From positions 62,001 through 126,000 of the forward strand of contig NZ_AUFL01000015.1 in NCBI RefSeq assembly GCF_000426485.1: 64,000 nt of DNA. The letters are read 5' to 3'. The translations under genes and the position numbers were made by a program. A model generated the notes under the pieces. The model had not been told where the DNA came from. It did not search any database and was given only the letters and a program-made list of their open reading frames with translations. Source of the DNA: Indolivaga capnocytophagoides DSM 22835. GTDB taxonomy: Bacteria > Bacteroidota > Bacteroidia > Bacteroidales > Dysgonomonadaceae. Below are positions 1-64,000 of this stretch, in pieces (positions within the stretch are counted from its first letter, which is position 1; every line of letters starts with the position of its first letter).

Positions 1-750
1 AAGGATTTATCGGAGGGGGCTCGTTATATCTTATTTGCAATCTTCTTTAAATATATTTATCGAATAAATTTGAAGAGTAATAATTACTTGATTGTGCAGC
101 AATCTTGGTTAAGAAATGCTTTTTCAGCAATGTATTCATTTTCGAAGAAAAAAATTGTGGTTGCTTATCCTCCAAGACCTTCAGAAAAAAACGTTACAGA
201 TATAGAGAGTAAAAGACCAAATCAGATTTATACATTCTTTTTTCCTGCGTTACCCCGAATTTTCAAGAATTTTGAGATTGTATGTGAGGCCGTTAAAATA
301 TTAAATAGTGAAGGTGTCAATAATTTTCAAGTGATTCAAACTATAGACGGTTCTGAAAATAAATATTCTAGAAATATTGTAAATAAATATTCTGGCTTAA
401 AAGAATTAAAATTTATTGGTTTGGTTCCTCATAAGGATATTGATACATACTATGAAGAGTCTGATTGTCTTATATTCCCATCAAAATTAGAAACGTGGGG
501 ATTACCCATATCTGAATTTTCTAAGTATAAAAAACCGATGATTATTGCAGACTTACCATATGCACATGAAACAGCCAGCGGATGTGATTTAGTTACATTT
601 TTTGATGTCGATAATGCTTCTGAATTAGCATTGAAAATGAAAAGAGTAAAAGATGGAGATTATACTTTCTTACAATCTGTTCCAGTAATGGGTGTTGAAG
701 AGCCGGTAGTCTCGTCATGGAAAAAGATATTTGATATTTTATTAAAGTAA
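1..750 (+). CDS. Glycosyltransferase group 1 (GT4-type), 5'-truncated by window edge
   Basis: The frame is open from base 1, so the gene starts before the window and only the last 249 residues are visible. This is the C-terminal nucleotide-sugar-binding half of a GT-B glycosyltransferase. A region reading [11 protein letters not shown] is followed by [20 protein letters not shown], the usual acceptor/donor E-x7-E area (near residues 138-165 of the visible part). It probably adds a sugar to a surface polysaccharide repeat unit at the cytoplasmic face of the membrane. It lies 4 bases upstream of a hexapeptide acyltransferase in a co-directional, AT-rich polysaccharide cluster. The family call is firm; the sugar specificity cannot be read. 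Confidence 0.85.
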
Positions 751-754
751 TTTT

Positions 755-1360
755 ATGCAAGGTAACATTAAACAATACAGCTTCTCTAATAAAATTTATA
801 TGGCTTGCTGCTTGATAAGGACAAAATTATTTTATCCTCAAGCTAAAGTTATAAGATTTCCTTTTGATATTCGAAATGGAAAACAAATCTCTATAGGTAA
901 GGGTTTTTCCGCAGGAAGGCTTTGCCGAATAGAAGTTATTAATGAAGAGGCACATAATGGTATTAAAATTGAAATCGGCGACGATGTTCGTTTAGGCGAT
1001 TTTATTCATATTGCAGCTTTAAATAGGGTTGTTATAGGTGATAATGTCGGGATTGGGCCTAAAACGTTAATTTCAGATGTTAGTCACGGGAATTTTGATG
1101 AAGGAGTACCTTATGATTTAGATATACCGTATAGAGAAAGGAAATTATCGGCTAAACCTATCATAATTGGAAATAATGTTTGGATCGGAGAATCTGTTTG
1201 TATTTTACCAGGAGTAACAATAGGAGATGGTTGTGTTATTGGGGCTTTATCGAACGTTACAAAGTCAATTCCACCTTATTCTATTGCTGTAGGTAATCCC
1301 GCAAAAGTTGTGAAGAAATATAATTTTGAAACAAAATGCTGGGAGCGTGTAATTAAGTAA
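755..1360 (+). CDS. Hexapeptide-repeat (left-handed beta helix) acyltransferase
   Basis: This 201-residue protein has isoleucine-rich hexapeptide turns such as [11 protein letters not shown] and [19 protein letters not shown], and ends with the typical [14 protein letters not shown]. That is the WbbJ/maltose O-acetyltransferase-like left-handed beta-helix family, which forms trimers and transfers acetyl or another acyl group from a CoA donor to a sugar. Histidine near SDVSHG is a candidate catalytic base. It follows the GT4 gene by 4 bases and precedes a GT2 gene by 32 bases, so it probably decorates the same polysaccharide. Acceptor unknown. Confidence 0.88.
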
Positions 1361-1392
1361 TAAAAACCCGAATTTTCATAAAACATTCTTTA

Positions 1393-2220
1393 ATGGTAAC
1401 AGCTTCTATTGTATTATATAATACAGATAAAGACGAATTAACGAGAGTCTTAAATTGTGCCGTATCTTCGATTATTGATATTGTATTTATTATAGATAAT
1501 TCGCCAACAGATAATCTCAAAAATATACTGATTGGTTTTTCTGATAAAGTTCAGTACTTTTTTAATGGGAAAAATATTGGTTATGGAGGAGCTCACAATA
1601 TAGCTTTGAGGAAGAGTATAAAGATAAAGTCTGACTATCATATTATTTTAAATCCCGATATTTACTTCGAAAAAGACTCTTTAGATGAATTGAAAGAATA
1701 TATGGATGTTAACCCTGATGTTGGATCAATTATGCCTAAGGTAACATATCCTGATGGTGAAATTCAATATTTATGTAAATTGCAAGCAACACCTCTTGAT
1801 TTATTTGGGCGTCGGTTTATTCCATTTGAGAAATATATTAATAAAAGGAACTATTATTACGAACTAAGAGATTCGGGTTATAATCAAATAATGAATGTTC
1901 CTTGTTTGTCCGGTTGCTTTATGTTTCTAAGAGTTTCTATTTTAGGAGATGTAGGTTTATTTGATGATCGTTTTTTTATGTACTGTGAAGATTTTGATTT
2001 TTATAAACGAATACATGATAAATATAAAACAATTTTTTATCCACGCGTTTCTATTATTCATGACCATAAGAAAGAATCTTATAAAAGTAAAAAAATGATG
2101 TTTATACATATTAAGTCTGCTATAACCTATTTTAATAAATGGGGTTGGATTTTTGATAAAAAACGAAAGATTGCTAATAAACGTATATTGTCGTCTCTTA
2201 AATTAATTAATAGTAAATAG
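1393..2220 (+). CDS. Glycosyltransferase family 2, rhamnosyltransferase-like
   Basis: A 275-residue GT-A fold glycosyltransferase. Visible motifs are VLYNTDKDEL at the N terminus, NIGYGGAHNIAL for the nucleotide-sugar pocket, LNPDIYF (in place of DxD), and the catalytic-region FMYCEDFDFYKRI near residue 200. These match the WbbL/RfbF rhamnosyltransferase-like subgroup, which acts in the cytoplasm on lipid-linked repeat units. It is co-directional with the preceding acyltransferase, and a partial copy of its last 150 bases recurs at about 3315-3444. The exact sugar donor is inference. Confidence 0.88.
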   Translation: MVTASIVLYNTDKDELTRVLNCAVSSIIDIVFIIDNSPTDNLKNILIGFSDKVQYFFNGKNIGYGGAHNIALRKSIKIKSDYHIILNPDIYFEKDSLDELKEYMDVNPDVGSIMPKVTYPDGEIQYLCKLQATPLDLFGRRFIPFEKYINKRNYYYELRDSGYNQIMNVPCLSGCFMFLRVSILGDVGLFDDRFFMYCEDFDFYKRIHDKYKTIFYPRVSIIHDHKKESYKSKKMMFIHIKSAITYFNKWGWIFDKKRKIANKRILSSLKLINSK

Positions 2221-2226
2221 AGTATT

Positions 2227-3312
2227 ATGAATAACGAAAATCTACAATCACAAACGATAAATTATCTTCGCTTTCCATTAATTATATTAGTAATATTCAT
2301 TCATTCGTATGGGACTGTAACAATTCAAAGTAATTCCATTGAAGTAATGAGTAATCAAAGTGTTTTTAATAATGTGAGCTATTTATTATCAATGGTCTTT
2401 GCTCGATTGGCTGTTCCTTTATTTTTTCTTATATCAGGTTTCTTATATTTTTATAAATGTTCGGTTTTTTAATAAAGATTCATACATTAGTAAAACAAAA
2501 AAGAGAATCCGAACTTTACTAATTCCTTATATCTTTTGGAATCTTTTTGCATTGATTTTATTCTTTATTGCAGAAAATACTCCTTATATATCAGATTTGT
2601 TTTCAGGTAAGAATCTAAAAGTTAGTCATTTTGGAATTCAGAATTTTGTTCGAGCTTTTTGGGCTCCTGTTGATGGAAATACTCCTTTTGTTTATCCTTT
2701 TTGGTTTATAAGGGTTCTTTTTATTGTTTGTATTTTTTCTCCGTTAATATATTTGCTTGTTAAATATACGAAAATCGCAGGAATAGTTATTGTTGGTATT
2801 TATTGGTTTTTAGATATTAAACAAATTGTAGGTTTTAGTTCTGCAAGTCTTTTTTTCTTTACTCTTGGTGCTTATTTGAGTATATATAGGTATAACTTGA
2901 TCGAAGTTTCGAATAAATTTTTTATTTTTCTCTTATTACTTACCCTATAATCGCATTTGTCGATTTATTGACAAAAGATTATCAGTTTAATATCCACATT
3001 CATAATATAGGAATTTTGGTAGGTATAACCTTTATTTTTAATATAGTTGCATTTGGGTTAGAAACAAAAAAATTACACTTATCGAAGTTCCTTGCTAGTG
3101 CGAGTTTTTTTGTATTTGTAATTCATGAACCATGGCTTACTCTTGTTCGCAAAGTTTTTTTGTTAATATTTAATAAGCAGAGTGATTTTTCTTTTCTTAT
3201 TATTTATTTTGTTCCTGTTTTTATAATAGTGTTTATTGCCTTATCTTTATATATCGTTTTAAGTAAAATAATTCCTAATTTCTTAGGAATTATTACAGGG
3301 AATCGATCTTAA
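2227..3312 (+). pseudogene. Acyltransferase family 3 (polysaccharide O-acyltransferase), two frameshifts
   Basis: Three consecutive reading frames together give one full-length (about 360 residue) acyltransferase-3 membrane protein. Frame 1 (2227-2472) carries the start INYLRFPLIILVIFIHSYG. Frame 2 (about 2460-2950) carries RTLLIPYIFWNLF and FWFIRVLFIVCIFSPL. Frame 1 again (about 2944-3312) carries FFVFVIHEPWLTL. The first break is at the T6 run near 2463-2468 and looks like one extra base. The second is near 2935-2946 and looks like one lost base. The two shifts cancel, so the ends share a frame. It is either a real pseudogene or a pair of sequencing errors. If intact it would acylate sugars of the neighbouring polysaccharide. 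Confidence 0.8.
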
Positions 3313-3314
3313 AA

Positions 3315-3444
3315 TAGTATTTATGACCAAGAGAGAATAATGTTTATATACAAACTCTGTTATAAGCTACTTTAATAAGTCGGTGTGTTTTTTGATAAAA
3401 ACGGCAGGTTGTCAATAAACGCATATCGTTGTCTCTTAAATAAG
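3315..3444 (+). pseudogene. Decayed 3' fragment of a GT2 gene
   Basis: By eye this non-coding stretch aligns with the 3' end of the GT2 gene at about 2055-2215. Shared blocks include TATTTATGACCA, TTTTTTGATAAAAACGG, CAATAAACG and GTCTCTTAAAT, with several small deletions and no open frame. It is best explained as the remnant of a second, related glycosyltransferase gene, or of a duplication, left behind after gene turnover in the cluster. The rest of the spacer up to the next promoter is AT-rich and shows nothing else. Confidence 0.7.
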
Positions 3445-3594
3445 AAAAATTTCTTGCTCTAAATTAAGAATCGGCTTAGATTTGTAGCATAAAAATATTT
3501 CATTTTGATTTGTTATATGCTCATATTTTTTTACTTTTAATTTACTTAATATATTAATAATATGCCCCAGTTTTATAATGAGAATTTTGCACAC

Positions 3595-3602
3595 TAACTT
3601 TG
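3595..3602 (+). promoter_or_regulatory. Bacteroidota -7 box for the DUF4886 lipoprotein gene
   Basis: TAACTTTG matches the TAnnTTTG -7 element used by the Bacteroidota primary sigma factor and lies 8 bases before the ATG at 3611. No clear -33 TTG was found at standard spacing. Confidence 0.5.
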
Positions 3603-3610
3603 TAGAATAA

Positions 3611-4564
3611 ATGAAAACAACAATTAAATTTCGTGTAATTTTATTTTTACTTTTATTATTGTTCTTTGATTTAGTTTCTTGTCAGAATAATGATGGAGAA
3701 TCGGAATTGGAAACACCTTCTCTTAATTTTTCCATAAACACAGTATTGCCTCACAATACTGATACGTTAAAAATTTTTGCTATAGGGAATAGTTTTACGG
3801 AAGATGCAATGTCGAATATTCCTAAAATACTGAAGAAAATGGGAGTTGGAAATGTTGTCTTAGGTTTTGTTAATTATAAGGGATGTTCACTCTCTCAACA
3901 TTACCAAAACTTTGCGAGTGATTCAAATCCATATGCATTTTTCTTGAATAAATCAGAATCGGATAGTTGGACAATCACTCCTACTTATACTCTTAAAAAA
4001 GCTTTGCAGTATACAGATTGGGATATAATAATTCTCCAACAGGCTTCAGATGATGCTGGGAGATACGAAACATTTCAGCCATATTTAAATCTTCTTCTAA
4101 ACGAGTTGCATAAATTTGCTTTAAATAAGAATGTTATTTTCGGATGGCATATGACTTGGGCGTATGGGAAAAACTCAACACATCCTGGATTTAAAAAGTA
4201 TAACAATAATCAGGAGCAGATGTATAATAGCATTGTGAATGCAACAAAAACACTGATGAAAGATACTGGCATTAAATTAGTAATACCCTCAGGTACAGCT
4301 ATACAAAATCTTAGAACATCAAAGATTGATCCTTCATCCTTGGACTTGACACGTGATGGTTACCATAGTAATTTAGCTGTTGGTCGTTATACTCTTTCTT
4401 ATTTATGGATTGAAGAGCTTATCGTTCCGTGTTTGAATCTTGATGCCTCTAAGATTCCTTATTATAGTATGGATGGAAATATACCTCTTTCTTCGAATAA
4501 TTACAGGACTTGTCAGGATGCGGCACAGAAGGCATTATCTAAACCTTTTTCGATTTCAGAGTAG
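3611..4564 (+). CDS. DUF4886-domain lipoprotein (SGNH-hydrolase-like)
   Basis: A 317-residue protein with a lipoprotein signal: a charged start, a run of leucine and phenylalanine, and lipobox LVSC at residues 21-24. The mature part begins the DUF4886 fold at LKIFAIGNSFTEDA, where GNSF holds the serine of the SGNH-type block I. WDIIILQQASDD and TRDGYHSNLAVGRY match later blocks, and DGYHSN carries the Asp/His pair expected near the C terminus. An ester or glycan hydrolase role at the cell surface is inference from the fold. It closes the AT-rich cluster and has its own promoter. Confidence 0.82.
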   Translation: MKTTIKFRVILFLLLLLFFDLVSCQNNDGESELETPSLNFSINTVLPHNTDTLKIFAIGNSFTEDAMSNIPKILKKMGVGNVVLGFVNYKGCSLSQHYQNFASDSNPYAFFLNKSESDSWTITPTYTLKKALQYTDWDIIILQQASDDAGRYETFQPYLNLLLNELHKFALNKNVIFGWHMTWAYGKNSTHPGFKKYNNNQEQMYNSIVNATKTLMKDTGIKLVIPSGTAIQNLRTSKIDPSSLDLTRDGYHSNLAVGRYTLSYLWIEELIVPCLNLDASKIPYYSMDGNIPLSSNNYRTCQDAAQKALSKPFSISE

Positions 4565-4608
4565 TTTTAGAGGATTTATAGTATCCCAACCCATTATTAT
4601 ATGTTCTC

Positions 4609-5631
4609 ATGAAACTTCTCCTCACAGGCACAGCCGGATTCATCGGATATTCTCTAACAAAAAAGCTGTTAGAATTGAATCCTGATGTTCAGATTGTAGG
4701 TCTCGATAATATCAATGACTATTATGAGCTGAGTTTGAAGTATGGGCGTCTGGCTGACCTTGGATTTGACAAATCAGATATCGTTTATGGGAAAAAGATT
4801 GTCAGTTCTCATTCAAAAAATTCGTTTTTCATTCAACTAAAGTTAGAAGATAAGGCTGGAATTGATAGGCTGTTTGCCGAAGAGAAATTTGATATTGTTT
4901 GTAACCTTGCGGCTCAGGCAGGCGTACGTTATTCAATAGAGAATCCGTATGCATATATTGAATCCAATATAGTAGGGTTTATAAATATATTAGAGGCCTG
5001 CAGGCACAATCCTGTTCAGCATCTTGTGTATGCGAGTTCGAGCAGTGTGTATGGGATGAATGATAAAGTCCCATTTTCGGAAGAAGATAAAGTAGATTCG
5101 CCTGTAAGTTTATATGCAGCTTCGAAGAAATCGAATGAACTGATGGCTCATGCCTATAGTAATTTGTATAAAATTCCAGCAACAGGCCTACGTTTTTTTA
5201 CGGTATACGGTCCGTGGGGGAGACCTGATATGGCTCCGTTCTTATTCACTAAGGCAATTGTGAATAATGAACCGATCAAGATATTCAATAATGGAAATAT
5301 GCTGCGTGACTTTACTTATATCGATGATATTGTCGATGGAGTAATAAAGACTCTGACACATATACCCCAGACTGAGATTCCTTATAAAATCTATAATATA
5401 GGCAATTCGAAGCCGATAAAATTGATGGACTTTATAAGCGAAATAGAACAAGCCTTAAACAAAGAGGCTCAGAAAGTGTTTATGGCTATGCAGCCGGGCG
5501 ATGTTTATCAGACATATGCTGATACGTCCAACCTCGAGAATGATGTCAATTTTAAGCCTGATACACCAATTAAGGAAGGAGTTAAATCTTTTGTCGACTG
5601 GTATATCTCGTTTTATGGTATAACTAAATAA
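4609..5631 (+). CDS. NAD-dependent nucleotide-sugar epimerase, UDP-glucuronate 4-epimerase type
   Basis: A 340-residue extended short-chain dehydrogenase. GTAGFIG at residues 7-13 is the Rossmann NAD-binding loop. YAASK near residue 168 is the catalytic Tyr-x3-Lys, with SSSSVYG supplying the Ser/Thr. LDNINDYYELSLKYGRL after strand 2 is typical of UDP-glucuronate 4-epimerases (CapI/LpsL group), which make UDP-galacturonate for capsule or LPS. Base composition is closer to the later genes than to the capsule genes just upstream. It is followed 2 bases later by a dehydrogenase. Exact substrate is inferred. Confidence 0.85.
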   Translation: MKLLLTGTAGFIGYSLTKKLLELNPDVQIVGLDNINDYYELSLKYGRLADLGFDKSDIVYGKKIVSSHSKNSFFIQLKLEDKAGIDRLFAEEKFDIVCNLAAQAGVRYSIENPYAYIESNIVGFINILEACRHNPVQHLVYASSSSVYGMNDKVPFSEEDKVDSPVSLYAASKKSNELMAHAYSNLYKIPATGLRFFTVYGPWGRPDMAPFLFTKAIVNNEPIKIFNNGNMLRDFTYIDDIVDGVIKTLTHIPQTEIPYKIYNIGNSKPIKLMDFISEIEQALNKEAQKVFMAMQPGDVYQTYADTSNLENDVNFKPDTPIKEGVKSFVDWYISFYGITK

Positions 5632-5633
5632 AC

Positions 5634-6500
5634 ATGATCATGTCAACACCAAGGATTACATGGATAGGATTGGGACACATGGGAACCCCGATGGCTATGA
5701 ATCTCCTAAAAGGCGGATTCGATGTAGCGGTCTACAACCGTTCAGCAGAGAAAATAAAACCTCTTACCGAAGCAGGAGCTAAGTCTTTTACTAAAATCGA
5801 GGAAGTAGTTCCTAATTCGAATGTAGTATTCACTATGCTATCGGATGATTCAGCTGTCACGTCTGTGTATGAAGATCTGATGAAATCGGATATATCGAAG
5901 AAGTTATTCATCAATATGAGTACTATTTCACCGGAGTTGACTATACGTTTATCTCAAGAGATCGAATCAAAAGGAGGTCATTATCTTGACGCTCCCGTAT
6001 CGGGAAGTGTAAAGCCTGCGACCGATGGAACGTTGATCATTCTGGTTGCCGGACGTGAGATCGATTATGAAGCTTCAACTATGTTTTTCGAAAAACTGGG
6101 TAAGTTTTCCTTATATCTTGGAGAAGCCGGATTAGGAGCTAAGGCAAAACTGGCGATCAACTATTATATGTCTGTTGTAATCGAAGGATTGGCCGAAACT
6201 GTCCTTTTAGCCGAAAAAAACGGCATAGATCGTGAAACAATGATGTTCATTGTAAACGAAAGTGCTTGTGGTAGTGGTATGTCCAAGATGAAGACTCCTG
6301 CTATCATTCAGGATAATTATCCGGCGGCATTCCCGTTGAAGCATATGGACAAAGATATCCGTCTAGCTCAAAAAGAAGGATTGAATACCGAGGTGTCGAC
6401 AGCTATGGCTCGTATCTTTGGTGAAGCTATGAAAGCCGACTTAGCGGATAAAGATCTTATGGCTGTAATAAAGGCTGTAAAAAGCGAATATTTTAAATAA
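5634..6500 (+). CDS. NAD(P)-dependent beta-hydroxyacid dehydrogenase (3-hydroxyisobutyrate dehydrogenase family)
   Basis: A 288-residue protein with the N-terminal GLGHMGTPMAMNLL dinucleotide-binding signature, the substrate block DAPVSGSVKPA, and the catalytic lysine in GAKAKLAINYY. These are the three standard motifs of the family that includes 3-hydroxyisobutyrate, tartronate semialdehyde and succinic semialdehyde/glyoxylate reductases. Small-aldehyde reduction is most likely, but the substrate cannot be read. Met 3 (5640) is an alternative start. It forms a two-gene unit with the epimerase and is closed by the hairpin at 6527. Confidence 0.85.
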   Translation: MIMSTPRITWIGLGHMGTPMAMNLLKGGFDVAVYNRSAEKIKPLTEAGAKSFTKIEEVVPNSNVVFTMLSDDSAVTSVYEDLMKSDISKKLFINMSTISPELTIRLSQEIESKGGHYLDAPVSGSVKPATDGTLIILVAGREIDYEASTMFFEKLGKFSLYLGEAGLGAKAKLAINYYMSVVIEGLAETVLLAEKNGIDRETMMFIVNESACGSGMSKMKTPAIIQDNYPAAFPLKHMDKDIRLAQKEGLNTEVSTAMARIFGEAMKADLADKDLMAVIKAVKSEYFK

Positions 6501-6526
6501 CCAGACAAAGCCTTGATTATATAGAA

Positions 6527-6552
6527 AGAGTCGCTGAAAACGGCTCTTTTTG
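6527..6552 (+). terminator. Rho-independent terminator after the dehydrogenase gene
   Basis: AGAGTCG and CGGCTCT pair around a short A-rich loop, followed by TTTTT. It lies between convergent genes (stops at 6500 and 6556), so it may serve both strands. Confidence 0.7.
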
Positions 6553-6555
6553 CGT

Positions 6556-7269
6556 TTAAACCGATTGTTTCGACAGACGGTTCAATATCTCTGTAAGAAT
6601 TTCATTGCAAGGGTTTATATATTGGCTGTTTCCTGTAATCTCTGATTGAGATTGGACGTATTCCGACCTTATTAATTCGTCCTTTCCGTTCTCTACCATA
6701 TTTGCAAGAGAGTAGGGGGTTACTTCCAGATGAAACTGAAAACCGATCACCTTACCTTTATAGATAAAAGCCTGATGAGTACAAGCCTTGCTGTATGCAA
6801 TATGCTCGCATTTAGCGGGTATATCGAATGTATCCCCATGCCAGTGAAATACGGGATTATCAAAATTCAGATCTTGGAATATTTTATGGGATTTACCAAA
6901 ATCGGTTAAGTTTACCGGAAACCAACCGATCTCTATATCCTTGTTCCTTTTGACTTTAGCTCCAAGTACATCCGCAATTAATTGAGAGCCCAAACAGAAC
7001 CCAAGTACCGTTTTATCCGAATTGATCGATTCTTTTATGAATTGTTTTTCTCCGGTCAACCACGGGTATTTATCATCTTCATATATATTCATCGGGCCGC
7101 CCATGACAATCAGCCAATCGAAATCAATTTGTTCAGGAAACTCTTCTTGTTTGTACAACAAAGAATATGTCAACTCATGATTGTTATTTTTTGCCCATGA
7201 TTCAATATATCCGATTCCTTCGAAATCGACATGTTGGATACAGTGTATACGCAACTTTTGTTTATTCAT
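6556..7269 (-). CDS. Class I glutamine amidotransferase-like protein (GMP-synthase GATase family)
   Basis: A 237-residue single-domain class I glutamine amidotransferase. Oxyanion loop MGGPMNIYED is followed by the nucleophile Cys92 in GFCLGSQLIADVLG; the His-x-Glu part of the triad is in FQFHLEVT near residue 178. Free-standing members resemble GuaA N-terminal domains or gamma-glutamyl peptidases, and their acceptor is usually unknown. There is no synthase domain and no obvious partner gene nearby. It lies 30 bases downstream of yihY on the same strand, so the two may be cotranscribed. Confidence 0.85.
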   Translation of the reverse strand: MNKQKLRIHCIQHVDFEGIGYIESWAKNNNHELTYSLLYKQEEFPEQIDFDWLIVMGGPMNIYEDDKYPWLTGEKQFIKESINSDKTVLGFCLGSQLIADVLGAKVKRNKDIEIGWFPVNLTDFGKSHKIFQDLNFDNPVFHWHGDTFDIPAKCEHIAYSKACTHQAFIYKGKVIGFQFHLEVTPYSLANMVENGKDELIRSEYVQSQSEITGNSQYINPCNEILTEILNRLSKQSV

Positions 7270-7299
7270 TTTTCTGATATTATTAAATGCTTGCCGTTG

Positions 7300-8619
7300 T
7301 TATAAGTTTTTTACCAGAGTATCTTTTTCTTTTTCAAAAATCGTTCTTCTTATATCCTGAATTACATTCCATTCATCGAAGAATTCTCCATTTATATCGA
7401 TATTGAAAAAATCTTCAGTACCATACGAATCGACCTTATTGAACAGGTAAGCAACCGATATTTTGTTTATATCCAGAGCCGGAATATAAGCCGGAACAAT
7501 ATCGTCATCGGATGGTGTTTCCCTGATAAGATTAAGCTCAAGCAATAAAAACAGGGCATCGCTCGTAACCCGTGTGGGTATTTTGAAGCGTTCGGAAATC
7601 TGGCTTGCTGTATATGGTTTATCTCCTTTTTCGAATTGCTTTACGATCAGTGTAATAATAAGCAGGATAACAAAGTCCTTGTAGCGGCGGCTTATATTCT
7701 TAGTGTCTTTTTCGTAGCTGAATTTCTTTACATTCTGATAGCCGAAACTCAGTTCTACCCCGATCAGAACGATCAGCCACGACAATTGCAGCCAAAGGAG
7801 CAACAATGGCAACGCTGCAAAACTACCATATATTGTATTGTATTTTGATATCCATATCTGTCCGTTGATATATAATTGCTGGAATATCTGGAATGCCAGT
7901 CCGGCTATTATTCCCGCAAAAAGGGCACTGGAGAATTTTACTTTAGTGTTCGGTATGTATAAATACAAGAACGTAAACAATAAGACAGTTATTACATAAG
8001 GCAATACTTCTATAAATGGGTTGATTACCAATCCTATTAATTTAGTTTCTGCCGATGAATTCAACAAAATCGATAATCCCCCGTTGCAAACAAGAAATAC
8101 AGGAGCAATAAGCAGTAGTGCTGTATAATCTGTAAACTGCCGGTAATACGACCTGTCGTTTTTGATACGCCAGATAGAATTAAAATTAGACTCTATTCCA
8201 CCGATAAGATTCAATGCAGTATAGAGAAGAAGAACGAGTCCTATCCCTAAAAATACCCCGCTTTGAGCATATTCCAACGATTTATCGATAAAGGTCATTG
8301 CTTTTTCCAAAACCTCTCTCTGTCCTTCGAAATATCCGAATAGCTCGCTTTGAACGATATTCTGGAATCCGAATCCACGGGCAATGGCAAACAATACTGC
8401 TAACAGAGGAACCATAGATAGGAGCGTATTGTATGTAAGTGCGGCAGCTTTGGTATTTACCTGCCCCCAATCCATATTTCGGTATGCGAGAATCCCCGAT
8501 TTTATCGCAGTATATATAAATGCTCTGGGTTTTCCGCTTTGTTTGGTATCCACTTTCCATATCCCGATACGAAGGAAATGCAGAATCTGGGTGACTAATT
8601 TTTTTATTTTATCAATCAT
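7300..8619 (-). CDS. YihY/BrkB family inner-membrane protein
   Basis: A 439-residue protein with about six membrane segments. The first conserved block AALTYNTLLSMVPLLAVLF is the family signature (formerly misnamed ribonuclease BN). A C-terminal extension of about 130 residues after the last membrane segment (KFSYEKDTKNISRR onward) reads like a cytoplasmic winged-helix-like tail (YTASQISERFKIPTRV), common in Bacteroidota members. Function is not established; a transport or lipid-related role has been suggested for the family. It is transcribed divergently from the flippase-like gene at 8936. Confidence 0.85.
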   Translation of the reverse strand: MIDKIKKLVTQILHFLRIGIWKVDTKQSGKPRAFIYTAIKSGILAYRNMDWGQVNTKAAALTYNTLLSMVPLLAVLFAIARGFGFQNIVQSELFGYFEGQREVLEKAMTFIDKSLEYAQSGVFLGIGLVLLLYTALNLIGGIESNFNSIWRIKNDRSYYRQFTDYTALLLIAPVFLVCNGGLSILLNSSAETKLIGLVINPFIEVLPYVITVLLFTFLYLYIPNTKVKFSSALFAGIIAGLAFQIFQQLYINGQIWISKYNTIYGSFAALPLLLLWLQLSWLIVLIGVELSFGYQNVKKFSYEKDTKNISRRYKDFVILLIITLIVKQFEKGDKPYTASQISERFKIPTRVTSDALFLLLELNLIRETPSDDDIVPAYIPALDINKISVAYLFNKVDSYGTEDFFNIDINGEFFDEWNVIQDIRRTIFEKEKDTLVKNL

Positions 8620-8754
8620 AGTTTAAATCATCAAAATATGTATCACAATAACTATTCATTTCTTTTTCGTTTATTTTCAGGAAAAAAGATCTCTAAAACT
8701 ATAAACGAGCTAATTTTAAACAATTACTGAAGGTCTATTGAATATGAACCCAAA

Positions 8755-8762
8755 CAAAGATA
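8755..8762 (-). promoter_or_regulatory. Candidate -7 box for yihY
   Basis: On the minus strand this reads TATCTTTG (TAnnTTTG), about 135 bases upstream of the yihY start. It lies in the 316-base divergent spacer 8620-8935, which holds no gene. Confidence 0.4.
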
Positions 8763-8893
8763 AAATGTTCTCTTATCATATGATTTACTTTTATCTGATT
8801 TTTTATTTTCACTTTGTTGAGTTGTGAGAAATGACTGAGAAATACGTTCTGAGTCCTTAGCCGTTTCCTAAAGAGAATATTCATATATTTGAC

Positions 8894-8901
8894 TATTTTT
8901 G
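8894..8901 (+). promoter_or_regulatory. Candidate -7 box for the flippase-like gene
   Basis: TATTTTTG fits TAnnTTTG and lies 34 bases before the ATG at 8936. It is the plus-strand member of the divergent promoter pair in the spacer. Confidence 0.5.
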
Positions 8902-8935
8902 CAAATTACATAAGCTGATCTAATTATAAATTTAA

Positions 8936-9994
8936 ATGCAAAATAAATCTGGTAAAATAAGTCTTTGGAAAATTCTCCTGCCTACATTCCTTGGCATAGG
9001 AGTAATCGTTTTTATGTTTCTCAAAGATTTATCAGGAACAGAAAACTCCGAAAAACTGGAACAACTTAAACAGATATTCATTACCGGAAATACAATATTC
9101 TGGTTCTTTATAGCTTTATTACTGATGGTAGGACGAGACCTTGGTTTTACGATACGCTACCGATATCTGACCGAAAAGGTGTTGTCTTGGAAACAATCAT
9201 TGAAGGTTACTCTGCTGGCTGAGTTCGGTACCGCAGTTACCCCTTCGTCGGTAGGAGGGTCAAGTATGGCTATTTTATTTCTATCGAAAGAAAATATTCC
9301 GGTAGGACGCAGTACAGCTATGGTGTTTATCACAATGCTGCTCGATGAAATGTTTTTTGTAGTTACGTTTCCTCTTCTTTTATTTTTTGTACCGGTAAAA
9401 GAGCTTTTTCCGGAAGTATCCGCCATACAAATCGGTGTTATTTCTCTTTTTATTGCTGCCTATATTGTAAAATTTCTTCTTTGTGTGTGCCTTATTACAG
9501 GATTATTCTTTAAACCTCAGGCTATAAAATGGCTTTTGGTAAAGCTTTTCAGGTTGCCGTTTTTGAGACGATGGAGTATTGCAGCCGAAAAGGCCGGGAA
9601 TGATCTTATCCTTAGTTCAACTGAAATAAGAGGGAAAGGTATTCGTTTTTGGTTCCCTTTAGTAATGTCGACAGTACTCTCGTGGTGTTCTCGCTTTTTT
9701 GTCGTAAATGCTCTTTTTATGGCATTTTTTCCTGTACAAGATCAATTGTTGATCTTTGGTCGGCAGTTTGTGATGTGGGTGTTAATGATATTGAGCTTTA
9801 CTCCCGGTGCAAGCGGATTGAGTGAGATCATATTCAAGCAGTATCTGAGTGCATTGATTCCTATTGCAGGATTGGTGCCTGTGATCATTCTTTTATGGAG
9901 ATTACTTAGTTACTATAATTATCTTTTTATCGGAACGATACTTGTTCCTCGATGGGCAAGTAAGGCCTTCTCGAAGGTAGATAAAGTTCAATAG
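8936..9994 (+). CDS. UPF0104/lysylphosphatidylglycerol-synthase-like membrane protein (flippase-like)
   Basis: A 352-residue polytopic protein with about eight hydrophobic segments. It matches the membrane domain shared with MprF (UPF0104/YbhN family): conserved blocks are GRDLGFTIRYRYL, LLAEFGTAVTPSSVGG and SFTPGASGLSE. The soluble aminoacyl-transferase domain of MprF is absent, so lipid aminoacylation is not expected. A lipid or lipid-linked substrate flipping role is inferred from the family. It has its own promoter, and downstream lies a copy of the dispersed palindrome. Confidence 0.82.
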   Translation: MQNKSGKISLWKILLPTFLGIGVIVFMFLKDLSGTENSEKLEQLKQIFITGNTIFWFFIALLLMVGRDLGFTIRYRYLTEKVLSWKQSLKVTLLAEFGTAVTPSSVGGSSMAILFLSKENIPVGRSTAMVFITMLLDEMFFVVTFPLLLFFVPVKELFPEVSAIQIGVISLFIAAYIVKFLLCVCLITGLFFKPQAIKWLLVKLFRLPFLRRWSIAAEKAGNDLILSSTEIRGKGIRFWFPLVMSTVLSWCSRFFVVNALFMAFFPVQDQLLIFGRQFVMWVLMILSFTPGASGLSEIIFKQYLSALIPIAGLVPVIILLWRLLSYYNYLFIGTILVPRWASKAFSKVDKVQ

Positions 9995-10000
9995 TATATT

Positions 10001-10059
10001 TTAAATATAACAGGCTTTGGCTGTTACTTGCCAAATCAATAAACAGGTCTGAGACCTTA
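10001..10059 (+). repeat. Dispersed palindromic element, copy 1
   Basis: The tail holds a hairpin with arms TAACAG (10008-10013) and CTGTTA (10021-10026), then ACTTGCCAAA. The core GGTCTGAGACC is at 10046-10056, ending in TTA. The core finishes 10 bases before the esterase start codon. Confidence 0.85.
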
Positions 10060-10066
10060 AATTTTT

Positions 10067-10921
10067 ATGGAAAAAATAAAATCGGGATGCAGAACCCTTA
10101 TTGTTCTGTTTATTTTTACATCTGTCTTATCGGGTTTTAGCTGTGCACAGGTTACTCAAATAAATGAAGTAAGTATATACAGCGGTAAAATGGATATTAA
10201 TGTCAAAAATATCGTAATTCTGCCCGCAGATTATAACAGTCGGACTTCGAAGAAATATCCGGTTGTTTATCTATTGCATGGGCATGGAGGTAATCAGAAT
10301 TCTTTTCTGAACATAAAGCCCAATCTTCCTGAACTTGCCTCAATAAACCAAGTTATATTCGTTTGTCCGGATGGAAAAGTCAGCTGGTATTGGGATAGCC
10401 CGACTGATCCGAAAATACAATACGAAACGTATGTTTCTAAAGAATTGATTGATTACATAGATTCGCATTACAGAACGATATCCGATAAAAGCGGTCGGGC
10501 TGTAACAGGATTCAGTATGGGAGGCCATGGAGCCTTGTGGATGGCTGTTACTCATCCTGAGACTTTTGGCGCAGCAGGTTCTATGAGTGGAGGTGTGGAT
10601 ATTCGTCCTTTTCCCCGAAACTGGAATATGTTGAACTCGTTGGGAACTTATACCGAAAATAAGGCAGTCTGGGATAGTCATACAATAGCAACACAAGTAG
10701 AAAAACTCCGTAAAATAAGCCCGAACCTGATAATAGATTGCGGACAAGGCGATTTTTTCTTTAAAGTAAACGAAACTTTACATAAAGATTTAGCTGATAA
10801 GAAAATTAACCATACTTACATCAGCTCGCCGGGAGAGCATAATAGTGTATATTGGAATAAGACCTTCGATTGGCAATTGGCTTTTTTTGTCGAATTTTTC
10901 GCTGCTTCAAGACCCAATTAA
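10067..10921 (+). CDS. Secreted esterase, esterase D/CE1-like family
   Basis: A 284-residue alpha/beta hydrolase with an N-terminal signal sequence (cleavage likely near GFSCAQ; the lipobox is imperfect, so lipidation is uncertain). VYLLHGHGGN gives the oxyanion region and GFSMGGHGALW contains the nucleophilic serine. A conserved DCGQGDFFF gives the Asp and SPGEHNSVYW the His. The family covers feruloyl and acetyl-xylan esterases and S-formylglutathione hydrolase. An exported enzyme removing acyl groups from plant glycans is plausible but unproven. The 5' leader carries a palindromic element core 10 bases before the ATG. Confidence 0.85.
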   Translation: MEKIKSGCRTLIVLFIFTSVLSGFSCAQVTQINEVSIYSGKMDINVKNIVILPADYNSRTSKKYPVVYLLHGHGGNQNSFLNIKPNLPELASINQVIFVCPDGKVSWYWDSPTDPKIQYETYVSKELIDYIDSHYRTISDKSGRAVTGFSMGGHGALWMAVTHPETFGAAGSMSGGVDIRPFPRNWNMLNSLGTYTENKAVWDSHTIATQVEKLRKISPNLIIDCGQGDFFFKVNETLHKDLADKKINHTYISSPGEHNSVYWNKTFDWQLAFFVEFFAASRPN

Positions 10922-10969
10922 AGTCATCCATCTTGTGAGGTTGGAATAACTATAGGCATATTGAACGTA

Positions 10970-11210
10970 TTTTATCTATAGTAGAAAGTTCTTTGATTGG
11001 TTTATGGGTATTCTTTATTTATACGGTTGTATTATGACCGTAGGAGCAAATAGTTATTTGCCCGAAATAAGATCGAATATCGGGCGAAAGATTTTTTGTA
11101 CCTGCAGTGCCTCAGAAGCCGTCTAACAATTTTTGAGCGTTTGCTTTGGTAAGAAAAAGAATACAAATAAAAAATGTATATTTTTGTGTAACGTTTGTTA
11201 CCTTTTGGAG
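10970..11210 (+). repeat. 240-bp dispersed repeat, copy A
   Basis: Runs from TTTTATCTATAG to GTTACCTTTTGGAG and is about 96% identical by eye to the inverted copy at 16731-16971. It contains a small palindrome GCAAATA-GT-TATTTGC and, near its end, GTAAC-GTTT-GTTAC. A TAnnTTTG-like TATTTTTG at 11179-11186 could drive recG, 93 bases further on. A weak remnant of the GGTCT core may follow at 11216. It fills most of the 357-base gene-free spacer 10922-11278, where I see no gene. Confidence 0.85.
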
Positions 11211-11278
11211 GTTAAAGGTCTGAAAAGGAGAAGATAAAAAGAAACAAACAGATACGAAGATTAAACTGTTTAAACGTA

Positions 11279-13375
11279 ATGCCGGATATTTCAAATACAG
11301 ACATAAAATACCTGCCGGGGGTAGGTCCTAAAAAGGCTGAGATACTCAACAAAGAGTTGGAGATCTTCACTCTTGACGATCTTCTACATTACTATCCATA
11401 TAAATACATCGACAAAAGCCGTATTTTTTACGTTCATGAGATAGATGGCAATATGCCCTATATTCAGTTGAAAGGACGTATTACGGCATTCGAAACATTT
11501 GGAGAAGGTCGTCACAAACGGTTGGTAGGGCATTTTACCGATGGAACAGGATTTGTAGATCTGGTTTGGTTTCAGGGGCAAAAATTCGTTACCGATAAAT
11601 ATAGGACAAACTCACCATATATAGTATTCGGGAAACCTACGGTTTTCGGCAGTAAATTTAATATCGCTCATCCTGATATAGATCCTTATATAGAAGAAAA
11701 GACCGAAATTGGAGGTCTTTTCGGTTATTACAATACTACGGAGAAAATGAAAAAACATTTTCTGAATTCGAAAGCTATTCAGAAAATAATATCATCTGCT
11801 CTAAGTTCAGCGATAGAGAATCTGCCCGAGACACTACCTCCCTATATCTTACAGGAAGCTAAACTGATGTCTATAAAGGAGGCGATGTGGAATGTGCATA
11901 TTCCCTCCAATCCTCAAATATTGCGTGATGCTCAATATAGACTCAAATTTGAAGAACTTTTCTATATTCAGCTGAATATATTGAGATATACTTCTGCCCG
12001 AAAAGCTAAATTGAAGGGATTTGTGTATTCTCAGGTAGGAGAAAATTTTAATTCGTTTTACGAGAAAAACCTGCCATTTCCACTGACAGGAGCGCAGAAA
12101 AGAATTATCCGTGAAATAAGGCAGGATATGGCAACCGGGCAGCAGATGAATCGGCTTTTGCAAGGAGATGTCGGTAGCGGGAAAACATTAGTCGCATTAA
12201 TGATTATGCTTATTGCCCTCGATAACGGATTTCAAGCCTGTATGATGGCTCCGACAGAGATTCTGGCTACTCAGCACTATTATACCCTGAAAGAGTTCTT
12301 ATTCGGGCTGAATATACGTGTTGAGCTATTAACCGGATCGACACGTAAAAAAGCAAGGGAAGAAATCCATTCAAGCCTTCTGACCGGAGATATCAAAATA
12401 TTGATAGGTACACATGCTCTGATTGAGGATACCGTTCAGTTTAGTAATCTGGGATTAGTAGTCATTGACGAACAACACCGTTTTGGAGTTGCTCAGCGAG
12501 CTAAGCTCTGGTCGAAGAATACTAATCCTCCGCATATTCTGGTTATGACGGCTACACCGATTCCGCGTACTCTGGCTATGACTGTGTATGGTGATCTGGA
12601 TGTGTCGGTTATAGATGAACTCCCACCGGGGCGTAAGCCTATACAGACAATTCATCAGTTTGATAAAAAAAGAGGAGCCTTGTATAACTCGATCAAAAGG
12701 CAGTTGGATGAAGGCCGACAGATTTATTTTGTATATCCCCTGATTGAGGAAAGCGAAAAAATAGATTTAAAGAACCTTGAAGAGGGGTTTGAACATATTA
12801 AAGAAGTATTTCCCGATTATATCGTTTGCAAGGTACACGGTAAAATGAAACCTGCGGAAAAAGAAGAAGAAATGGGACGTTTTGTGCGTAATGAGGCTCA
12901 GATTATGGTTGCCACAACCGTTATCGAAGTTGGCGTAAATGTGCCGAATGCTTCCGTGATGGTAATTGAGAGTGCACAGCGGTTCGGACTCTCGCAATTA
13001 CATCAGTTGAGAGGAAGAGTAGGACGTGGAGCCGATCAGTCTTATTGTATTCTTATTACTCCGTATGAATTATCGGCAGACTCGAGAAAGCGAATCGATA
13101 TAATGGTTGAAAGCAACGATGGTTTCGAAATTGCTGAAGCTGATCTTAAGCTCCGAGGACCGGGAGATTTGGAGGGAACACAGCAAAGCGGGGTAGCATT
13201 TAATCTTAAAATAGCAGACCTTGTGAAGGATTCGCAGATAATGTATTATGCCCGTGAAATAGCACAAAAGGTTATTGATGAAGATCCTGCACTTGAACGC
13301 CACGAAAATCAGGTATTGAAGCAACAACTCCGTAAATTGGGAGGAAACCGTTATAACTGGGGGCTTATTAGTTGA
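11279..13375 (+). CDS. recG: ATP-dependent DNA helicase RecG
   Basis: At 698 residues this is full length. RecG regresses stalled replication forks and processes Holliday junctions. The N-terminal wedge/OB domain covers about residues 60-160 and begins after a helix-hairpin-helix-like YLPGVGPKKAEIL. Walker A GDVGSGKT is near residue 297, the DEQH box in VIDEQHRFG near 397, MTATPIPRTLAM follows as motif III, and RGRVGRG is motif VI. The C-terminal RecG block DLKLRGPGDLEGTQQSG is present. It is expressed from the spacer holding repeat copy A and ends at a strong bidirectional hairpin. Confidence 0.97.
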   Translation: MPDISNTDIKYLPGVGPKKAEILNKELEIFTLDDLLHYYPYKYIDKSRIFYVHEIDGNMPYIQLKGRITAFETFGEGRHKRLVGHFTDGTGFVDLVWFQGQKFVTDKYRTNSPYIVFGKPTVFGSKFNIAHPDIDPYIEEKTEIGGLFGYYNTTEKMKKHFLNSKAIQKIISSALSSAIENLPETLPPYILQEAKLMSIKEAMWNVHIPSNPQILRDAQYRLKFEELFYIQLNILRYTSARKAKLKGFVYSQVGENFNSFYEKNLPFPLTGAQKRIIREIRQDMATGQQMNRLLQGDVGSGKTLVALMIMLIALDNGFQACMMAPTEILATQHYYTLKEFLFGLNIRVELLTGSTRKKAREEIHSSLLTGDIKILIGTHALIEDTVQFSNLGLVVIDEQHRFGVAQRAKLWSKNTNPPHILVMTATPIPRTLAMTVYGDLDVSVIDELPPGRKPIQTIHQFDKKRGALYNSIKRQLDEGRQIYFVYPLIEESEKIDLKNLEEGFEHIKEVFPDYIVCKVHGKMKPAEKEEEMGRFVRNEAQIMVATTVIEVGVNVPNASVMVIESAQRFGLSQLHQLRGRVGRGADQSYCILITPYELSADSRKRIDIMVESNDGFEIAEADLKLRGPGDLEGTQQSGVAFNLKIADLVKDSQIMYYAREIAQKVIDEDPALERHENQVLKQQLRKLGGNRYNWGLIS

Positions 13376-13380
13376 AAAAA

Positions 13381-13424
13381 AAATCGAATACCCCGTTTTA
13401 TTAGACGGAATATTCGATTTAATT
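13381..13424. terminator. Bidirectional rho-independent terminator between recG and the GntR gene
   Basis: Arms AAATCGAATA (13381-13390) and TATTCGATTT (13411-13420) pair perfectly and extend with a few mismatches toward the loop. An A-run precedes and a T-rich stretch follows, so it suits both convergent genes. Confidence 0.8.
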
Positions 13425-13441
13425 CTTTTCACCTAACAGTC

Positions 13442-13822
13442 TTAGATAAGACTCGTTTCACTTACTCTTTTGTTTGTCTTGTAAAGATCAATCAATTCGC
13501 CTAAAGTAATTTTAAGTGAATTCATCGTAGTAAAAAACTCGGGAACCTGGCTGTCATAGAATGATCTTCTCATCAAATCCAAAGCATTCTTATAAGAATC
13601 TTTAGTTAAGAAAAGACCAACGCCTCTTTTGGACATTAATACATCTTCACTCTGAAGCAATTCGAGTGATCGCATCAAGGTGTTATGATTTACTTCTAAT
13701 TCTTTTGCCAGTTCTTTAACTGTTGGGATTTTTGTTTCCTCTCTCCATTCTTTTGTTACTATCTTCTGAGATATAACATCTACAATCTGGAGGTAAATGG
13801 GTTTGTTTTTATGGAACTCCAT
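13442..13822 (-). CDS. GntR-family transcriptional regulator, short YtrA-like type
   Basis: A 126-residue protein. The N-terminal winged helix-turn-helix (PIYLQIVDVISQKI, then IPTVKELAKELEVNHNTLMR) is the GntR DNA-binding domain at residues 8-75. The remaining 50 residues are helical and lack the ligand-binding FCD or UTRA domain, as in the YtrA subfamily that often controls an adjacent ABC transporter. No such transporter is adjacent here. A -7 box TATATTTG lies 28 bases upstream, close enough for autoregulation. Confidence 0.88.
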   Translation of the reverse strand: MEFHKNKPIYLQIVDVISQKIVTKEWREETKIPTVKELAKELEVNHNTLMRSLELLQSEDVLMSKRGVGLFLTKDSYKNALDLMRRSFYDSQVPEFFTTMNSLKITLGELIDLYKTNKRVSETSLI

Positions 13823-13849
13823 AGCTTTGATATTTTGAGTGTTGTATTA

Positions 13850-13857
13850 CAAATATA
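13850..13857 (-). promoter_or_regulatory. Candidate -7 box for the GntR gene
   Basis: The minus strand reads TATATTTG, 28 bases upstream of the GntR start. Confidence 0.5.
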
Positions 13858-14291
13858 GCACTAGTTTTCTATATAAATAGGCCATAAATGTTATTTTTTA
13901 ACTTTTTAACCTTTTTTAATTTAAGATAAAAGGCTTTTTTTCAATTGCTTAAAAATACACGGAATTCTATATTCCTGTTTTAACGTATGATTCATTTGTA
14001 TTTATTAACGATATATTTCGATCAATAGGCTCAATTTGAAAATTGGCAGGTAGATAAAAAAAGGCAATAATATATTTTTAGACCAATCAGAATTATTCTA
14101 AAAAATCATATTATCAAGTTTTAATTTTAATCCTTTTATCAAAGTACAACGGTCTAAATCGTTAGATTCATTTTATGTATAGATAAATTTTCACAAAAGT
14201 GATTGTTCTTTCTATTTTAATAAGAGGATTGAGTACTTTATAATTAGAAAATATTACCGGAATATTTAATCTTTCTATTACTTGTATTTGT
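13858..14291. other. AT-rich gene-free spacer
   Basis: About 430 bases rich in A and T runs between the GntR promoter and the promoter of the small ORF at 14337. No coding frame, repeat copy or stable GC hairpin was recognised. TATAGATAAA at about 14178 resembles the end of the 240-bp repeat family but stands alone. Confidence 0.6.
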
Positions 14292-14299
14292 TATATTTG
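14292..14299 (+). promoter_or_regulatory. Candidate -7 box upstream of small ORF and DUF6340 gene
   Basis: TATATTTG, 38 bases before the ATG at 14337 and about 180 bases before the lipoprotein start at 14476. Confidence 0.45.
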
Positions 14300-14336
14300 T
14301 ACTAATTCAATTGAGATTATATCTAACACTAAATAA

Positions 14337-14438
14337 ATGATAGTTTTTAATGATATTAAGCTAGAATTTAGAACTCTAGGGGAGCAGATCTTAATTGGTT
14401 TAGGAAGTAAGGCTGCTAAAACCTTATTATACTTATAA
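14337..14438 (+). CDS. Possible 33-residue small protein
   Basis: ATG at 14337 opens a 33-codon frame ending in TAA at 14438. The peptide begins MIVFNDIKLEFRTLG and ends KAAKTLLYL, with an amphipathic middle. It lies behind a -7 box and 37 bases upstream of the DUF6340 lipoprotein start, so it could be a leader peptide or an independent small protein. Local base composition is less AT-biased than the spacer before it. No family is recognised, and a chance frame of this length is possible. Confidence 0.35.
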   Translation: MIVFNDIKLEFRTLGEQILIGLGSKAAKTLLYL

Positions 14439-14475
14439 AGGACTATTTCATCAAAATATTAAACAGTTATCATAT

Positions 14476-15537
14476 ATGAGAAAGTTATTCTTTCCATCTG
14501 TAATTTTGCTTGCTGTGGTATCATTTGCAGCATGTACAGCACCCCAATCACTGGTTATAAATGTTCAGAAGCCTCCGCAGATCGCTTTGCCCGGGGCAAT
14601 AGGAAATGTTATCGTTGTCAATAATTTAGTTGTACAGCCAGCATTTCAGGGGAGCACAATACAAAAATATGATAAGAAAGGAAATCCGATCTACGAAGAA
14701 TTATCTGTTCCGTCCGATAGTCTGGGCATTATCCTTTCCGGAGCATTGTATGATCGTCTGGCAGATTTGAATTACTTTAAAGAAGTATCTATTTATGACA
14801 AACCTCTGAGAGACGATTTGTCTTATGAGGATATTAAACCTATAGATTCCCTTGCTGTTAAAGAAATTTGTCAAATATCTAATTCCGATGCAATTATATC
14901 TCTCGACAGATTTTTCGTTATATCAAATGCCTTGCAGGATAATGACGGACTAGGGGTTAAAGCAGATAATCTCGACCTGAAGATGTCAGCTTCTTTTTCG
15001 ATTTATTCGAAGGAAGGACGGCTTATATCCAATTCGCTCACTCTTACCGATAGTATTTATTGGACGGCTTTGTATTACAATGATCATCTTGTTTCGGATA
15101 ATCCTCTTCCTTCAAGAGAAGATGCGCTTAAAGAAGCAGCCCGTTATGCCGGTGAAAAGATAGCTGATGCACTTGTTCCGTATTGGGTAGAAACTCCGCG
15201 TTTATTTTTTAATGAGAATAATAGTGCTATATTATTGGCTCAGAAAGATCAATGGGCAGAGGCTCTGAAGATATGGGAAGCTGATTACAATCAGGAATCG
15301 AAATTCAAAAGAAAAGCTCGGCTTGCGTTTAATATTGCTTTGGCAAATGAATTGACCGACAACCTTATGGGTGCTATCAGTTGGGTATCTATTTCTTCCG
15401 ACCTATTTAAACAAGCGGTTCTTACGGGAGTTGACGAACAGAATTACCTGAGAGCAGAACAGTATAAAAAGGATCTTCTGACTCGTTACGCAGACTTCAA
15501 ACTCCTTGATATAACCGGACGATCATCCGGCGAGTAA
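14476..15537 (+). CDS. DUF6340-like lipoprotein
   Basis: A 353-residue lipoprotein: signal peptide with lipobox FAAC at residues 17-20. The mature protein begins with a beta-rich segment (ALPGAIGNVIVVNNLV) and ends with a helical, tetratricopeptide-like part (WAEALKIWEADYN, then ARLAFNIALANELTDNL). This layout matches uncharacterised Bacteroidales DUF6340 proteins anchored in the envelope. Function is unknown. It is convergent with the dipeptide epimerase gene, whose stop lies 24 bases away. Confidence 0.75.
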   Translation: MRKLFFPSVILLAVVSFAACTAPQSLVINVQKPPQIALPGAIGNVIVVNNLVVQPAFQGSTIQKYDKKGNPIYEELSVPSDSLGIILSGALYDRLADLNYFKEVSIYDKPLRDDLSYEDIKPIDSLAVKEICQISNSDAIISLDRFFVISNALQDNDGLGVKADNLDLKMSASFSIYSKEGRLISNSLTLTDSIYWTALYYNDHLVSDNPLPSREDALKEAARYAGEKIADALVPYWVETPRLFFNENNSAILLAQKDQWAEALKIWEADYNQESKFKRKARLAFNIALANELTDNLMGAISWVSISSDLFKQAVLTGVDEQNYLRAEQYKKDLLTRYADFKLLDITGRSSGE

Positions 15538-15560
15538 GACCTGCCCTATTTGCTTTATAT

Positions 15561-16589
15561 TCAGAATATTTTTTTTACCCCTATACCGGGAAGATCGTTT
15601 AATACAATCTTCCCGTTTATTATTTTAGTACCCGAGAAACAATCGTTTGTAATGAGCAATGCTCCGTCTAAATCGGCAAATTTTACAGCAGGAGATAATT
15701 GAGATGCCGCCGAAATAGCACAAGATGTTTCGGTCATGCACCCAAGCATTACATCAAAACCCATTTGCGGAGCAGCAGTGATCATTTTCCAGGCTTCATG
15801 CAAACCTGTACACTTCATTAATTTGATATTAATACCAGAGAATGCCCCTTTTATCCGTTCCATATCGGCAAAACGCTGAATTGATTCATCGGCATATATT
15901 GGCAAAGGGCTGTGTGAGGTGAGCCATGCGCTGCTTTCCAGATCATTTTTTATCATTGGCTGTTCAATCATTACTGCTCCCTGTTCTTTAAGCCAACAGA
16001 TCGAATCTAATGCCTGCATACGGTCTTTCCACCCTTGGTTGGCATCAATAGCAAGCGGAAGGTCTGTAACACTTCGTATGGCAGATATTATCTGTTTGTC
16101 GTTTATCCCACCGAGTTTTACTTTCAGTATTTTGAAATCATCCGCAACTTCGGCTACTTTTTTACGCACTACATCATCTGTATCCATACCTATTGTATAG
16201 GTTGAGTAAGGTGTTTTAGACGGATCGAGATTCCAGATCTTATACCATGGCTTATTCTTTATCTTTCCGGTCAAATCATGTAAAGCTATATCTACAGCGG
16301 CTTTTGCAGCGGTATTTCCTGCTTCAATATTATCGATATAGGATAATATTTCTTCGATTTTTTCGAGATTGTTGAATGTCGAAAAATCGATTTTTTCAAG
16401 GAAATCAATAACGGTCTTTTGCGTTGCTCCCAGATATTGCGGTAAAGAGGCTTCCCCATAGCCTGTGATTCCATCGTACTCCAGTTCTACAAGTACAACC
16501 GGTGTTGTCGTCCTGGAATAAGTTGCTATTGTAAACGGATATTTTAACTGCAACTCATACGGTTGCCATCTAAGATTCAGCCTTGCCAT
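15561..16589 (-). CDS. Dipeptide epimerase (L-Ala-D/L-Glu epimerase type), enolase superfamily
   Basis: A 342-residue muconate-lactonising subgroup protein. The K-x-K base pair is in FKILKVKLGG. Metal ligands are in LAIDANQGW, VMIEQPM and IYADES, and the second base lysine in INIKLMKC. These match the family that epimerises L-Ala-D-Glu released from murein and related dipeptides, in the cytoplasm. That fits a role in peptidoglycan recycling but the exact dipeptide is not readable. A hairpin within its 3' end (15587-15615) could stop transcripts from the convergent lipoprotein gene. Confidence 0.88.
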   Translation of the reverse strand: MARLNLRWQPYELQLKYPFTIATYSRTTTPVVLVELEYDGITGYGEASLPQYLGATQKTVIDFLEKIDFSTFNNLEKIEEILSYIDNIEAGNTAAKAAVDIALHDLTGKIKNKPWYKIWNLDPSKTPYSTYTIGMDTDDVVRKKVAEVADDFKILKVKLGGINDKQIISAIRSVTDLPLAIDANQGWKDRMQALDSICWLKEQGAVMIEQPMIKNDLESSAWLTSHSPLPIYADESIQRFADMERIKGAFSGINIKLMKCTGLHEAWKMITAAPQMGFDVMLGCMTETSCAISAASQLSPAVKFADLDGALLITNDCFSGTKIINGKIVLNDLPGIGVKKIF

Positions 16590-16611
16590 TTCTTTACTAT
16601 TTTCATTTACC

Positions 16612-16725
16612 TTAAGGTTACAGACTTATTTGCCTCGCCTTCCCTTCGGCGATTGTTAATTGTTGATTTTGCAAGCATAACAGCAAGAGCTGGTTATCGC
16701 TCTAAAACACATCATTAAATACTTT
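16612..16725 (-). repeat. Dispersed palindromic element, copy 2 (degenerate core)
   Basis: Core remnant AAGGTTACAGACTT is followed by GCAAGCATAA, a hairpin with arms ATAACAGC (16677) and GCTGGTTAT (16689), and the conserved tail end CATCATTAAATACTTTC. The tail runs directly into the 240-bp repeat copy B, showing the two units joined. Confidence 0.75.
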
Positions 16726-16730
16726 CTATC

Positions 16731-16971
16731 ACTCAAAAGGTAACAAACGTTACACAAAAATATACATTTTTTATTTGTATTCTTTTTCTTACCAGAGCAA
16801 ACGCTCAAAAATTGTTAGACGGCTTCTGAGGCACTGCAGGTACAAAAATCTTTCGCCCGATATTCTATCTTATTTGGGGCAAATAACTATTTGCTCCTAC
16901 CGTCAATAATCCAACCGTATAAATAAAGAATACCCATAAACCAATCAAAGAACTTTCTCCTATAGATAAAA
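16731..16971 (-). repeat. 240-bp dispersed repeat, copy B (inverted relative to copy A)
   Basis: Near-identical inverted partner of 10970-11210, with about nine differences by eye. Minus-strand TATTTTTG at 16762-16755 is the promoter-like box also seen in copy A; here it points toward the dipeptide epimerase. The spacer 16590-16981 holds only this repeat and palindromic element copy 2. Confidence 0.85.
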
Positions 16972-16981
16972 ATCTTGGAAT

Positions 16982-18535
16982 CTATTCTTTTCTCCGGAGT
17001 TGGTACACCACATGTCCTTTGAAATCGGCTCTGTCTACAATCTCAAAATATTGGCTTACTTCGATTGAATCGGCGGTAACATTCATAAAAGAATCGTCTT
17101 TGTCTACATTTTTGATTATTAATGCGTTTTTATAAGATGGGTCGACTTCTTTAAAATCAAAAATAGGGATGCAGTTAAAGTTTTTCAGGTATTGTTTGTA
17201 GTATTTCTTAGTCAGACGTATTCTTTGATAGTGCTTATGGTCAGGATATAGTAAATTTCCGAAAGCTATAGCAAAACTTCGTGTGTCGGAGTATAAGAAT
17301 ACAGTATTACTATCTACCCGCTGTTCGGCAAAATGGATAATATTATTCTGAACCCATTGATCCCGGTCATTTGTTTCTTTTTGAAGCATAAACCTGTTTA
17401 CCGATAGAAAACCCAGGATCACGAAAAATAAAGAAACGATGACTTTATTTATTGTCTTATCATAATTAAGTAATGATAAATGGATTGCGATAAATAAGAT
17501 AAATAAAGCCATCAGAGGGTTCATGTAACGTGTTACAAAGACTGGCTTCACGGCAAATGAATACACAATCACAGATGATATAACCAGGATGAAAACGGCG
17601 AAAATAAGTTTTCCGAAGATACTTTTAGGGATTTTCTCTTTATGTGAACCCTGTGAACTATCTACAACTGTATAACAAACTATCGACAAAAGGATAGCAG
17701 TTAAAGTCAGTTCGATTGCAAATGTTTTTAAAGGCGTTCCTGTCCCTACTAAGTCTAATTCTGTAGAGAAAGGGTAGTAAATGTAAATCACGAGATCTTT
17801 TAACCTCGATTGATTTATCCAGTATTCATCGCTCACCTGACCCATTTGAGCCGGAATATGGATTAACCATGGCAAATAGCCGACTATAAAAAGAATACCT
17901 ATTCCTAAAAATTGAAGTGATTTATCTCTTTTGTATATAAAAAGAACTGTGAATAGTATGGCATAAATATAAAAAACTGCCATCAAAGCGTAATAATGGG
18001 TATATGCTGCAGCTAAAGAAAATAAGGTAAGTTTTATTAGATTGAATTTCGAAAAGTTATTAAAACTTCGGTATGAGTATATTGCACTTCCTAAAACAAA
18101 CAACATAGCTAGTGAATACATCCTTATTTCGGAGGCTATGTATTGGGTTACGGGTAGTAGGATGAAGATGGAGAGAAATAAAACTGCGGTTTTATCGCCA
18201 AAATCCTTTCTGATCAGAGTGCATCCTATAATCAGGCACCCTATAACCGGCAGGCATGAAAATATACGGAGAGCGACAACCGACTGTCCGGCAAAGTATG
18301 TATATACTTTGAGCAAAGCATAATAAAGAGGAGGGTGAACATCATTTGCCGTGATATACCATAGTTGTGAAAAAGAATGCCTGACCAGATTGATTGTATA
18401 TGCCTCGTCGTACCAGAACGCCGTGTAAAAGCAGTGGTACAATAAATAAAAAGAGCCTATAATCAATAGGCTGAATAGTATAATAGTATTCCGTGATTTG
18501 TCCGTAAAATATCCCATATCAGTAAAAGAAAGCAT
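16982..18535 (-). CDS. GT39-like polyprenol-dependent glycosyltransferase (ArnT/PMT-type membrane protein)
   Basis: A 517-residue membrane protein with about eleven hydrophobic segments followed by a soluble C-terminal portion. The first extracytoplasmic loop holds FWYDEAYTINLVRHSF, with the conserved acidic residues of the GT-C fold, then DVHPPLYYALLKVY, both typical of GT39/PF13231 enzymes. Such enzymes transfer a sugar from a polyprenyl phosphate carrier to lipid, glycan or protein outside the membrane. The acceptor is unknown. Upstream, the tail of a palindromic element abuts its start codon. Confidence 0.85.
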   Translation of the reverse strand: MLSFTDMGYFTDKSRNTIILFSLLIIGSFYLLYHCFYTAFWYDEAYTINLVRHSFSQLWYITANDVHPPLYYALLKVYTYFAGQSVVALRIFSCLPVIGCLIIGCTLIRKDFGDKTAVLFLSIFILLPVTQYIASEIRMYSLAMLFVLGSAIYSYRSFNNFSKFNLIKLTLFSLAAAYTHYYALMAVFYIYAILFTVLFIYKRDKSLQFLGIGILFIVGYLPWLIHIPAQMGQVSDEYWINQSRLKDLVIYIYYPFSTELDLVGTGTPLKTFAIELTLTAILLSIVCYTVVDSSQGSHKEKIPKSIFGKLIFAVFILVISSVIVYSFAVKPVFVTRYMNPLMALFILFIAIHLSLLNYDKTINKVIVSLFFVILGFLSVNRFMLQKETNDRDQWVQNNIIHFAEQRVDSNTVFLYSDTRSFAIAFGNLLYPDHKHYQRIRLTKKYYKQYLKNFNCIPIFDFKEVDPSYKNALIIKNVDKDDSFMNVTADSIEVSQYFEIVDRADFKGHVVYQLRRKE

Positions 18536-18611
18536 TTAATGATATATTTTTAGTTTATCAATAATCTCAGGTTGTTATACTTGCCTAAGTAATAAATTGG
18601 TCTGAGACCTT
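18536..18611 (+). repeat. Dispersed palindromic element, copy 3
   Basis: AATGATATATTTTTAG begins the tail, TTATACTTGCC follows, and the core GGTCTGAGACC is at 18599-18609. It fills the spacer between the ruvB stop and the GT39 start; the tail end touches the GT39 start codon. Confidence 0.85.
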
Positions 18612-18670
18612 GCTTAAATTTATTCGGTAAAACCGGTTCTCTATGACCGTAACAGAGGGTTTGATCCTTT

Positions 18671-19699
18671 TTAAAACAGATACCCCTGTTCGGTTTCTTT
18701 ATGACGTCCGAGGTGCTTGTATGCAAGTTCGGTTACTTCCCGCCCTCTTGGAGTTCGTTTCATAAATCCTTCTTTTATGAGGAATGGTTCATATACCTCC
18801 TCTATTGTGCCCCCATCTTCACCCAAAGCTGTGGCAATGGTAGAGATACCTACAGGGCCTCCTTTGAATTTATCGATAATGATCAGCAATATTTTATTGT
18901 CGATTTCATCGAGTCCGTATTTATCGATATTCAGAGCTTCAAGTGCATAGGTCGCTATTTCTTTGTCGATGCTTCCTGATCCTTTAACCTGTGCAAAATC
19001 ACGTACTCTCCGTAACAAAGCATTCGCTATACGGGGAGTTCCACGGCTTCTTAATGCAATTTCATGTGCTGCATTGCTTTTGCAGGGAACATCGAGAATA
19101 TCTGCGGATCGAACTATAATATTGGTCAGCGTATTCATGTCATAATACTCCAAGTGCATATTGATACCGAAACGGGCTCTCAACGGGCTTGTCAGTAAGC
19201 CGCTTCGGGTAGTTGCCCCTATCAGGGTAAAGGGATTCAGTTCGATCTGTACCGAACGGGCACTCGGTCCCTTATCTATCATTATATCGATGCGGTAATC
19301 TTCCATGGCACTGTACAGGTATTCTTCAACAATCGGTGAAAGACGGTGTATTTCATCGATAAAAAGAACATCATTAGGCTCCAGAGATGTGAGCAATCCG
19401 GCCAAATCACCGGGTTTATCGAGTACAGGGCCTGAGGTAATTTTAAAACCTACCCCCAATTCATTGGCTATAATATTCGACAGGGTTGTTTTTCCCAATC
19501 CCGGAGGTCCATGCAATAAAGTATGGTCGAGAGACTCGCCACGCATACGTGCAGCAGTGACAAATACTTTGAGGTTTTCTACCACCTTGTCTTGTCCGCT
19601 GAAGCTCGAAAAAGTAAGAGGGCGGAGTGCGTTTTCAAATTCACGCTCCGTTCCGTTCAGTTTTTCGTTATGCATATTGAAATTTTCGCTCATATCCAT
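18671..19699 (-). CDS. ruvB: Holliday junction branch migration ATPase RuvB
   Basis: A 342-residue RuvB of normal length. The protein forms hexameric rings that drive RuvA-bound Holliday junctions. Walker [10 protein letters not shown] starts at residue 64, Walker [10 protein letters not shown] at 112, and sensor I is in GATTRSGLL. The C-terminal winged helix contains [16 protein letters not shown] and the [12 protein letters not shown]-contact segment. ruvA and ruvC are not adjacent. It lies 29 bases downstream of the Rel gene on the same strand and is probably cotranscribed with it. Met 3 is an alternative start. Confidence 0.97.
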
Positions 19700-19728
19700 T
19701 AATTCGATTATAAAAAGGTCTACTGCCT

Positions 19729-21972
19729 TTAACTAAGCCTGTTTACCGATTGTACACCTTCTATCTTAAGAATCAGTGAACATAGTTTTTGTACATCTGC
19801 TACACTATGTACAAAAAGGCTTACTTTACCTTCAAAGATACCATCATTCGATTCGATATTCAAATTTTTTATATTTACCGAGTCCGTGATGATCACCTTG
19901 GTTATATCGTTCAGCATTCCTACCCGGTCTATCCCTCTGATAACTATTGTCGATAGAAACGAGTACTGCGCATAATTACCCCACTCAAGATTCAAAATCT
20001 TATTACCAAAACTAGCTTTTAGTTTAAGACCTACAGGACAATTTACATTGTGTACCTGTATTTCGTTGTTATCACCGATAAAACCGAATACTTTATCTCC
20101 AGGAATAGGATTACAGCATGATGCGAGCCTGAAATTTTTCTGAAAAGAATCTTCCTGAAGTATATAGGTCTTCTTCTTGTCGATGGTATTCAGATCATCT
20201 GTATCCGAAATAGTAGCTGTTTCCGTTTCTTTCTTTTTAGTGCGGAATGCCTGACGAACGTATCTCATCAGGAAGTTACTGTTGGTATTATCTTTGGCAT
20301 CTTTGAACAAAAGAGCCGGTTTTGTCGGTAAAACAATCGTTCTATTGCCTATAGCAAAGAATAAGTCTTCTTTTTTGGCAACTTTGTAATAATCCAGCAT
20401 TTTGTCGATGGTAGGAGTTGGAATGTCTTCCACTCCTAAAAAACCTCTCAGTTTTATTTCTCCCTGTTTCGCTATTTCTTTTTTCTGTTTTTTCAGAGAT
20501 GCTTCGAGTTTGGCTCTGGCTTTTCCACTTGTCACAAATCCCAGCCATTCGGGTTGAGGGGTTTGTGACTTTGATGTCAGAATTTCGACCTGATCACCGC
20601 TGTTTAACTTATGGCTCAATGGTACAAGCTTGTGATTTACCTTCGCCCCGATACATTTATCTCCGATATTGGAGTGAAGTTCATAGGCAAAATCGAGAGC
20701 AGTTGCTCCTTGAGCCATTGTCTTTAGGTCTCCTTTGGGAGTAAACACAAATATCTCTTGCGAAAATAAGTTCAGCTTGATTGTATCAAGGAAGTCAATT
20801 GCGTTTGGATTTGGATTTTCGAGTATCTCTTTTATGGTTTTCAGCCATTTGTCGAGTTCTGTATCTTCTTCGACTTTTCCCTCTTTGTATTTCCAATGTG
20901 CAGCGAATCCCTTTTCGGCGATATCATCCATTCTTCGGCTTCGGATCTGTATTTCGACCCATTCGCCATCAGGACCCATAACCGTGAGATGTAGTGCCTG
21001 ATATCCATTCGATTTCGGACGGCTTACCCAATCCCTGATCCTGTCGGGGCGGAGCTTATAAATATCCGTAATGATCGAATAAATATCCCAGCATCGTTTC
21101 TTTTCGTCTAATCCAGGTTCGGATTCGAAGATAACACGTACCGCAAAAATATCATAGATTTCTTCGAACGGAACGGCCTTTGTCTTCATCTTATTCCAAA
21201 TAGAATAGACCGACTTATCTCTCGCCTTTATTTCGTATTTGAAGCCTTGTTCATCGAGTCTTTTCTTTACAGGCTCGGCAAAGTGTTCGAATATATCACG
21301 GCGGATGTAGCTCGATTTGTCGAGCTTTTCTACAATATCGTTGTATTCTTCGGGATTTTCGTATTTAAAACTCAGTTCTTCGAGTTCCGTTTTTATGGCA
21401 AAAAGCCCCAGCCTGTGTGCCAGAGGGGCATATATATACATTGTTTCTCCTGCAATTTTATGGCGTTTTGCCGGAGCCATCGAACCCAAGGTTCTCATAT
21501 TGTGAAGACGGTCGGCTATTTTAACCAGAATCACTCGGATGTCATCGGACATCGTTAGCAGTAGTTTGCGGAAATTCTCGGCTTGCGAAGAAACCTGATC
21601 TCCGAACATACCACTCGAAATTTTCGTCAGTCCATCGACAATTTCAGCGATTTTATCGCCAAAAAGTTTCTTGATATCATCTACCGTGTAGTCTGTGTCT
21701 TCTACAACATCATGGAGGAGAGCCGCGCATATAGATGTTGACCCTAGCCCTATTTCGTTACAAACAATACGGGCTACCGCTATAGGATGCATAATATACG
21801 GCTCACCCGACCTGCGGCGTGCGCCTTTATGTGCTTCGCGGGCTATATGAAAAGCTTTCGTTATCAGTTCGACTTTTCGTCTGTGATTGGATTTGATATA
21901 ATCCTCGATAAGAGCGTCAAACTCTTTATCGATCATCATTTCTTCCTCTTTGTTCTTATCGTTGTTGTCCAT
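19729..21972 (-). CDS. Bifunctional (p)ppGpp synthetase/hydrolase, RelA/SpoT homologue
   Basis: A 747-residue long RSH enzyme that makes and degrades (p)ppGpp in the stringent response. The hydrolase domain is intact: H62 in YIMHPIAVA and the HD pair at 87-88 in [11 protein letters not shown]. The synthetase domain includes [17 protein letters not shown] and [20 protein letters not shown] domain begins at [14 protein letters not shown], and a C-terminal ACT domain follows a cysteine-containing segment ([12 protein letters not shown]). Because both active sites look complete, it is likely bifunctional. A palindromic element core sits 7 bases upstream of the start codon. Confidence 0.95.
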
Positions 21973-21977
21973 AAAGT

Positions 21978-22000
21978 AAGGTCTCAGACCTATTTATTAT
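21978..22000 (-). repeat. Dispersed palindromic element, copy 4
   Basis: Core GGTCTCAGACC at 21980-21990, 7 bases upstream of the Rel start codon on the minus strand. The following TATTTATTATTTTTGTG replaces the usual TTGGCAAGTATAA tail. Confidence 0.8.
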
Positions 22001-22087
22001 TTTTGTGTATACAACAGCAACAACTTATTATCATCAGACATTGTTGCATTAGATCTTTTTTATTTGCCAAGATAAGGACAAAATCCT

Positions 22088-24136
22088 TTATCTGGGTATT
22101 TTTAATTTCTGTCCGATACTTAAATTATCTGATTTTAAGTTATTGGCCTTTCGTATGCTGCTTGCTGTCGTTTTGCCTCCGTAGCGTGATGCGATATGCC
22201 CTAGTGTATCGCCTTTTTTGACTACATATATCATTGGGACTTTAACTTTAGGAGCCGATTTCTTCGGTTCGGGAGTTTGTGATGTCTTCGATGATTCTTT
22301 TCCGTCTATTTTCTTCATTGCCACCGGAGATATTGATGCTACCGCCTGACTGGCTGTTTCGTTTTCAGCCGATTTTTTTGCTTCTGCCATCACTTCTTCG
22401 ACCGCTTCGGCATTTATTGAAGGTACATTTTCTTCTATATCTTCTTCTTTTGCTTTTTGTGGTAGATGAATAACGAGTCTTTGTCCGACTTTAGGAACCG
22501 ATTTCTTCAGTTTATTCCACTGAGTGATATCATCTTTATCTACGCTGTATTTAGATGCTATCTGGGTTAATGTTTCTCCGATACGTACTTTATGGTATAT
22601 TGTCTGAGGACTCTGAAGATCGTGTATCCTTGGTTGCTTGTTGTCGGTTGGTGTTGCTGCCGTATTGCTGTTATCTTCAGTAGCCGAAGAACCGTTATTG
22701 TCCGAAACTTCCTTTTCCTGCATCTTGTTGAAATATTGAGCAAGGAGGCTCGATTCGTTTGTTTTACTTCCTATTTCGGCAGATGCTGTATTTGTAGCTG
22801 TATTTTCTGTTTGTGTTTGATTTTGTGCAAGTGTAACTTCTTCTGTCGAAGTTTCTTCTTTCTCTTTGCGTGGTGCTATACTGGGATTGCTTACCACTAG
22901 ATATTGTCCGGCTTTTAATCTGTTTGACCTTAATCCATTCCAACGTTTTATCTGAGTGGTTGATATTCCGTGTTTTCTTGCGATGGATGCGATGTTATCA
23001 CCACGTCTGACCCTATATCTTGATGCACTTCCTGCAGATGCTGTATAACCGCTGGGTTCTACAACCTTTCGGTGCGATAGAAATTCATTGGTTCTGTATG
23101 CATAAACCGAATCTTTCGATACTTCGAAGTCCGCGGCCTTGGCAGAAGGCAGTGTTACGAGATAACGCTTGAATTCTCCCGGAACGATATCTTTTTTATA
23201 TTGAGGATTCAGATTGCGTACTTCATCAATCGGAACACCTAATACATCTGCCACTTGCTGCAGGTGCAGGTATTTGTCTACAACGATCGTATCCGTCGAT
23301 CTTGTGTATTTGTATTCGAACGGGCAAATATTATGATCCGAATAGTAGTTCATAACATAAGTTGCTGCAATAAAAGCCGGAACATAACCTCTTGTTTCTC
23401 TCGGTAAATAGGGGTATATAGCCCAATAATCGGTTGCTCCTCCGCTTCGTTTAATTGCCTTGTTGACATTTCCGGGGCCGCAGTTATAAGCTGCGATAAC
23501 GAGATTCCAATCACCATATATATTGAACAGGTCTTTTAAATAACGGGCAGCCGCATCTGTCGATTTCAACGGGTCGCGACGCTCATCTACCAAGCTGTTT
23601 ACTTCCAGATCGTACATTTTGCCTGTACCTATCATAAATTGCCAGAGACCGGTTGCTCCCGCTCGTGATACAATTGTAGGATTAAGAGCCGATTCTATTA
23701 TCGGAAGATACTTCAGTTCGAGAGGTAAGCCGTATTTATCGAGTGCTTGTTCGAAAATAGGAAAGTAATAGCTCGATTTGCCTACAAAGTATTCGACACT
23801 GTTACGCATCCTTCCGGTATACATGCTGATGTATGATTTTACAATAGGATTGTATGCTAGTTCCATAACTGTGGGCAGACTGTAGAGCCTGTTGATATAT
23901 ATCGAGTCTTCGAATACAACGTCTGTGTCGACATTGGAGTTGCATGTCAATGCAGGAGAAAATTCTTTTCTCCAATCGATAAGAAGCTGATCGAAGTTTC
24001 GCTCTATTTCTTCCGGTACTACAAGGTCTTTGTCGGTAATAGTATCCCTGAGAGATACTCCCGTTTTGCGGTTTTGGGCAGTAATAATTAGCGAACTCGA
24101 ACAAACTAAACTAATAACAATAATTTTTCTCAGCAT
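22088..24136 (-). CDS. Membrane-bound lytic murein transglycosylase D-like protein with three LysM domains
   Basis: A 682-residue exported protein with a signal peptide at residues 1-20. The SLT lysozyme-like domain covers about residues 120-270: catalytic Glu lies in LPIIESALNP, followed by AGATGLWQFMIGTG and AYNCGPGNV. Three LysM peptidoglycan-binding modules follow: YRVRRGDNIASIARKHG (about 375), YHKVRIGETLTQIASKYS (about 515) and YVVKKGDTLGHIASRYG (637-682). Low-complexity Ser/Thr/Glu linkers separate them. It cleaves murein to 1,6-anhydro products in the periplasm. It is third after parAB in a same-strand block, 36 bases downstream of the DUF5683 gene. Confidence 0.93.
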   Translation of the reverse strand: MLRKIIVISLVCSSSLIITAQNRKTGVSLRDTITDKDLVVPEEIERNFDQLLIDWRKEFSPALTCNSNVDTDVVFEDSIYINRLYSLPTVMELAYNPIVKSYISMYTGRMRNSVEYFVGKSSYYFPIFEQALDKYGLPLELKYLPIIESALNPTIVSRAGATGLWQFMIGTGKMYDLEVNSLVDERRDPLKSTDAAARYLKDLFNIYGDWNLVIAAYNCGPGNVNKAIKRSGGATDYWAIYPYLPRETRGYVPAFIAATYVMNYYSDHNICPFEYKYTRSTDTIVVDKYLHLQQVADVLGVPIDEVRNLNPQYKKDIVPGEFKRYLVTLPSAKAADFEVSKDSVYAYRTNEFLSHRKVVEPSGYTASAGSASRYRVRRGDNIASIARKHGISTTQIKRWNGLRSNRLKAGQYLVVSNPSIAPRKEKEETSTEEVTLAQNQTQTENTATNTASAEIGSKTNESSLLAQYFNKMQEKEVSDNNGSSATEDNSNTAATPTDNKQPRIHDLQSPQTIYHKVRIGETLTQIASKYSVDKDDITQWNKLKKSVPKVGQRLVIHLPQKAKEEDIEENVPSINAEAVEEVMAEAKKSAENETASQAVASISPVAMKKIDGKESSKTSQTPEPKKSAPKVKVPMIYVVKKGDTLGHIASRYGGKTTASSIRKANNLKSDNLSIGQKLKIPR

Positions 24137-24172
24137 AAACCTTTGATTTTCCTGTCATTTTCGACAAATGAC

Positions 24173-24889
24173 TTAAAAAGTAAAACTACATTGGATGCCA
24201 ACTGTTCTTCGGGCAAAAGGATCCTGTTCCATTTTAGGCTCAACTCTCATTGATAAATCCGGAGAAATATCAAAATCAAACAAATGGGCGTCTACGTATG
24301 CATCAATCATACACAGACCATATAGAGCTACGGCTCCGATTATACTTAGGTCGCGGTATCTTCTGTAAGAATCGCGTTTATTTCTGAATCTCGTTTTATA
24401 CGAGGTTATCTGTGCATCTGTGATATCGGTTACTTTGACATTGCCACTGATAAACGATCCCCAAATAGCAAAGTTAGCATCGCTTCGGGGATATTCGCTC
24501 ATGATGGCTTTGTATGCCTTTGTGTAATCATTGTAATACCTGCCATTCCACGATATTGCGTAATACAATCCGACGAAACCTCCGTATATGAGCGGTAGTT
24601 TCCAGTATTTACGGTTATATATCTGACCCAGCCCCGGAAAAATAGCCGAATAAAGTACTGCTTTATTCGGATCAGGTTTGAATGGTTTTAATTCTTTCGT
24701 ATTCATCGCTTTTTCTGTCGATTTATCGAACGAAAGCTTTGAATCCACCCATGCTACAGTATCATTTTTATTGGTACTTAACGCCTTCTGGGGAGTAGGG
24801 GCTATATGTAAAGAATCATTGTCCTGCCCTGAGGCATACAATGATACGAAACATAAAGCAAATATACCAACGATTGTTCTTTTTATCAT
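24173..24889 (-). CDS. DUF5683 family membrane protein
   Basis: A 238-residue protein with a signal peptide (cleavage near ASGQDND). The conserved block AVLYSAIFPGLGQIYNRKYWKLPLIYGGFVG is the family hallmark and includes a membrane hairpin; a further hydrophobic stretch lies at IIGAVALYGLCMIDAYVDAHL. It is found in Bacteroidota between parB and an MltD-like gene, as here. The link of partition genes to envelope genes suggests an envelope role, but the function is unknown. Confidence 0.85.
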   Translation of the reverse strand: MIKRTIVGIFALCFVSLYASGQDNDSLHIAPTPQKALSTNKNDTVAWVDSKLSFDKSTEKAMNTKELKPFKPDPNKAVLYSAIFPGLGQIYNRKYWKLPLIYGGFVGLYYAISWNGRYYNDYTKAYKAIMSEYPRSDANFAIWGSFISGNVKVTDITDAQITSYKTRFRNKRDSYRRYRDLSIIGAVALYGLCMIDAYVDAHLFDFDISPDLSMRVEPKMEQDPFARRTVGIQCSFTF

Positions 24890-24920
24890 AGTTATGCTTA
24901 TGACACGGAAAAATGCGAAT

Positions 24921-25829
24921 TTATCGTTTCAACTGGTCAAATTTAGTAATAATACGCTCAAGATCCTCGTCTGAATTAAAGGCGATCGTAATTTTACCTT
25001 TTCCCTTGTCGTTACAAGTGAGCTGGACCCTCGAATCGAAGAATTTTGATAGGTGTTTCTTTAAAACATCGAATTCTTCGGGAGTTGCTTTTTGTATTTT
25101 TCCTTTCTTTACAAGATCGACAACTTCTTTTTCCTGAATGATTTCTTCTAAAGTTTCACCTTTGTTGATTGCCCTCACATACTCTTCTACTTTGCGTACC
25201 GATAGGTCTTCATTGAGTATATGTTCGTATACTTCTAGCTGTACCTCAGGGTTTTCGATGGTTACCAGAGTACGGGCATGCGCCATATCTATTCTTTTAT
25301 CTCTGATCGCCATTTGTATCTCTGCTGGTAGTTTCAGCAGTCGCAGGTAATTGGCAATTGTAGTTCGTTTTTTTCCGATTCGTTCGCTTAGTCTTTCCTG
25401 AGTGAGGTTATAAGTCTCTATCAGGTTTTGATAAGCAAGGGCTATTTCGATTGAGTTTAAATCTTCCCGTTGAATATTTTCGATCAATGCCATTTCCATG
25501 ACATTTTCGTCTTCGGCTGTTTTTACATAGGCAGGGATTGACTCAACCTGTGCAATCATCGAAGCTCTGTATCTGCGTTCTCCGGCGATGATCTGATAAG
25601 TATCATCATCTATTTTACGCAATGTAATAGGCTGTATCACGCCTAACTGTTTGATAGAAACAGCCAGTTCTCGAAGTGCTTCTTCGTCAAAAACACGTCT
25701 AGGTTGATCGGGATTAGGTTGAATCTGAGACAATGGAACTTCACTAATAGATGAAGACCCTGAGGTTTTCACTTCATCCATTGTTATAAGAGCATCCAAT
25801 CCTCTCCCTAAAGCAGGTTTTTTTGCCAT
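24921..25829 (-). CDS. parB: Chromosome partitioning protein ParB (CTP-dependent clamp)
   Basis: A 302-residue ParB/Spo0J. The N-terminal CTP-binding domain has IQPNPDQPRR and the GERRYRAS box (IAGERRYRASMIAQ). The central helix-turn-helix that recognises parS is in LTQERLSERIGKKRTTIANYLRLLKLP. The C-terminal dimerisation domain is shorter and lysine-rich. ParB loads at parS and spreads on DNA with ParA to segregate the origin region. The gene lies 193 bases downstream of parA. No parS palindrome resembling TGTTTCACGTGAAACA was seen in the window. Confidence 0.96.
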   Translation of the reverse strand: MAKKPALGRGLDALITMDEVKTSGSSSISEVPLSQIQPNPDQPRRVFDEEALRELAVSIKQLGVIQPITLRKIDDDTYQIIAGERRYRASMIAQVESIPAYVKTAEDENVMEMALIENIQREDLNSIEIALAYQNLIETYNLTQERLSERIGKKRTTIANYLRLLKLPAEIQMAIRDKRIDMAHARTLVTIENPEVQLEVYEHILNEDLSVRKVEEYVRAINKGETLEEIIQEKEVVDLVKKGKIQKATPEEFDVLKKHLSKFFDSRVQLTCNDKGKGKITIAFNSDEDLERIITKFDQLKR

Positions 25830-26022
25830 AATTCAATTTAACTAAAAGTAATTATTTTTAAGTTATACCGGCTGTTGATTATATTACCTTTTTGGGCAAT
25901 AAATATGCTGATTTCTTAAAAATAAGTATTAATTGATATTTGATTATATCTATACCGCCACAATGATATTACCGATGTAATCAGATGTTTTGTATCTTTT
26001 GTAATTCGGCCTAGCTACAAAG
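25830..26022. other. parA-parB spacer
   Basis: 193 AT-rich bases between parA and parB on the minus strand. No coding frame, repeat core or parS-like palindrome was found. It is longer than usual for a parAB operon, so parB may have its own promoter. Confidence 0.5.
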
Positions 26023-26787
26023 TTACGAATTTTTTTCTATTAGTTCTTTTGCCAGCTGCATGTAGTTTACAGTACCTCGCGATGCGGCATCATATGCGAT
26101 AACCGGCTGGGCAAAACTTTGTGATTCGCTTAGCTTTACATTGCGTTGTATCACTGTTGTAAATACAAGTTCCTGGAAGTGCTTTTTGACTTCTTCGTAG
26201 ATCTGGTTAGCTAAACGTAAACGGGCGTCATACATCGTCAGTAAAAATCCTTCGATCTCTAAAGATGGATTAAGCTTGGATTTGATAATTTTGATTGTAT
26301 TCAGCAGTTTACTGATTCCTTCCAGTGCAAAATACTCGCATTGAACGGGTATTATAACCGAATCTGCCGCTGTAAGCGAGTTTACGGTGATCAATCCCAA
26401 TGATGGAGAGCAGTCTATCAGGATATAGTCGTAATTTTGCTTTATCGGGGCAAGTACAGAGGCAAGTCGTTTTTCGCGGTTTTCGATATTCAGCATTTCC
26501 AACTCGGCTCCAACCAAGTTTATGTGAGAGGGGATAATATCCAAACGTTCATATTCAGTAGGAACAATGGCTTTCTCGGCGCTTGCTGCACCGATGAGAC
26601 ATTCGTAAATAGTATTTTTTATATGCTTAATATCCAGTCCTAAACCCGAAGACGCATTTGCCTGAGGGTCTGCATCTACTACTAATACTTTTTTCTCGAG
26701 TGTAGCTAAAGACGCAGCTAAGTTGATGGTAGTAGTAGTCTTGCCCACACCACCTTTCTGATTTGCTAAAGCAATTATTTTACCCAT
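26023..26787 (-). CDS. parA: Chromosome partitioning ATPase ParA (Soj)
   Basis: A 254-residue P-loop ATPase of the ParA/MinD type. The deviant Walker A KGGVGKTTTTINLAA starts at residue 11 with the signature lysine. Walker A' is in VDADPQANASSGLG and Walker B in YILIDCSPSLGLITVNSL. It binds DNA nonspecifically as an ATP dimer and is displaced by ParB, moving the origin region. It is the first gene of the same-strand block parA-parB-DUF5683-MltD-Rel-ruvB. A minus-strand TTTCTTTG about 45 bases upstream is a weak promoter candidate. Confidence 0.97.
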   Translation of the reverse strand: MGKIIALANQKGGVGKTTTTINLAASLATLEKKVLVVDADPQANASSGLGLDIKHIKNTIYECLIGAASAEKAIVPTEYERLDIIPSHINLVGAELEMLNIENREKRLASVLAPIKQNYDYILIDCSPSLGLITVNSLTAADSVIIPVQCEYFALEGISKLLNTIKIIKSKLNPSLEIEGFLLTMYDARLRLANQIYEEVKKHFQELVFTTVIQRNVKLSESQSFAQPVIAYDAASRGTVNYMQLAKELIEKNS

Positions 26788-26968
26788 AGTAGTTTTATGT
26801 TACTCTTTTAAGATTTTATGATTGCAAAGAAACGAATAATTGCTGCACTTCTTAAAATGACGAGGTAAACTCTATGAGAATTGTTGATAACTCGGTCTTT
26901 GTGTTGATAAAGTTTGTATCTTTTTGATATATAAATATGTAGTATTCTTTGATCTTATTGCACTAAAA

Positions 26969-27006
26969 GAAAAAGAGAGACCTTTTTATGCTTGATCTCT
27001 CTTTTC
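26969..27006 (-). terminator. Terminator after the TlpA-like gene
   Basis: AAAAGAGAGA (26971-26980) pairs with TCTCTCTTTT (26996-27005) around a 15-base loop. On the minus strand the stem ends in a T-rich run, just past the stop at 27018. Confidence 0.6.
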
Positions 27007-27017
27007 TGTGCTGGAAT

Positions 27018-28928
27018 TTACAGGACTTTCTCCAATTCTTCGAGAATTTTGTTGTTTCCCGGATATCCGGTGGCTTTGAATGCCATTTTTCCCTTTTTAT
27101 CGAATATCATGTATGTAGGTATTCCATTGAATTTGTATTTTTCAGACAATGCATTCCATTGTTCTTCTTTCAGATAGTAATGTATTCCTCCTATTTCGGG
27201 TAACATGCTCATCCATTTGTTTTTTGGAGAAGTTTCTCCGGATACATACAGCGATACTATACCTTTTTCGGTCATTGTTGGTTTTATCGTTTTTATAGTT
27301 TTCATCGCTCCAATGCAAGGGCCGCACCATGTTGCCCAGATGTCTATAAATACGACTTTTCCCTTATATTTGGAAACAATGGTTTCCAGAACCTTATCTT
27401 TTTCCACATCGGGAGTTGATTCAATTTTGAATCCTCCTTTTGATAAGACTTCTTTCTGAAGTTGTTTTGTCTTTTTGAAAATCAAGTCATATACTTCTTT
27501 GTAATAGGGGTTGCCTGTTCCGGAGAGAATGCTTTCGTCTTTTGAACTCAATTCTGCCGGTTCGGATGCTTTAAATATAACAGGGAATACTTCTCTTAAA
27601 TCTCTCAGCAGTCCTGTTTTACTGCCTGTAATAGTTTCTATGTTTATGGATGGTGGAATAGATGTTATCAGTTTTGAAGAAGAATATTTGAAATCACCGG
27701 AGTAAATAAGCGTAAGATCATTTAAATCGAGCTTTTTAAGTTCTGCTAACTCTTTTTCTGTTGCTTTGGGAAGACTCAGACCGACAGGCTTATCCCAATC
27801 CAGTTTATTCTTTATGCGATAATTCAATTCATAAACTCTATTCATGGAAACGATATTGTCAATCACATTATTTTTCAGATTGCTTTTTATAACTTGTTTT
27901 ACAGCTTGCGGGAAGTCTTCTTTTTCTAGCTTTACAAGCTTTTCATCGTAATTTTTAAACACATAATCTACATATTGCGTATTATTCATTGCTAAAATTG
28001 TGGAATCCGCATAATCAGAATATATGTTTAAGAGAATATTGTATGACTGTAAGGTATCCCTGTATTGTAATATCTGAGTATTTAATTCGGCAAAGCTGCC
28101 ATTAAATGTACAGAAAGTAAGATCGGGTTGAGGGTGATAACGGGAAGTGTTTTTCGAAAAAGCCGTTAGATCATAATATATATCAAGATTTTCCCCCGGA
28201 TTTAGGACTACATTGAGATAGTTGTTGCTAAATGTTATGAATCCTGTTGAAGTGGAATATAAATCGACCTCAAAAGTGTATGTCCCGTCAGATTCTTTTT
28301 TACCGGCGTATTCATCCATATCCTTGGTGAAGAGGTTGTTGATTTTTAATTCTGGTTCTCCGATTGCGTACCCCTCTTTCAACCCTGTTAGATGAAACGT
28401 TATTTTTGAACTTGCTGCTTTAAACACAGGTTCGGGGAGTTTGTATTCTTTATCTATTTTGGTATTTATATTATCCGGCAGTTGCGGCTTATAGGTTTTG
28501 TTTTTTCCGGTAAGGTCGATATCCCATATTTTGAAACAATTATCACAATCGGATTCGATAAAATCGATTATTTTAGTTCCTTTAGGCAGGGGAGGAAAGT
28601 AGAGAGTAAAGTGGTCCTCGCCACTGTCGGGCATCCAGTGTTTTTTGTTCAATTCAATACTGTCCGATCCGGTAATCGTATACTTCTTGCCATCGGCTTG
28701 TATATATGTAGCCGAATCTATCTGTATCCAGTTTCCTGGATAAAAGTATGCATCCATATATAGGATGGTTGCCGAATCAGTTAATACAATTTTGTTGATC
28801 TCAACAGTTTTCGTGTTCTGTAATCCATGTGTTGGCTTTTCTATCGTTTTGGGTCTTGGATCCGTACAACGAATAGTGATTAATCCTAATAAAAGAATGA
28901 AGAGGAGGTAGTTTTTTTTCATAATCAT
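27018..28928 (-). CDS. TlpA-like thioredoxin-fold lipoprotein/exported protein
   Basis: A 636-residue exported protein. The C-terminal 140 residues are a TlpA/ResA-type thioredoxin domain with active site WATWCGPC and the cis-proline region GIPTYMIFDKKG. The large N-terminal part is beta-rich with no recognised enzyme motif, as in Bacteroidota disulfide reductases carrying a DUF4369-like domain. The signal ends LLGLITIRC; Cys is present but Arg at -1 is atypical for a lipobox. Met 3 (28922) is a better-placed start. It probably reduces or isomerises disulfides in the periplasm. It is divergent from ogt. Confidence 0.83.
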   Translation of the reverse strand: MIMKKNYLLFILLLGLITIRCTDPRPKTIEKPTHGLQNTKTVEINKIVLTDSATILYMDAYFYPGNWIQIDSATYIQADGKKYTITGSDSIELNKKHWMPDSGEDHFTLYFPPLPKGTKIIDFIESDCDNCFKIWDIDLTGKNKTYKPQLPDNINTKIDKEYKLPEPVFKAASSKITFHLTGLKEGYAIGEPELKINNLFTKDMDEYAGKKESDGTYTFEVDLYSTSTGFITFSNNYLNVVLNPGENLDIYYDLTAFSKNTSRYHPQPDLTFCTFNGSFAELNTQILQYRDTLQSYNILLNIYSDYADSTILAMNNTQYVDYVFKNYDEKLVKLEKEDFPQAVKQVIKSNLKNNVIDNIVSMNRVYELNYRIKNKLDWDKPVGLSLPKATEKELAELKKLDLNDLTLIYSGDFKYSSSKLITSIPPSINIETITGSKTGLLRDLREVFPVIFKASEPAELSSKDESILSGTGNPYYKEVYDLIFKKTKQLQKEVLSKGGFKIESTPDVEKDKVLETIVSKYKGKVVFIDIWATWCGPCIGAMKTIKTIKPTMTEKGIVSLYVSGETSPKNKWMSMLPEIGGIHYYLKEEQWNALSEKYKFNGIPTYMIFDKKGKMAFKATGYPGNNKILEELEKVL

Positions 28929-29021
28929 AGAAGGTTTTGAAGGTTTGATTGTTGAAAAATATTTTCCTAACTTAACAAAATATTTCTGATTATCAATGTA
29001 TTTCTTATTGAATACTTAAAA

Positions 29022-29567
29022 ATGCTGGAATTGGACAAAAAACAAGTAATAATCACGTCTTCTATTATAATTGAAACTCCGATAGGAGAAATGATCGCAT
29101 ATGCCACCGAGAATGGCATCTGTTTACTCGAATTTACCGACCGAAAGAATATGGAACGGCAGATGCAGGGTCTGTCGACTCTGGCAGAAATAAATCTCAC
29201 AGACCGAGAAAACAGGCATATACGGCTTTTGAAAGAAGAATTATCCGAATACTTCGCCGGGAAACTTACAACTTTTTCTGTTGAATTGGATATGTTAGGA
29301 ACAGACTTTCAGAAAAGAGTATGGTCTCAGTTGTTGTCTATTCCCTATGGGAAAACCATATCGTATATTCAAGAGGCACGATTGATGGGTATAGAGTCGA
29401 GTGTGAGGGCAGTTGCGAATGCAAACGGGGCAAATAAGATTGCTATAATAATCCCTTGTCACCGTGTTATAGGTACAAATAAAACCCTCACGGGGTATGC
29501 CGGAGGGTTAGTTCGAAAACGTTATCTGTTAGATTTGGAGTCTCCTGAAAAAAGCTTATTCGATTGA
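29022..29567 (+). CDS. ogt: Methylated-DNA-[protein]-cysteine S-methyltransferase
   Basis: A 181-residue suicide DNA repair protein that takes the methyl group from O6-methylguanine. The acceptor cysteine is in IIPCHRVIG, and the helix-turn-helix DNA contact is in IPYGKTISYIQEA followed by SSVRAVANANGANK. The N-terminal domain (ETPIGEMIAYATENGICLLEF) is also complete. It is a single-function Ogt type without an AdaA domain. It is convergent with the esterase gene at 29573, 5 bases apart. Confidence 0.94.
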   Translation: MLELDKKQVIITSSIIIETPIGEMIAYATENGICLLEFTDRKNMERQMQGLSTLAEINLTDRENRHIRLLKEELSEYFAGKLTTFSVELDMLGTDFQKRVWSQLLSIPYGKTISYIQEARLMGIESSVRAVANANGANKIAIIIPCHRVIGTNKTLTGYAGGLVRKRYLLDLESPEKSLFD

Positions 29568-29572
29568 GGTGC

Positions 29573-30427
29573 TTATTTTAAATCCTGAAGCCAGTGTTTC
29601 AATAATTGGAGCATTTCGGTGTGGTACTTGAAGTTGGGTCTCATGCCCCATCCGTGTCCTCCTTCTGGAAATATGTACATCGTTGCAGGAACATTATTTT
29701 GCTTCAGGGCTTCGTAGTACATAATGCTGTTCATCGATGGAACTGCGTTGTCATCGTCGCTTAATAACAGTATTGTAGGAGGAGTTAGTTCAGTAATCTG
29801 TGTTTCGTTCGAATAAAACATTACATCATTAGCGGAAGGGTTTTCTCCTAACAAATTGCTTTTTGATCCCTGATGAGTATATTCTCCCATTGTTATTACC
29901 GGATAAAATAAAATAGAAAAATCGGGGCGGGTATCTTGTCCGTCAAAATGTGTAGAACCTGTTGACGCAAGATGTCCTCCTGCCGAAAATCCAGCTACAC
30001 CGACTTTAAGGGCAGAAGAGTCTTTTCTCGACAGATTTTTCTTTGCATATCTGATTGCCTGCTGAAGGTCTTCCAAAGGCACGGTTTTATGTTGGTTGGG
30101 TAAACGGTATTTAAGAACAACTCCTGTGATACCTAACGATTGAAGCCATTTTGCAAAATCATAACCCTCGTGATCAATAGCCAGACGGCTGTAGCCTCCA
30201 CCGGGACAAATTACAACTGCAATGTTGCGGTCTATCGCCAAATTGGGTTTGTAAATAAACATCTCGGGTGCACTGACATTCGAAATGCGGTTGTTTTCGT
30301 CAACTTCAGTACCTGTAATCCCATTATCTGTAGGCGGATTTTCATTCCATAACTTTACAATTTCTTGTGCATTCATCGTACTTACTGCGATAATAGAGAA
30401 TAAAAACAACAATAATTTTTTCTTCAT
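29573..30427 (-). CDS. Exported alpha/beta hydrolase, acetyl-esterase-like (tandem paralogue 2)
   Basis: A 284-residue hydrolase with a signal peptide ending near TMNAQ. ICPGGGYSRLAIDHEG forms the oxyanion loop (GGG type), and VAGFSAGGHLAS carries the nucleophilic serine; the acid is in LLLSDDDNAVP and the His in PEGGHGWG. The BD-FAE/acetyl-xylan esterase group fits best. It is 4 bases downstream of a close paralogue with the same motif set, which indicates tandem duplication. Likely removes acetyl groups from glycans in the periplasm; substrate unknown. Confidence 0.85.
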   Translation of the reverse strand: MKKKLLLFLFSIIAVSTMNAQEIVKLWNENPPTDNGITGTEVDENNRISNVSAPEMFIYKPNLAIDRNIAVVICPGGGYSRLAIDHEGYDFAKWLQSLGITGVVLKYRLPNQHKTVPLEDLQQAIRYAKKNLSRKDSSALKVGVAGFSAGGHLASTGSTHFDGQDTRPDFSILFYPVITMGEYTHQGSKSNLLGENPSANDVMFYSNETQITELTPPTILLLSDDDNAVPSMNSIMYYEALKQNNVPATMYIFPEGGHGWGMRPNFKYHTEMLQLLKHWLQDLK

Positions 30428-30431
30428 GATA

Positions 30432-31274
30432 TTATTTTATATAAAGGTCTAACCATGTTTTCAGAATCGAGAGAGATTCTTCGTTATACTTATAATCGGG
30501 AAGTAATCCCCAGCCATGCCCTCCTTCCGGAAAGATATGTAAACTGGCTGAAATTCCTTTTTCGTTCAATGCCTGATAATAATTCGTACTATGGAATGTC
30601 GGAACAGAAGCATCATCATTTGCGGTAAATATGATTGTTCGGGGAGTATTTTCTGAAACTTGTTTCTCCGGTGAATAATTCGCAATATCTTCTTCCGACG
30701 GTGTTAATCCCATCAGGTTATTACGTGTACCTCCTTTGGTTACGGTTTCCATCGTTATTACCGGATAAAATAGGATAGTGAATGCCGGTCTCGGGCATAA
30801 CTCATTATTGGCATAATAAGTAGAAAGCGTAGCTGCCAGATGTCCTCCTGCCGAGAAACCTGCAACTCCCATCTTAGAAACATCAATGTTCCATTCTTCC
30901 GCATGATTACGGACTATTTGCATTGCCTGACAAGCATCATCAAAAGGAACTTCTTTGTGTTGATTGGGCAATCGGTATTTCAATACAATGCCGACTATTC
31001 CTTGTGATGCTATCCATTTGGCAAAAGCATGTCCTTCGTACGGCATACTTACGCCGGCATATCCTCCCCCGGGAAAAATAAGTACAGCCGGAGTCGGCAG
31101 CTTCGAAAGAGTATGAGGTTTATATATAAAAAGTTCGGCTTTATCGGTTAATCCGTTATTTGTCGGAGGATTGTTTTCCCAGACTTTGAGTTGTATAGGT
31201 TCTTCGTTTTGCCCGCAGGCAGTAACTACAGATACAATTAATAACAGAAGAATGAAATAGTTTTTCTTTTTCAT
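30432..31274 (-). CDS. Exported alpha/beta hydrolase, acetyl-esterase-like (tandem paralogue 1)
   Basis: A 280-residue hydrolase. The signal peptide contains VVTACG, so it is probably a lipoprotein (lipobox VTAC), unlike its paralogue at 29573 whose signal has no cysteine. IFPGGGYAGVSMPYEG and VAGFSAGGHLAATLS match the paralogue closely; TANDDASVP and PEGGHGWGL complete the triad region. It lies 2 bases downstream of ybeY on the same strand, so the three genes probably form one transcript. Different anchoring of the two paralogues suggests different sites of action. Confidence 0.85.
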   Translation of the reverse strand: MKKKNYFILLLLIVSVVTACGQNEEPIQLKVWENNPPTNNGLTDKAELFIYKPHTLSKLPTPAVLIFPGGGYAGVSMPYEGHAFAKWIASQGIVGIVLKYRLPNQHKEVPFDDACQAMQIVRNHAEEWNIDVSKMGVAGFSAGGHLAATLSTYYANNELCPRPAFTILFYPVITMETVTKGGTRNNLMGLTPSEEDIANYSPEKQVSENTPRTIIFTANDDASVPTFHSTNYYQALNEKGISASLHIFPEGGHGWGLLPDYKYNEESLSILKTWLDLYIK

Positions 31275-31276
31275 AA

Positions 31277-31699
31277 TCAGTAAGATGCAAGTAAGCTTAA
31301 CGCTTTGTTTTCACATTCGGTCATATGTTCCCTTTCTCCGGGACCCTTATCGTTTATCCCACATAAATGAAGAATACCATGTATGATGATCCGGTTCAAT
31401 TCATCGTTGAAATCGGTTTTAAACTGTTCTGAATTACTTTTTACGGTGTCGAGACTTATAAATATATCTCCTCCGATAACATTATCTTCGGTATAGTCGA
31501 ATGTGATTATATCGGTAAAATAGTCGTGTTGGAGGTACTCTTTGTTGATTTCGAGTATCTTATCGTCCGAGCAGAATATATAGGAAATGTCACCTGTTTT
31601 CTTCTGATAAGATGCAGCGACTTCTTTAATCCATTTATTGGTGATCCGTTTTTTTAGATGAGGTTCTTTTATGTCCTCTGCCTGATAAGTAATTGCCAT
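31277..31699 (-). CDS. ybeY: Endoribonuclease YbeY (16S rRNA maturation)
   Basis: 140 residues from the ATG at 31699. The frame is open upstream to 31777, but those 26 residues are mostly Lys and Arg and precede the family start MAITYQAEDI, so the shorter start is chosen. The zinc site HGILHLCG is followed by INDKGPGEREHM, the Bacteroidota form in which the third histidine of the usual H-x3-H-x5-H is shifted. IITFDYTED precedes it. YbeY matures the 16S 3' end and takes part in ribosome quality control. It leads the operon with the two esterases. Confidence 0.92.
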   Translation of the reverse strand: MAITYQAEDIKEPHLKKRITNKWIKEVAASYQKKTGDISYIFCSDDKILEINKEYLQHDYFTDIITFDYTEDNVIGGDIFISLDTVKSNSEQFKTDFNDELNRIIIHGILHLCGINDKGPGEREHMTECENKALSLLASY

Positions 31700-31784
31700 A
31701 TATTTGATTCTTTTAGGATCATAGACCCTTTTGTTATAAACTTTCTTCTTAATTTTCTGTATCCGTGCATTTTTCAAAAAGGTA

Positions 31785-31998
31785 ACAAAAGTTACACCCT
31801 TTATGTTTCTTTTTATTAATGCTTCCTTTCTGCTGTTCTTTGGGGTTTGTAAACTTAAGTCCCTGAATGCATATTACAAATCTCAAGTGATGAAAACTGG
31901 TCGTAGGGGCAAATAAATATTTGCCCGTTTGTAGGTCTTCATGACAGCGCAAGTTATTATTTTCATATTGGACAGTCACTTATTCTCTATAGATAAAA
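31785..31998 (-). repeat. 240-bp dispersed repeat, copy C (diverged)
   Basis: Starts CAAAAAGGTAACAAAAGTTAC and ends CTATAGATAAAAA, as in copy B. It keeps a perfect palindrome GGGCAAATA-AA-TATTTGCCC near 31907-31926 and GTAAC-AAAA-GTTAC at its end, but the sequence between has diverged. Degenerate GGTCT cores follow at 32016-32043. Confidence 0.7.
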
Positions 31999-32015
31999 AA
32001 TAAGAAACAAATGGG

Positions 32016-32043
32016 TCTGTGATCCTAAAAGGGTCTAAAACCC
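32016..32043 (+). repeat. Degenerate palindromic element cores beside the SpmAB-fusion stop codon
   Basis: Plus strand GGGTCTGTGATCC is followed by GGGTCTAAAACCC, the second ending within 2 bases of the minus-strand stop at 32045. These look like two decayed copies of the GGTCTNAGACC core next to repeat copy C. AATGGGT and ACCCATT can also pair to close a larger hairpin that could terminate transcription. Confidence 0.5.
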
Positions 32044-32044
32044 A

Positions 32045-33277
32045 TTATCCAAAAAAGATATATGCAACCCATATTGCAGTAATAACACCCATAAGATCGG
32101 CTAAAAGAGCATATGGAACAGTATATCTGCTGTTTTTTATATTAACGCAGCCATAATAAACAGCTACAACATAAAACGTAGTATCGGTAGATGCCTGAAA
32201 TATAGAAGAAAGCCTTCCTGCAAAAGATTCGGGACCGAAAGTTGCCATTGTCTCCGCCATCATTCCACGTGCGCCGCTTCCGCTTAAAGGCTTCATCAAA
32301 GCGGTGGGTAATGCGTCCAGCCATCTGGTATCTCCCCCGAAAAGGGCAACAAAAGACTTTATGCCATCTACCAGAAAGTCCATTGTGCCTGATGCACGAA
32401 ACATTCCGACAGCTACTAAAATAGCAATTAAATAGGGAATAATGCGTACGGCTGTCGCAAATCCGTCTTTGGCTCCGTCAATAAAAGAATCATATACATT
32501 TATTTTCTTTCGGACTCCGCTTAATATAAAGAAGATAATGACTCCGAATAATATGAGGCTGGCTATAACGCTCGATGCCTTTTGTGCTCTTTCGGGACCC
32601 ATTTCATTGAAAGCCCAGATAACGCCCCCGATTAGAACCGCTACACTGCCGAATGTGCCGAGTATGACTTTGTCGAAAATATTAATCTTTTGCTTGATAC
32701 AGACAGCCAGTACTCCGATCATTGTGGATACAAAAGTAGCAATCATAATCGGGACAAAGACATCCGCAGGATTGCTTGCTCCCATTTGAGCCCTGATCGT
32801 CATAACCGATACTGGTATGAGAGTAAGTCCCGAAGCATTCATTACCAGAAACATGATCATGGGGTTGGATGCTTTCGTTTTATCGGGATTTATTTCCTGC
32901 AGTTCTTTCATTGCCTGTAGTCCGGCAGGAGTTGCCGCATTGTCAAGTCCCAGTATATTTGCCGATAAATTCATTAATATAGATCCTCCGGCAGGATGAT
33001 TTTTGGGTATGTCAGGAAAAAGCCTGCTGAAAAGGGGATTTATTGCTCTGGAAAACATTTGAATAACACCTCCTTGTTCTCCTATGCGCATCAATCCCAT
33101 CCATAAGGTAAGTACACCTGTGAGACCGATAGATATTTCGAAACCTGTTCGTGCTGAAGAAAATGTAGAATTTACGGTAGCATTGAAAGTCTCGAAGTCA
33201 CCGAATATAATCAATCGTGATAATGATACTACAAAAGCTATAACGAAAAAAGCAATCCAGATATAATTGAGAACCAT
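32045..33277 (-). CDS. Nucleoside-recognition (Gate) domain membrane protein, SpmA-SpmB fusion
   Basis: A 410-residue membrane protein joining the two halves known separately as spore maturation proteins SpmA and SpmB. The N half carries LNLSANILGLDNAATPAGL-type residues (SANILGLDNAATPAG) and MIMFLVMNASGLTLIP. The C half carries DGFATAVRIIPYLIAILVAV and PLSGSGARGMM with the typical TDTTFYVVAVYYG. Transport of a small solute or ion is inferred; sporulation is irrelevant in this phylum. A small lipoprotein gene lies 4 bases upstream on the same strand. Confidence 0.88.
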   Translation of the reverse strand: MVLNYIWIAFFVIAFVVSLSRLIIFGDFETFNATVNSTFSSARTGFEISIGLTGVLTLWMGLMRIGEQGGVIQMFSRAINPLFSRLFPDIPKNHPAGGSILMNLSANILGLDNAATPAGLQAMKELQEINPDKTKASNPMIMFLVMNASGLTLIPVSVMTIRAQMGASNPADVFVPIMIATFVSTMIGVLAVCIKQKINIFDKVILGTFGSVAVLIGGVIWAFNEMGPERAQKASSVIASLILFGVIIFFILSGVRKKINVYDSFIDGAKDGFATAVRIIPYLIAILVAVGMFRASGTMDFLVDGIKSFVALFGGDTRWLDALPTALMKPLSGSGARGMMAETMATFGPESFAGRLSSIFQASTDTTFYVVAVYYGCVNIKNSRYTVPYALLADLMGVITAIWVAYIFFG

Positions 33278-33281
33278 GATT

Positions 33282-33620
33282 TTATTTGCTTTCAGAATTT
33301 ATAGGAGCAGGAACAGGTGGAACCGGGTATACAGGCCGCATTTCTTTGTGCCACTCTTTTAATATTCCGTTTTCGAATTGAAGAATGTAAAAATCAGACT
33401 TTGTGTTTTCGTAGCCGAGTATTTCAACCGATACACCGTCATCCGTTTTGAATGCACCTACTCGGTGATAGTCATTTCCTAAAGCTTTTATTACCTCTTT
33501 TTTAGTCATATCTAACTCTATTTTTTTCATATTCGAGTCAGCGCTCCACATATTTAGAGTAGAGCTGCATCCTGACAGGATAAAAGAGACCGTGATGAGT
33601 AGCAATGCATTTCTGATCAT
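33282..33620 (-). CDS. Small lipoprotein, BamE/SmpA-like in outline
   Basis: A 112-residue protein with a lipobox (ILSGC at residues 14-18) after a short signal. The mature part (MTKKEVIKALGNDYHRVGAF, then a beta segment FYILQFENGILKEW) resembles the alpha-alpha-beta layout of small BamE-like envelope lipoproteins; similarity is by pattern only. The tail is proline-rich (PVYPVPPVPAP). It precedes the SpmAB fusion gene by 4 bases, so the two are cotranscribed. Function unknown. Confidence 0.75.
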   Translation of the reverse strand: MIRNALLLITVSFILSGCSSTLNMWSADSNMKKIELDMTKKEVIKALGNDYHRVGAFKTDDGVSVEILGYENTKSDFYILQFENGILKEWHKEMRPVYPVPPVPAPINSESK

Positions 33621-33640
33621 AATAATATATTTTCAAATTA

Positions 33641-33692
33641 TAATAAGCTCAGTTTATTATACTTGCCAAAGTACTAAATAGGTCTGTGACCG
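33641..33692 (+). repeat. Dispersed palindromic element, copy 5
   Basis: TTATTATACTTGCCAAAG tail and core GGTCTGTGACC at 33681-33691, about 110 bases upstream of the RNase P RNA. The spacer otherwise holds only the rnpB promoter. Confidence 0.8.
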
Positions 33693-33784
33693 TATTTAGT
33701 AAAACTATTTACAATATTACATCTTTTTGATGGATAATGAGAACACAAATAAAACAAAAACATGTGATTAAAGACTCAAAATAT

Positions 33785-33792
33785 TACCTTTG
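33785..33792 (+). promoter_or_regulatory. rnpB -7 box
   Basis: TACCTTTG (TAnnTTTG) ends 9 bases before the first base of the RNase P RNA P1 stem, the right spacing for a Bacteroidota promoter. Confidence 0.65.
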
Positions 33793-33801
33793 CCTTAAAT
33801 T

Positions 33802-34163
33802 ACAGTCGGGCGGTCTGTCGCTGAGCATTTTCTTCGGAGAATGAAAAGAGGAAAGTCCGGGCAACACAGGGCATCATATTTCCTAACGGGAAGCTGTTCG
33901 CGAGGGCAGAGTAAGGTAACAGAAAATAACCGCCCCTATCGGGGTAAGGGTGAAAAGGTGAGGTAAGAGCTCACCGGTCTTCGTAGCAATATGAAGAGCC
34001 GTACTACTTATGAGTTGCAAGACCATGTATACCGACGCACGTAGGGCTGCCCGCCCGATGTCGGGGGGTAGGTCGCTAGAGCCTGATGGTGACATCAGGT
34101 GTAGATAAATGGCAGGCACTCTGCTTTATGCAGAGTACAGAACCCGGCTTATAGCCCGACTGT
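33802..34163 (+). ncRNA. rnpB: RNase P RNA component (bacterial type A)
   Basis: About 362 bases. The ends pair as helix P1 (ACAGTCGGGC with GCCCGACTGT). The conserved core GAGGAAAGTCCGGGC follows at 33848-33862. Further hallmarks are CAGAGTAAGGTAACAG-like CR-II/III sequence, the GGTAAGAGCTCACCGG-type hairpin, and the 3' AGATAAATGGCAGGC and ACAGAACCCGGCTTA. It is the catalytic RNA that removes 5' leaders from tRNA precursors. It lies 30 bases upstream of xseB and has its own -7 box. Ends are set by P1 pairing. Confidence 0.95.
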
Positions 34164-34193
34164 ATTTTTTATTTCTTCACAAAAAGAACAATA

Positions 34194-34391
34194 ATGGCTA
34201 AAAGGGAGAAAAGCTATACCGAAGCTTTAAGCGAATTGCAGAATATTCTCGATAAAATCGAGTCGGGAGATCTGGATGTAGACGTTTTGACCGATGAAAT
34301 CAAAAAAGCATCGGAGTTAATCAAATTGTGTAAAGACAAACTGTATAAAACAGATGCGCAGATTAAAAAAATAATCGACGAAATAGACTAA
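34194..34391 (+). CDS. xseB: Exodeoxyribonuclease VII small subunit
   Basis: A 65-residue helical protein of standard length. YTEALSELQNILDKIESGD is the family signature, followed by a second helix LIKLCKDKLYKTDAQIKKII. It binds XseA (encoded at 44749 in this window) to form exonuclease VII, which trims single-stranded DNA. Here it is separated from xseA by more than 10 kb. The stop codon TAA is directly joined to a palindromic element core. Confidence 0.92.
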   Translation: MAKREKSYTEALSELQNILDKIESGDLDVDVLTDEIKKASELIKLCKDKLYKTDAQIKKIIDEID

Positions 34392-34466
34392 GGTCTCAGA
34401 CCTTCCTGCTTTGGTAAGTATAATTCCCAGAGCTTGCTATATCAAAATATATCATTAATATCTTTC
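34390..34466 (-). repeat. Dispersed palindromic element, copy 6
   Basis: AAGGTCTCAGACCTT overlaps the xseB stop codon. The tail TTTGGTAAGTATAA and AATATATCATTAATATC fills the spacer up to ispD. Confidence 0.85.
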
Positions 34467-34479
34467 TGTTCTTTTAACT

Positions 34480-35142
34480 ATGAATAATGTTATAATAGTT
34501 GCCGGAGGTAAGGGTTTAAGAATGGGAGCTGATCAGCCGAAACAGTTTATGGCGATTGGCGGTAAACCTATACTGATGCATACGATAGAAGCTTTTTACT
34601 CTTTCGATAAGTCGATACGTATTGTTGTTGCTTTAGCAAAGGATTACCGAGACCATTGGTCGAATCTTTGTAAGGCTTATGGTTTTACGATATATCATGA
34701 GGTGGTTGACGGAGGTGAAACCCGTTTTCATTCTGTGAAAAATGCGTTGGAGCTTGTTGGCGATGGTTGGGTGGCTGTACATGATGCCGTTCGTCCTTTT
34801 TCGTCTAAGGATTTGTTGAATAGATGCTTTTCTCTGGCAAAAGAGCATAAAGCCGTGATTCCTGTATTGGATGTAACTGATAGTTTACGGGAAATGACCG
34901 ATGAAATCGATAGTAAAATAGTAGACCGATCTAAATTTAAATTAGTGCAAACCCCTCAGGTATTTGATGTTAATCTGTTGAAAAATGCTTATAATGCTGA
35001 GTTCTCTAACCTTTTTACTGATGATGCATCTGTTGTGGAGTCGTTAGGTTATAAAATACATCTTACCGAAGGAGAAAAGACCAATATAAAGATTACAACC
35101 CCTTTCGATTTGCAATTGGCAAAGGTTATTTTGACTGAATAA
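34480..35142 (+). CDS. ispD: 2-C-methyl-D-erythritol 4-phosphate cytidylyltransferase
   Basis: A 220-residue cytidylyltransferase of the MEP isoprenoid pathway, coupling CTP to MEP in the cytoplasm. The nucleotide loop is VAGGKGLRMGADQPKQF at residues 7-23. VAVHDAVRPF, LVQTPQVF and FTDDASVVESLG are the other signature blocks. It is followed by a rho-independent terminator. Confidence 0.95.
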   Translation: MNNVIIVAGGKGLRMGADQPKQFMAIGGKPILMHTIEAFYSFDKSIRIVVALAKDYRDHWSNLCKAYGFTIYHEVVDGGETRFHSVKNALELVGDGWVAVHDAVRPFSSKDLLNRCFSLAKEHKAVIPVLDVTDSLREMTDEIDSKIVDRSKFKLVQTPQVFDVNLLKNAYNAEFSNLFTDDASVVESLGYKIHLTEGEKTNIKITTPFDLQLAKVILTE

Positions 35143-35179
35143 ATTTATAACTTATCGGCATGAAAAAATAAGAAAAATT

Positions 35180-35215
35180 AGAGCCTCAGATGTGTTTCCG
35201 GAGGTTCTTTTTTTT
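35180..35215 (+). terminator. Terminator after ispD
   Basis: AGAGCCTC pairs with GAGGTTCT (one wobble) around a 12-base loop and is followed by eight T residues. Confidence 0.75.
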
Positions 35216-35217
35216 GT

Positions 35218-35650
35218 CTAATACGAAGGGTTTTTTATCTGTTTTCTGATCTTCTTTCGAGTGGATATATTTTATATATAAAGTTAATATTTGTCTATAA
35301 TTCATCTTTTATATAACAGTGTTGTTTTGTAATTTTTTGAATTATAATTTTTTAAATGGTGTTTTAAGATGTGAATTAAATATAATAATTTCGATTAATT
35401 CTATTGATATATTTTGCAGGTTATGGTTTTTAATCAAATAGGATTTGTCTGTTATTTGTTCGCCGAGATAATGGTGTTTCTGTAAAATTTATTTTGGTTT
35501 TCTTTGTCTGTTTTCAGGCTTGGGGTTGTGCGGGATATTTGTTTTGAAGTGTCCTCTTTTATATTACTCATTGTATTCTTGGATAGGATATAAAACTATT
35601 TATTATTTTTGTGTATAAGTAACAAACTGTATTCTGCAATATCTTGTAAA
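35218..35650. other. AT-rich gene-free spacer upstream of rpoN
   Basis: About 430 bases with long T and A runs and no coding frame. TATTTTTG near 35602-35612, within TATTTATTATTTTTGTG, fits a -7 box for rpoN; the same string follows palindromic element copy 4 near 21995. Nothing else was recognised. Confidence 0.55.
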
Positions 35651-35703
35651 TATTATATCTGTTACTGATATGCTGGCAAGTTTATAAACAGGTCTGTGAC
35701 CTT
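35651..35703 (+). repeat. Dispersed palindromic element, copy 7
   Basis: TATGCTGGCAAG tail and core GGTCTGTGACC at 35691-35701, then TTA. The core ends 23 bases before the rpoN ATG. Confidence 0.8.
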
Positions 35704-35724
35704 AAATAAAAACAGTTTCGGGGA

Positions 35725-37182
35725 ATGGCTCTTAAGCAACAATTACAACAGAAGCAACAGCAACGTTTGTCACCTCTGCAAATGCAGGTGATAAAGCTAA
35801 CCGAGTTGCCTAATATAGAACTTGAGGAGCGGATCAAGCAAGAACTGGTCGATAATCCGGCTCTGGATGAAGGACACGACGATTCGGATGATTTTAAGAC
35901 TGATGACGAGCGTGACGATTTTGATGATTCGGGGGAGATTTCGCAGGAAGATATCGCTTTAGGTGATTATCTGACAGAAGATGATATACCCGATTACAGG
36001 CTTACTTCAAACAATTCATCTTCAGTAGGGAGAGAGGATATTCCTTTTTCGTCGGCAGAATCTTTGCATGAGTCTCTGGTTGAACAGCTTCATCTCACCG
36101 AGTTGACCGGAGATGACGCCAAAATTGCCGAATATATAATCGGAAGTATCGATGAAAACGGATATTTAGACCGTCCTTTGAATGCAATATCCGATGATCT
36201 TCTCTTTCAGCAAAATATAGATGTTTCTAACGAAAAACTCCAGTCGATTCTCGAAGAGGTTCAGAGCTTTGAGCCTGCCGGCATCGGAGCTCGGGATTTA
36301 CAGGAATGTCTTTTACTGCAATTGAAACGATTGGATGAAAGCGACGCTGTAGAAAAAGCAATACGTATTCTCAGCCGTCATTTTGATGATTTTACAAAAC
36401 GTCACTACGATAAGATCAAGCGGGCATTGAATGTTGATGATGACGAGTTGAAACAGGTTATACAAGTTATTGTAAGTCTCAATCCGAAGCCCGGAAACAA
36501 TTGGGGTGATGCTTTGGCTCAAACGATGAATACGATAATTCCCGATTTTATAGTGGAAGCTTATAATGGAGAATTATTTATGAGCCTTAACAACCGGAAT
36601 ATTCCTGAATTGCGGGTAAACCGCGAATATTCTGAAATGCTTAGGGGGTACTCCGAAAATAAAAAAGGAGTTACTTCAGAAACTAAAAATGCTATCGCTT
36701 TTGTCAAACAAAAGCTCGATTCGGCTAAGTGGTTTATCGAGGCTATAAAGCAAAGGCAGGAAACATTGCAGCGTACCATGCAGGCTATTGTTGACTTACA
36801 GTATGATTTTTTTCTTACGGGGGACGAGTCTAATCTGAGGCCGATGATATTAAAGGATATAGCCGAACTTGCCGGATATGATATTTCGACCGTATCGAGG
36901 GTGAGTAATAGTAAATATGTACAAACAAATTTTGGAGTTTATCCATTGAAGTATTTCTTCTCGGAATCAATGCAGACTGAAGCCGGTGATGAAATCTCAT
37001 CCCGTGAAGTTAAAGCTATTCTCAAAGAATGTATTGAAGGAGAAGATACCAAAAAGCCATTAACCGACGATAAACTAGCCGAAATCTTAAAGGAGAAAGG
37101 TTATATTATCGCCCGAAGAACGGTTGCAAAATATCGGGAGCAAATGAATATACCCGTAGCCAGGTTACGGAAAAACTTATAA
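35725..37182 (+). CDS. rpoN: RNA polymerase sigma-54 factor RpoN
   Basis: A 485-residue sigma-54. The glutamine-rich activator-responsive region I is at the start (LKQQLQQKQQQRLSPLQMQV); an acidic region II with many Asp and Glu covers about 50-90. The core-binding domain follows and the C-terminal RpoN box ARRTVAKYR is at residues 463-471. It directs transcription from -24/-12 promoters with an AAA+ activator, none of which is encoded in this window. A palindromic element core sits 23 bases upstream of the ATG. Confidence 0.96.
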   Translation: MALKQQLQQKQQQRLSPLQMQVIKLTELPNIELEERIKQELVDNPALDEGHDDSDDFKTDDERDDFDDSGEISQEDIALGDYLTEDDIPDYRLTSNNSSSVGREDIPFSSAESLHESLVEQLHLTELTGDDAKIAEYIIGSIDENGYLDRPLNAISDDLLFQQNIDVSNEKLQSILEEVQSFEPAGIGARDLQECLLLQLKRLDESDAVEKAIRILSRHFDDFTKRHYDKIKRALNVDDDELKQVIQVIVSLNPKPGNNWGDALAQTMNTIIPDFIVEAYNGELFMSLNNRNIPELRVNREYSEMLRGYSENKKGVTSETKNAIAFVKQKLDSAKWFIEAIKQRQETLQRTMQAIVDLQYDFFLTGDESNLRPMILKDIAELAGYDISTVSRVSNSKYVQTNFGVYPLKYFFSESMQTEAGDEISSREVKAILKECIEGEDTKKPLTDDKLAEILKEKGYIIARRTVAKYREQMNIPVARLRKNL

Positions 37183-37200
37183 GGCGTTCAGCCTTTTTAT
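37181..37200 (+). terminator. Weak terminator after rpoN
   Basis: AAGGC and GCCTT form a short stem around GTTCA followed by TTTAT, overlapping the rpoN stop codon. Confidence 0.4.
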
Positions 37201-37277
37201 TAACTGATCAGGTATAAGAATAACATCGGGCTTAAATGATCCGGAGTTTAGCTTAATACTTGTTTTTATTAAAAGAT

Positions 37278-37922
37278 ATGTGGAGAATAGGATCAAATCT
37301 CGCTAAAATATATTCTTTTATATTTCAGCCCTTTCTTATGCCATTCTATAGTTTGGCTTTGCTTTTTGTATATACAAACTTTTTTAATTTGTATATAGGG
37401 CAGACACTCCGGTTTTTATTGCCGGTTTTGGTGTTTACATTCATTATTCCTTCGTTGTTTACGATTGTTCTTGTGAAAATGAAATATGTGAGGGATATTT
37501 TTCTTACCGAGAGGTCTGAGCGTGTTTTGCCTTATATGATCTTCTTTGTCTCGAATCTCAGCCTTACTTATTTCTTTTATCAGGCGCATGTGTTTTTCTG
37601 GTTTTTGGGATTGATAGCTGCCCCAGCAATTATATCGCTTGTAGGTTTGATTATTAATTTCTTTTGGAAAATAAGTGCACATATGCTTGGTGTCGGGGGT
37701 GTTATCGGTACAGTCTTGTCAGTTTGTTTTCATGTAAAGGCGGCTAGCCCTCTTTATTTATTTGCTATTTTATTTGTTCTTGCCGGACTTTTAGGAGTGT
37801 GCCGCTTGTATCTTAAAGCGAGTACTGCTGCTCAGGTTTATATCGGATTCCTATTAGGAGGTCTGCTCGGGTATGGAGCGGTATATGGTGGACTTGTATT
37901 GATGCTGTCGTTTTTGAAATAG
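37278..37922 (+). CDS. PAP2-like integral membrane protein
   Basis: 214 residues from the ATG at 37278; a TTG 18 bases upstream in frame is less likely. Six hydrophobic segments are visible. KISAHMLGVGGVIG resembles the phosphatase SGH motif and AQVYIGFLLGGLLGYG resembles the last PAP2 motif, but the expected catalytic arginine and histidine are not clear. It may therefore be a PAP2-fold protein with altered or no phosphatase activity. It lies between rpoN and purE, 95 bases after the rpoN stop. Confidence 0.65.
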   Translation: MWRIGSNLAKIYSFIFQPFLMPFYSLALLFVYTNFFNLYIGQTLRFLLPVLVFTFIIPSLFTIVLVKMKYVRDIFLTERSERVLPYMIFFVSNLSLTYFFYQAHVFFWFLGLIAAPAIISLVGLIINFFWKISAHMLGVGGVIGTVLSVCFHVKAASPLYLFAILFVLAGLLGVCRLYLKASTAAQVYIGFLLGGLLGYGAVYGGLVLMLSFLK

Positions 37923-37947
37923 GAGATTGCAGATTCTTTATAGCTTA

Positions 37948-38141
37948 TTTTATCTATAAGTAAAACAATAGGAAAATTTGATAACTGATATCTGTTGAAT
38001 GATCTTTGATTTTGTAACTTTCATTTACTTAAATGAGTCAGAGATTTGAGAAGAATAAACAGGCAGTTCCACTGGAAAAGAAGAGACGGAAACAAATAAA
38101 AAAGTCTATTTTTGTGGAACCATTGTTACCTTTTGAGTGTT
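37948..38141 (+). repeat. 240-bp dispersed repeat, copy D (diverged, shortened)
   Basis: Starts TTTTATCTATAAG and ends TTGTTACCTTTTGAGTGTTAG as in copies A and B. It carries the promoter-like TATTTTTG at 38107-38114, 87 bases before purE. The middle differs from copies A and B. It is joined to palindromic element copy 8. Confidence 0.7.
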
Positions 38142-38145
38142 AGAG

Positions 38146-38183
38146 TACTGGTAAATACAGTAATAAATAGGTCTTAGACCTTA
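38146..38183 (+). repeat. Dispersed palindromic element, copy 8
   Basis: Shortened tail (TAAATACAGTAATAAATA) and core GGTCTTAGACC at 38170-38180, then TTA. The core ends 20 bases before the purE ATG; another copy marks the purE stop. Confidence 0.8.
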
Positions 38184-38200
38184 ATAATAAAGATTATAAA

Positions 38201-38707
38201 ATGAAACCTCTTGTTGCAATTATTATGGGTAGCACTTCGGATCTTCCGGTGATGGAGAAGGCTGCTAAATTTTTCGACGAAATGGAAATCCCATTTGAAA
38301 TCAATGCCCTTTCGGCACATCGCACTCCTCACGAGGTAGAAGCCTTTGCAAAAAATGCAAGAGAAAGAGGTATAAAAGTAATCATTGCTGCTGCCGGTAT
38401 GGCTGCACATCTTCCGGGAGTAATAGCTTCAATGACTACATTGCCTGTGATTGGTGTTCCTATCAATTCGTCGTTGGATGGGATGGATGCATTGTTGGCA
38501 ATAGTGCAAATGCCTCCCGGAATTCCAGTGGCTACAGTTGGGATAAATGGTTCGTTGAATGCGGCTATTTTGGCTTTGCAGATTTTATCGACAGACAATG
38601 TTGACTTGCAGAACAAATTAGCTTCTTATAAAGAAGACCTTAAGTCGAAAATTGTAAAGGCTAACAAAGAATTAGCTGCTACTAAATTTAAATTCAAAAC
38701 AAATTAA
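38201..38707 (+). CDS. purE: N5-carboxyaminoimidazole ribonucleotide mutase
   Basis: A 168-residue class I PurE catalysing N5-CAIR to CAIR in purine synthesis. [16 protein letters not shown], the catalytic-His block [10 protein letters not shown] and [15 protein letters not shown] are all present. The gene is bracketed by two inverted palindromic element cores, one 20 bases before the start and one directly on the stop codon. purK is not adjacent. Confidence 0.96.
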
Positions 38708-38725
38708 GGTCTCAGACCTTCTTTT
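38706..38725 (-). repeat. Dispersed palindromic element, copy 9 (core only)
   Basis: AAGGTCTCAGACCTT overlaps the purE stop codon TAA. A T-rich run follows and the usual tail is missing. Confidence 0.8.
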
Positions 38726-38807
38726 AATTAGTTAGATAAAAGGGTGTAACAGGTAGTTGTTGAATACTTGTTACACTTATAATTATTGGGGCGACCATTG
38801 AAATTTT

Positions 38808-39413
38808 ATGACTGTAGACGAAATTAGAGAAATCTTAAGAAAAGAATCAGAAGCCATTCTTAATATACCTGTCAGTAGTGACTATGATAAGGCTACGGAT
38901 TTGATTGTGGAGCAAGTTCACCGGAAAAAAGGCAAGCTTGTAACTAGTGGTATGGGTAAGGCCGGTCAGATAGCTGAAAATATTGCGACCACATTTTGTT
39001 CGACAGGTACTCCTGCTATTTTTTTGCATCCAAGTGAAGCACAACACGGTGATTTGGGTGTTTTGCAGGAAAATGATATCATTCTTTTAATTTCGAATTC
39101 GGGAAAAACCCGTGAAATAATCGAACTGATAACTTTGGCTAGAAATCTTAATCCGTCGATTAAGTTTATTGTTATAACAAGTAATCCCGAGAGTGTTTTA
39201 GCGAAAGAATCGGATGCATGTTTATTAACCGGACGTCCTGATGAGGTCTGCCGTTTGGGTTTGACTCCTACGACCTCTACTACCATGATGACTGTGATAG
39301 GTGATGTGTTGGTTGTGGATACAATGGGTAAAATAGGATTCACACCTGCCGATTATGCGAAAAGGCATCACGGAGGATATCTCGGAGATAAATCAAGAGA
39401 GTTAAGTAAATAA
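38808..39413 (+). CDS. KdsD/KpsF-like sugar-phosphate isomerase (SIS domain only)
   Basis: A 201-residue SIS-domain protein. VTSGMGKAGQIAENIATTF, the HPSEAQHGDLGVL block with the active-site histidine, LLISNSGKTREII and LGLTPTTSTTMM match D-arabinose 5-phosphate isomerases that feed Kdo synthesis. The two C-terminal CBS domains of the usual 320-residue enzyme are absent; after GGYLGDKSRELSK it stops at a TAA shared with a palindromic element. CBS-free forms are known, so it can still be active. No kdsC or kdsA is adjacent. Confidence 0.82.
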   Translation: MTVDEIREILRKESEAILNIPVSSDYDKATDLIVEQVHRKKGKLVTSGMGKAGQIAENIATTFCSTGTPAIFLHPSEAQHGDLGVLQENDIILLISNSGKTREIIELITLARNLNPSIKFIVITSNPESVLAKESDACLLTGRPDEVCRLGLTPTTSTTMMTVIGDVLVVDTMGKIGFTPADYAKRHHGGYLGDKSRELSK

Positions 39414-39490
39414 GGTTTCAGACCTTTTTATTATTTTGGTAAGTATAATCCATAGTCTGTTATAAACTTCAAATATGTCATTAAATACTT
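39412..39490 (-). repeat. Dispersed palindromic element, copy 10
   Basis: AAGGTTTCAGACCTT overlaps the isomerase stop codon, then TTTTTATTATTTTGGTAAG, a hairpin with TATAA and TTATA arms, and ATGTCATTAAATACTT. The core plus T-run resembles a compact terminator. Confidence 0.85.
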
Positions 39491-39532
39491 GCTGTTATTT
39501 AATGACATATTTTGAAAGATAAAAATAATACC

Positions 39533-40468
39533 ATGAAAGTGTCTGTTTTGATACCAATGTATAATGCTGAAGAATATATTTCGGCAACAATAGATAATGT
39601 ATTAAAACAGACATATTCTGATATTGAAGTAATTGTTGTGGATGACGGTTCCACCGATAAATCGTATGAAATTGTACAGGCTTACCAGTCAGACGTAGTA
39701 AAGGTATTCAGACAGGAAAATAAGGGGGCAAGTGCTGCCCGTAATTTTGCTTTTGAACAATCCTCCGGAGACTTGATACAATATCTTGATGCCGATGACC
39801 TGTTATCTTATAATAAGATAGAGTCGCAGGTGCACTTATTTAAGTCGATTAACGATAAAAAGGCTGTGATAACATCGGGAATCATTCTTTTCGAGGGAGA
39901 TTTGATGTCTTCATTGATGATACCCCATAAACAGGTATCTACTAATGGTTATAATAAGCCGTTGGATTTTTTGATTGATATTTGCTGCGAAAGGAATATC
40001 GTTCAGTCGAGTATCTGGCTTGTTCATCGAGATTTGATCGCTGAAACCGGACGATGGAATGAACAGCTTTCCCTGAATGATGATGGCGAATATTTCTTTC
40101 GTGTAGTCGCAAGATCAAGTGCTGTTTACTTCTGCCCTCAGGGTGCTGTCTTTTATCGGAATACGCCTCAGAGTTTGAGTAAGCAGGTGTCGGATAAGGC
40201 GGTGAAATCGCAATTAACGGCAACCCGTATCATGGTTAAGGAGATGATTGCTCTTGAAGATAGCAAAAGAGTAAGATCTGCGGCTGTTAATTTTTACATG
40301 CAATATCTGACCCGTTTCAAGAGTGACTTTTACAATCGGGAGGCTGCTAATGATGTGAAGAAACTGGGATATAATATCAATACATTCAAGAAAAGCCGTT
40401 TGCATCGTATGTTTTATGCTATACTTGGTGATAATCTTGCAAAGAAGGTGTCTCGCAAATTGCATTGA
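39533..40468 (+). CDS. Glycosyltransferase family 2
   Basis: 311 residues from the ATG at 39533; the frame opens at a TTG 21 bases upstream, which lacks the family start. VSVLIPMYNAEEYI, IVVDDGSTDKSYEI, NKGASAARNFAF and the metal-binding YLDADDLLS are the GT2 motifs in order, with LNDDGEYFFRV later. It probably extends a surface glycan at the inner face of the membrane. It is convergent with another GT2 gene 16 bases away and part of a second polysaccharide locus. Confidence 0.9.
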   Translation: MKVSVLIPMYNAEEYISATIDNVLKQTYSDIEVIVVDDGSTDKSYEIVQAYQSDVVKVFRQENKGASAARNFAFEQSSGDLIQYLDADDLLSYNKIESQVHLFKSINDKKAVITSGIILFEGDLMSSLMIPHKQVSTNGYNKPLDFLIDICCERNIVQSSIWLVHRDLIAETGRWNEQLSLNDDGEYFFRVVARSSAVYFCPQGAVFYRNTPQSLSKQVSDKAVKSQLTATRIMVKEMIALEDSKRVRSAAVNFYMQYLTRFKSDFYNREAANDVKKLGYNINTFKKSRLHRMFYAILGDNLAKKVSRKLH

Positions 40469-40484
40469 TCTTAAATTTTTGAGA

Positions 40485-41495
40485 TTATTTCTTTTTCGAA
40501 AGAAACGCCAACAGCTTTAAAGTCTTTATCCAGATAACGATATTATACGGCACAAACTTCGGTTTTACTATTTTAGTCAATCTATTTTGCATAATGCAGA
40601 CTATAACCCACCGGCTCCAGAGAAATTCGATCAAAGCGTTATTATTGTATAGCTGGTTCGTCTTATTTGCTTTGATAATTTTTGAGAACCATTCTTCAAG
40701 CCCGTTAAAATCATCGAAAGACTTCTTTTCTTCCTCTTTGTTTTTTGCATCAAACTGAGAAAAGCTGACTTTGTGAAGAAAAAGCTCATTTTCATCCGGT
40801 GATAATCCTAATAAATTGAGTTCTCTTATTATTATTTGATTTTTTACTTCTTCTTGTTTTTTCGAATTTGTTACCGATACATTCGAGTTATGCCATCTAT
40901 ACTTTAATAAGAACTCGGGAATGTTAGCCACTTTGTGTTTTCGGGCTATTCTTGTCCAAAGATCAAAATCTTCCGCATGGAGGTATTCTTTATCAAACAG
41001 TTCGGTTTCGAGGATGTCTTTTCTAATCATTATGCTCGGATGGACGAATGGAACGGAAAAGAGCATATTAACTTTCAGATAATCATTGTCTGTTACATGG
41101 ACTATCTTTCCTGTTATCTTATCCTCTTGGTCTATTATTCGGGCAAATGTTCCGCACATGGCATATTCCGTATTTTGTTCGAGGAAGCTTAACTGACTTT
41201 CGAAACGTGAGGCCAATGAAATGTCATCCGCATCCATGCGGGCGATATATTTACCGGAGCATAATGCTATTGCTTTGTTGAGGGTTGCGATAAGACCCGA
41301 ATTTACTTCGTTTCTGGAGTATTTAATACGGTTATCGGAGTAATTAACTATTATATCTTCGCTGTTATCAGTCGATCCGTCATTGACAATGATCAATTCC
41401 CAATCCGTATAAGTTTGGTTTATAATACTGTCTATCGCCTTTTTTAAAAAAAGCGAAGCATTGTAAACCGGCAGTATAACGGATATTTTGGGCAT
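40485..41495 (-). CDS. Glycosyltransferase family 2
   Basis: A 336-residue GT2. ISVILPVYNASLFLKKAI, IIVNDGSTDNSEDII, NSGLIATLNKAI and the DxD block ARMDADDISL are in standard order, with HAEDFDLWTRI as the acceptor-side motif. The C terminus has a basic amphipathic end (LKLLAFLSKKK) that could associate with the membrane. It is transcribed after the fucosyltransferase gene on the same strand, with palindromic element copy 11 in the 105-base spacer. Donor sugar unknown. Confidence 0.9.
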   Translation of the reverse strand: MPKISVILPVYNASLFLKKAIDSIINQTYTDWELIIVNDGSTDNSEDIIVNYSDNRIKYSRNEVNSGLIATLNKAIALCSGKYIARMDADDISLASRFESQLSFLEQNTEYAMCGTFARIIDQEDKITGKIVHVTDNDYLKVNMLFSVPFVHPSIMIRKDILETELFDKEYLHAEDFDLWTRIARKHKVANIPEFLLKYRWHNSNVSVTNSKKQEEVKNQIIIRELNLLGLSPDENELFLHKVSFSQFDAKNKEEEKKSFDDFNGLEEWFSKIIKANKTNQLYNNNALIEFLWSRWVIVCIMQNRLTKIVKPKFVPYNIVIWIKTLKLLAFLSKKK

Positions 41496-41521
41496 TGTTT
41501 CTATTTTAAATTAGTAGTAGT

Positions 41522-41603
41522 AAGTATTTAATGATATGCTTTTAGTTTATAACAGGCTTTGGCTGTTTTACCTGCCAAAGCAATTGATAGGTCTGAGACC
41601 TTA
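41522..41603 (+). repeat. Dispersed palindromic element, copy 11
   Basis: AAGTATTTAATGATATGC begins the tail, TAACAG and CTGTTT pair around GCTTTGG, CTGCCAAAG follows, and core GGTCTGAGACC is at 41590-41600. The closing TTA is the fucosyltransferase stop codon on the minus strand. Confidence 0.88.
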
Positions 41604-42482
41604 AGTTTCTAAAATTACCCATTTTTCAGGAATAAAACCAATAGGATAGTCTGCTGCTGTTTCGTTTTTGTACCATGTGCCCGGCGCAATGACTATTTTA
41701 TCCGGATTACAGTTGAGCCATGCACCCCACCAACTGAAAGAACTGTTTGCAATAATATTATGTTGGCAAAGGCTCATCAACTGCATATCAAGGAAACTAC
41801 GATTTCCGGTGTTCCAATCGATAAAAATATGTGGTGATTGTGAAAGATCCAGATTTTTTTTTACCCAATTAATATCATCTGAGAAAATATAAAAAACAGG
41901 ATCTGTAATCTTTTCCTGAATATAAGATATTGCTCTCCGGTAATATTCGATGTTTAATAAGTAGAGGTTTACATTCGGATTCAGATAATCACCTCTTCTT
42001 ATATGTATCGATACAGAAGCTGTAGAACCTATTTTATTTGCAATATCAGCGTTTTCACCGAGGAGAGGGCTAATGAATCGAAAGTCCTCCCTTAAATTGG
42101 CAGAAATCGCCTTAAAGTAGTTTTCATTCTGAAAATATCCGAATAGAGTAATATTCCTATCTATATTATTGAAACGCTGATCGAAGTTTTGAGCCTTTTT
42201 ATCGCGGAATATACCGAATAATCCGAAAATAAGTTTTTTTAATCCGTATTTGTTTAAAAAGAAAAAACTTTTAGTTATCAATTTGTTTTTCAGAGGATTA
42301 TTTTCTATGACTTCTATATTGAAAACTTTCAGTTCGAAATTTCTTACAGTTGTTTTGGTCTTTTTTCGGAGCAGAAAGGTGTCAACATACAATTCGGACT
42401 GCAATTTGAGGCTTAATGCCCGTCCTGCTGCATATTGAAACATCTGATTGCCCAGTCCTCCCGATAAAATAACTCTTATCAT
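41601..42482 (-). CDS. GT11 alpha-1,2-fucosyltransferase-like enzyme
   Basis: A 293-residue GT11. The start VILSGGLGNQMFQYAAGRAL and SVSIHIRRGDYL (peptide HxRRGDY binding GDP-fucose) are the defining motifs; ANSSFSWWGAWL is the third. It transfers L-fucose from GDP-fucose in alpha-1,2 (less often alpha-1,3) linkage onto a surface glycan. GDP-fucose genes are not in the window. Bacteroidota often fucosylate capsules and proteins, so the product may mimic host glycans; that is inference. Its stop codon is part of a palindromic element. Confidence 0.92.
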   Translation of the reverse strand: MIRVILSGGLGNQMFQYAAGRALSLKLQSELYVDTFLLRKKTKTTVRNFELKVFNIEVIENNPLKNKLITKSFFFLNKYGLKKLIFGLFGIFRDKKAQNFDQRFNNIDRNITLFGYFQNENYFKAISANLREDFRFISPLLGENADIANKIGSTASVSIHIRRGDYLNPNVNLYLLNIEYYRRAISYIQEKITDPVFYIFSDDINWVKKNLDLSQSPHIFIDWNTGNRSFLDMQLMSLCQHNIIANSSFSWWGAWLNCNPDKIVIAPGTWYKNETAADYPIGFIPEKWVILET

Positions 42483-43170
42483 TTATCGCTTTTCTATTGG
42501 TTCTTTGCTCAAAGTTAGTAAGAAAAATTTATTATATGTAAGTATGGTTTTGTATATCATAAATAGATGTTTATAGTAAATAATTTAATTAATATTGATA
42601 TCTATAATTGATGCTTTATTATAGTTTCAATCTATTGCTATTAAATGTCTATATTTTTTATTATAATTTTTATTTTGGATAATTTATTTTATTTATAAGC
42701 TCTACTTATTTTCTTTTTTATCTTGATTATTTCTCTTTTTAGATCTATATGCTGTTGTTTTGTCTTTTCTCAATATCTATTAAAATGTTAAATTATTATT
42801 GATATTATTTTCTTATAGATTACTATATAATTTAATATTCATTTTATCAGATATTTATTTTCAATATTTAATTCTATTAAAACTTAATTAATATGTAAAA
42901 TAATATTGATATATATTACTGGATACATTTTTATAGTAGATATAATTAATTTTTATGATTTTTATTTTTAATATTTTGTATTGTAGATTTTTTAATAGTA
43001 TAATTTATATATACTTATTGCAAATATTATATTCGGTTTTTTATTTATTTGTTTCGAATATGTTATGAGAAATAAAGCTTGATCTGTGGAAAGATATGCC
43101 TGAAAAATGTCTTCTTTTTTCTATATAGATAAATATAAGAAAAGATGTTCGTTCGTATGTTTTTCCGATT
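42483..43170. other. Extremely AT-rich gene-free spacer
   Basis: About 690 bases between the divergent GT11 and flippase genes. The stretch 42540-43050 is almost wholly A and T with many ATTAAT and TTTTAT strings. No frame, palindromic core or GC hairpin was seen. TATATAGATAAATATAAG at 43122-43139 resembles the TATAGATAAAA end of the 240-bp repeat. The block may bind nucleoid proteins or be a relic of decayed genes. Confidence 0.65.
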
Positions 43171-43173
43171 TAC

Positions 43174-43181
43174 TACCTTTG
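43174..43181 (+). promoter_or_regulatory. Candidate -7 box for the flippase gene
   Basis: TACCTTTG (TAnnTTTG) lies 34 bases before the ATG at 43216. TTGGAGAT directly before the ATG is a purine-rich ribosome site and decides that start over the TTG at 43207. Confidence 0.55.
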
Positions 43182-43215
43182 GAGTTTGATAAGATAAATC
43201 CTTTACTTGGAGATA

Positions 43216-44661
43216 ATGGCAAAGACCCTTAAAGAACAAACGGTTTCGGCTCTATTCTGGAGCTTTATGGAAAAAGGCGGGCAGCAGATTTTTCAATTTG
43301 TGTTTGCCATTGTTCTTGCCCGTTTATTAAGCCCCGGAGAATTGGGATTACTTGGAGCTTTAGCCATATTTATAGCTGTTGCTAATATTCTACAGGAGAG
43401 TGGATTTTCTTCTGCATTGATTCGTAAACAGGAAGTTTCGGAAAAGGATTATTCAACCGTCTTTTATTTCAATATCTCGATCAGTATAGTTTGTTATATT
43501 ATACTGTTTTTTTTCGCTCCTTACATCGCAGATTTTTATAAACAGCCTATTTTATCGGATTTATCGAGGTTTTTATTTCTTTCATTCGTTTTCAACGGGT
43601 TTAGTGTCGTCCAATATGTGCATTTGGTTCGCCAGATGGCATTTCGTAAGAATACCCGTATATCATTAGCCTCAACTTTAATATCGGGAGGGGTGGCTGT
43701 GATTATGGCATATTACGGATATGGTGTATGGAGTTTGGCGGCACAGCAGGTATTACAGACTTTACTTAGATCTGTATTTTTATGGATCTCTATCAGATGG
43801 ACTCCTTCAGCATCTTTTTGCTTTGACGGGTTGAAATCTATGACCGGATACAGTAGTAAGCTTCTTCTGAATTCTTTATTCAATCAGGTGGCAGTAAATA
43901 TTTCTTCTATCGTGATCGGTAAGAAATTCTCGATGTCTGATCTTGGTAATTACAATCAGGCAACCAAGCTGGGTAATCTTCCTCAGGGAATGATTGCTTC
44001 CAGTTTGCAATCAGTAGCTTTCCCTCTATTGAGCAAACTAGGTGATGATATTGATGCTAAACGAAAAGTTTTCCGAAAGATAGTACGTGTTGTCTGCTTT
44101 CTTTGTTTTCCGATAGCTGTTTTCACTATAATCTCGGCAGAATCGATTGTTTTGGTTGCTTTCAAAGAAAAATGGATAGGAGTTGTGCCTATTTTAAGGC
44201 TCTTAGTTATAGGGAGTTCTGTGTTGCCTTTGTTCTATTTATTATCATCCTTGCTACAGTCAGTCGGGAAGTCGGGAATGCTGCTTTCTGTAGAGTTATT
44301 CCGTAATATCCTCACACTATTGGTCATTATTTATACTGTCAGATTTGGGGTAAACGGAGTTGTTTTGGGTACGAGCTGTATTGCTATTCTGTCGTTTCTC
44401 GTAGCTTATTACATTGCGGGCAGGTGTATTAAATACTCCATGTGGGAAGTTATGAAGGATATTCTTCCCTATGGTTTTATTGCAATTATTACATTCTGTC
44501 CGACTTATTTCTTAGGATCGGTAATCTCCAATAATCTTATTTTATTATTGACTCAGCTTATTGTAGGAGGTTGTGCCTATCTGATTATTCTAAAGCTGCT
44601 GGGGTCTAAAGTTCTCGATGAAATGATGCAAATTGCCCGTCGAAAGAAAACAATCCGTTAA
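43216..44661 (+). CDS. Polysaccharide flippase, MOP superfamily (Wzx/PST type)
   Basis: 481 residues from the ATG at 43216, with 12-14 membrane segments. The start LKEQTVSALFWSFMEKGGQQ and the segment FVFAIVLARLLSPGELGLLG match the polysaccharide_synt family; SALIRKQEVSEKDYSTVFY is also typical. It moves lipid-linked repeat units to the periplasmic side. It is adjacent to the GT11 and GT2 genes, so these may build one glycan. No polymerase (Wzy) was recognised here. Confidence 0.92.
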   Translation: MAKTLKEQTVSALFWSFMEKGGQQIFQFVFAIVLARLLSPGELGLLGALAIFIAVANILQESGFSSALIRKQEVSEKDYSTVFYFNISISIVCYIILFFFAPYIADFYKQPILSDLSRFLFLSFVFNGFSVVQYVHLVRQMAFRKNTRISLASTLISGGVAVIMAYYGYGVWSLAAQQVLQTLLRSVFLWISIRWTPSASFCFDGLKSMTGYSSKLLLNSLFNQVAVNISSIVIGKKFSMSDLGNYNQATKLGNLPQGMIASSLQSVAFPLLSKLGDDIDAKRKVFRKIVRVVCFLCFPIAVFTIISAESIVLVAFKEKWIGVVPILRLLVIGSSVLPLFYLLSSLLQSVGKSGMLLSVELFRNILTLLVIIYTVRFGVNGVVLGTSCIAILSFLVAYYIAGRCIKYSMWEVMKDILPYGFIAIITFCPTYFLGSVISNNLILLLTQLIVGGCAYLIILKLLGSKVLDEMMQIARRKKTIR

Positions 44662-44740
44662 GGTGTCAGATACCTGTTGTTGACTTTGTAAGCATAACCG
44701 GAAGAGCAGATTATTCCTTTAAAATAGGTCATTAGTACTT
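44660..44740 (-). repeat. Dispersed palindromic element, copy 12 (degenerate)
   Basis: AAGGTGTCAGATACCT overlaps the flippase stop codon; the two arm changes (GGTGTC and GATACC) partly compensate each other. TTTGTAAGCATAACC and GGTCATTAGTACTTTC are the tail. It fills the spacer between convergent genes. Confidence 0.75.
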
Positions 44741-44748
44741 TCAGTTAT

Positions 44749-45984
44749 TTATTTAACTAAAGACTTGACTTCTCCATCTGCAAAACGGGTTACGATATTA
44801 TCTCCCTTTTTTACACCTGCTTTACTTTTTATTATCTTTTTACCGGATAAAGTTAGGGTATACCCCTTTTTCAGAATATTCTCAGGAGAATTATGTTCTA
44901 TATATTGCTCTTTCGATTCGAGAATATGTTTCTGATCCTGTAAAACTCTTATTGCTGCATTCTTAATCTTCTCTGATATGATATCTAGTTTATTTAGCTG
45001 ATCTTTTGTCCGGTCTTTGATTATGTACGAATACTTGGTCACCAATGTATTTAAGATTGTAGCTTCTTCAATCAATCTTTTATTTGTTTCGAAGATAATG
45101 CTGTCTTGGATATCGATTAATTCGGATGCGGATTCGTAAATATGCTTTATCAGAAATTCAGCTACAGCAGTCGGTGTTTTAGCTCTGGTATGCGCTACGA
45201 TATCGAGAACTGTGTCGTCTCGTTCGTGTCCGATACCTGTAATTATAGGCAGAGGGAATTGGGCGCAGTTAGCAGCGAGCAGATATGAGTCGAAACTACT
45301 CAGATCAGAGGTTGCACCTCCACCGCGAATAATTACGACAGCATCGAATTTATCGATGTTTTCGTATATTCTGTCTAATGCAGCAATAATAGATTGTTCG
45401 GTACGATCGCCTTGCATTATTGCCGGAAACAGCTTATTGTAGAATATAAACCCGTCTTTATTGTTAGTCAGCTGATTACAAAAATCCTCGTATCCGGCGG
45501 CTGTCGGTGAAGATATAACGGCTATCCGATTGGCTATTTTAGCCAAAGGCAGTTCTTTATTGAGGTCTAATACCCCTTCCTCTTCGAGTTGTTTGATAAT
45601 CAAAGTTCTGTTTTTAGCCTGATCACCCAAAGTATAGGAAGGATCTATATCATGTACATTAAGGCTGTATCCATATAGCTCATGAAATTCGATACTTACC
45701 TGCACCAGTACTTTAAGTCCGGATGCAAAAGCCTGTCCTGTCTCAGATTCGAAATAGGCTTTCAGCATACGGAATACATTCGACCAGATACTTCCTCTGG
45801 CCTTTGCGATTATCGTTTTGTTATTTGAGTCTTTCTCGATGAATTCGAGATAACAATGTCCATTCTGATTACTCCGGACATCGCTCATTTCGGCTCTTAT
45901 CCAGAATCTTTGACTGAAAGTATCGGCAATAACACCTCTTACCAGATTATTCAGTTCATATAATGATAGTGCAGGCAGTTCCAT
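44749..45984 (-). CDS. xseA: Exodeoxyribonuclease VII large subunit
   Basis: A 411-residue XseA. The N-terminal OB-fold nucleic-acid binding domain (RFWIRAEMSDVRSNQNGHCY) is followed by the catalytic domain with AVISSPTAAGYEDF, VVIIRGGGATSDLSSFD and ITGIGHERDDTVLDIVAH. The C-terminal coiled region binds XseB copies. Together with xseB at 34194 it makes exonuclease VII. It lies 2 bases downstream of a subtilase gene and is likely cotranscribed. Confidence 0.96.
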   Translation of the reverse strand: MELPALSLYELNNLVRGVIADTFSQRFWIRAEMSDVRSNQNGHCYLEFIEKDSNNKTIIAKARGSIWSNVFRMLKAYFESETGQAFASGLKVLVQVSIEFHELYGYSLNVHDIDPSYTLGDQAKNRTLIIKQLEEEGVLDLNKELPLAKIANRIAVISSPTAAGYEDFCNQLTNNKDGFIFYNKLFPAIMQGDRTEQSIIAALDRIYENIDKFDAVVIIRGGGATSDLSSFDSYLLAANCAQFPLPIITGIGHERDDTVLDIVAHTRAKTPTAVAEFLIKHIYESASELIDIQDSIIFETNKRLIEEATILNTLVTKYSYIIKDRTKDQLNKLDIISEKIKNAAIRVLQDQKHILESKEQYIEHNSPENILKKGYTLTLSGKKIIKSKAGVKKGDNIVTRFADGEVKSLVK

Positions 45985-45986
45985 GC

Positions 45987-47360
45987 TTATTGTAAATTAT
46001 CAGTTTGTAATTCTTTGGCCAGCAGCATCGCTTTTTCCATATCGGGAATGCCATAACCATACGAATTATTCGGCTTTTCAAATCTGTCGCATGATCGACG
46101 GATTATATCCAGTAACTGAATATTAGTCAATCGGGGATAGGCTTGCCACAAGCACGCCGCCATGCCGCACATGACAGGACCAGAGAAAGACGTTCCGCTA
46201 TTGTAAGTAACATTGCCGTCTTCACCTATTATATTGATTTTATCGCCTAAAGCTACTACATCCGGCTTAATCCGTTCGTCTGCCGTAGGACCAACCGAAC
46301 TGAAATAGGATAGGGTAGAGTCTCTGCGGACAGAACCTACGGTAAGCACATCGTCGACATCAGCCGGAGCTGAAATACTCCTCCATGTTTTAGAACCTTC
46401 ATTCCCTGCACTTATAACAACAAATATACCTTTTCGGGTTGCTATTTTTGCCGCTTTGCTGATAAAGGCTGTTTTTCCATCCAATTGAGATTGACTGTAA
46501 CTTTGAGCTAAAGCATTGAATTTAGTATATCCCAGCGATGTGTTTATGAGATCAACGCCTACGCTGTCTGCATATTCGGCTGCGGCTATCCAGTAATCTT
46601 CTTCGATGGGATATTCCGAACGTCCGTCTTCCGACTTCAGCAGCCAGTATTTTGCTTCGGGAGCTGTTCCTATATAGATGTTCGGGCGGTTTGATCCCAA
46701 TATTGATAAGACATTCAATCCGTGTGTACTGCTTTTAAGGATATTTATTCCATTGTAAACAAAATCTTTTATACCTCTTATAAACACATTGTCCAACAGT
46801 AGTATATCTTTTAAATTTTGATAACCGGCATCAATAATGGCAATATCCATCCCTTTGCCTTTATACCCCTTTTCATGGAGATATTGACCGTTCAGCATCT
46901 TTATCTGGTCGTATCCATAACCGTATTGATTTTCGGCTTTGGGTTCAGGTTCTTTTATTCGTTTCAAAGGAGAGCTTTCCATGTTTACTGTAGTATCGCT
47001 TTTCCATACGAATAAGGCGTTATCAACAAACTGCAGATTTTTTAGAATCTCCACCTGAAGGCTGTCTGTGCAATATACGCTCACTGTATTCATCCATTTG
47101 CTTTTAGCTACTATTTTGTATCCTAGATTCTCGATTTCACCGCAATAAGCAGCAGATATCGGTACGTCTGTTGTATCTATTTCTATATTCTGACGTTCTC
47201 TGCGATCCAACGCTTTCTGAGAAAGATATTTTTGAGGATTTGCAATCAGGTCTTTCGATTCAGGCTTGTCTTTTAACTGTAATCTGAATATATATCCATC
47301 TGTCGCAGAAGAATAGAATGAAATGATTGAAACTATAAAGAATATAATTGTTCTAAGCAT
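45987..47360 (-). CDS. Exported S8 (subtilisin-family) serine protease
   Basis: A 457-residue protease with a signal peptide (cleavage near SSATDG). The N-terminal propeptide-like part is followed by the peptidase domain with catalytic Asp in AIIDAGYQ (about residue 173), His in STHGLNVLSIL (about 212), and Ser in GTSFSGPVMCGMAA (about 400). The oxyanion Asn is in VISAGNEG. It probably degrades or processes envelope or extracellular proteins. No C-terminal secretion domain is seen. Confidence 0.92.
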   Translation of the reverse strand: MLRTIIFFIVSIISFYSSATDGYIFRLQLKDKPESKDLIANPQKYLSQKALDRRERQNIEIDTTDVPISAAYCGEIENLGYKIVAKSKWMNTVSVYCTDSLQVEILKNLQFVDNALFVWKSDTTVNMESSPLKRIKEPEPKAENQYGYGYDQIKMLNGQYLHEKGYKGKGMDIAIIDAGYQNLKDILLLDNVFIRGIKDFVYNGINILKSSTHGLNVLSILGSNRPNIYIGTAPEAKYWLLKSEDGRSEYPIEEDYWIAAAEYADSVGVDLINTSLGYTKFNALAQSYSQSQLDGKTAFISKAAKIATRKGIFVVISAGNEGSKTWRSISAPADVDDVLTVGSVRRDSTLSYFSSVGPTADERIKPDVVALGDKINIIGEDGNVTYNSGTSFSGPVMCGMAACLWQAYPRLTNIQLLDIIRRSCDRFEKPNNSYGYGIPDMEKAMLLAKELQTDNLQ

Positions 47361-47380
47361 TGATTGTAAGTAATAGTAAG

Positions 47381-47450
47381 TATCTTAATGATGTATAATA
47401 CAGTTAACGAGTGGACTTATTGACAAGTAAACAAAGGTCTGAGACCTTAA
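47381..47450 (+). repeat. Dispersed palindromic element, copy 13
   Basis: TATCTTAATGATGTATAATAC tail start, TTGACAAGTAAACAAA, core GGTCTGAGACC at 47436-47446 and TTA. On the minus strand it lies 23 bases past the MltF-like stop codon and runs up to the subtilase start. Confidence 0.85.
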
Positions 47451-47472
47451 AAATAATACTTTTACAGAGGAA

Positions 47473-48870
47473 TTACCCCTTACCTCCGTGTTTATTTTTA
47501 TTCTTATGCATTGATTTAAACTTGCTCCAGTTCTTTTCTACTTGTTTTACATATTTCACTACCTCCGATCCACGCAGATATCCGTTCTTGCACACTGAGT
47601 CGGTATAATATTCAGGCTTGCTTTTCAGTTCGATGTATTTCTCTACATTCCCATCCCATACATACGGGTTTGCTCCGTATTTACGGGCTAATGCCTGAGC
47701 ATCTGCAATATGTCCGTTTCCACCGTTGTATGCAGCCAGTATAAATTTGATTCGCTGTTGCGGATCGGATACCCGTTTGAAGATATCATCCAGACGGGCA
47801 ATCAATCCGGCTCCGACCTTGATGTTTATCTCGGGATTTACTAGCTGATTGCCTGTTGCGCCAAAAGAAGCAGCCGTTCGCGGCATCAATCCCATGAGTC
47901 CGATAGCTCCGGCCCATGACGATAGATTGGTCTTGAAACGAGATTCCTGATAAGCGATCGACGCCAATAAAAACCAGTCGTATCCGGCTACAGCAGAATA
48001 TTTTTTAAACAATGGATCAAAAGGAGTAATAAATCCTTTGGGAAGGTCTTTTGGTATTTCGTACTCGACATCGGGCATTTTGCTCAATTCGAAATACTTT
48101 TTCAGGATATCTTTATAGATTGGTTTACGGCTGTTTTGTGCAAACCATACATTCAGCGAATCTGCTAATTGCGGAGCATCTTTACGTACTGCCCACGATG
48201 AACGTTGCTCGAAGCTGAGGGGCAGTGATATGTCGATATTCCGGTAATAAGTCTTATTTAACTTGGCAATGTATTCATCGGCTACCGTATAATCTATTTC
48301 ATGTTGGGCAACCATGCCGATAAGGTCTTCTACGGTTATTGTGTCCTTTTCAACGTCTTTTATTATAATACCATTGCCCAGTTCCATATCAAGGTTCTGA
48401 AGCCGTTGGTGGTACTTTGTATTGTGTTTTACATATACCTCTTTGCCTATGAGCTGGGTTACATCTGTTATCATTGAATCTCTTACCCCTGTACGTTGCA
48501 CTAAAACCTGATGAGATACCTGTTCCAGTCCGCAATAAATAATAGAATCTTTAAGACTGCTCTGTACGGGTACTGCTCCTGCTATAAGGTCACCTTCCCC
48601 TTGTTCGAGCATTTCGAGCAATTTGGTCGAATTTTCCGCTACTTTTACCTTTAATTTCAGGCCATGACGATCGCAAAACTCTTTGGCCAGATCGTAATCA
48701 TATCCCATTGCTTCGTCTTTGTAGATAAAGTACGAAGTGGAGCTGCTCATCGTGATGATCGTTAATTCTCCTTTCTCTTTAATCTGCTGAAAATCGTAGG
48801 CTTGTTTTTTTTTCTCTGCGCATGCTCCGAGCATGATCAGGATAACGGCAAGGATAGGTAATTTACTCAT
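47473..48870 (-). CDS. MltF-like lytic murein transglycosylase with solute-binding domain
   Basis: A 465-residue lipoprotein (lipobox MLGAC at 13-17). The N-terminal domain, about residues 35-260, is a periplasmic solute-binding type 3 fold (DFQQIKEKGELTIIT, YDYDLAKEFCDRHG). The C-terminal SLT domain has catalytic Glu in SIAYQESRFKTNLSS followed by GAIGLMGLMPRTAASFG and AYNGGNGHI. This is the MltF architecture, in which muropeptide binding regulates murein cleavage. Both the start and the stop are flanked by palindromic element cores. Confidence 0.93.
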   Translation of the reverse strand: MSKLPILAVILIMLGACAEKKKQAYDFQQIKEKGELTIITMSSSTSYFIYKDEAMGYDYDLAKEFCDRHGLKLKVKVAENSTKLLEMLEQGEGDLIAGAVPVQSSLKDSIIYCGLEQVSHQVLVQRTGVRDSMITDVTQLIGKEVYVKHNTKYHQRLQNLDMELGNGIIIKDVEKDTITVEDLIGMVAQHEIDYTVADEYIAKLNKTYYRNIDISLPLSFEQRSSWAVRKDAPQLADSLNVWFAQNSRKPIYKDILKKYFELSKMPDVEYEIPKDLPKGFITPFDPLFKKYSAVAGYDWFLLASIAYQESRFKTNLSSWAGAIGLMGLMPRTAASFGATGNQLVNPEINIKVGAGLIARLDDIFKRVSDPQQRIKFILAAYNGGNGHIADAQALARKYGANPYVWDGNVEKYIELKSKPEYYTDSVCKNGYLRGSEVVKYVKQVEKNWSKFKSMHKNKNKHGGKG

Positions 48871-48883
48871 ATGTCGTTTTATT

Positions 48884-48900
48884 AAGGTCGCAGACCTATT
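48884..48900 (-). repeat. Dispersed palindromic element, copy 14 (core only)
   Basis: Core GGTCGCAGACC at 48886-48896, 15 bases upstream of the MltF-like start codon on the minus strand. With copy 13 it brackets the gene. Confidence 0.75.
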
Positions 48901-48912
48901 TTATAGCAAATA

Positions 48913-48958
48913 TAAAAAAAATCTCTACTGTTACTTCATTCTGTAACAGTAGAGATTC
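48913..48958 (-). terminator. Terminator after trhO
   Basis: AATCTCTACTGTTAC (48920-48934) and its complement at 48943-48957 form a perfect 15-base-pair stem; an A-run at 48913-48920 gives a U-run on the minus strand. It lies 20 bases past the trhO stop. Confidence 0.85.
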
Positions 48959-48977
48959 TATTAAATACCAGGTCTCT

Positions 48978-50018
48978 CTATTTGGATATGATAAGTTTAT
49001 CCGATTTTCCCTTTTGGTATATCATTGTATCGTTGCGCTTTCCTTTCCTCAGTTTCTTTTGTATGTCGGTCGGGAGCATTACAATATCCTTACACTCATT
49101 GCTGCAGCATCCGTGCATTTTTTTTGCACATTCGGGGCATTGTATAAATAGCAGATGGCATGCTTCGTTCGCACAATTGGTATGTGTATCACAAGGTTTG
49201 CCGCACTGATGGCAGTGTGCAATGACATCGTCGGTAATACGTTCACCTAAGCGGTTGTCAAATACAAAGTTTTTTCCGATAAATTTACTTTGCAGATCTT
49301 CGGCTTTTACCTGTCGCGTGTATTCTATAATTCCTCCTTCGAGTTGATATACATTTTTAAATCCCTGATGCTTGAAATAAGCACTGGCTTTTTCGCAGCG
49401 GATACCACCCGTGCAGTACATCAATAGGTTTTTGTCTTCTTTATGGTCTTTCAGCATGTCGTGGATAATGGGCAGTGATTCTCTGAATGTCGTTACATCA
49501 GGAGTAACAGCACCTTCGAAATGTCCTATCTCGCTTTCGTAATGATTACGCATATCCAAAACGATAGTGTCGGGATCTTCCATCAACTTATTAAATTCAT
49601 TAGCCTTAAGATGTGTGCCGATGGCTGTAACATCGAAAGTTTCATCATTGAGACCGTCAGCTAATATCTTCTCGCGAATTTTGATTGTCAGTTTCAAAAA
49701 AGACTTATTGTCTTGCTCTACTGCTATATTCAGTCTGATATCCCTCATGAATGGGTAAGTGTCGAGATAATTTTTGAATGCAGATAAATTTTCGGCAGGA
49801 AGAGAAAGCTGTGCGTTTATACCCTCATGGGCAACGTATATCCGTCCTAACACATCCAGACTATTCCAGTTAAGAAACAGGTCGTCTCTGAAAATTTTGG
49901 GATCTTCGATATGTGCATATGCATAAAAAGAGAGCGTAAGTCTTTTTTTGCCGGCTTCATCTATCAGTTTTGCCCTTTCGTCGGCACTCATTACATTGTA
50001 CAGTTGCATATTATACAA
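48978..50018 (-). CDS. trhO: tRNA uridine(34) hydroxylase TrhO (rhodanese-like)
   Basis: A 346-residue TrhO (YceA). The N-terminal part includes RIYVAHEGINAQLSLP, followed by a rhodanese domain with the active-site cysteine in LMYCTGGIRCEKASAY. The C-terminal cysteine-rich part (CHQCGKPCDTHTNC and CPECAKKMHGCCSNEC) probably binds zinc. TrhO makes 5-hydroxyuridine at tRNA position 34 with oxygen. A palindromic element core lies 4 bases upstream of the start codon. Met 4 is an alternative start. Confidence 0.94.
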   Translation of the reverse strand: MYNMQLYNVMSADERAKLIDEAGKKRLTLSFYAYAHIEDPKIFRDDLFLNWNSLDVLGRIYVAHEGINAQLSLPAENLSAFKNYLDTYPFMRDIRLNIAVEQDNKSFLKLTIKIREKILADGLNDETFDVTAIGTHLKANEFNKLMEDPDTIVLDMRNHYESEIGHFEGAVTPDVTTFRESLPIIHDMLKDHKEDKNLLMYCTGGIRCEKASAYFKHQGFKNVYQLEGGIIEYTRQVKAEDLQSKFIGKNFVFDNRLGERITDDVIAHCHQCGKPCDTHTNCANEACHLLFIQCPECAKKMHGCCSNECKDIVMLPTDIQKKLRKGKRNDTMIYQKGKSDKLIISK

Positions 50019-50020
50019 TT

Positions 50021-50050
50021 TAGGTCTCAGACCTATTTTATTATTTTGAT
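50021..50050 (-). repeat. Dispersed palindromic element, copy 15
   Basis: Core GGTCTCAGACC at 50023-50033, four bases upstream of trhO on the minus strand. A short tail TATTTTATTATTTTGATAA follows. Confidence 0.8.
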
Positions 50051-50139
50051 AAATTAAATAATTAAAGGGAACCGTATTCCCGTAACAAAGAAAGGATAAA
50101 AAGATTGTATATACCTGTCTATCAGTTATTGAAATTTTT

Positions 50140-50147
50140 TATATTTG
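50140..50147 (+). promoter_or_regulatory. Candidate -7 box for the lipoprotein gene at 50182
   Basis: TATATTTG, 34 bases before the ATG. Confidence 0.5.
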
Positions 50148-50181
50148 CAGTTAATTCCAATCCATAAACACTCTCGATATT

Positions 50182-51045
50182 ATGAAAAAACTAATCATAG
50201 CCTTTACTATTCCGATGTTATTCTTCTCATGTTCGGAAGATAATATTACAGGTACAAATGAAGAAGAGGAAAATAACGGTAATGAAACCGAAACAATTGT
50301 TCCATTATCACTTACGGTCTCAACACAGGAGGGCAAAATGTTCGAAAACATACAGTTTACAATTGACTTTCAGCAAGAAACTTCTATGTATGATCTAGTA
50401 CAGTCTTATGACTCTCTCGTATGGAATGTACCCGAAGTGGACGGGAGGAAGAAAATATTTGAACAGAATTCTAATAATACACATTTGACTTCGTCGTGGG
50501 GAAACTGCTTTTACTATAAAGGTAAATACCAGTCGATATTGATTGGATATAAGGATAATAAGGTAGTTTTGGCTGATACAACAATAGTTAATGTAGATAT
50601 CAATAAAAAGTACGACTTTCTCAATATAAAATGGGATGATTTTAAAGAGATATTTGGAACACAGATTATAAATAATGTATTTGATTCGGAGTTTTATTTG
50701 GGAGTTGCTCGAACAGTTAAAAGTGATACATTGTGTGCAAATATCTATTTTTATCCTGAGGATAAGATTGCTAAAGACGATAAACTTTTGAGCAAATATA
50801 CAGACCAACGTCAGGAGAAAAATATAATCGATTATATTTCTGAATTGTATGGAAAACCGGCATTGTCTTATATCGATAATAACGAGCGACTTGCAGTTGT
50901 CTGCAAAGAGAAATTCCGTGTTAAATACGATTCGGATGTTCCCAGATACTTATGGATAGTTGGTAAAACAAATGTAGTATTGCTGTACCGTCAGGATGCC
51001 ATTTATGTTGATAAGTATTACCTGCACGCCGAACCTGTAAAATAA
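50182..51045 (+). CDS. Lipoprotein of unknown function
   Basis: A 287-residue protein with a clear lipoprotein signal: MKKLIIAFTIPMLFFSC, cysteine at residue 17. A Glu/Asn-rich linker (TNEEEENNGNETE) follows, suggesting surface exposure, then a soluble body with several aromatic beta strands (FLNIKWDDFKEIFG, YLWIVGKTNVVLLY). No enzyme motif or known family was recognised. It is transcribed alone from its own promoter between two minus-strand genes. Confidence 0.7.
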   Translation: MKKLIIAFTIPMLFFSCSEDNITGTNEEEENNGNETETIVPLSLTVSTQEGKMFENIQFTIDFQQETSMYDLVQSYDSLVWNVPEVDGRKKIFEQNSNNTHLTSSWGNCFYYKGKYQSILIGYKDNKVVLADTTIVNVDINKKYDFLNIKWDDFKEIFGTQIINNVFDSEFYLGVARTVKSDTLCANIYFYPEDKIAKDDKLLSKYTDQRQEKNIIDYISELYGKPALSYIDNNERLAVVCKEKFRVKYDSDVPRYLWIVGKTNVVLLYRQDAIYVDKYYLHAEPVK

Positions 51046-51063
51046 CAGGCTCTGTAAATTATT

Positions 51064-51089
51064 AATTAATAAAAAGGTCTGATACCTTA
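51064..51089 (+). repeat. Dispersed palindromic element, copy 16
   Basis: TTAATTAATAAAAA then core GGTCTGATACC at 51076-51086 and TTA, which is the stop codon of the ABC exporter gene on the minus strand. Confidence 0.78.
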
Positions 51090-52940
51090 GAAATTCTGCA
51101 TATCACACAATTTACGGTAATATCCGTTCAGATCGTATAATTCGTCGTGTTCACCTCTTTCTACAATACGCCCTTCGTGCATCACGCAAATTTCGTCAGC
51201 ACTTTTTATTGTCGATAAACGGTGAGCAATAACAATAGTAGTACGGTTACGCATCAGGTTCTCGAGAGCTTCCTGTACTAATCGTTCTGATTCGGTATCG
51301 AGAGCAGATGTCGCTTCATCGAGAATCAGTATCTGAGGATTTTTCAGTACGGCACGGGCTATGCTCAACCGTTGGCGTTGCCCTCCCGACAGTTTGCCTC
51401 CCCTGTCTCCGATATTAGTATCATACCCGTTTTCGGTTGCTGCGATAAAATCATGTGCATTGGCTACCTTGGCAGCTTCTTCCACTTCTTCCATAGTCGG
51501 GTTTTCAACTCCGAAAGCTATGTTGTTGAAGAATGTATCATTGAATAAGATGGCTTCCTGATTTACATTGCCCATCAGTCCTCGTAAATCCATAATGCGT
51601 GCATTACGGATATCCGTTCCGTCGATGGTTATCTGACCTTCGTTGACATCATAAAAACGGGGGAGAAGATCAACCATTGTTGATTTTCCCGAACCTGACT
51701 GACCTACCAGAGCAATCGTTTTTCCTTTGGGGATAGTCAGATTGATATCTTGGAGTACCCAGTTGTTTTTGTACTTAAACCAAACGTTTTTGTATTCTAT
51801 ACTCGAATTAAAGGATAATTTAACCGGATTTTCGGGGTCATTAATATCGCTTTTTGCATCAAGTATCTTATCGATTCGTTCCATAGATGCCAACCCTTTC
51901 TGGATAGCATAGGCCGATTTCGAGAATTCTTTCGCCGGATTGATTATACTGTAAAACATAACCAGATAAAACATAAAGCTCGAAGCCGTAATAGACGCAT
52001 CGTTACCAAGAATAAGAGTTCCTCCGTACCACAATACCACAGCTATAGTAGCGGTTCCCAGAAATTCGCTCATAGGATGTGCAAGCTGCTGACGACGGGC
52101 TATTTTGTTTGACATTTTGCGAAGCTCGTTCCCTCCGTTATAAAAACGATCTGAAACTTTCTGCTCGGCATTGAATGCTTTTATGATGCGCAATCCGCTT
52201 AGGGTTTCTTCGATCTGAGCCATCAATTCGCCCCATTTATTCTGGGCTTCGGTCGATCTGCGTTTAAGTGTTTTGCTAACCCTCCCCATGACAAATCCCG
52301 ACAGAGGAAGGAGAATCAATACAAAAATGGTCAGCTGCCAGCTCACAACGAGCATAGTGGTGAAGTAAACCAGAATAAGTATCGGATTTTTGAATAGCAT
52401 ATCGAGAGAACTCATTATTGAGTTTTCGACCTCTCCTACATCTCCTGTCATACGGGCTATAATATCTCCTTTGCGTTCTTCGGAGAAGAATGACAGAGGT
52501 AATGCCAGTATTTTATCATTGATCTGGTTTCGGATATCCCTCACAACACCAGTGCGGATAGGAATCAGGTAATATGAACTCAGGTAATAAACTCCCGTTT
52601 TGATAAAAGTAAGTATAACTAAAGCCACAGATAGCCAAAATAAGACAGTAGATGCTCCGTATTGATCGATAAAATGAGCTGAATAATAGTAGAAGTTATT
52701 TTTTAGAACCGATCCTATACTTTCCATTTTCTGCATGAAGGTCACGGCATCTGCGTTGATCCACGGCATATAATGATACACTTCGTCGTCGAGTTTGAAT
52801 AAAATATTCAGAATAGGAATAATAAGACTGAATGAAACTACATTCATCAAAGCTGATAGTATATTGAATACAAAGCTGAGGATCAGCTGCTTATTGTAGG
52901 GGGGGACGAACCGCCTTAAAACTTTTATAAATTCTTTCAT
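51087..52940 (-). CDS. ABC exporter, MsbA-like (fused membrane and ATPase domains)
   Basis: A 617-residue half-transporter. The N-terminal membrane domain (about 20-320, six segments) is type IV exporter fold. The ATPase domain carries Walker A GQSGSGKSTMVDLL (about 405), signature LSGGQRQRLSIARA, Walker B ILILDEATSALD and the H-loop IVIAHRLSTI. Such proteins flip lipid A or export lipids, peptides or drugs; lipid A export (MsbA role) is plausible but not proven. Palindromic element cores flank the gene at both the start (14 bases upstream) and the stop codon. Confidence 0.92.
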   Translation of the reverse strand: MKEFIKVLRRFVPPYNKQLILSFVFNILSALMNVVSFSLIIPILNILFKLDDEVYHYMPWINADAVTFMQKMESIGSVLKNNFYYYSAHFIDQYGASTVLFWLSVALVILTFIKTGVYYLSSYYLIPIRTGVVRDIRNQINDKILALPLSFFSEERKGDIIARMTGDVGEVENSIMSSLDMLFKNPILILVYFTTMLVVSWQLTIFVLILLPLSGFVMGRVSKTLKRRSTEAQNKWGELMAQIEETLSGLRIIKAFNAEQKVSDRFYNGGNELRKMSNKIARRQQLAHPMSEFLGTATIAVVLWYGGTLILGNDASITASSFMFYLVMFYSIINPAKEFSKSAYAIQKGLASMERIDKILDAKSDINDPENPVKLSFNSSIEYKNVWFKYKNNWVLQDINLTIPKGKTIALVGQSGSGKSTMVDLLPRFYDVNEGQITIDGTDIRNARIMDLRGLMGNVNQEAILFNDTFFNNIAFGVENPTMEEVEEAAKVANAHDFIAATENGYDTNIGDRGGKLSGGQRQRLSIARAVLKNPQILILDEATSALDTESERLVQEALENLMRNRTTIVIAHRLSTIKSADEICVMHEGRIVERGEHDELYDLNGYYRKLCDMQNF

Positions 52941-52954
52941 CTGGTTACTTGTCT

Positions 52955-53036
52955 GGTCGTAGACCTATTTATTACTTTGGCAAGTATAACAATATAAACT
53001 TGTTAAGTCTTGAAAATATATCATTAAATGCTTTCA
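52955..53036 (-). repeat. Dispersed palindromic element, copy 17
   Basis: Core GGTCGTAGACC at 52955-52965, TTTGGCAAGTATAAC, a hairpin with arms TAACAA (52987) and TTGTTA (53000), and ATATATCATTAAATGCTTTC. The arms differ from copy 1 (TAACAG/CTGTTA) at both paired positions. No gene was recognised in 53037-53219. Confidence 0.87.
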
Positions 53037-53219
53037 TTTCTTTAATATGAAACTAATGCCTTCGCAAAAACGAAAGCGCAAGTTAGTGATAAATATTGTT
53101 TAACGAAAGCCGGTGTATTTTGATCAGATATAAGGGTGGTAATAAATTTTTATTTTAACATTTGTTTGCGAAAAGTTGATTTATGGACTACAGATATAAG
53201 CCCTGCCATGTGTAGGACT

Positions 53220-53324
53220 CTACTTTAACCAAATCAGTGCATCTGACAGTTTCTCTACATTTTCGGTTGATTCTTTCACTCCGTTAATTTCTATAACGAA
53301 TCTTTTTTTCTTCTTTTCTTCCAT
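53220..53324 (-). CDS. 34-residue small lysine-rich protein
   Basis: ATG at 53324 opens a 34-codon frame ending in TAG at 53220. The peptide starts MEEKKKKRFVIEINGV and ends LSDALIWLK. It starts 38 bases past the stop of the 84-residue membrane protein gene on the same strand. Its beta-turn-like FVIEINGVKES and amphipathic C-terminal helix look coding and the composition is unlike the spacer. No family is recognised. A chance frame remains possible. Confidence 0.5.
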   Translation of the reverse strand: MEEKKKKRFVIEINGVKESTENVEKLSDALIWLK

Positions 53325-53362
53325 CGTTTTTAAGTATAGATAAAAAGAAAAAAATCTAATGG

Positions 53363-53617
53363 CTATTTGTCGAAGTTTTTAGATATTGTAACAGGTATCG
53401 CTGTGTATTCGTAATAATCAGATAGACTTCTTCCATCTATATGCGTAATATTCACATCCACAGGCGCACTTTGTATCGCATTTGGCATAGGAGCAGCAGC
53501 TGTTGCCGTAGTATCAGCTTTGGCGGTGGGTATAATATTTACTTCTTTAAAGAAATTAAGAGCTAGGAAAATAGCAATCACCGTCAGTACAATTTTAGTG
53601 TAGATATCCGTTTTCAT
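53363..53617 (-). CDS. Small single-pass membrane-anchored protein
   Basis: An 84-residue protein with one N-terminal hydrophobic segment (IVLTVIAIFLALNFF, residues 9-23) serving as anchor or signal, then an Ala/Thr/Pro-rich stretch (KADTTATAAAPMPNA) and a short soluble end. No family is recognised. It is the first gene of a two-gene unit with the 34-residue protein and has its own -7 box. An envelope location is inferred. Confidence 0.6.
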   Translation of the reverse strand: MKTDIYTKIVLTVIAIFLALNFFKEVNIIPTAKADTTATAAAPMPNAIQSAPVDVNITHIDGRSLSDYYEYTAIPVTISKNFDK

Positions 53618-53645
53618 AATTCATGAGTGTTAATTGGTTTATCTA

Positions 53646-53653
53646 CAAATATA
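53646..53653 (-). promoter_or_regulatory. Candidate -7 box for the 84-residue protein gene
   Basis: The minus strand reads TATATTTG, 28 bases upstream of the start at 53617. Confidence 0.5.
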
Positions 53654-53722
53654 GTCTTTTGTTTTATTCTGGGATTAGAAACTTATTTACCTTTGTGCTT
53701 AGTTATAGCTAATTATTACTCT

Positions 53723-53730
53723 TATATTTG
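53723..53730 (+). promoter_or_regulatory. Candidate -7 box for the GSCFA-murF-alr unit
   Basis: TATATTTG, 33 bases before the ATG at 53764. If this promoter is used, the transcript begins just upstream of palindromic element copy 18, so the core lies in the 5' leader. Confidence 0.5.
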
Positions 53731-53739
53731 GGTGGTAAT

Positions 53740-53760
53740 AAAATAGGTCTGAGACCTTAA
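53740..53760 (+). repeat. Dispersed palindromic element, copy 18
   Basis: AATAAAATA then core GGTCTGAGACC at 53746-53756 and TTA; seven bases separate the core from the GSCFA ATG. Confidence 0.82.
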
Positions 53761-53763
53761 TAT

Positions 53764-54750
53764 ATGGAATTCAGAAAAAAGATAGATATACCACGTTCCG
53801 GTTTGACTGTCGGGCATCAGGATAAAATGCTGATGTTCGGTTCGTGTTTTGCCGAAAATATCGGAAGATATTTGCTCGAAAATAAATTCGATGTTAATGT
53901 AAATCCATTTGGGGTTTTATACAACCCTTCGTCTATTAGTCAATCCGTGCGCTTTCTGCTGGATGAAAAAGTTTTTACCCGATCCGATATTTTTAAGCAG
54001 CAGGGCGTTTTTCGGTCTTACAGTCATCATAGTGTATTTAGCGAAATAGATGAAGACCGTTTTCTGCTATCAATCAACAATGTCTGTCAAAAAGCATCAG
54101 CCGATTTACGAGAAGCAGATGTGTTGCTGATAACTTTCGGAACGTCTTATGTTTATCGGTTGAAGGAATCGGGAGCAATCGTTGCAAATTGCCATAAATC
54201 TCCGGCTTCGGATTTTGACCGCTTCCGTTTGTCTGTTTCTGATATTGTGAATGACTGGACAGATCTGATTGAGGTTCTGCTTTCGAAGAATCCGGATTTA
54301 AAGATTTTATTTACCGTAAGTCCTATACGCCACTGGAAAGATGGAGTCCATAACAATCAGTTGAGTAAGTCGGTATTGTTATTGGCAATAGATGAATTGC
54401 AGCGGGCCTTTCCTGCAGTTTTTTATTTCCCGTCTTACGAAATAGTGCTTGATGAGCTTCGCGATTATCGCTTTTATTCGGACGATATGATTCATCCGAA
54501 TGATATGGCTATTCGATATATTTGGAGTATTTTTGCAGATACATTTTTTGACGATATAACTAAACAGGTTAATACGCAATGGCAGAGTCTCCATAGAGCA
54601 ATTTTGCACCGTCCCTTTAACGAGGATACTCCGGAGCATCAACAATTTTTAAGGCAAACTTTGTTAAAGCTCCAATCTTTCAGAGAGAAATATCCTTACT
54701 TTGATTGTTATAACGAAATAGAGTTGTTGGAGAATAGAATCAGTCAATAA
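53764..54750 (+). CDS. GSCFA-domain protein
   Basis: A 328-residue protein named for its motif, seen here as MFGSCFAENIGRYL near residue 28. LITFGTSYVYRL and FTVSPIRHWKDG, then DDMIHPNDMAIRYIW (with Asp and His), are the later blocks of this SGNH-hydrolase-related family. The family is common in Bacteroidota and has been tied to cell-wall or glycan contexts, but its reaction is not established. It lies 70 bases upstream of murF-alr on the same strand. Confidence 0.85.
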   Translation: MEFRKKIDIPRSGLTVGHQDKMLMFGSCFAENIGRYLLENKFDVNVNPFGVLYNPSSISQSVRFLLDEKVFTRSDIFKQQGVFRSYSHHSVFSEIDEDRFLLSINNVCQKASADLREADVLLITFGTSYVYRLKESGAIVANCHKSPASDFDRFRLSVSDIVNDWTDLIEVLLSKNPDLKILFTVSPIRHWKDGVHNNQLSKSVLLLAIDELQRAFPAVFYFPSYEIVLDELRDYRFYSDDMIHPNDMAIRYIWSIFADTFFDDITKQVNTQWQSLHRAILHRPFNEDTPEHQQFLRQTLLKLQSFREKYPYFDCYNEIELLENRISQ

Positions 54751-54820
54751 CTACTTGATAACTAATGGCTTTAAAGCCTGTATATATTATTTAAGAAATT
54801 GCTTTTACTCTAAAAAGAAG

Positions 54821-57292
54821 ATGGCATACAAGATAGCGGATATAGCTAAAACACTAAAAATTAAAGAAATTGCTTTTCCTGACTATAAGATCAGTCATTT
54901 ACTGACCGATAGCCGGGAAGTTTTTAATCCTGAAGAAACATTATTTTTTGCGCTGAAAACGAAAAATAATGACGGGCATAAATACATCGAAGAGCTGTAT
55001 AAACTCGGTATTCGGAACTTTGTGGTAGATACAATTGCCCCAGAATGGAGCAATTTGCAGGCAGTGAATTTCCTACAAGTAAAAAACACATTGCAGGCAT
55101 TACAGGCTGCAGCGACATTTCATCGCGACCATTTCAAAATACCGATAATAGCTATTACCGGAAGTAACGGAAAAACTATCGTAAAAGAATGGATTTATCA
55201 GCTGCTGGGTTCCGAACGTCGTATCACTCGTTCGCCCCGTAGTTATAACTCGCAGATAGGTGTGCCTTTATCGGTTTGGCAGTTGAATGAAAATACAGAG
55301 ATAGGCCTTTTCGAAGCCGGTATTTCTATGCCTAACGAGATGGCTAAATTGCAGCGTATTATCCAACCTACTATCGGAGTATTCACCAATATTGGAGATG
55401 CCCATCAGGAAAACTTTCAGAATCTGAAACAAAAATGCCTCGAAAAGTTAGAATTATTTATCAATTGCGATGTTATAATTTGTGAAGAAGGAAATCAACT
55501 GCTCGATGAATGTATGCAGTCTGCTTGCCTTTCTCAGAAGCGTTTTACATGGTCTTACAATCTGAGATCATCAAGCCCTCTGCTTATACAGAGCATCGAC
55601 CGTTCCGAAACAGTTTCGTATATCACATACTCGTTTCTGGGGTTACCATTTACAATAGAACTGCCTTTTGTTGACGATGCTTCTATCGAGAACGTAACCA
55701 GTGCTATAGCCGTATCTCTTTATCTCACCACTTCTATCGACATTATCCAAAAGAAAGTGCGTCAGCTCGAACCGGTAGCTATGCGTCTGGATGTGCGTCA
55801 GGGAAAGAATCAGAATATTATTGTAAACGATACTTACAACTCCGATATTAATTCGTTAAAGATCGCCCTTTCTTTCCTTGGACAGCAGGCAACCGAGGAA
55901 TCTCAAAAGAAAACATTGATATTATCCGATATATTGCAGTCGGGGTATTCCGATGAGGCTTTGTACCGCTCGGTTCTTGATTCGGCGAGAGCTGCTAATG
56001 TCGAGAAGATCATCGGTGTTGGTAAGCATATTTCGCAGCAGCAGCAAATATTCGAAAATATTCCTCACGCTTTTTTCGAAACGACCGAAGAATTTATCGA
56101 ATCGGGTATTTGGAACGATTTCCATGCCGAAACCATATTACTGAAAGGTTCCCGCAGTTTTGAATTTGAACGTATTGCCGAATTGATCGAACAGAAAACC
56201 CACGAAACGGTCTTAGATATTAATCTGGACGCTGTGGTGCATAACTTCAAATTTTACCGTTCACGTTTGAAACCCGAAACTAAAATGATATGTATGGTTA
56301 AGGCCGATGCATACGGTTCGGGCTCTGTTGAGGTTGCTAAAATATTGCAGTATCACAAGTGTGATTATTTTGCAGTTGCCATTGCCGAAGAAGGCAGTTT
56401 ATTGAGAAAATCGGGTATAAAGACTCCTGTGATTGTTTTAAACCCTGAAGTAGGTGGATTCAACCAGCTTTTCGAGTCATACCTTGAACCCGAAGTGTAT
56501 AATTTCAGAATATTGGATGCTTTTATACGGGAAGCACAACGCCGTGGTATTTCGGATTTTCCCATCCATATTAAGATGGATACAGGAATGCACCGCTTAG
56601 GATTTACCGAAGAAGATTTACCCAGATTAGTAGATCGGCTTACTTCACAAAAAGCATTAAGGGTTGTGTCTACCTTCTCTCATCTGGCGGCAAGCGAAAG
56701 CTGGTCTTTTGATGATTTTACTATACAGCAGATTTCTATATTTAAAAAGCTGGCAGGTATGCTTCAAGATGGATTGGGATATCCTGTATGGCGTCATATC
56801 CTCAACTCAGCCGGAATGGAACGCTTTCCTGAAGAGCAGATGGATATGGTACGGTTAGGTATCAGTCAGTATGGCATCAGTGCAAGCGGACTTTCGGGCT
56901 TACGAAATGTGTGCACTTTGCGTACTACCATATTGCAGATTAAACATATAAAAGCTGGAGAAACGGTTGGCTACGGGCGTAAAGGCAAAGTCGAGCACGA
57001 TTCGGATATCGCAACCCTGCGTATCGGATATGCCGATGGGCTGAGCCGTCAGTTCGGAAACGGAGCCGGACATGTGCTTATCAAAGATAAACTTGTTCCG
57101 TTTGTGGGCAATGTCTGTATGGATTTATCGATGGTTGATGTAACCGGACTGGATGTAAAAGAGGGAGAGTCGGTTATTATCTTTGGGGATGATCTCCCTG
57201 TGACGGAATTAGCCAAAACAATTAATACGATTCCTTACGAAATACTGACTTCGGTTTCGTCAAGGGTTAAGAGGATTTATTTCAGGGAATAG
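54821..57292 (+). CDS. Bifunctional UDP-MurNAc-tripeptide:D-Ala-D-Ala ligase / alanine racemase
   Basis: 823 residues from the ATG at 54821; an in-frame TTG 66 bases upstream is less likely. The N-terminal half is MurF: IAITGSNGKTIVKEW (ATP loop, about residue 108), ITRSPRSYNSQIG and NDTYNSDINS. The C-terminal half (from about residue 465) is Alr: CMVKADAYGSGS holds the PLP lysine, and GYGRKGKV and RIGYADGLSR lie near the catalytic tyrosine. One polypeptide thus makes D-Ala and adds D-Ala-D-Ala to the cell-wall precursor. Ends at a strong terminator. Confidence 0.95.
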   Translation: MAYKIADIAKTLKIKEIAFPDYKISHLLTDSREVFNPEETLFFALKTKNNDGHKYIEELYKLGIRNFVVDTIAPEWSNLQAVNFLQVKNTLQALQAAATFHRDHFKIPIIAITGSNGKTIVKEWIYQLLGSERRITRSPRSYNSQIGVPLSVWQLNENTEIGLFEAGISMPNEMAKLQRIIQPTIGVFTNIGDAHQENFQNLKQKCLEKLELFINCDVIICEEGNQLLDECMQSACLSQKRFTWSYNLRSSSPLLIQSIDRSETVSYITYSFLGLPFTIELPFVDDASIENVTSAIAVSLYLTTSIDIIQKKVRQLEPVAMRLDVRQGKNQNIIVNDTYNSDINSLKIALSFLGQQATEESQKKTLILSDILQSGYSDEALYRSVLDSARAANVEKIIGVGKHISQQQQIFENIPHAFFETTEEFIESGIWNDFHAETILLKGSRSFEFERIAELIEQKTHETVLDINLDAVVHNFKFYRSRLKPETKMICMVKADAYGSGSVEVAKILQYHKCDYFAVAIAEEGSLLRKSGIKTPVIVLNPEVGGFNQLFESYLEPEVYNFRILDAFIREAQRRGISDFPIHIKMDTGMHRLGFTEEDLPRLVDRLTSQKALRVVSTFSHLAASESWSFDDFTIQQISIFKKLAGMLQDGLGYPVWRHILNSAGMERFPEEQMDMVRLGISQYGISASGLSGLRNVCTLRTTILQIKHIKAGETVGYGRKGKVEHDSDIATLRIGYADGLSRQFGNGAGHVLIKDKLVPFVGNVCMDLSMVDVTGLDVKEGESVIIFGDDLPVTELAKTINTIPYEILTSVSSRVKRIYFRE

Positions 57293-57314
57293 GTCATTCT
57301 ATTTTCACTTAATA

Positions 57315-57360
57315 ATACGGTCATACAATTCTGAACAAATTGTATGACCGTATGTTATTT
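57315..57360 (+). terminator. Terminator after murF-alr
   Basis: ATACGGTCATACAATT (57315-57330) pairs perfectly with 57338-57353 around a 7-base loop and is followed by a T-rich run. Confidence 0.85.
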
Positions 57361-57440
57361 ATTTTAGTTAAATAATGTAATCTATAAATATATAATTGTT
57401 TCGACAACTATATTTGTGATTAAATAAAGAAGATAAATAA

Positions 57441-57458
57441 AAAAGGTCTGAGACCTTG
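57441..57458 (+). repeat. Dispersed palindromic element, copy 19
   Basis: Core GGTCTGAGACC at 57445-57455 with AAAA before and TTG after; the usual tail is absent. The core ends 18 bases before the TolC-family ATG. Confidence 0.8.
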
Positions 57459-57473
57459 CTTAGCACTCATTCT

Positions 57474-58895
57474 ATGGAAAAACGATATTTTCTGGGTATT
57501 CTGCTTTTTGTTTCAATAAGTATTTCCCCTATGATGGGGCAAAGAATTTTGAATCTTGACGAGGTTCGGGATCTCGCCATACAAAACAATAAGAATCTGA
57601 AAATGGCTTCGGAGCAGGAGCGTGTCGCCTTCTATAATAAGAAAGAGGCTTTCTCTAAATATTTACCCGAAGTGTCGATGATAGGAGCTTATCTCCGCAA
57701 TCAGAAAAATCTTCAATTAATATCTTCATCAGCTATTCCGTCCTCTATAACTATGCCCGATTTGAGTTCGTTAGGTATCCCTATACCTGCCGGAACAGAA
57801 ATACCTATTCCTGACGAGATTCGGGATAAGATACGCAGTGTCGGCGAAGTGGATATCAAAAATGTATGGGTCGGAGGTGTTACATTGATTCAGCCGTTGT
57901 TTATGGGCGGAAAAATCGTTGCTTATAACGATATAATGAAAAATTCGCAGGCTCTGGCAGCTGCACAAAAAGATACAAAGTTACAGGATATTATAACCGA
58001 AGTAGATGCCGGATATTGGCAGGTTGTATCCCTTGCCTATAAGAAAGAACTGGCAGAGTCATACAAATCTTTATTAGAAAAGATGCATTCCGATATTTCA
58101 ACGATGGAGCAAGAAGGGGTTGCGACAAAAGCAGATGTATTATCTGTAGCTGTAAAACTCAACGAAGCGGATATGACACTTACTAAAGTTGATAACGGAT
58201 TGGCTCTCTCCCGTATGGCTCTGAATCAGCTTTGTGGACTATCGATTGATGAGAACGTGAAATTGTCGGACGAAAACAATAGGGAAACGGTATCGAACGA
58301 ATTATATACACCCGAACTGGTTTCTGTTGAAGAAGCTCTGGTTAATCGCTCGGAGCTGAAAAGTCTGGAATTGGCTACAAAAATTTATAAAGGAAAAGAA
58401 CGGGTTGCTCGATCGGAATTTATGCCTAATCTGGCTTTTATGGCCAGTTATTTGTATACAAATCCGAGTTCGTTTGATGGATTTGATACCAAATTCGGGG
58501 GAATGTGGACTTTGGGGCTTACGCTGAAAGTTCCACTGAATTTCATGTCGAGCTCATCGAAATACAATGCGGCTAAAGCTGAAACCCGGATTCAGGAGTA
58601 TAAGCTCGACGAAGCTAAAGAGAAAATAGAACTACAGGTAAATCAGACAAATTTTAAACTCAATGAGGCTTATAAAAAATACACCTCATCAGAGAAAAAT
58701 ATGGAGAAAGCTGATGAGAACTTGCGCTATGCAACAGTGGGGTTTGAAGAAGGTGTAATTCCTGCTTCAGATGTGCTGGCTGCTCATACAGCGTGGCTTT
58801 CGGCTCATTCGGAGCTTATTGATTCGAAAATTGATATTCGGTTATGTAAGGTATATCTGAATAAGGCTCTGGGACGTAATTTACTGAATAAGTAG
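57474..58895 (+). CDS. TolC-family outer-membrane efflux protein
   Basis: 473 residues from the ATG at 57474; an in-frame TTG at 57456 lies inside the palindromic element context. Signal peptide ends near PMMGQ. Two OEP repeats follow: ILNLDEVRDLAIQNNKNL (about 25) and VEEALVNRSELKSLELATKI (about 280), each with long helices that form the periplasmic channel. It is first in the operon with an HlyD-type adaptor and two ABC-2 permeases and would be the outer-membrane exit of that exporter. Confidence 0.92.
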   Translation: MEKRYFLGILLFVSISISPMMGQRILNLDEVRDLAIQNNKNLKMASEQERVAFYNKKEAFSKYLPEVSMIGAYLRNQKNLQLISSSAIPSSITMPDLSSLGIPIPAGTEIPIPDEIRDKIRSVGEVDIKNVWVGGVTLIQPLFMGGKIVAYNDIMKNSQALAAAQKDTKLQDIITEVDAGYWQVVSLAYKKELAESYKSLLEKMHSDISTMEQEGVATKADVLSVAVKLNEADMTLTKVDNGLALSRMALNQLCGLSIDENVKLSDENNRETVSNELYTPELVSVEEALVNRSELKSLELATKIYKGKERVARSEFMPNLAFMASYLYTNPSSFDGFDTKFGGMWTLGLTLKVPLNFMSSSSKYNAAKAETRIQEYKLDEAKEKIELQVNQTNFKLNEAYKKYTSSEKNMEKADENLRYATVGFEEGVIPASDVLAAHTAWLSAHSELIDSKIDIRLCKVYLNKALGRNLLNK

Positions 58896-58905
58896 GGTTG
58901 GGGAC

Positions 58906-59040
58906 AGGGTCATGACCCTCTTCTGATTTTTATCTATAAGAAAGTTACAAGTTGCTTTGCCCTGCGGGCAGTACGAGTTACAAGAAAAAAAGTAGCATCC
59001 AAAAAGCGTACATAAAGCGTGTAACCTTTGTAACCTTTTT
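58906..59040 (+). repeat. 240-bp dispersed repeat, copy E (short), with a GGGTCATGACCC palindrome
   Basis: AGGGTCATGACCCT (58906-58919) resembles a changed palindromic core just past the TolC stop. TTTTATCTATAAG then leads to TGTAACCTTTGTAACC, the two ends of the 240-bp family with most of the middle missing. No gene is present in this spacer. Confidence 0.55.
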
Positions 59041-59083
59041 TTATATTAAATAACTGATAATAAATGATGTAAAAAATAAAAAT

Positions 59084-60073
59084 ATGAGTGCACAAGATAA
59101 CAAATCGGGCTCTAAACTAATTCCTATTCTTGGGTTTGCCGCTGTAATAATAGGAGCAGCTGTTTACGGTTTTTTCTTCCTCAATCAGGAGGATAACACT
59201 TTGCAAGGCGAAGCCGATATAACCGAAGTTCGTATATCGAGTAAAGTTCCGGGACGTATCGAGAAGTTCTTTGTAGAGGAGGGTGATTATGTAAAGCGAG
59301 GAGATACTCTCGCTATACTTAGTGCTCCCGATATTGTAGCAAAACTCTCTCAGGCCAGTGCCGCAGAACAGGGTGCTGCAGCTCAAAGTGAAAAGGCTCA
59401 GAGGGGAACCCGTTCGGAGCAATTGAAATCGGCTTACGAGATGTGGCAGAAAGCAATTGTGGGCAGCGACATTGCCAAGAAGTCATTTAATCGTGTACAG
59501 AATCTCTTTGATAAAGGAGTTACTACGGCTCAAAAAAGAGATGAGGCGGAAGCGAACTACAATGCTGCTCTGGCTACCGAAAAAGCTGCTAAGTATCAAT
59601 ACGACATGGCTGTAAACGGAGCGCAGAGAGAAGATAAAGAAGCTGCTGCTGCAATGGTTGCCAAAGCAAAAGGTGCTGTTGCCGAGGTAGGGTCTTATAT
59701 AAATGAAACATACCTGATTTCACCGGTTGACGGGCGTATTTCCGATCGTTTCCCCAATGTAGGAGAATTAGTAGGAACGGGGGCTCCCGTGATGAATGTG
59801 ATGGACTTATCGGACAAATGGGGTACCTTTAATATTCGTGAAGATCTTTTAGCCGACTTTAAGGTAGGAGGAGAAATATCAGCATTTGTTCCGGCACTGA
59901 ATAAAGATGTAAAACTGAAAATTTACTATATGAAAGACCTCGGTTCGTATGCAGCCTGGAAGGCGACTAAAACAACCGGAGGTTATGACCGGAAAACTTT
60001 CGAGGTAAGAGGTCGTTTTATCGAAGATCAACCGGATGTATTACCGGGAATGTCAATTATAATAAAACGCTAA
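59084..60073 (+). CDS. HlyD-family periplasmic adaptor (membrane fusion protein)
   Basis: A 329-residue adaptor. One N-terminal membrane anchor (residues 15-33) is followed by the first half of the lipoyl domain (ITEVRISSKVPGRIEKFFVEEGDYVKRGD), an Ala-rich alpha hairpin (about 85-190) and the second half (NETYLISPVDGRISDRFPNVGELV). It links inner-membrane permeases to TolC-type channels. It lies between the TolC-family and ABC-2 permease genes, 6 bases before the first permease. Confidence 0.92.
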   Translation: MSAQDNKSGSKLIPILGFAAVIIGAAVYGFFFLNQEDNTLQGEADITEVRISSKVPGRIEKFFVEEGDYVKRGDTLAILSAPDIVAKLSQASAAEQGAAAQSEKAQRGTRSEQLKSAYEMWQKAIVGSDIAKKSFNRVQNLFDKGVTTAQKRDEAEANYNAALATEKAAKYQYDMAVNGAQREDKEAAAAMVAKAKGAVAEVGSYINETYLISPVDGRISDRFPNVGELVGTGAPVMNVMDLSDKWGTFNIREDLLADFKVGGEISAFVPALNKDVKLKIYYMKDLGSYAAWKATKTTGGYDRKTFEVRGRFIEDQPDVLPGMSIIIKR

Positions 60074-60079
60074 AGACTG

Positions 60080-61249
60080 ATGAGTTTACAAACCGGTTTT
60101 CGGGTAGTTTTCGTTCGTGAGTGTAAGCGGATAATATCTTCCAAGATCTGTATCTGGGGGATGATTATTGCGCCTTTGTTGACATTCGCTATACTTATGT
60201 ATATGATGAGTGCCGGATTGCCGACTAAAATACCTGTAGCTGTTGTCGATCTTGATAATTCGTCTACCTCACGTGCGTTGGTTCGTCAGTTGGATGCTTT
60301 TGCCAAAACCGATATTAAATTTAAGAGCTTGTCGTTTAAAGAAGCCCGTATAGCAATGGAACGTGCCGAAGTATACGGAATCTTTACGATACCGGAGGAT
60401 TTTGCAAAAGATGCTGTATCGGGCAATCGTCCTAAAATAGTGTTTTATACTAATAACGCTTTCTTGATTTCGGGTTCACTCTTGTTTCAGGATATGAAGA
60501 TGATAAGCGTTCTTGCATCTGCATCTGTAGGGTTGAAGATGGGAGAAGCAAAAGGCTATACACAAGGAGAGCTTATGCCTGTGTTACAGCCGATCTCAAT
60601 AGAAGCTCATGTGATAGGTAATCCGATGCTCAATTATTCTGTTTATCTCAACAATGTGCTTACTCCCGGTATTCTTTTTCTGATTCTGGCTATGTTTACG
60701 ATATCGGCTTTAGGGTCGGAGGTAAAATCGGGGACAGGACGTCAACTGCTAGATCTGTCGGGAGGATCTATCGTAAAAGCCGTTTTCGGTAAACTGTTGC
60801 CTTATACGGCTCTGTTTCTCATTTTATCGCTGTTTTTTATGTCGGTATTGTACGGCTATAACCATTTTCCACTTCATTCGGGATTCTGGCCTATGTGTGC
60901 GGCATATCTCTGCCTTATTTTGTCAGCTCAGGGTTTCGGACTTATACTTTTGGCAGTATTCCCCAACTATCGCCTGGCTTTAAGTTCGGCGAGCCTGTTG
61001 GGTATGATATCGTTTTCGATAACAGGCTTTTCATTTGCATCCATGGCTATGAGTCCTATTCTGTACGGATTGAGCTTTCTCTTCCCGTTGAGGCATTTTT
61101 TTCTAATTTATGTGGATCAGGCTCTCAATGGAATTCCGTTAGGGTATTCGGCTTATCATTATGCGGCGTTATTAGGATTCTTCCTGGTAGGGCTTTTGCT
61201 TATGGGGCGTATTCGTAGATTTCTTTATGAGAATGTTTATGAAGAATAA
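60080..61249 (+). CDS. ABC-2 type permease (YhhJ/DrrB-like), first subunit
   Basis: A 389-residue permease. One membrane segment at residues 25-45 is followed by an extracytoplasmic domain of about 130 residues (IPVAVVDLDNSSTSRALVRQLD) and then five to six segments (NVLTPGILFLILAMFTISALGSE onward). This is the ABC2_membrane_3 layout. It pairs with the next gene as a heterodimer. No ATP-binding subunit is encoded in the cluster. Substrate unknown. Confidence 0.88.
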   Translation: MSLQTGFRVVFVRECKRIISSKICIWGMIIAPLLTFAILMYMMSAGLPTKIPVAVVDLDNSSTSRALVRQLDAFAKTDIKFKSLSFKEARIAMERAEVYGIFTIPEDFAKDAVSGNRPKIVFYTNNAFLISGSLLFQDMKMISVLASASVGLKMGEAKGYTQGELMPVLQPISIEAHVIGNPMLNYSVYLNNVLTPGILFLILAMFTISALGSEVKSGTGRQLLDLSGGSIVKAVFGKLLPYTALFLILSLFFMSVLYGYNHFPLHSGFWPMCAAYLCLILSAQGFGLILLAVFPNYRLALSSASLLGMISFSITGFSFASMAMSPILYGLSFLFPLRHFFLIYVDQALNGIPLGYSAYHYAALLGFFLVGLLLMGRIRRFLYENVYEE

Positions 61250-61261
61250 CGATTGAAGATT

Positions 61262-62470
61262 ATGAAAAAATTATTTCTCGATATATATTATGTTTGGATA
61301 AACGAGCTAAAGGTCGTTTTTCGTGATCCTGCGGTTATTCTCCTTTTGGTGATCGTTCCATTATTATACCCTGTGCTTTATGCTTATCTGTACAATAATG
61401 AGGTTGTACATGAAGTGAAAGCTGTAGTGGTTGATGAGTCCAATTCGGCCTTGTCGAGAGAGTTTACGCGAAAAGTTGATGGTGCTGCCGATGTAAATGT
61501 TGTAGCGCATGTAGCCAATATGGAAGAAGCCCGTGAGATGATGAGGAAAAAAGAAGTATACGGTATTATTCTTATCCCTTCTTCTTTCAGTACCGATCTC
61601 AATACAAATAAGCAAACTACAGTAATCCTGTATTCTGATATGAGCAGTATGCTTTTTTATAAGGCCATGATGCTTACCTGTACCGAAGTTTCTCTTGAAA
61701 TGGGAGCAGGCATCAGGGTTCAGGATATGGGATACGGAACGCAGGAGCAGGACCAATCTACTATGCAGGCCGTCGATTATGAATGGGTTCCGTTTTATAA
61801 TGTATCTAACGGGTTTGCCAGTTTTCTGGTTCCCGCTATTCTTATATTGGTTATCCAGCAAACTCTGTTGTTGGGTATCGGTACACTGGTTGGTACGCAT
61901 AACGATAAAAAACGGTTTACCGTGGCATCTCATACTTTTTCGGGACGTGATATTCATCCGTTGAAACTGACTATCGGTAAAGGGTTCTGTTACAGTATGA
62001 TTTACTTTGTTTCATCGGCTTGGGTACTGAGGGTTGTTCCGTATCTGTTCGGACTTCCTCAGATCGGGAGCCCCGAAACTATTGCAGTTTTTCTTTTCCC
62101 CTATATACTTGCAGCATCATTCTTTGCAATGACCTTATCGTATTTTTCTTCTCAGCGGGAGTTTATTATGCTGCTTATTGTATTTACAAGTGTTCCGTTT
62201 CTGTTTTTGTCGGGTATATCGTGGCCCTGGCCGGCAGTTCCCGGTCCTTTAAAGGCAATTGCCTATCTGCTTCCTTCTACTCCCGGAATTCATGGTTTTG
62301 TAAAGATCAATACTATGGGTGCTTCTCTGAGCGATGTCTGGTTTCAGTACGTAATGCTATGGATACATGCTGTTGTGTACTGTGTCTTAGCCACAATGAT
62401 GTATTACTGGTGGATAGACAATTACGATCCAAAGTATAAAGGAAAGCATCCTTCGATTACAAAATTCTGA
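61262..62470 (+). CDS. ABC-2 type permease, second subunit
   Basis: 402 residues from the ATG at 61262; the in-frame TTG at 61253 is unlikely. Same layout as the preceding gene: one segment, an outer domain (VKAVVVDESNSALSREFTRKVD) and a C-terminal membrane bundle (ISWPWPAVPGPLKAIAYLLPSTPG). Similar but clearly distinct from its neighbour, as expected of a heterodimer. Twelve bases separate the two coding regions. A translocating ATPase must come from elsewhere, or the pair works with a distant one. Confidence 0.88.
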   Translation: MKKLFLDIYYVWINELKVVFRDPAVILLLVIVPLLYPVLYAYLYNNEVVHEVKAVVVDESNSALSREFTRKVDGAADVNVVAHVANMEEAREMMRKKEVYGIILIPSSFSTDLNTNKQTTVILYSDMSSMLFYKAMMLTCTEVSLEMGAGIRVQDMGYGTQEQDQSTMQAVDYEWVPFYNVSNGFASFLVPAILILVIQQTLLLGIGTLVGTHNDKKRFTVASHTFSGRDIHPLKLTIGKGFCYSMIYFVSSAWVLRVVPYLFGLPQIGSPETIAVFLFPYILAASFFAMTLSYFSSQREFIMLLIVFTSVPFLFLSGISWPWPAVPGPLKAIAYLLPSTPGIHGFVKINTMGASLSDVWFQYVMLWIHAVVYCVLATMMYYWWIDNYDPKYKGKHPSITKF

Positions 62471-62501
62471 TATTATCGGCTATCGGATAAAAGCCCCATA
62501 C

Positions 62502-62509
62502 TATCTTTG
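62502..62509 (+). promoter_or_regulatory. Candidate -7 box for the DMT exporter gene
   Basis: TATCTTTG (TAnnTTTG), 20 bases before the ATG at 62530. Confidence 0.5.
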
Positions 62510-62529
62510 TATAGTAATTATATTATTTC

Positions 62530-63420
62530 ATGAAACAGGCATTTATAAAGCTGCATTTATCTATTATTCTGGCGGGTTTTACCGGTATATTCGGTAAGCT
62601 GATCACACTCAATGAAGGATTGTTGGTGTGGTATCGCATGTTGATCACATCACTGCTTCTGTTTATTCTTCTTAAAATTTGGAAGAAATTCAGATTACTT
62701 CCTTTACAGGATATGATCCGTATCGGCGGAGTCGGATTTCTTCTTGCAATGCACTGGGTATTTTTCTATGCTAGTATCAAGGCTTCTAATATATCAATAG
62801 GGGTTATTTGTTTTTCGCTGGTGGGCTTTTTTACAGCAATATTGGAGCCTTTTATCAATCATCGCAGATTTTCGGTGACAGAGCTTATTTTAAGCCTGAT
62901 AACCTTATCGGGTATTATTCTGATCTTTAACTTGGATATGCGTTATCAGAGCGGTATTATTCTGGGGGTTATCTCTTCGGCTTTAGCTGCCTTATTTACG
63001 ATCATGAACAAGAGGGTAGGAGCGGATTATACTTCTTCAACAATGCTTTTCTATGAAATGGTCGGAGGGTTTATTTGCTTAAGTGTTATATTGCCTGTGT
63101 ATTTATACAATTTTCAGGTAGATACACTTGTCCCATCGACGCAAAATATAATCTATTTGATGGTGTTCAGTGTGTTCTGTACAATATTGTTGTACATCTT
63201 ACAGATTCAGGCTCTCAAGTCGATTTCTGCTTTTACCGTGAATTTAAGCTATAATCTGGAACCGGTATACAGTATAGTTCTTGCCATGGCATTTTTCGGG
63301 GAAGCAAAAGAGCTTAATTATTCTTTTTATCTTGGGTTGACTCTTATTGTGCTGTCAACTGTTCTGCAGATGTTTAATGTCATGTATGAACGCAAAAAGA
63401 AAGATAAGGCTATATCCTGA
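62530..63420 (+). CDS. EamA/DMT-superfamily metabolite exporter
   Basis: A 296-residue protein with ten hydrophobic segments made of two EamA repeats. The second repeat begins near GIILGVISSALAALFTIMNKRVG, and the ends of both repeats carry SLTLSGIILIF-like and FGEAKELNYSFYLGLTLI segments typical of the family. It probably exports amino acids or related metabolites across the inner membrane; substrate unknown. The 3' end overlaps the convergent Fur-family gene by 11 bases. Confidence 0.88.
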   Translation: MKQAFIKLHLSIILAGFTGIFGKLITLNEGLLVWYRMLITSLLLFILLKIWKKFRLLPLQDMIRIGGVGFLLAMHWVFFYASIKASNISIGVICFSLVGFFTAILEPFINHRRFSVTELILSLITLSGIILIFNLDMRYQSGIILGVISSALAALFTIMNKRVGADYTSSTMLFYEMVGGFICLSVILPVYLYNFQVDTLVPSTQNIIYLMVFSVFCTILLYILQIQALKSISAFTVNLSYNLEPVYSIVLAMAFFGEAKELNYSFYLGLTLIVLSTVLQMFNVMYERKKKDKAIS

Positions 63421-63844
63421 TCTGTGATTTTCCTGAAGAGCATTTGTCACAAAGCCCTTTCATTACAAAGTTTACACTTTGGAGAATAAATCCATTGGGT
63501 AATTGTACCTTGGGTATAGATATGCTTTCGAGACAAAAGGTCTGTTTACACTCTGTGCAATTGAAGTGAACATGAAGGTCTTTGATAGAGCATTGGCAGT
63601 CGGGACTGCATACCGAATATTTCATCGACCCTGATCCATCGTCAATACTATGTATCAGCAGTTGATTGTGAAAAAGGGTAATGGTTCTCGAAAGCGTTGA
63701 CTTATCTACTGTATCAAGTGTTTCCTCGAGTGACGACAAGCTGAAAGCCTGATGCTGTTCTGCCATCGCTTTAAAGATAAGCAGCCTTACTGCTGTGGGT
63801 TTGATGCCCCGTGCTTCGAGTCGGGTTATGTATTGTTGTTCCAT
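63410..63844 (-). CDS. Fur-family metal/peroxide-responsive transcriptional regulator
   Basis: A 144-residue Fur protein. The winged helix domain is RGIKPTAVRLLIFKAMAEQ followed by DKSTLSRTITLF (recognition helix). The C-terminal dimer domain contains DLHVHFNCTECKQTFCLE and a final GLCDKCSS, four cysteines that probably hold structural zinc. The metal response (Fe, Zn or peroxide) cannot be told from sequence. The upstream gene ends 3 bases before its ATG, so the two are translated from one transcript. Confidence 0.9.
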   Translation of the reverse strand: MEQQYITRLEARGIKPTAVRLLIFKAMAEQHQAFSLSSLEETLDTVDKSTLSRTITLFHNQLLIHSIDDGSGSMKYSVCSPDCQCSIKDLHVHFNCTECKQTFCLESISIPKVQLPNGFILQSVNFVMKGLCDKCSSGKSQIRI

Positions 63845-63847
63845 GTG

Positions 63848-64000
63848 TTATAGCTTTATTTCATCCATTGGATTCCAGAATACCTGCTTCCAGTTTTGAA
63901 TACGGTCGTTTTTGATAATGACACCTTCTTTTTCGAGGAGTTGTTCCATTTCATCGGAATTGCCGAATGCTTTTTTTCCGGATAATACACCCTGGCTATT
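63848..64000 (-). CDS. Unrecognised protein, C-terminal fragment cut by the window end
   Basis: The minus-strand frame is open from base 64000 to a TAA at 63848-63850, giving 50 residues that begin NSQGVLSGKKAFG and include MEQLLEKEGVIIKND and QNWKQVFWNPMDEIKL at the end. No family is recognised from so short a tail. It sits 3 bases upstream of the fur start codon, so it is the preceding member of the same operon. Confidence 0.6.
   Translation of the reverse strand, partial: NSQGVLSGKKAFGNSDEMEQLLEKEGVIIKNDRIQNWKQVFWNPMDEIKL

Follow-up and report, generated by a model that had tools for sequence, protein, structure and literature searches.

A dispersed, hairpin-ended repeat at gene boundaries in Dysgonomonadaceae, probably a MITE-like mobile element

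REP elements mobilised by RAYT are short extragenic hairpin units that occur in hundreds of copies, ERIC is an imperfect palindrome of about 127 bp, and Porphyromonas gingivalis, the host of the BrickBuilt elements, belongs to Bacteroidales. The repeat described in this study is short, intergenic, MITE-like and non-coding, as are ERIC or the intergenic repeat units of enterobacteria with their 30 to 711 copies, and it resembles QMITE2 of Coxiella, likewise a MITE, found mainly in 3' untranslated regions with many truncated REP-like copies, as far as the available portions of the source describe them (PMC10969869). The BrickBuilt MITEs are given in the available text as always intergenic, with terminal repeats that hold GAGACC/GGTCTC (PMC4596501). 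In the accessible part of a further report, the TAACTGA heptamers of Beggiatoaceae and some Bacteroidetes are likewise dispersed just upstream of start codons, taxonomically patchy and without a gene-function pattern (PMC4679880). No description of the repeat itself was found in the open-licence PMC literature.

The original prediction, made from a 64,000-nt stretch of the Indolivaga capnocytophagoides DSM 22835 genome (hereafter the window), described an 11-nt palindromic core in about 20 copies on translation boundaries. The core GGTCTNAGACC was matched 320 times in the 4.38-Mb genome, whereas the reversed-pattern control was matched 0 times. The core is, however, one end of a longer repeat rather than the element itself: the repeat is typically 93 nt, with the layout TTAAGGTCTCAGACCTATTTATT...CATTAAATACTTTCTGTTACTTAA, and GGTCTNAGACC forms its left end, which is often solitary as a hairpin of about 23 nt. 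Among 160 measured copies the modal length was 93 nt (70 copies), and 130 copies fell between 87 and 96 nt. Profile matches amounted to 119 copies in 464 kb and 273 in 1.65 Mb (three genomes), and a scan with a covariance model gave matches in 20 of 61 family genomes and 5 of 15 genera. Only 4 of 129 exact cores lay fully within called genes, though genes make up about 83% of the DNA; the gene calls came from a purpose-built codon-usage caller and not from a standard annotation, and start codons may be misplaced.

In the window, 11 exact cores were found, spanning 10,046 to 57,455, and with up to two mismatches there were 30 sites against 13.4 expected, a number reached in 0 of 100 shuffles. 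Scoring with a weight matrix built on the 22-nt left block gave 21 sites, of which the one at 35,001 is inside a called gene and probably due to chance, and the profile gave 18, including the variant core GGTGTCAGATACC at 44,662; the predicted figure of about 20 was therefore right (Table 1). The core had also been placed close to nine starts, and it was found 10, 7, 23, 20, 15, 13, 14, 7 and 18 nt before those of the esterase, Rel, the gene at 35,725, purE, MltF-like, trhO, MsbA-like, GSCFA and TolC genes, respectively. The TTA of the element, claimed to be the stop codon of several genes, lay at distance 0 at 34,392, 38,708, 39,414, 41,590 and 51,076, and also at 44,662. Pfam agreed with the esterase, RelA/SpoT, AIR carboxylase (purE), SIS (KdsD-like), SLT and SBP (MltF-like), UPF0176/rhodanese (trhO), GSCFA and OEP (TolC) assignments; the rpoN, xseB, flippase, fucosyltransferase and MsbA assignments are putative. 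An Rfam scan of the window gave RNase P as its sole match above the gathering score.

Table 1. Copies of the repeat and of its left block in the window
Feature	Coordinates	Strand	Remarks
Element copy	9971..10060	-	Left end 10 nt ahead of esterase ATG (10,067); middle can be recognised, right end cannot
Full copy with ~30-nt internal insertion	16613..16735	+	Left end 26 nt before start of minus-strand gene 15,561-16,589
Full copy between minus-strand genes	18519..18612	-	Left end 61 nt after gene ending at 18,671
Marginal left block	19712..19730	-	At stop of gene 19,729-21,972; score 17.5
Copy	21977..22069	+	Left end 7 nt before Rel start
Marginal left block in spacer	32009..32028	-	Score 15.3
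Copy in spacer near rnpB (33,802-34,167)	33596..33694	-	
Full copy	34389..34475	+	Begins at stop codon of 34,194-34,391
Copy, right end decayed	35616..35704	-	Left end 23 nt before start at 35,725
Lone left block	38161..38183	-	20 nt before purE
Decayed copy	38705..38798	+	Begins at purE stop codon
Full copy	39411..39501	+	Begins at stop codon of SIS-domain gene (KdsD-like)
Full copy	41511..41603	-	Begins at fucosyltransferase-like stop codon; ends 15 nt before next start
Full copy, variant core GGTGTCAGATACC	44659..44751	+	At a stop codon
Decayed copy	47367..47449	-	26 nt after MltF-like gene
Lone left block	48883..48904	+	15 nt before MltF-like gene; 10 nt from TATATTTG promoter-like motif
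Lone left block	50020..50041	+	13 nt before trhO-like ATG
Lone left block	51067..51089	-	At MsbA-like stop codon
Full copy	52952..53044	+	Left end 14 nt before MsbA-like start
Left block with middle traces	53737..53759	-	7 nt before GSCFA start
Lone left block	57437..57458	-	18 nt before TolC-like ATG

The two ends of the repeat are represented unequally. Left blocks without a right block numbered 149, against 23 right blocks without a left one, an excess that is not what even decay would give. In the tails of left-only copies, traces of the right end and middle at the expected offsets were weak, yet above chance. These tails were also considered as a second repeat, a candidate that was rejected, with at least five genomic matches for just 13 of 161. 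As a terminal inverted repeat, TTAAGGTCTCAGACCTATTTATT aligns imperfectly, judged by eye, with the inverted TTAAGTAACAGAAAGTATTTAAT, and the folded consensus pairs end to end with a z of only −1.31, which is not significant; RNAalifold predicted zero pairs. Like MITEs, the repeat is short (within the range of 50-1000 bp), non-coding, AT-rich in its consensus, multi-copy and intergenic.

For the placement test, 29 of the 273 profile hits were left out owing to a poor core match, and the null was uniform placement in gaps of at least 90 nt. Of 96 3'-facing copies, 45 touched the stop codon, where the null gave 0.7; of 148 start-facing copies, 67 stood 11-30 nt ahead of the start, against 9.6 under the null. 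Both an excess of copies and a boundary bias far above chance were thus found, and these data support a dispersed, palindromic, clade-specific repeat of Dysgonomonadaceae with a strong gene-boundary bias. The strict orientation first described, with the tail always pointing away from the gene, failed genome-wide, since, of the 95 full copies in gaps no shorter than 250 nt, 30 had just the left end near a gene, 23 just the right end and 42 neither. The 540 left blocks fell into 355 tandem, 133 divergent and 52 convergent gaps, roughly tracking intergenic length (253, 127 and 42 kb, respectively), as for neutral insertion.

The edge of the element is TTAA-like, with a full TTAA in 231 of 558 left blocks. 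TTAA has its peak 12-15 nt ahead of the ATG in 1,895 genes that lack a left block, and in 110 genes of other Bacteroidales families (28 loci, no exact core, Dysgonomonadaceae excluded) it peaks 8-15 nt before the ATG; the main stop codon is TAA. For F. johnsoniae, the available part of the source describes a motif of adenines between −14 and −11 (PMC6847099). A left block was borne by 61 of 600 TTAA sites at 8-19 nt before starts, 28 of 525 at 20-40 nt, 8 of 246 at 0-7 nt and 26 of 345 within stop codons, as compared with 103 of 3,977 elsewhere in intergenic DNA and 5 of 10,811 in genes. The distribution of TTAA and TAA therefore explains the placement only in part, and a 3-4 fold excess of occupancy per TTAA remains at gene edges. 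A promoter at a fixed distance was rejected: the distance from TAnnTTTG to the core downstream of it ranged from 10 to 196 nt, and many cases lacked the motif.

The sites are mostly not common to different species. Between genomes G000 and G002, 2 of 136 orthologue pairs had a common upstream copy (4.3 expected) and 6 of 136 a common downstream copy (3.5 expected; 192 of 2000 shuffles were as high). Genomes G002 and G005 were compared mostly at 84-92% DNA identity in aligned blocks; 12 of 179 G002 left blocks could be mapped onto G005, where 7 were absent, 4 shared and 1 ambiguous, and spacer length differed by 25 to 229 nt at the compared sites. The empty sites rest on these 12 mapped cases, and some of the intervals hold other decayed copies. 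In the reciprocal direction, 9 of 21 were mapped, with the same four shared, 2 absent and 3 ambiguous as read by eye. At L028:9022, both species are identical through AAAATTAA right up to the junction; TTAA was common to one filled/empty left junction, and the right junctions were too diverged to compare. In genome G004, the orthologous stop and start codons flanking the 34389..34475 site are just 3 nt apart. At the purE stop, element-like sequence was seen by eye also in G001, G002 and G005, and none was evident in G004. Insertion differences between relatives are thus present, as in MITEs.

We consider that the element is probably a MITE-like, non-autonomous mobile repeat family of Dysgonomonadaceae and not a conserved regulatory signal. 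It is dispersed and almost wholly intergenic, it lies at mostly different genes in each species, and several sites look empty in a close relative. The most likely reason for its position beside start and stop codons is that a small mobile element lands on a four-letter sequence that abounds there. Insertion would occur at TTAA/TAA, a sequence that natively borders Bacteroidales genes as TAA stops and as the A-rich initiation motif about 11-14 nt before the ATG, and insertions sparing both the stop codon and this motif would be tolerated, so that targeting and tolerance together would lead to a build-up of copies at stop codons and 11-30 nt ahead of start codons. The tail would then be lost and the left hairpin kept, most faithfully before starts, where it is perhaps harmless or useful, and the mobilising enzyme may have been lost. 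No PF13701 (IS1380 type) match was found in six genus members, nor any autonomous partner with the same ends among two transposase families and the long copies in 1.65 Mb. Among separated ends in the 1.65 Mb, G000 had six left-to-right pairs and G002 had one. Called genes lie within 5 of these 7, and the genes in two of the five (C1 420,583 and 588,597) have G002 orthologues and therefore look ordinary. Pairs of inverted left ends were also found.

Within the mobile-element reading, a derivative of the IS200/IS605 type (single-strand, hairpin-end) that has lost its Y1 transposase, instead of a DDE-type MITE, appears doubtful. The hairpin directly adjoins a short fixed sequence, a target duplication was not demonstrated and the loop is asymmetric (NCA on the element's strand), all in line with such an origin, but Y1_Tnp (PF01797) had 0 matches in the own genome, with the control search positive in 5 of 14 genomes, and the right end resembles, by eye, an inverted, diverged left end, as in DDE-type MITEs. 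The left end is a 4-6 bp hairpin abutting a TTAA-like sequence. Another possibility is a host-maintained cis-acting RNA hairpin in 5' leaders or 3' ends that would act on translation or mRNA stability of many genes as a regulon. Left-only copies peak 15-17 nt before the ATG, and the stem is best kept before starts, where 138 of 187 copies have it intact, compared with 121 of 214 distant copies (Fisher p 0.0004); among left-only copies with similar flank identity, it is intact in 80% of 104 before starts and in 58% of 93 distant ones. Stem pair 2 had 14 double Watson-Crick changes where 1.97 were expected (146 elements, stem not used in selection), and these compensatory changes, with the retention before starts, make reuse as a leader hairpin possible. 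Covariation was seen at one pair only in 52 aligned copies, and it may come from inheritance within subfamilies. Against a regulatory hairpin, full copies did not differ in stem intactness between locations, the element is found in both orientations, and the G-U strand test before starts, positive at 15 to 4 (p 0.02) on the first set, was not replicated (2 to 4 on the second set; 17 to 8 and p 0.11 when both are pooled). As upstream positions were shared by fewer orthologue pairs than expected, a conserved regulon was rejected, and we regard host maintenance as unlikely.

A transcription terminator or insulator, in which stop codon, hairpin and T run (TAAGGTCTCAGACCTTTTTATT) end outgoing transcripts, would be compatible with left-only copies at stops matching the consensus TAAGGTCTCAGACCTTTTTATT and with a hairpin folding at −5.5 kcal/mol (z −2.49). 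This reading is very improbable and was rejected, since 148 of 244 copies face a start with the T run on the opposite strand and convergent gaps (52 of 540) were not enriched; additionally, in 20 of 46 stop-abutting copies the following gene starts no more than 100 nt beyond the end of the copy, and conservation of the stem is lowest at stops (intact in 49 of 109). A palindrome in 320 exact copies might also be a DNA-binding site, either an operator or the target of a chromosome-organising protein, but the central pair varies freely with zero double Watson-Crick changes while an outer pair covaries, and a G004 copy has a 4-nt loop (GGTCGGAAGACC), features more in keeping with a hairpin than with a dimer site. 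The operator was rejected on this covariation pattern, and with positions not conserved between species a binding site is the least credible of these explanations. DNA uptake sequences are frequent inside coding sequence too, a trait that the repeat, with its near absence of exact cores from called genes, does not share. More speculatively, the host might have taken over the hairpin end of the mobile repeat to bracket its genes in general, a possibility that we consider unlikely: the tail would decay, the hairpin would be kept just outside the ribosome initiation footprint and directly behind stop codons, the TTAA of the element would supply the A-rich motif near −13, and each lineage would repeat the process anew at different genes.

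With hundreds of copies per genome, the repeat reshapes the leaders and trailers of many genes in Dysgonomonadaceae, housekeeping genes included. If it docks on the A-rich initiation motif, it would offer a natural experiment on the tolerance of the Bacteroidales translation-initiation region, and a warning that start-codon motifs can be mobile elements instead of regulons. Compared with ERIC, to which it is likened by description only, one end dominates here and abuts stop codons or the initiation region, and the REP/RAYT system differs in that the own genome lacks a Y1_Tnp gene. QMITE2 is longer, at about 190 bp, and the available portions of its source do not describe start-codon docking (PMC10969869). 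The BrickBuilt elements, in the available text, reach about 1 kb, hold 23-nt tandem repeats, number 19 copies and lie 49-591 nt from genes, and their end sequence reads in the other sense, the common hexamer being judged by eye only (PMC4596501). The TAACTGA sequences, as the accessible part of the report presents them, are direct heptamer repeats, whereas the repeat of Dysgonomonadaceae is a single hairpin-ended element (PMC4679880).

The 11-nt palindromic core that the original prediction took for the element is the left end of a longer unit of mostly 87-96 nt. A profile seeded with eight copies recovered 119 copies in 464 kb, the whole unit reading approximately TTAAGGTCTCAGACCTATTTATTGCTTTTGTAAGTATAACAGCAACAGCTTGTTATAACTTTAAAATATATCATTAAATACTTTCTGTTACTTAA, and among 160 measured copies the length was 93 nt in 70 and 87-96 nt in 130. 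In 1.05 Mb of the genome containing the window (G000), 232 left blocks (the 22-nt left end, core included; score at least 15) comprised 83 with a right block and 149 without, and 23 right blocks had no left block. The tails of left-only copies were mostly unique (13/161 repeated), with weak traces of the former middle and right end.

The expectation that the repeat is commoner than by chance was borne out, since GGTCTNAGACC occurred in 11 copies in the window and 320 in the genome versus 0 for the reversed control pattern. This Dysgonomonas-group genome has 4,377,988 bases in 38 contigs, and the top named relative of the MsbA-like protein of the window was that of Dysgonomonas macrotermitis (92% identity). 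The other five same-genus genomes contained 144, 291, 1, 45, and 146 copies, the single copy belonging to a genome that is 62% complete. The covariance model of the copies, which had been proposed as a check, matched 20 of the 61 genomes of the family, spread over 5 of its 15 genera; within the genus, four of six members had at least 150 matches each, G004 had 83, and the incomplete G003 had 1. Of 393 genomes in the order, 22 contained the extended core AAGGTCTNAGACCT. A distant Bacteroidales genome of another family (G052) contained 51 exact cores, and in several of 15 loci there (L169-L183) the left block was similar and the tail different, for example GTGGCTTACGCATTTTTATAAATTGC.

The proposed bias toward gene boundaries was likewise observed. 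With the left end facing a gene 3' end, 45 of 96 copies touched the stop codon versus 0.7 expected; with it facing a start, 67 of 148 lay at 11-30 nt versus 9.6 expected (244 of 273 hits in 1.65 Mb of three genomes, against uniform placement, a null too simple for operon gaps). The right end was also in excess 2-20 nt upstream of starts (32 copies). Left-only copies peaked 15-17 nt before the start, and the start-side cluster was repeated in a second set (1.12 Mb) with a less sharp peak.

The edge of the repeat is TTAA-like. Across 1,895 genes that lack a left block, TTAA peaked 12-15 nt before the start at 2.94 per 100 positions, versus approximately 1.05 farther upstream. In AT-rich Bacteroidales outside Dysgonomonadaceae (110 genes, 28 loci among L031-L108), it also peaked 8-15 nt before the start (2.73), versus 0.45-1.14 beyond 24 nt, and the exact core was found 0 times in these 28 loci. 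In Flavobacterium johnsoniae (Bacteroidetes), an adenine motif spanning -14 to -11 promotes translation and structure is low around the start (PMC6847099); a left block at 16 nt from the start places its AA on -14 and -13. A left block was present at 61 of the 600 TTAA sites located 8-19 nt before a start, at 26 of 345 within stop codons, at 103 of 3,977 in the remaining intergenic DNA, and at 5 of 10,811 inside genes. TTAA supply accounts for part of the edge placement, and a 3-4 fold excess is left over at gene edges, representing either targeting or selection.

The comparison between species makes it probable that the repeat is a MITE-like mobile element. Among 136 orthologue pairs of G000 and its same-genus relative G002, a common copy was found upstream in 2 versus 4.3 expected and downstream in 6 versus 3.5 expected, which was not significant. 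Some copies are old, because in four of five species a sequence resembling the element can be seen by eye at the stop codon of the purE gene found in the window. Between G002 and the closer G005, 7 of 12 mapped G002 left blocks were absent in G005; at these empty sites, the G002 spacer was longer by 59-229 nt in six and by just 25 nt in one, where a bare short insertion may have occurred. Three of the four copies common to both had no recognizable right end. The G002/G005 sites, which are few, fit the insertion of a whole unit that later loses its tail.

Paired changes in the hairpin were counted among 146 elements selected without use of the stem. Stem pair 2 showed 14 double Watson-Crick changes versus 1.97 expected (with 2 other doubles and 1 G-U), pair 4 showed 4 versus 1.09, pairs 1 and 3 one each, and the centre pair none. 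The covariation score of 52 aligned copies exceeded 500 of 500 shuffles, but the double changes came from one pair, a number of such pairs that 328 of 500 shuffles matched, and kin copies are not independent in these statistics. Intact stems were found in 138 of 187 copies facing a start, in 49 of 109 abutting a stop codon, and in 121 of 214 distant ones, a difference present in copies without a recognizable right end and absent in full copies. A strand-specific test of G-U tolerance failed replication in the second set.

Other repeats were also observed. Direct repeats of TAACTGA, the motif described in PMC4679880, occurred a few times in G002 stretches and once in the G000 stretch C1. Left blocks in G002 intergenic DNA were sometimes followed by a second repeat with GACCTATGTGT, which had 12 matches on both strands in 0.8 Mb of G002 and none in the G000 stretches.

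Coordinates of neighbouring repeats and related features
Feature	Position	Observation
Inverted repeat arm, ~240 nt	window 10970-11207	arms 95-99% alike by segment; followed by TTAAAGGTCTGAAAAGG, perhaps an element remnant
Inverted repeat arm, ~240 nt	window 16734-16971	adjoins a complete copy of the element, which ends at 16,735
Interval bracketed by the arms	window 11.2-16.7 kb	
Two neighbouring minus-strand genes	window 29573-31274	probably paralogues
Common 65-nt stretch in this gene pair	window 29,944; 30,812	72% identical
TAACTGA repeat site (example)	G002, C1 stretch (L129-L148)	upstream of the C1:723101 orthologue

Any role of the repeat beyond mobility is hypothetical. Its docking on translation boundaries is unusually sharp, and the repeat forms a new family within an established class, the MITE-like intergenic repeats.
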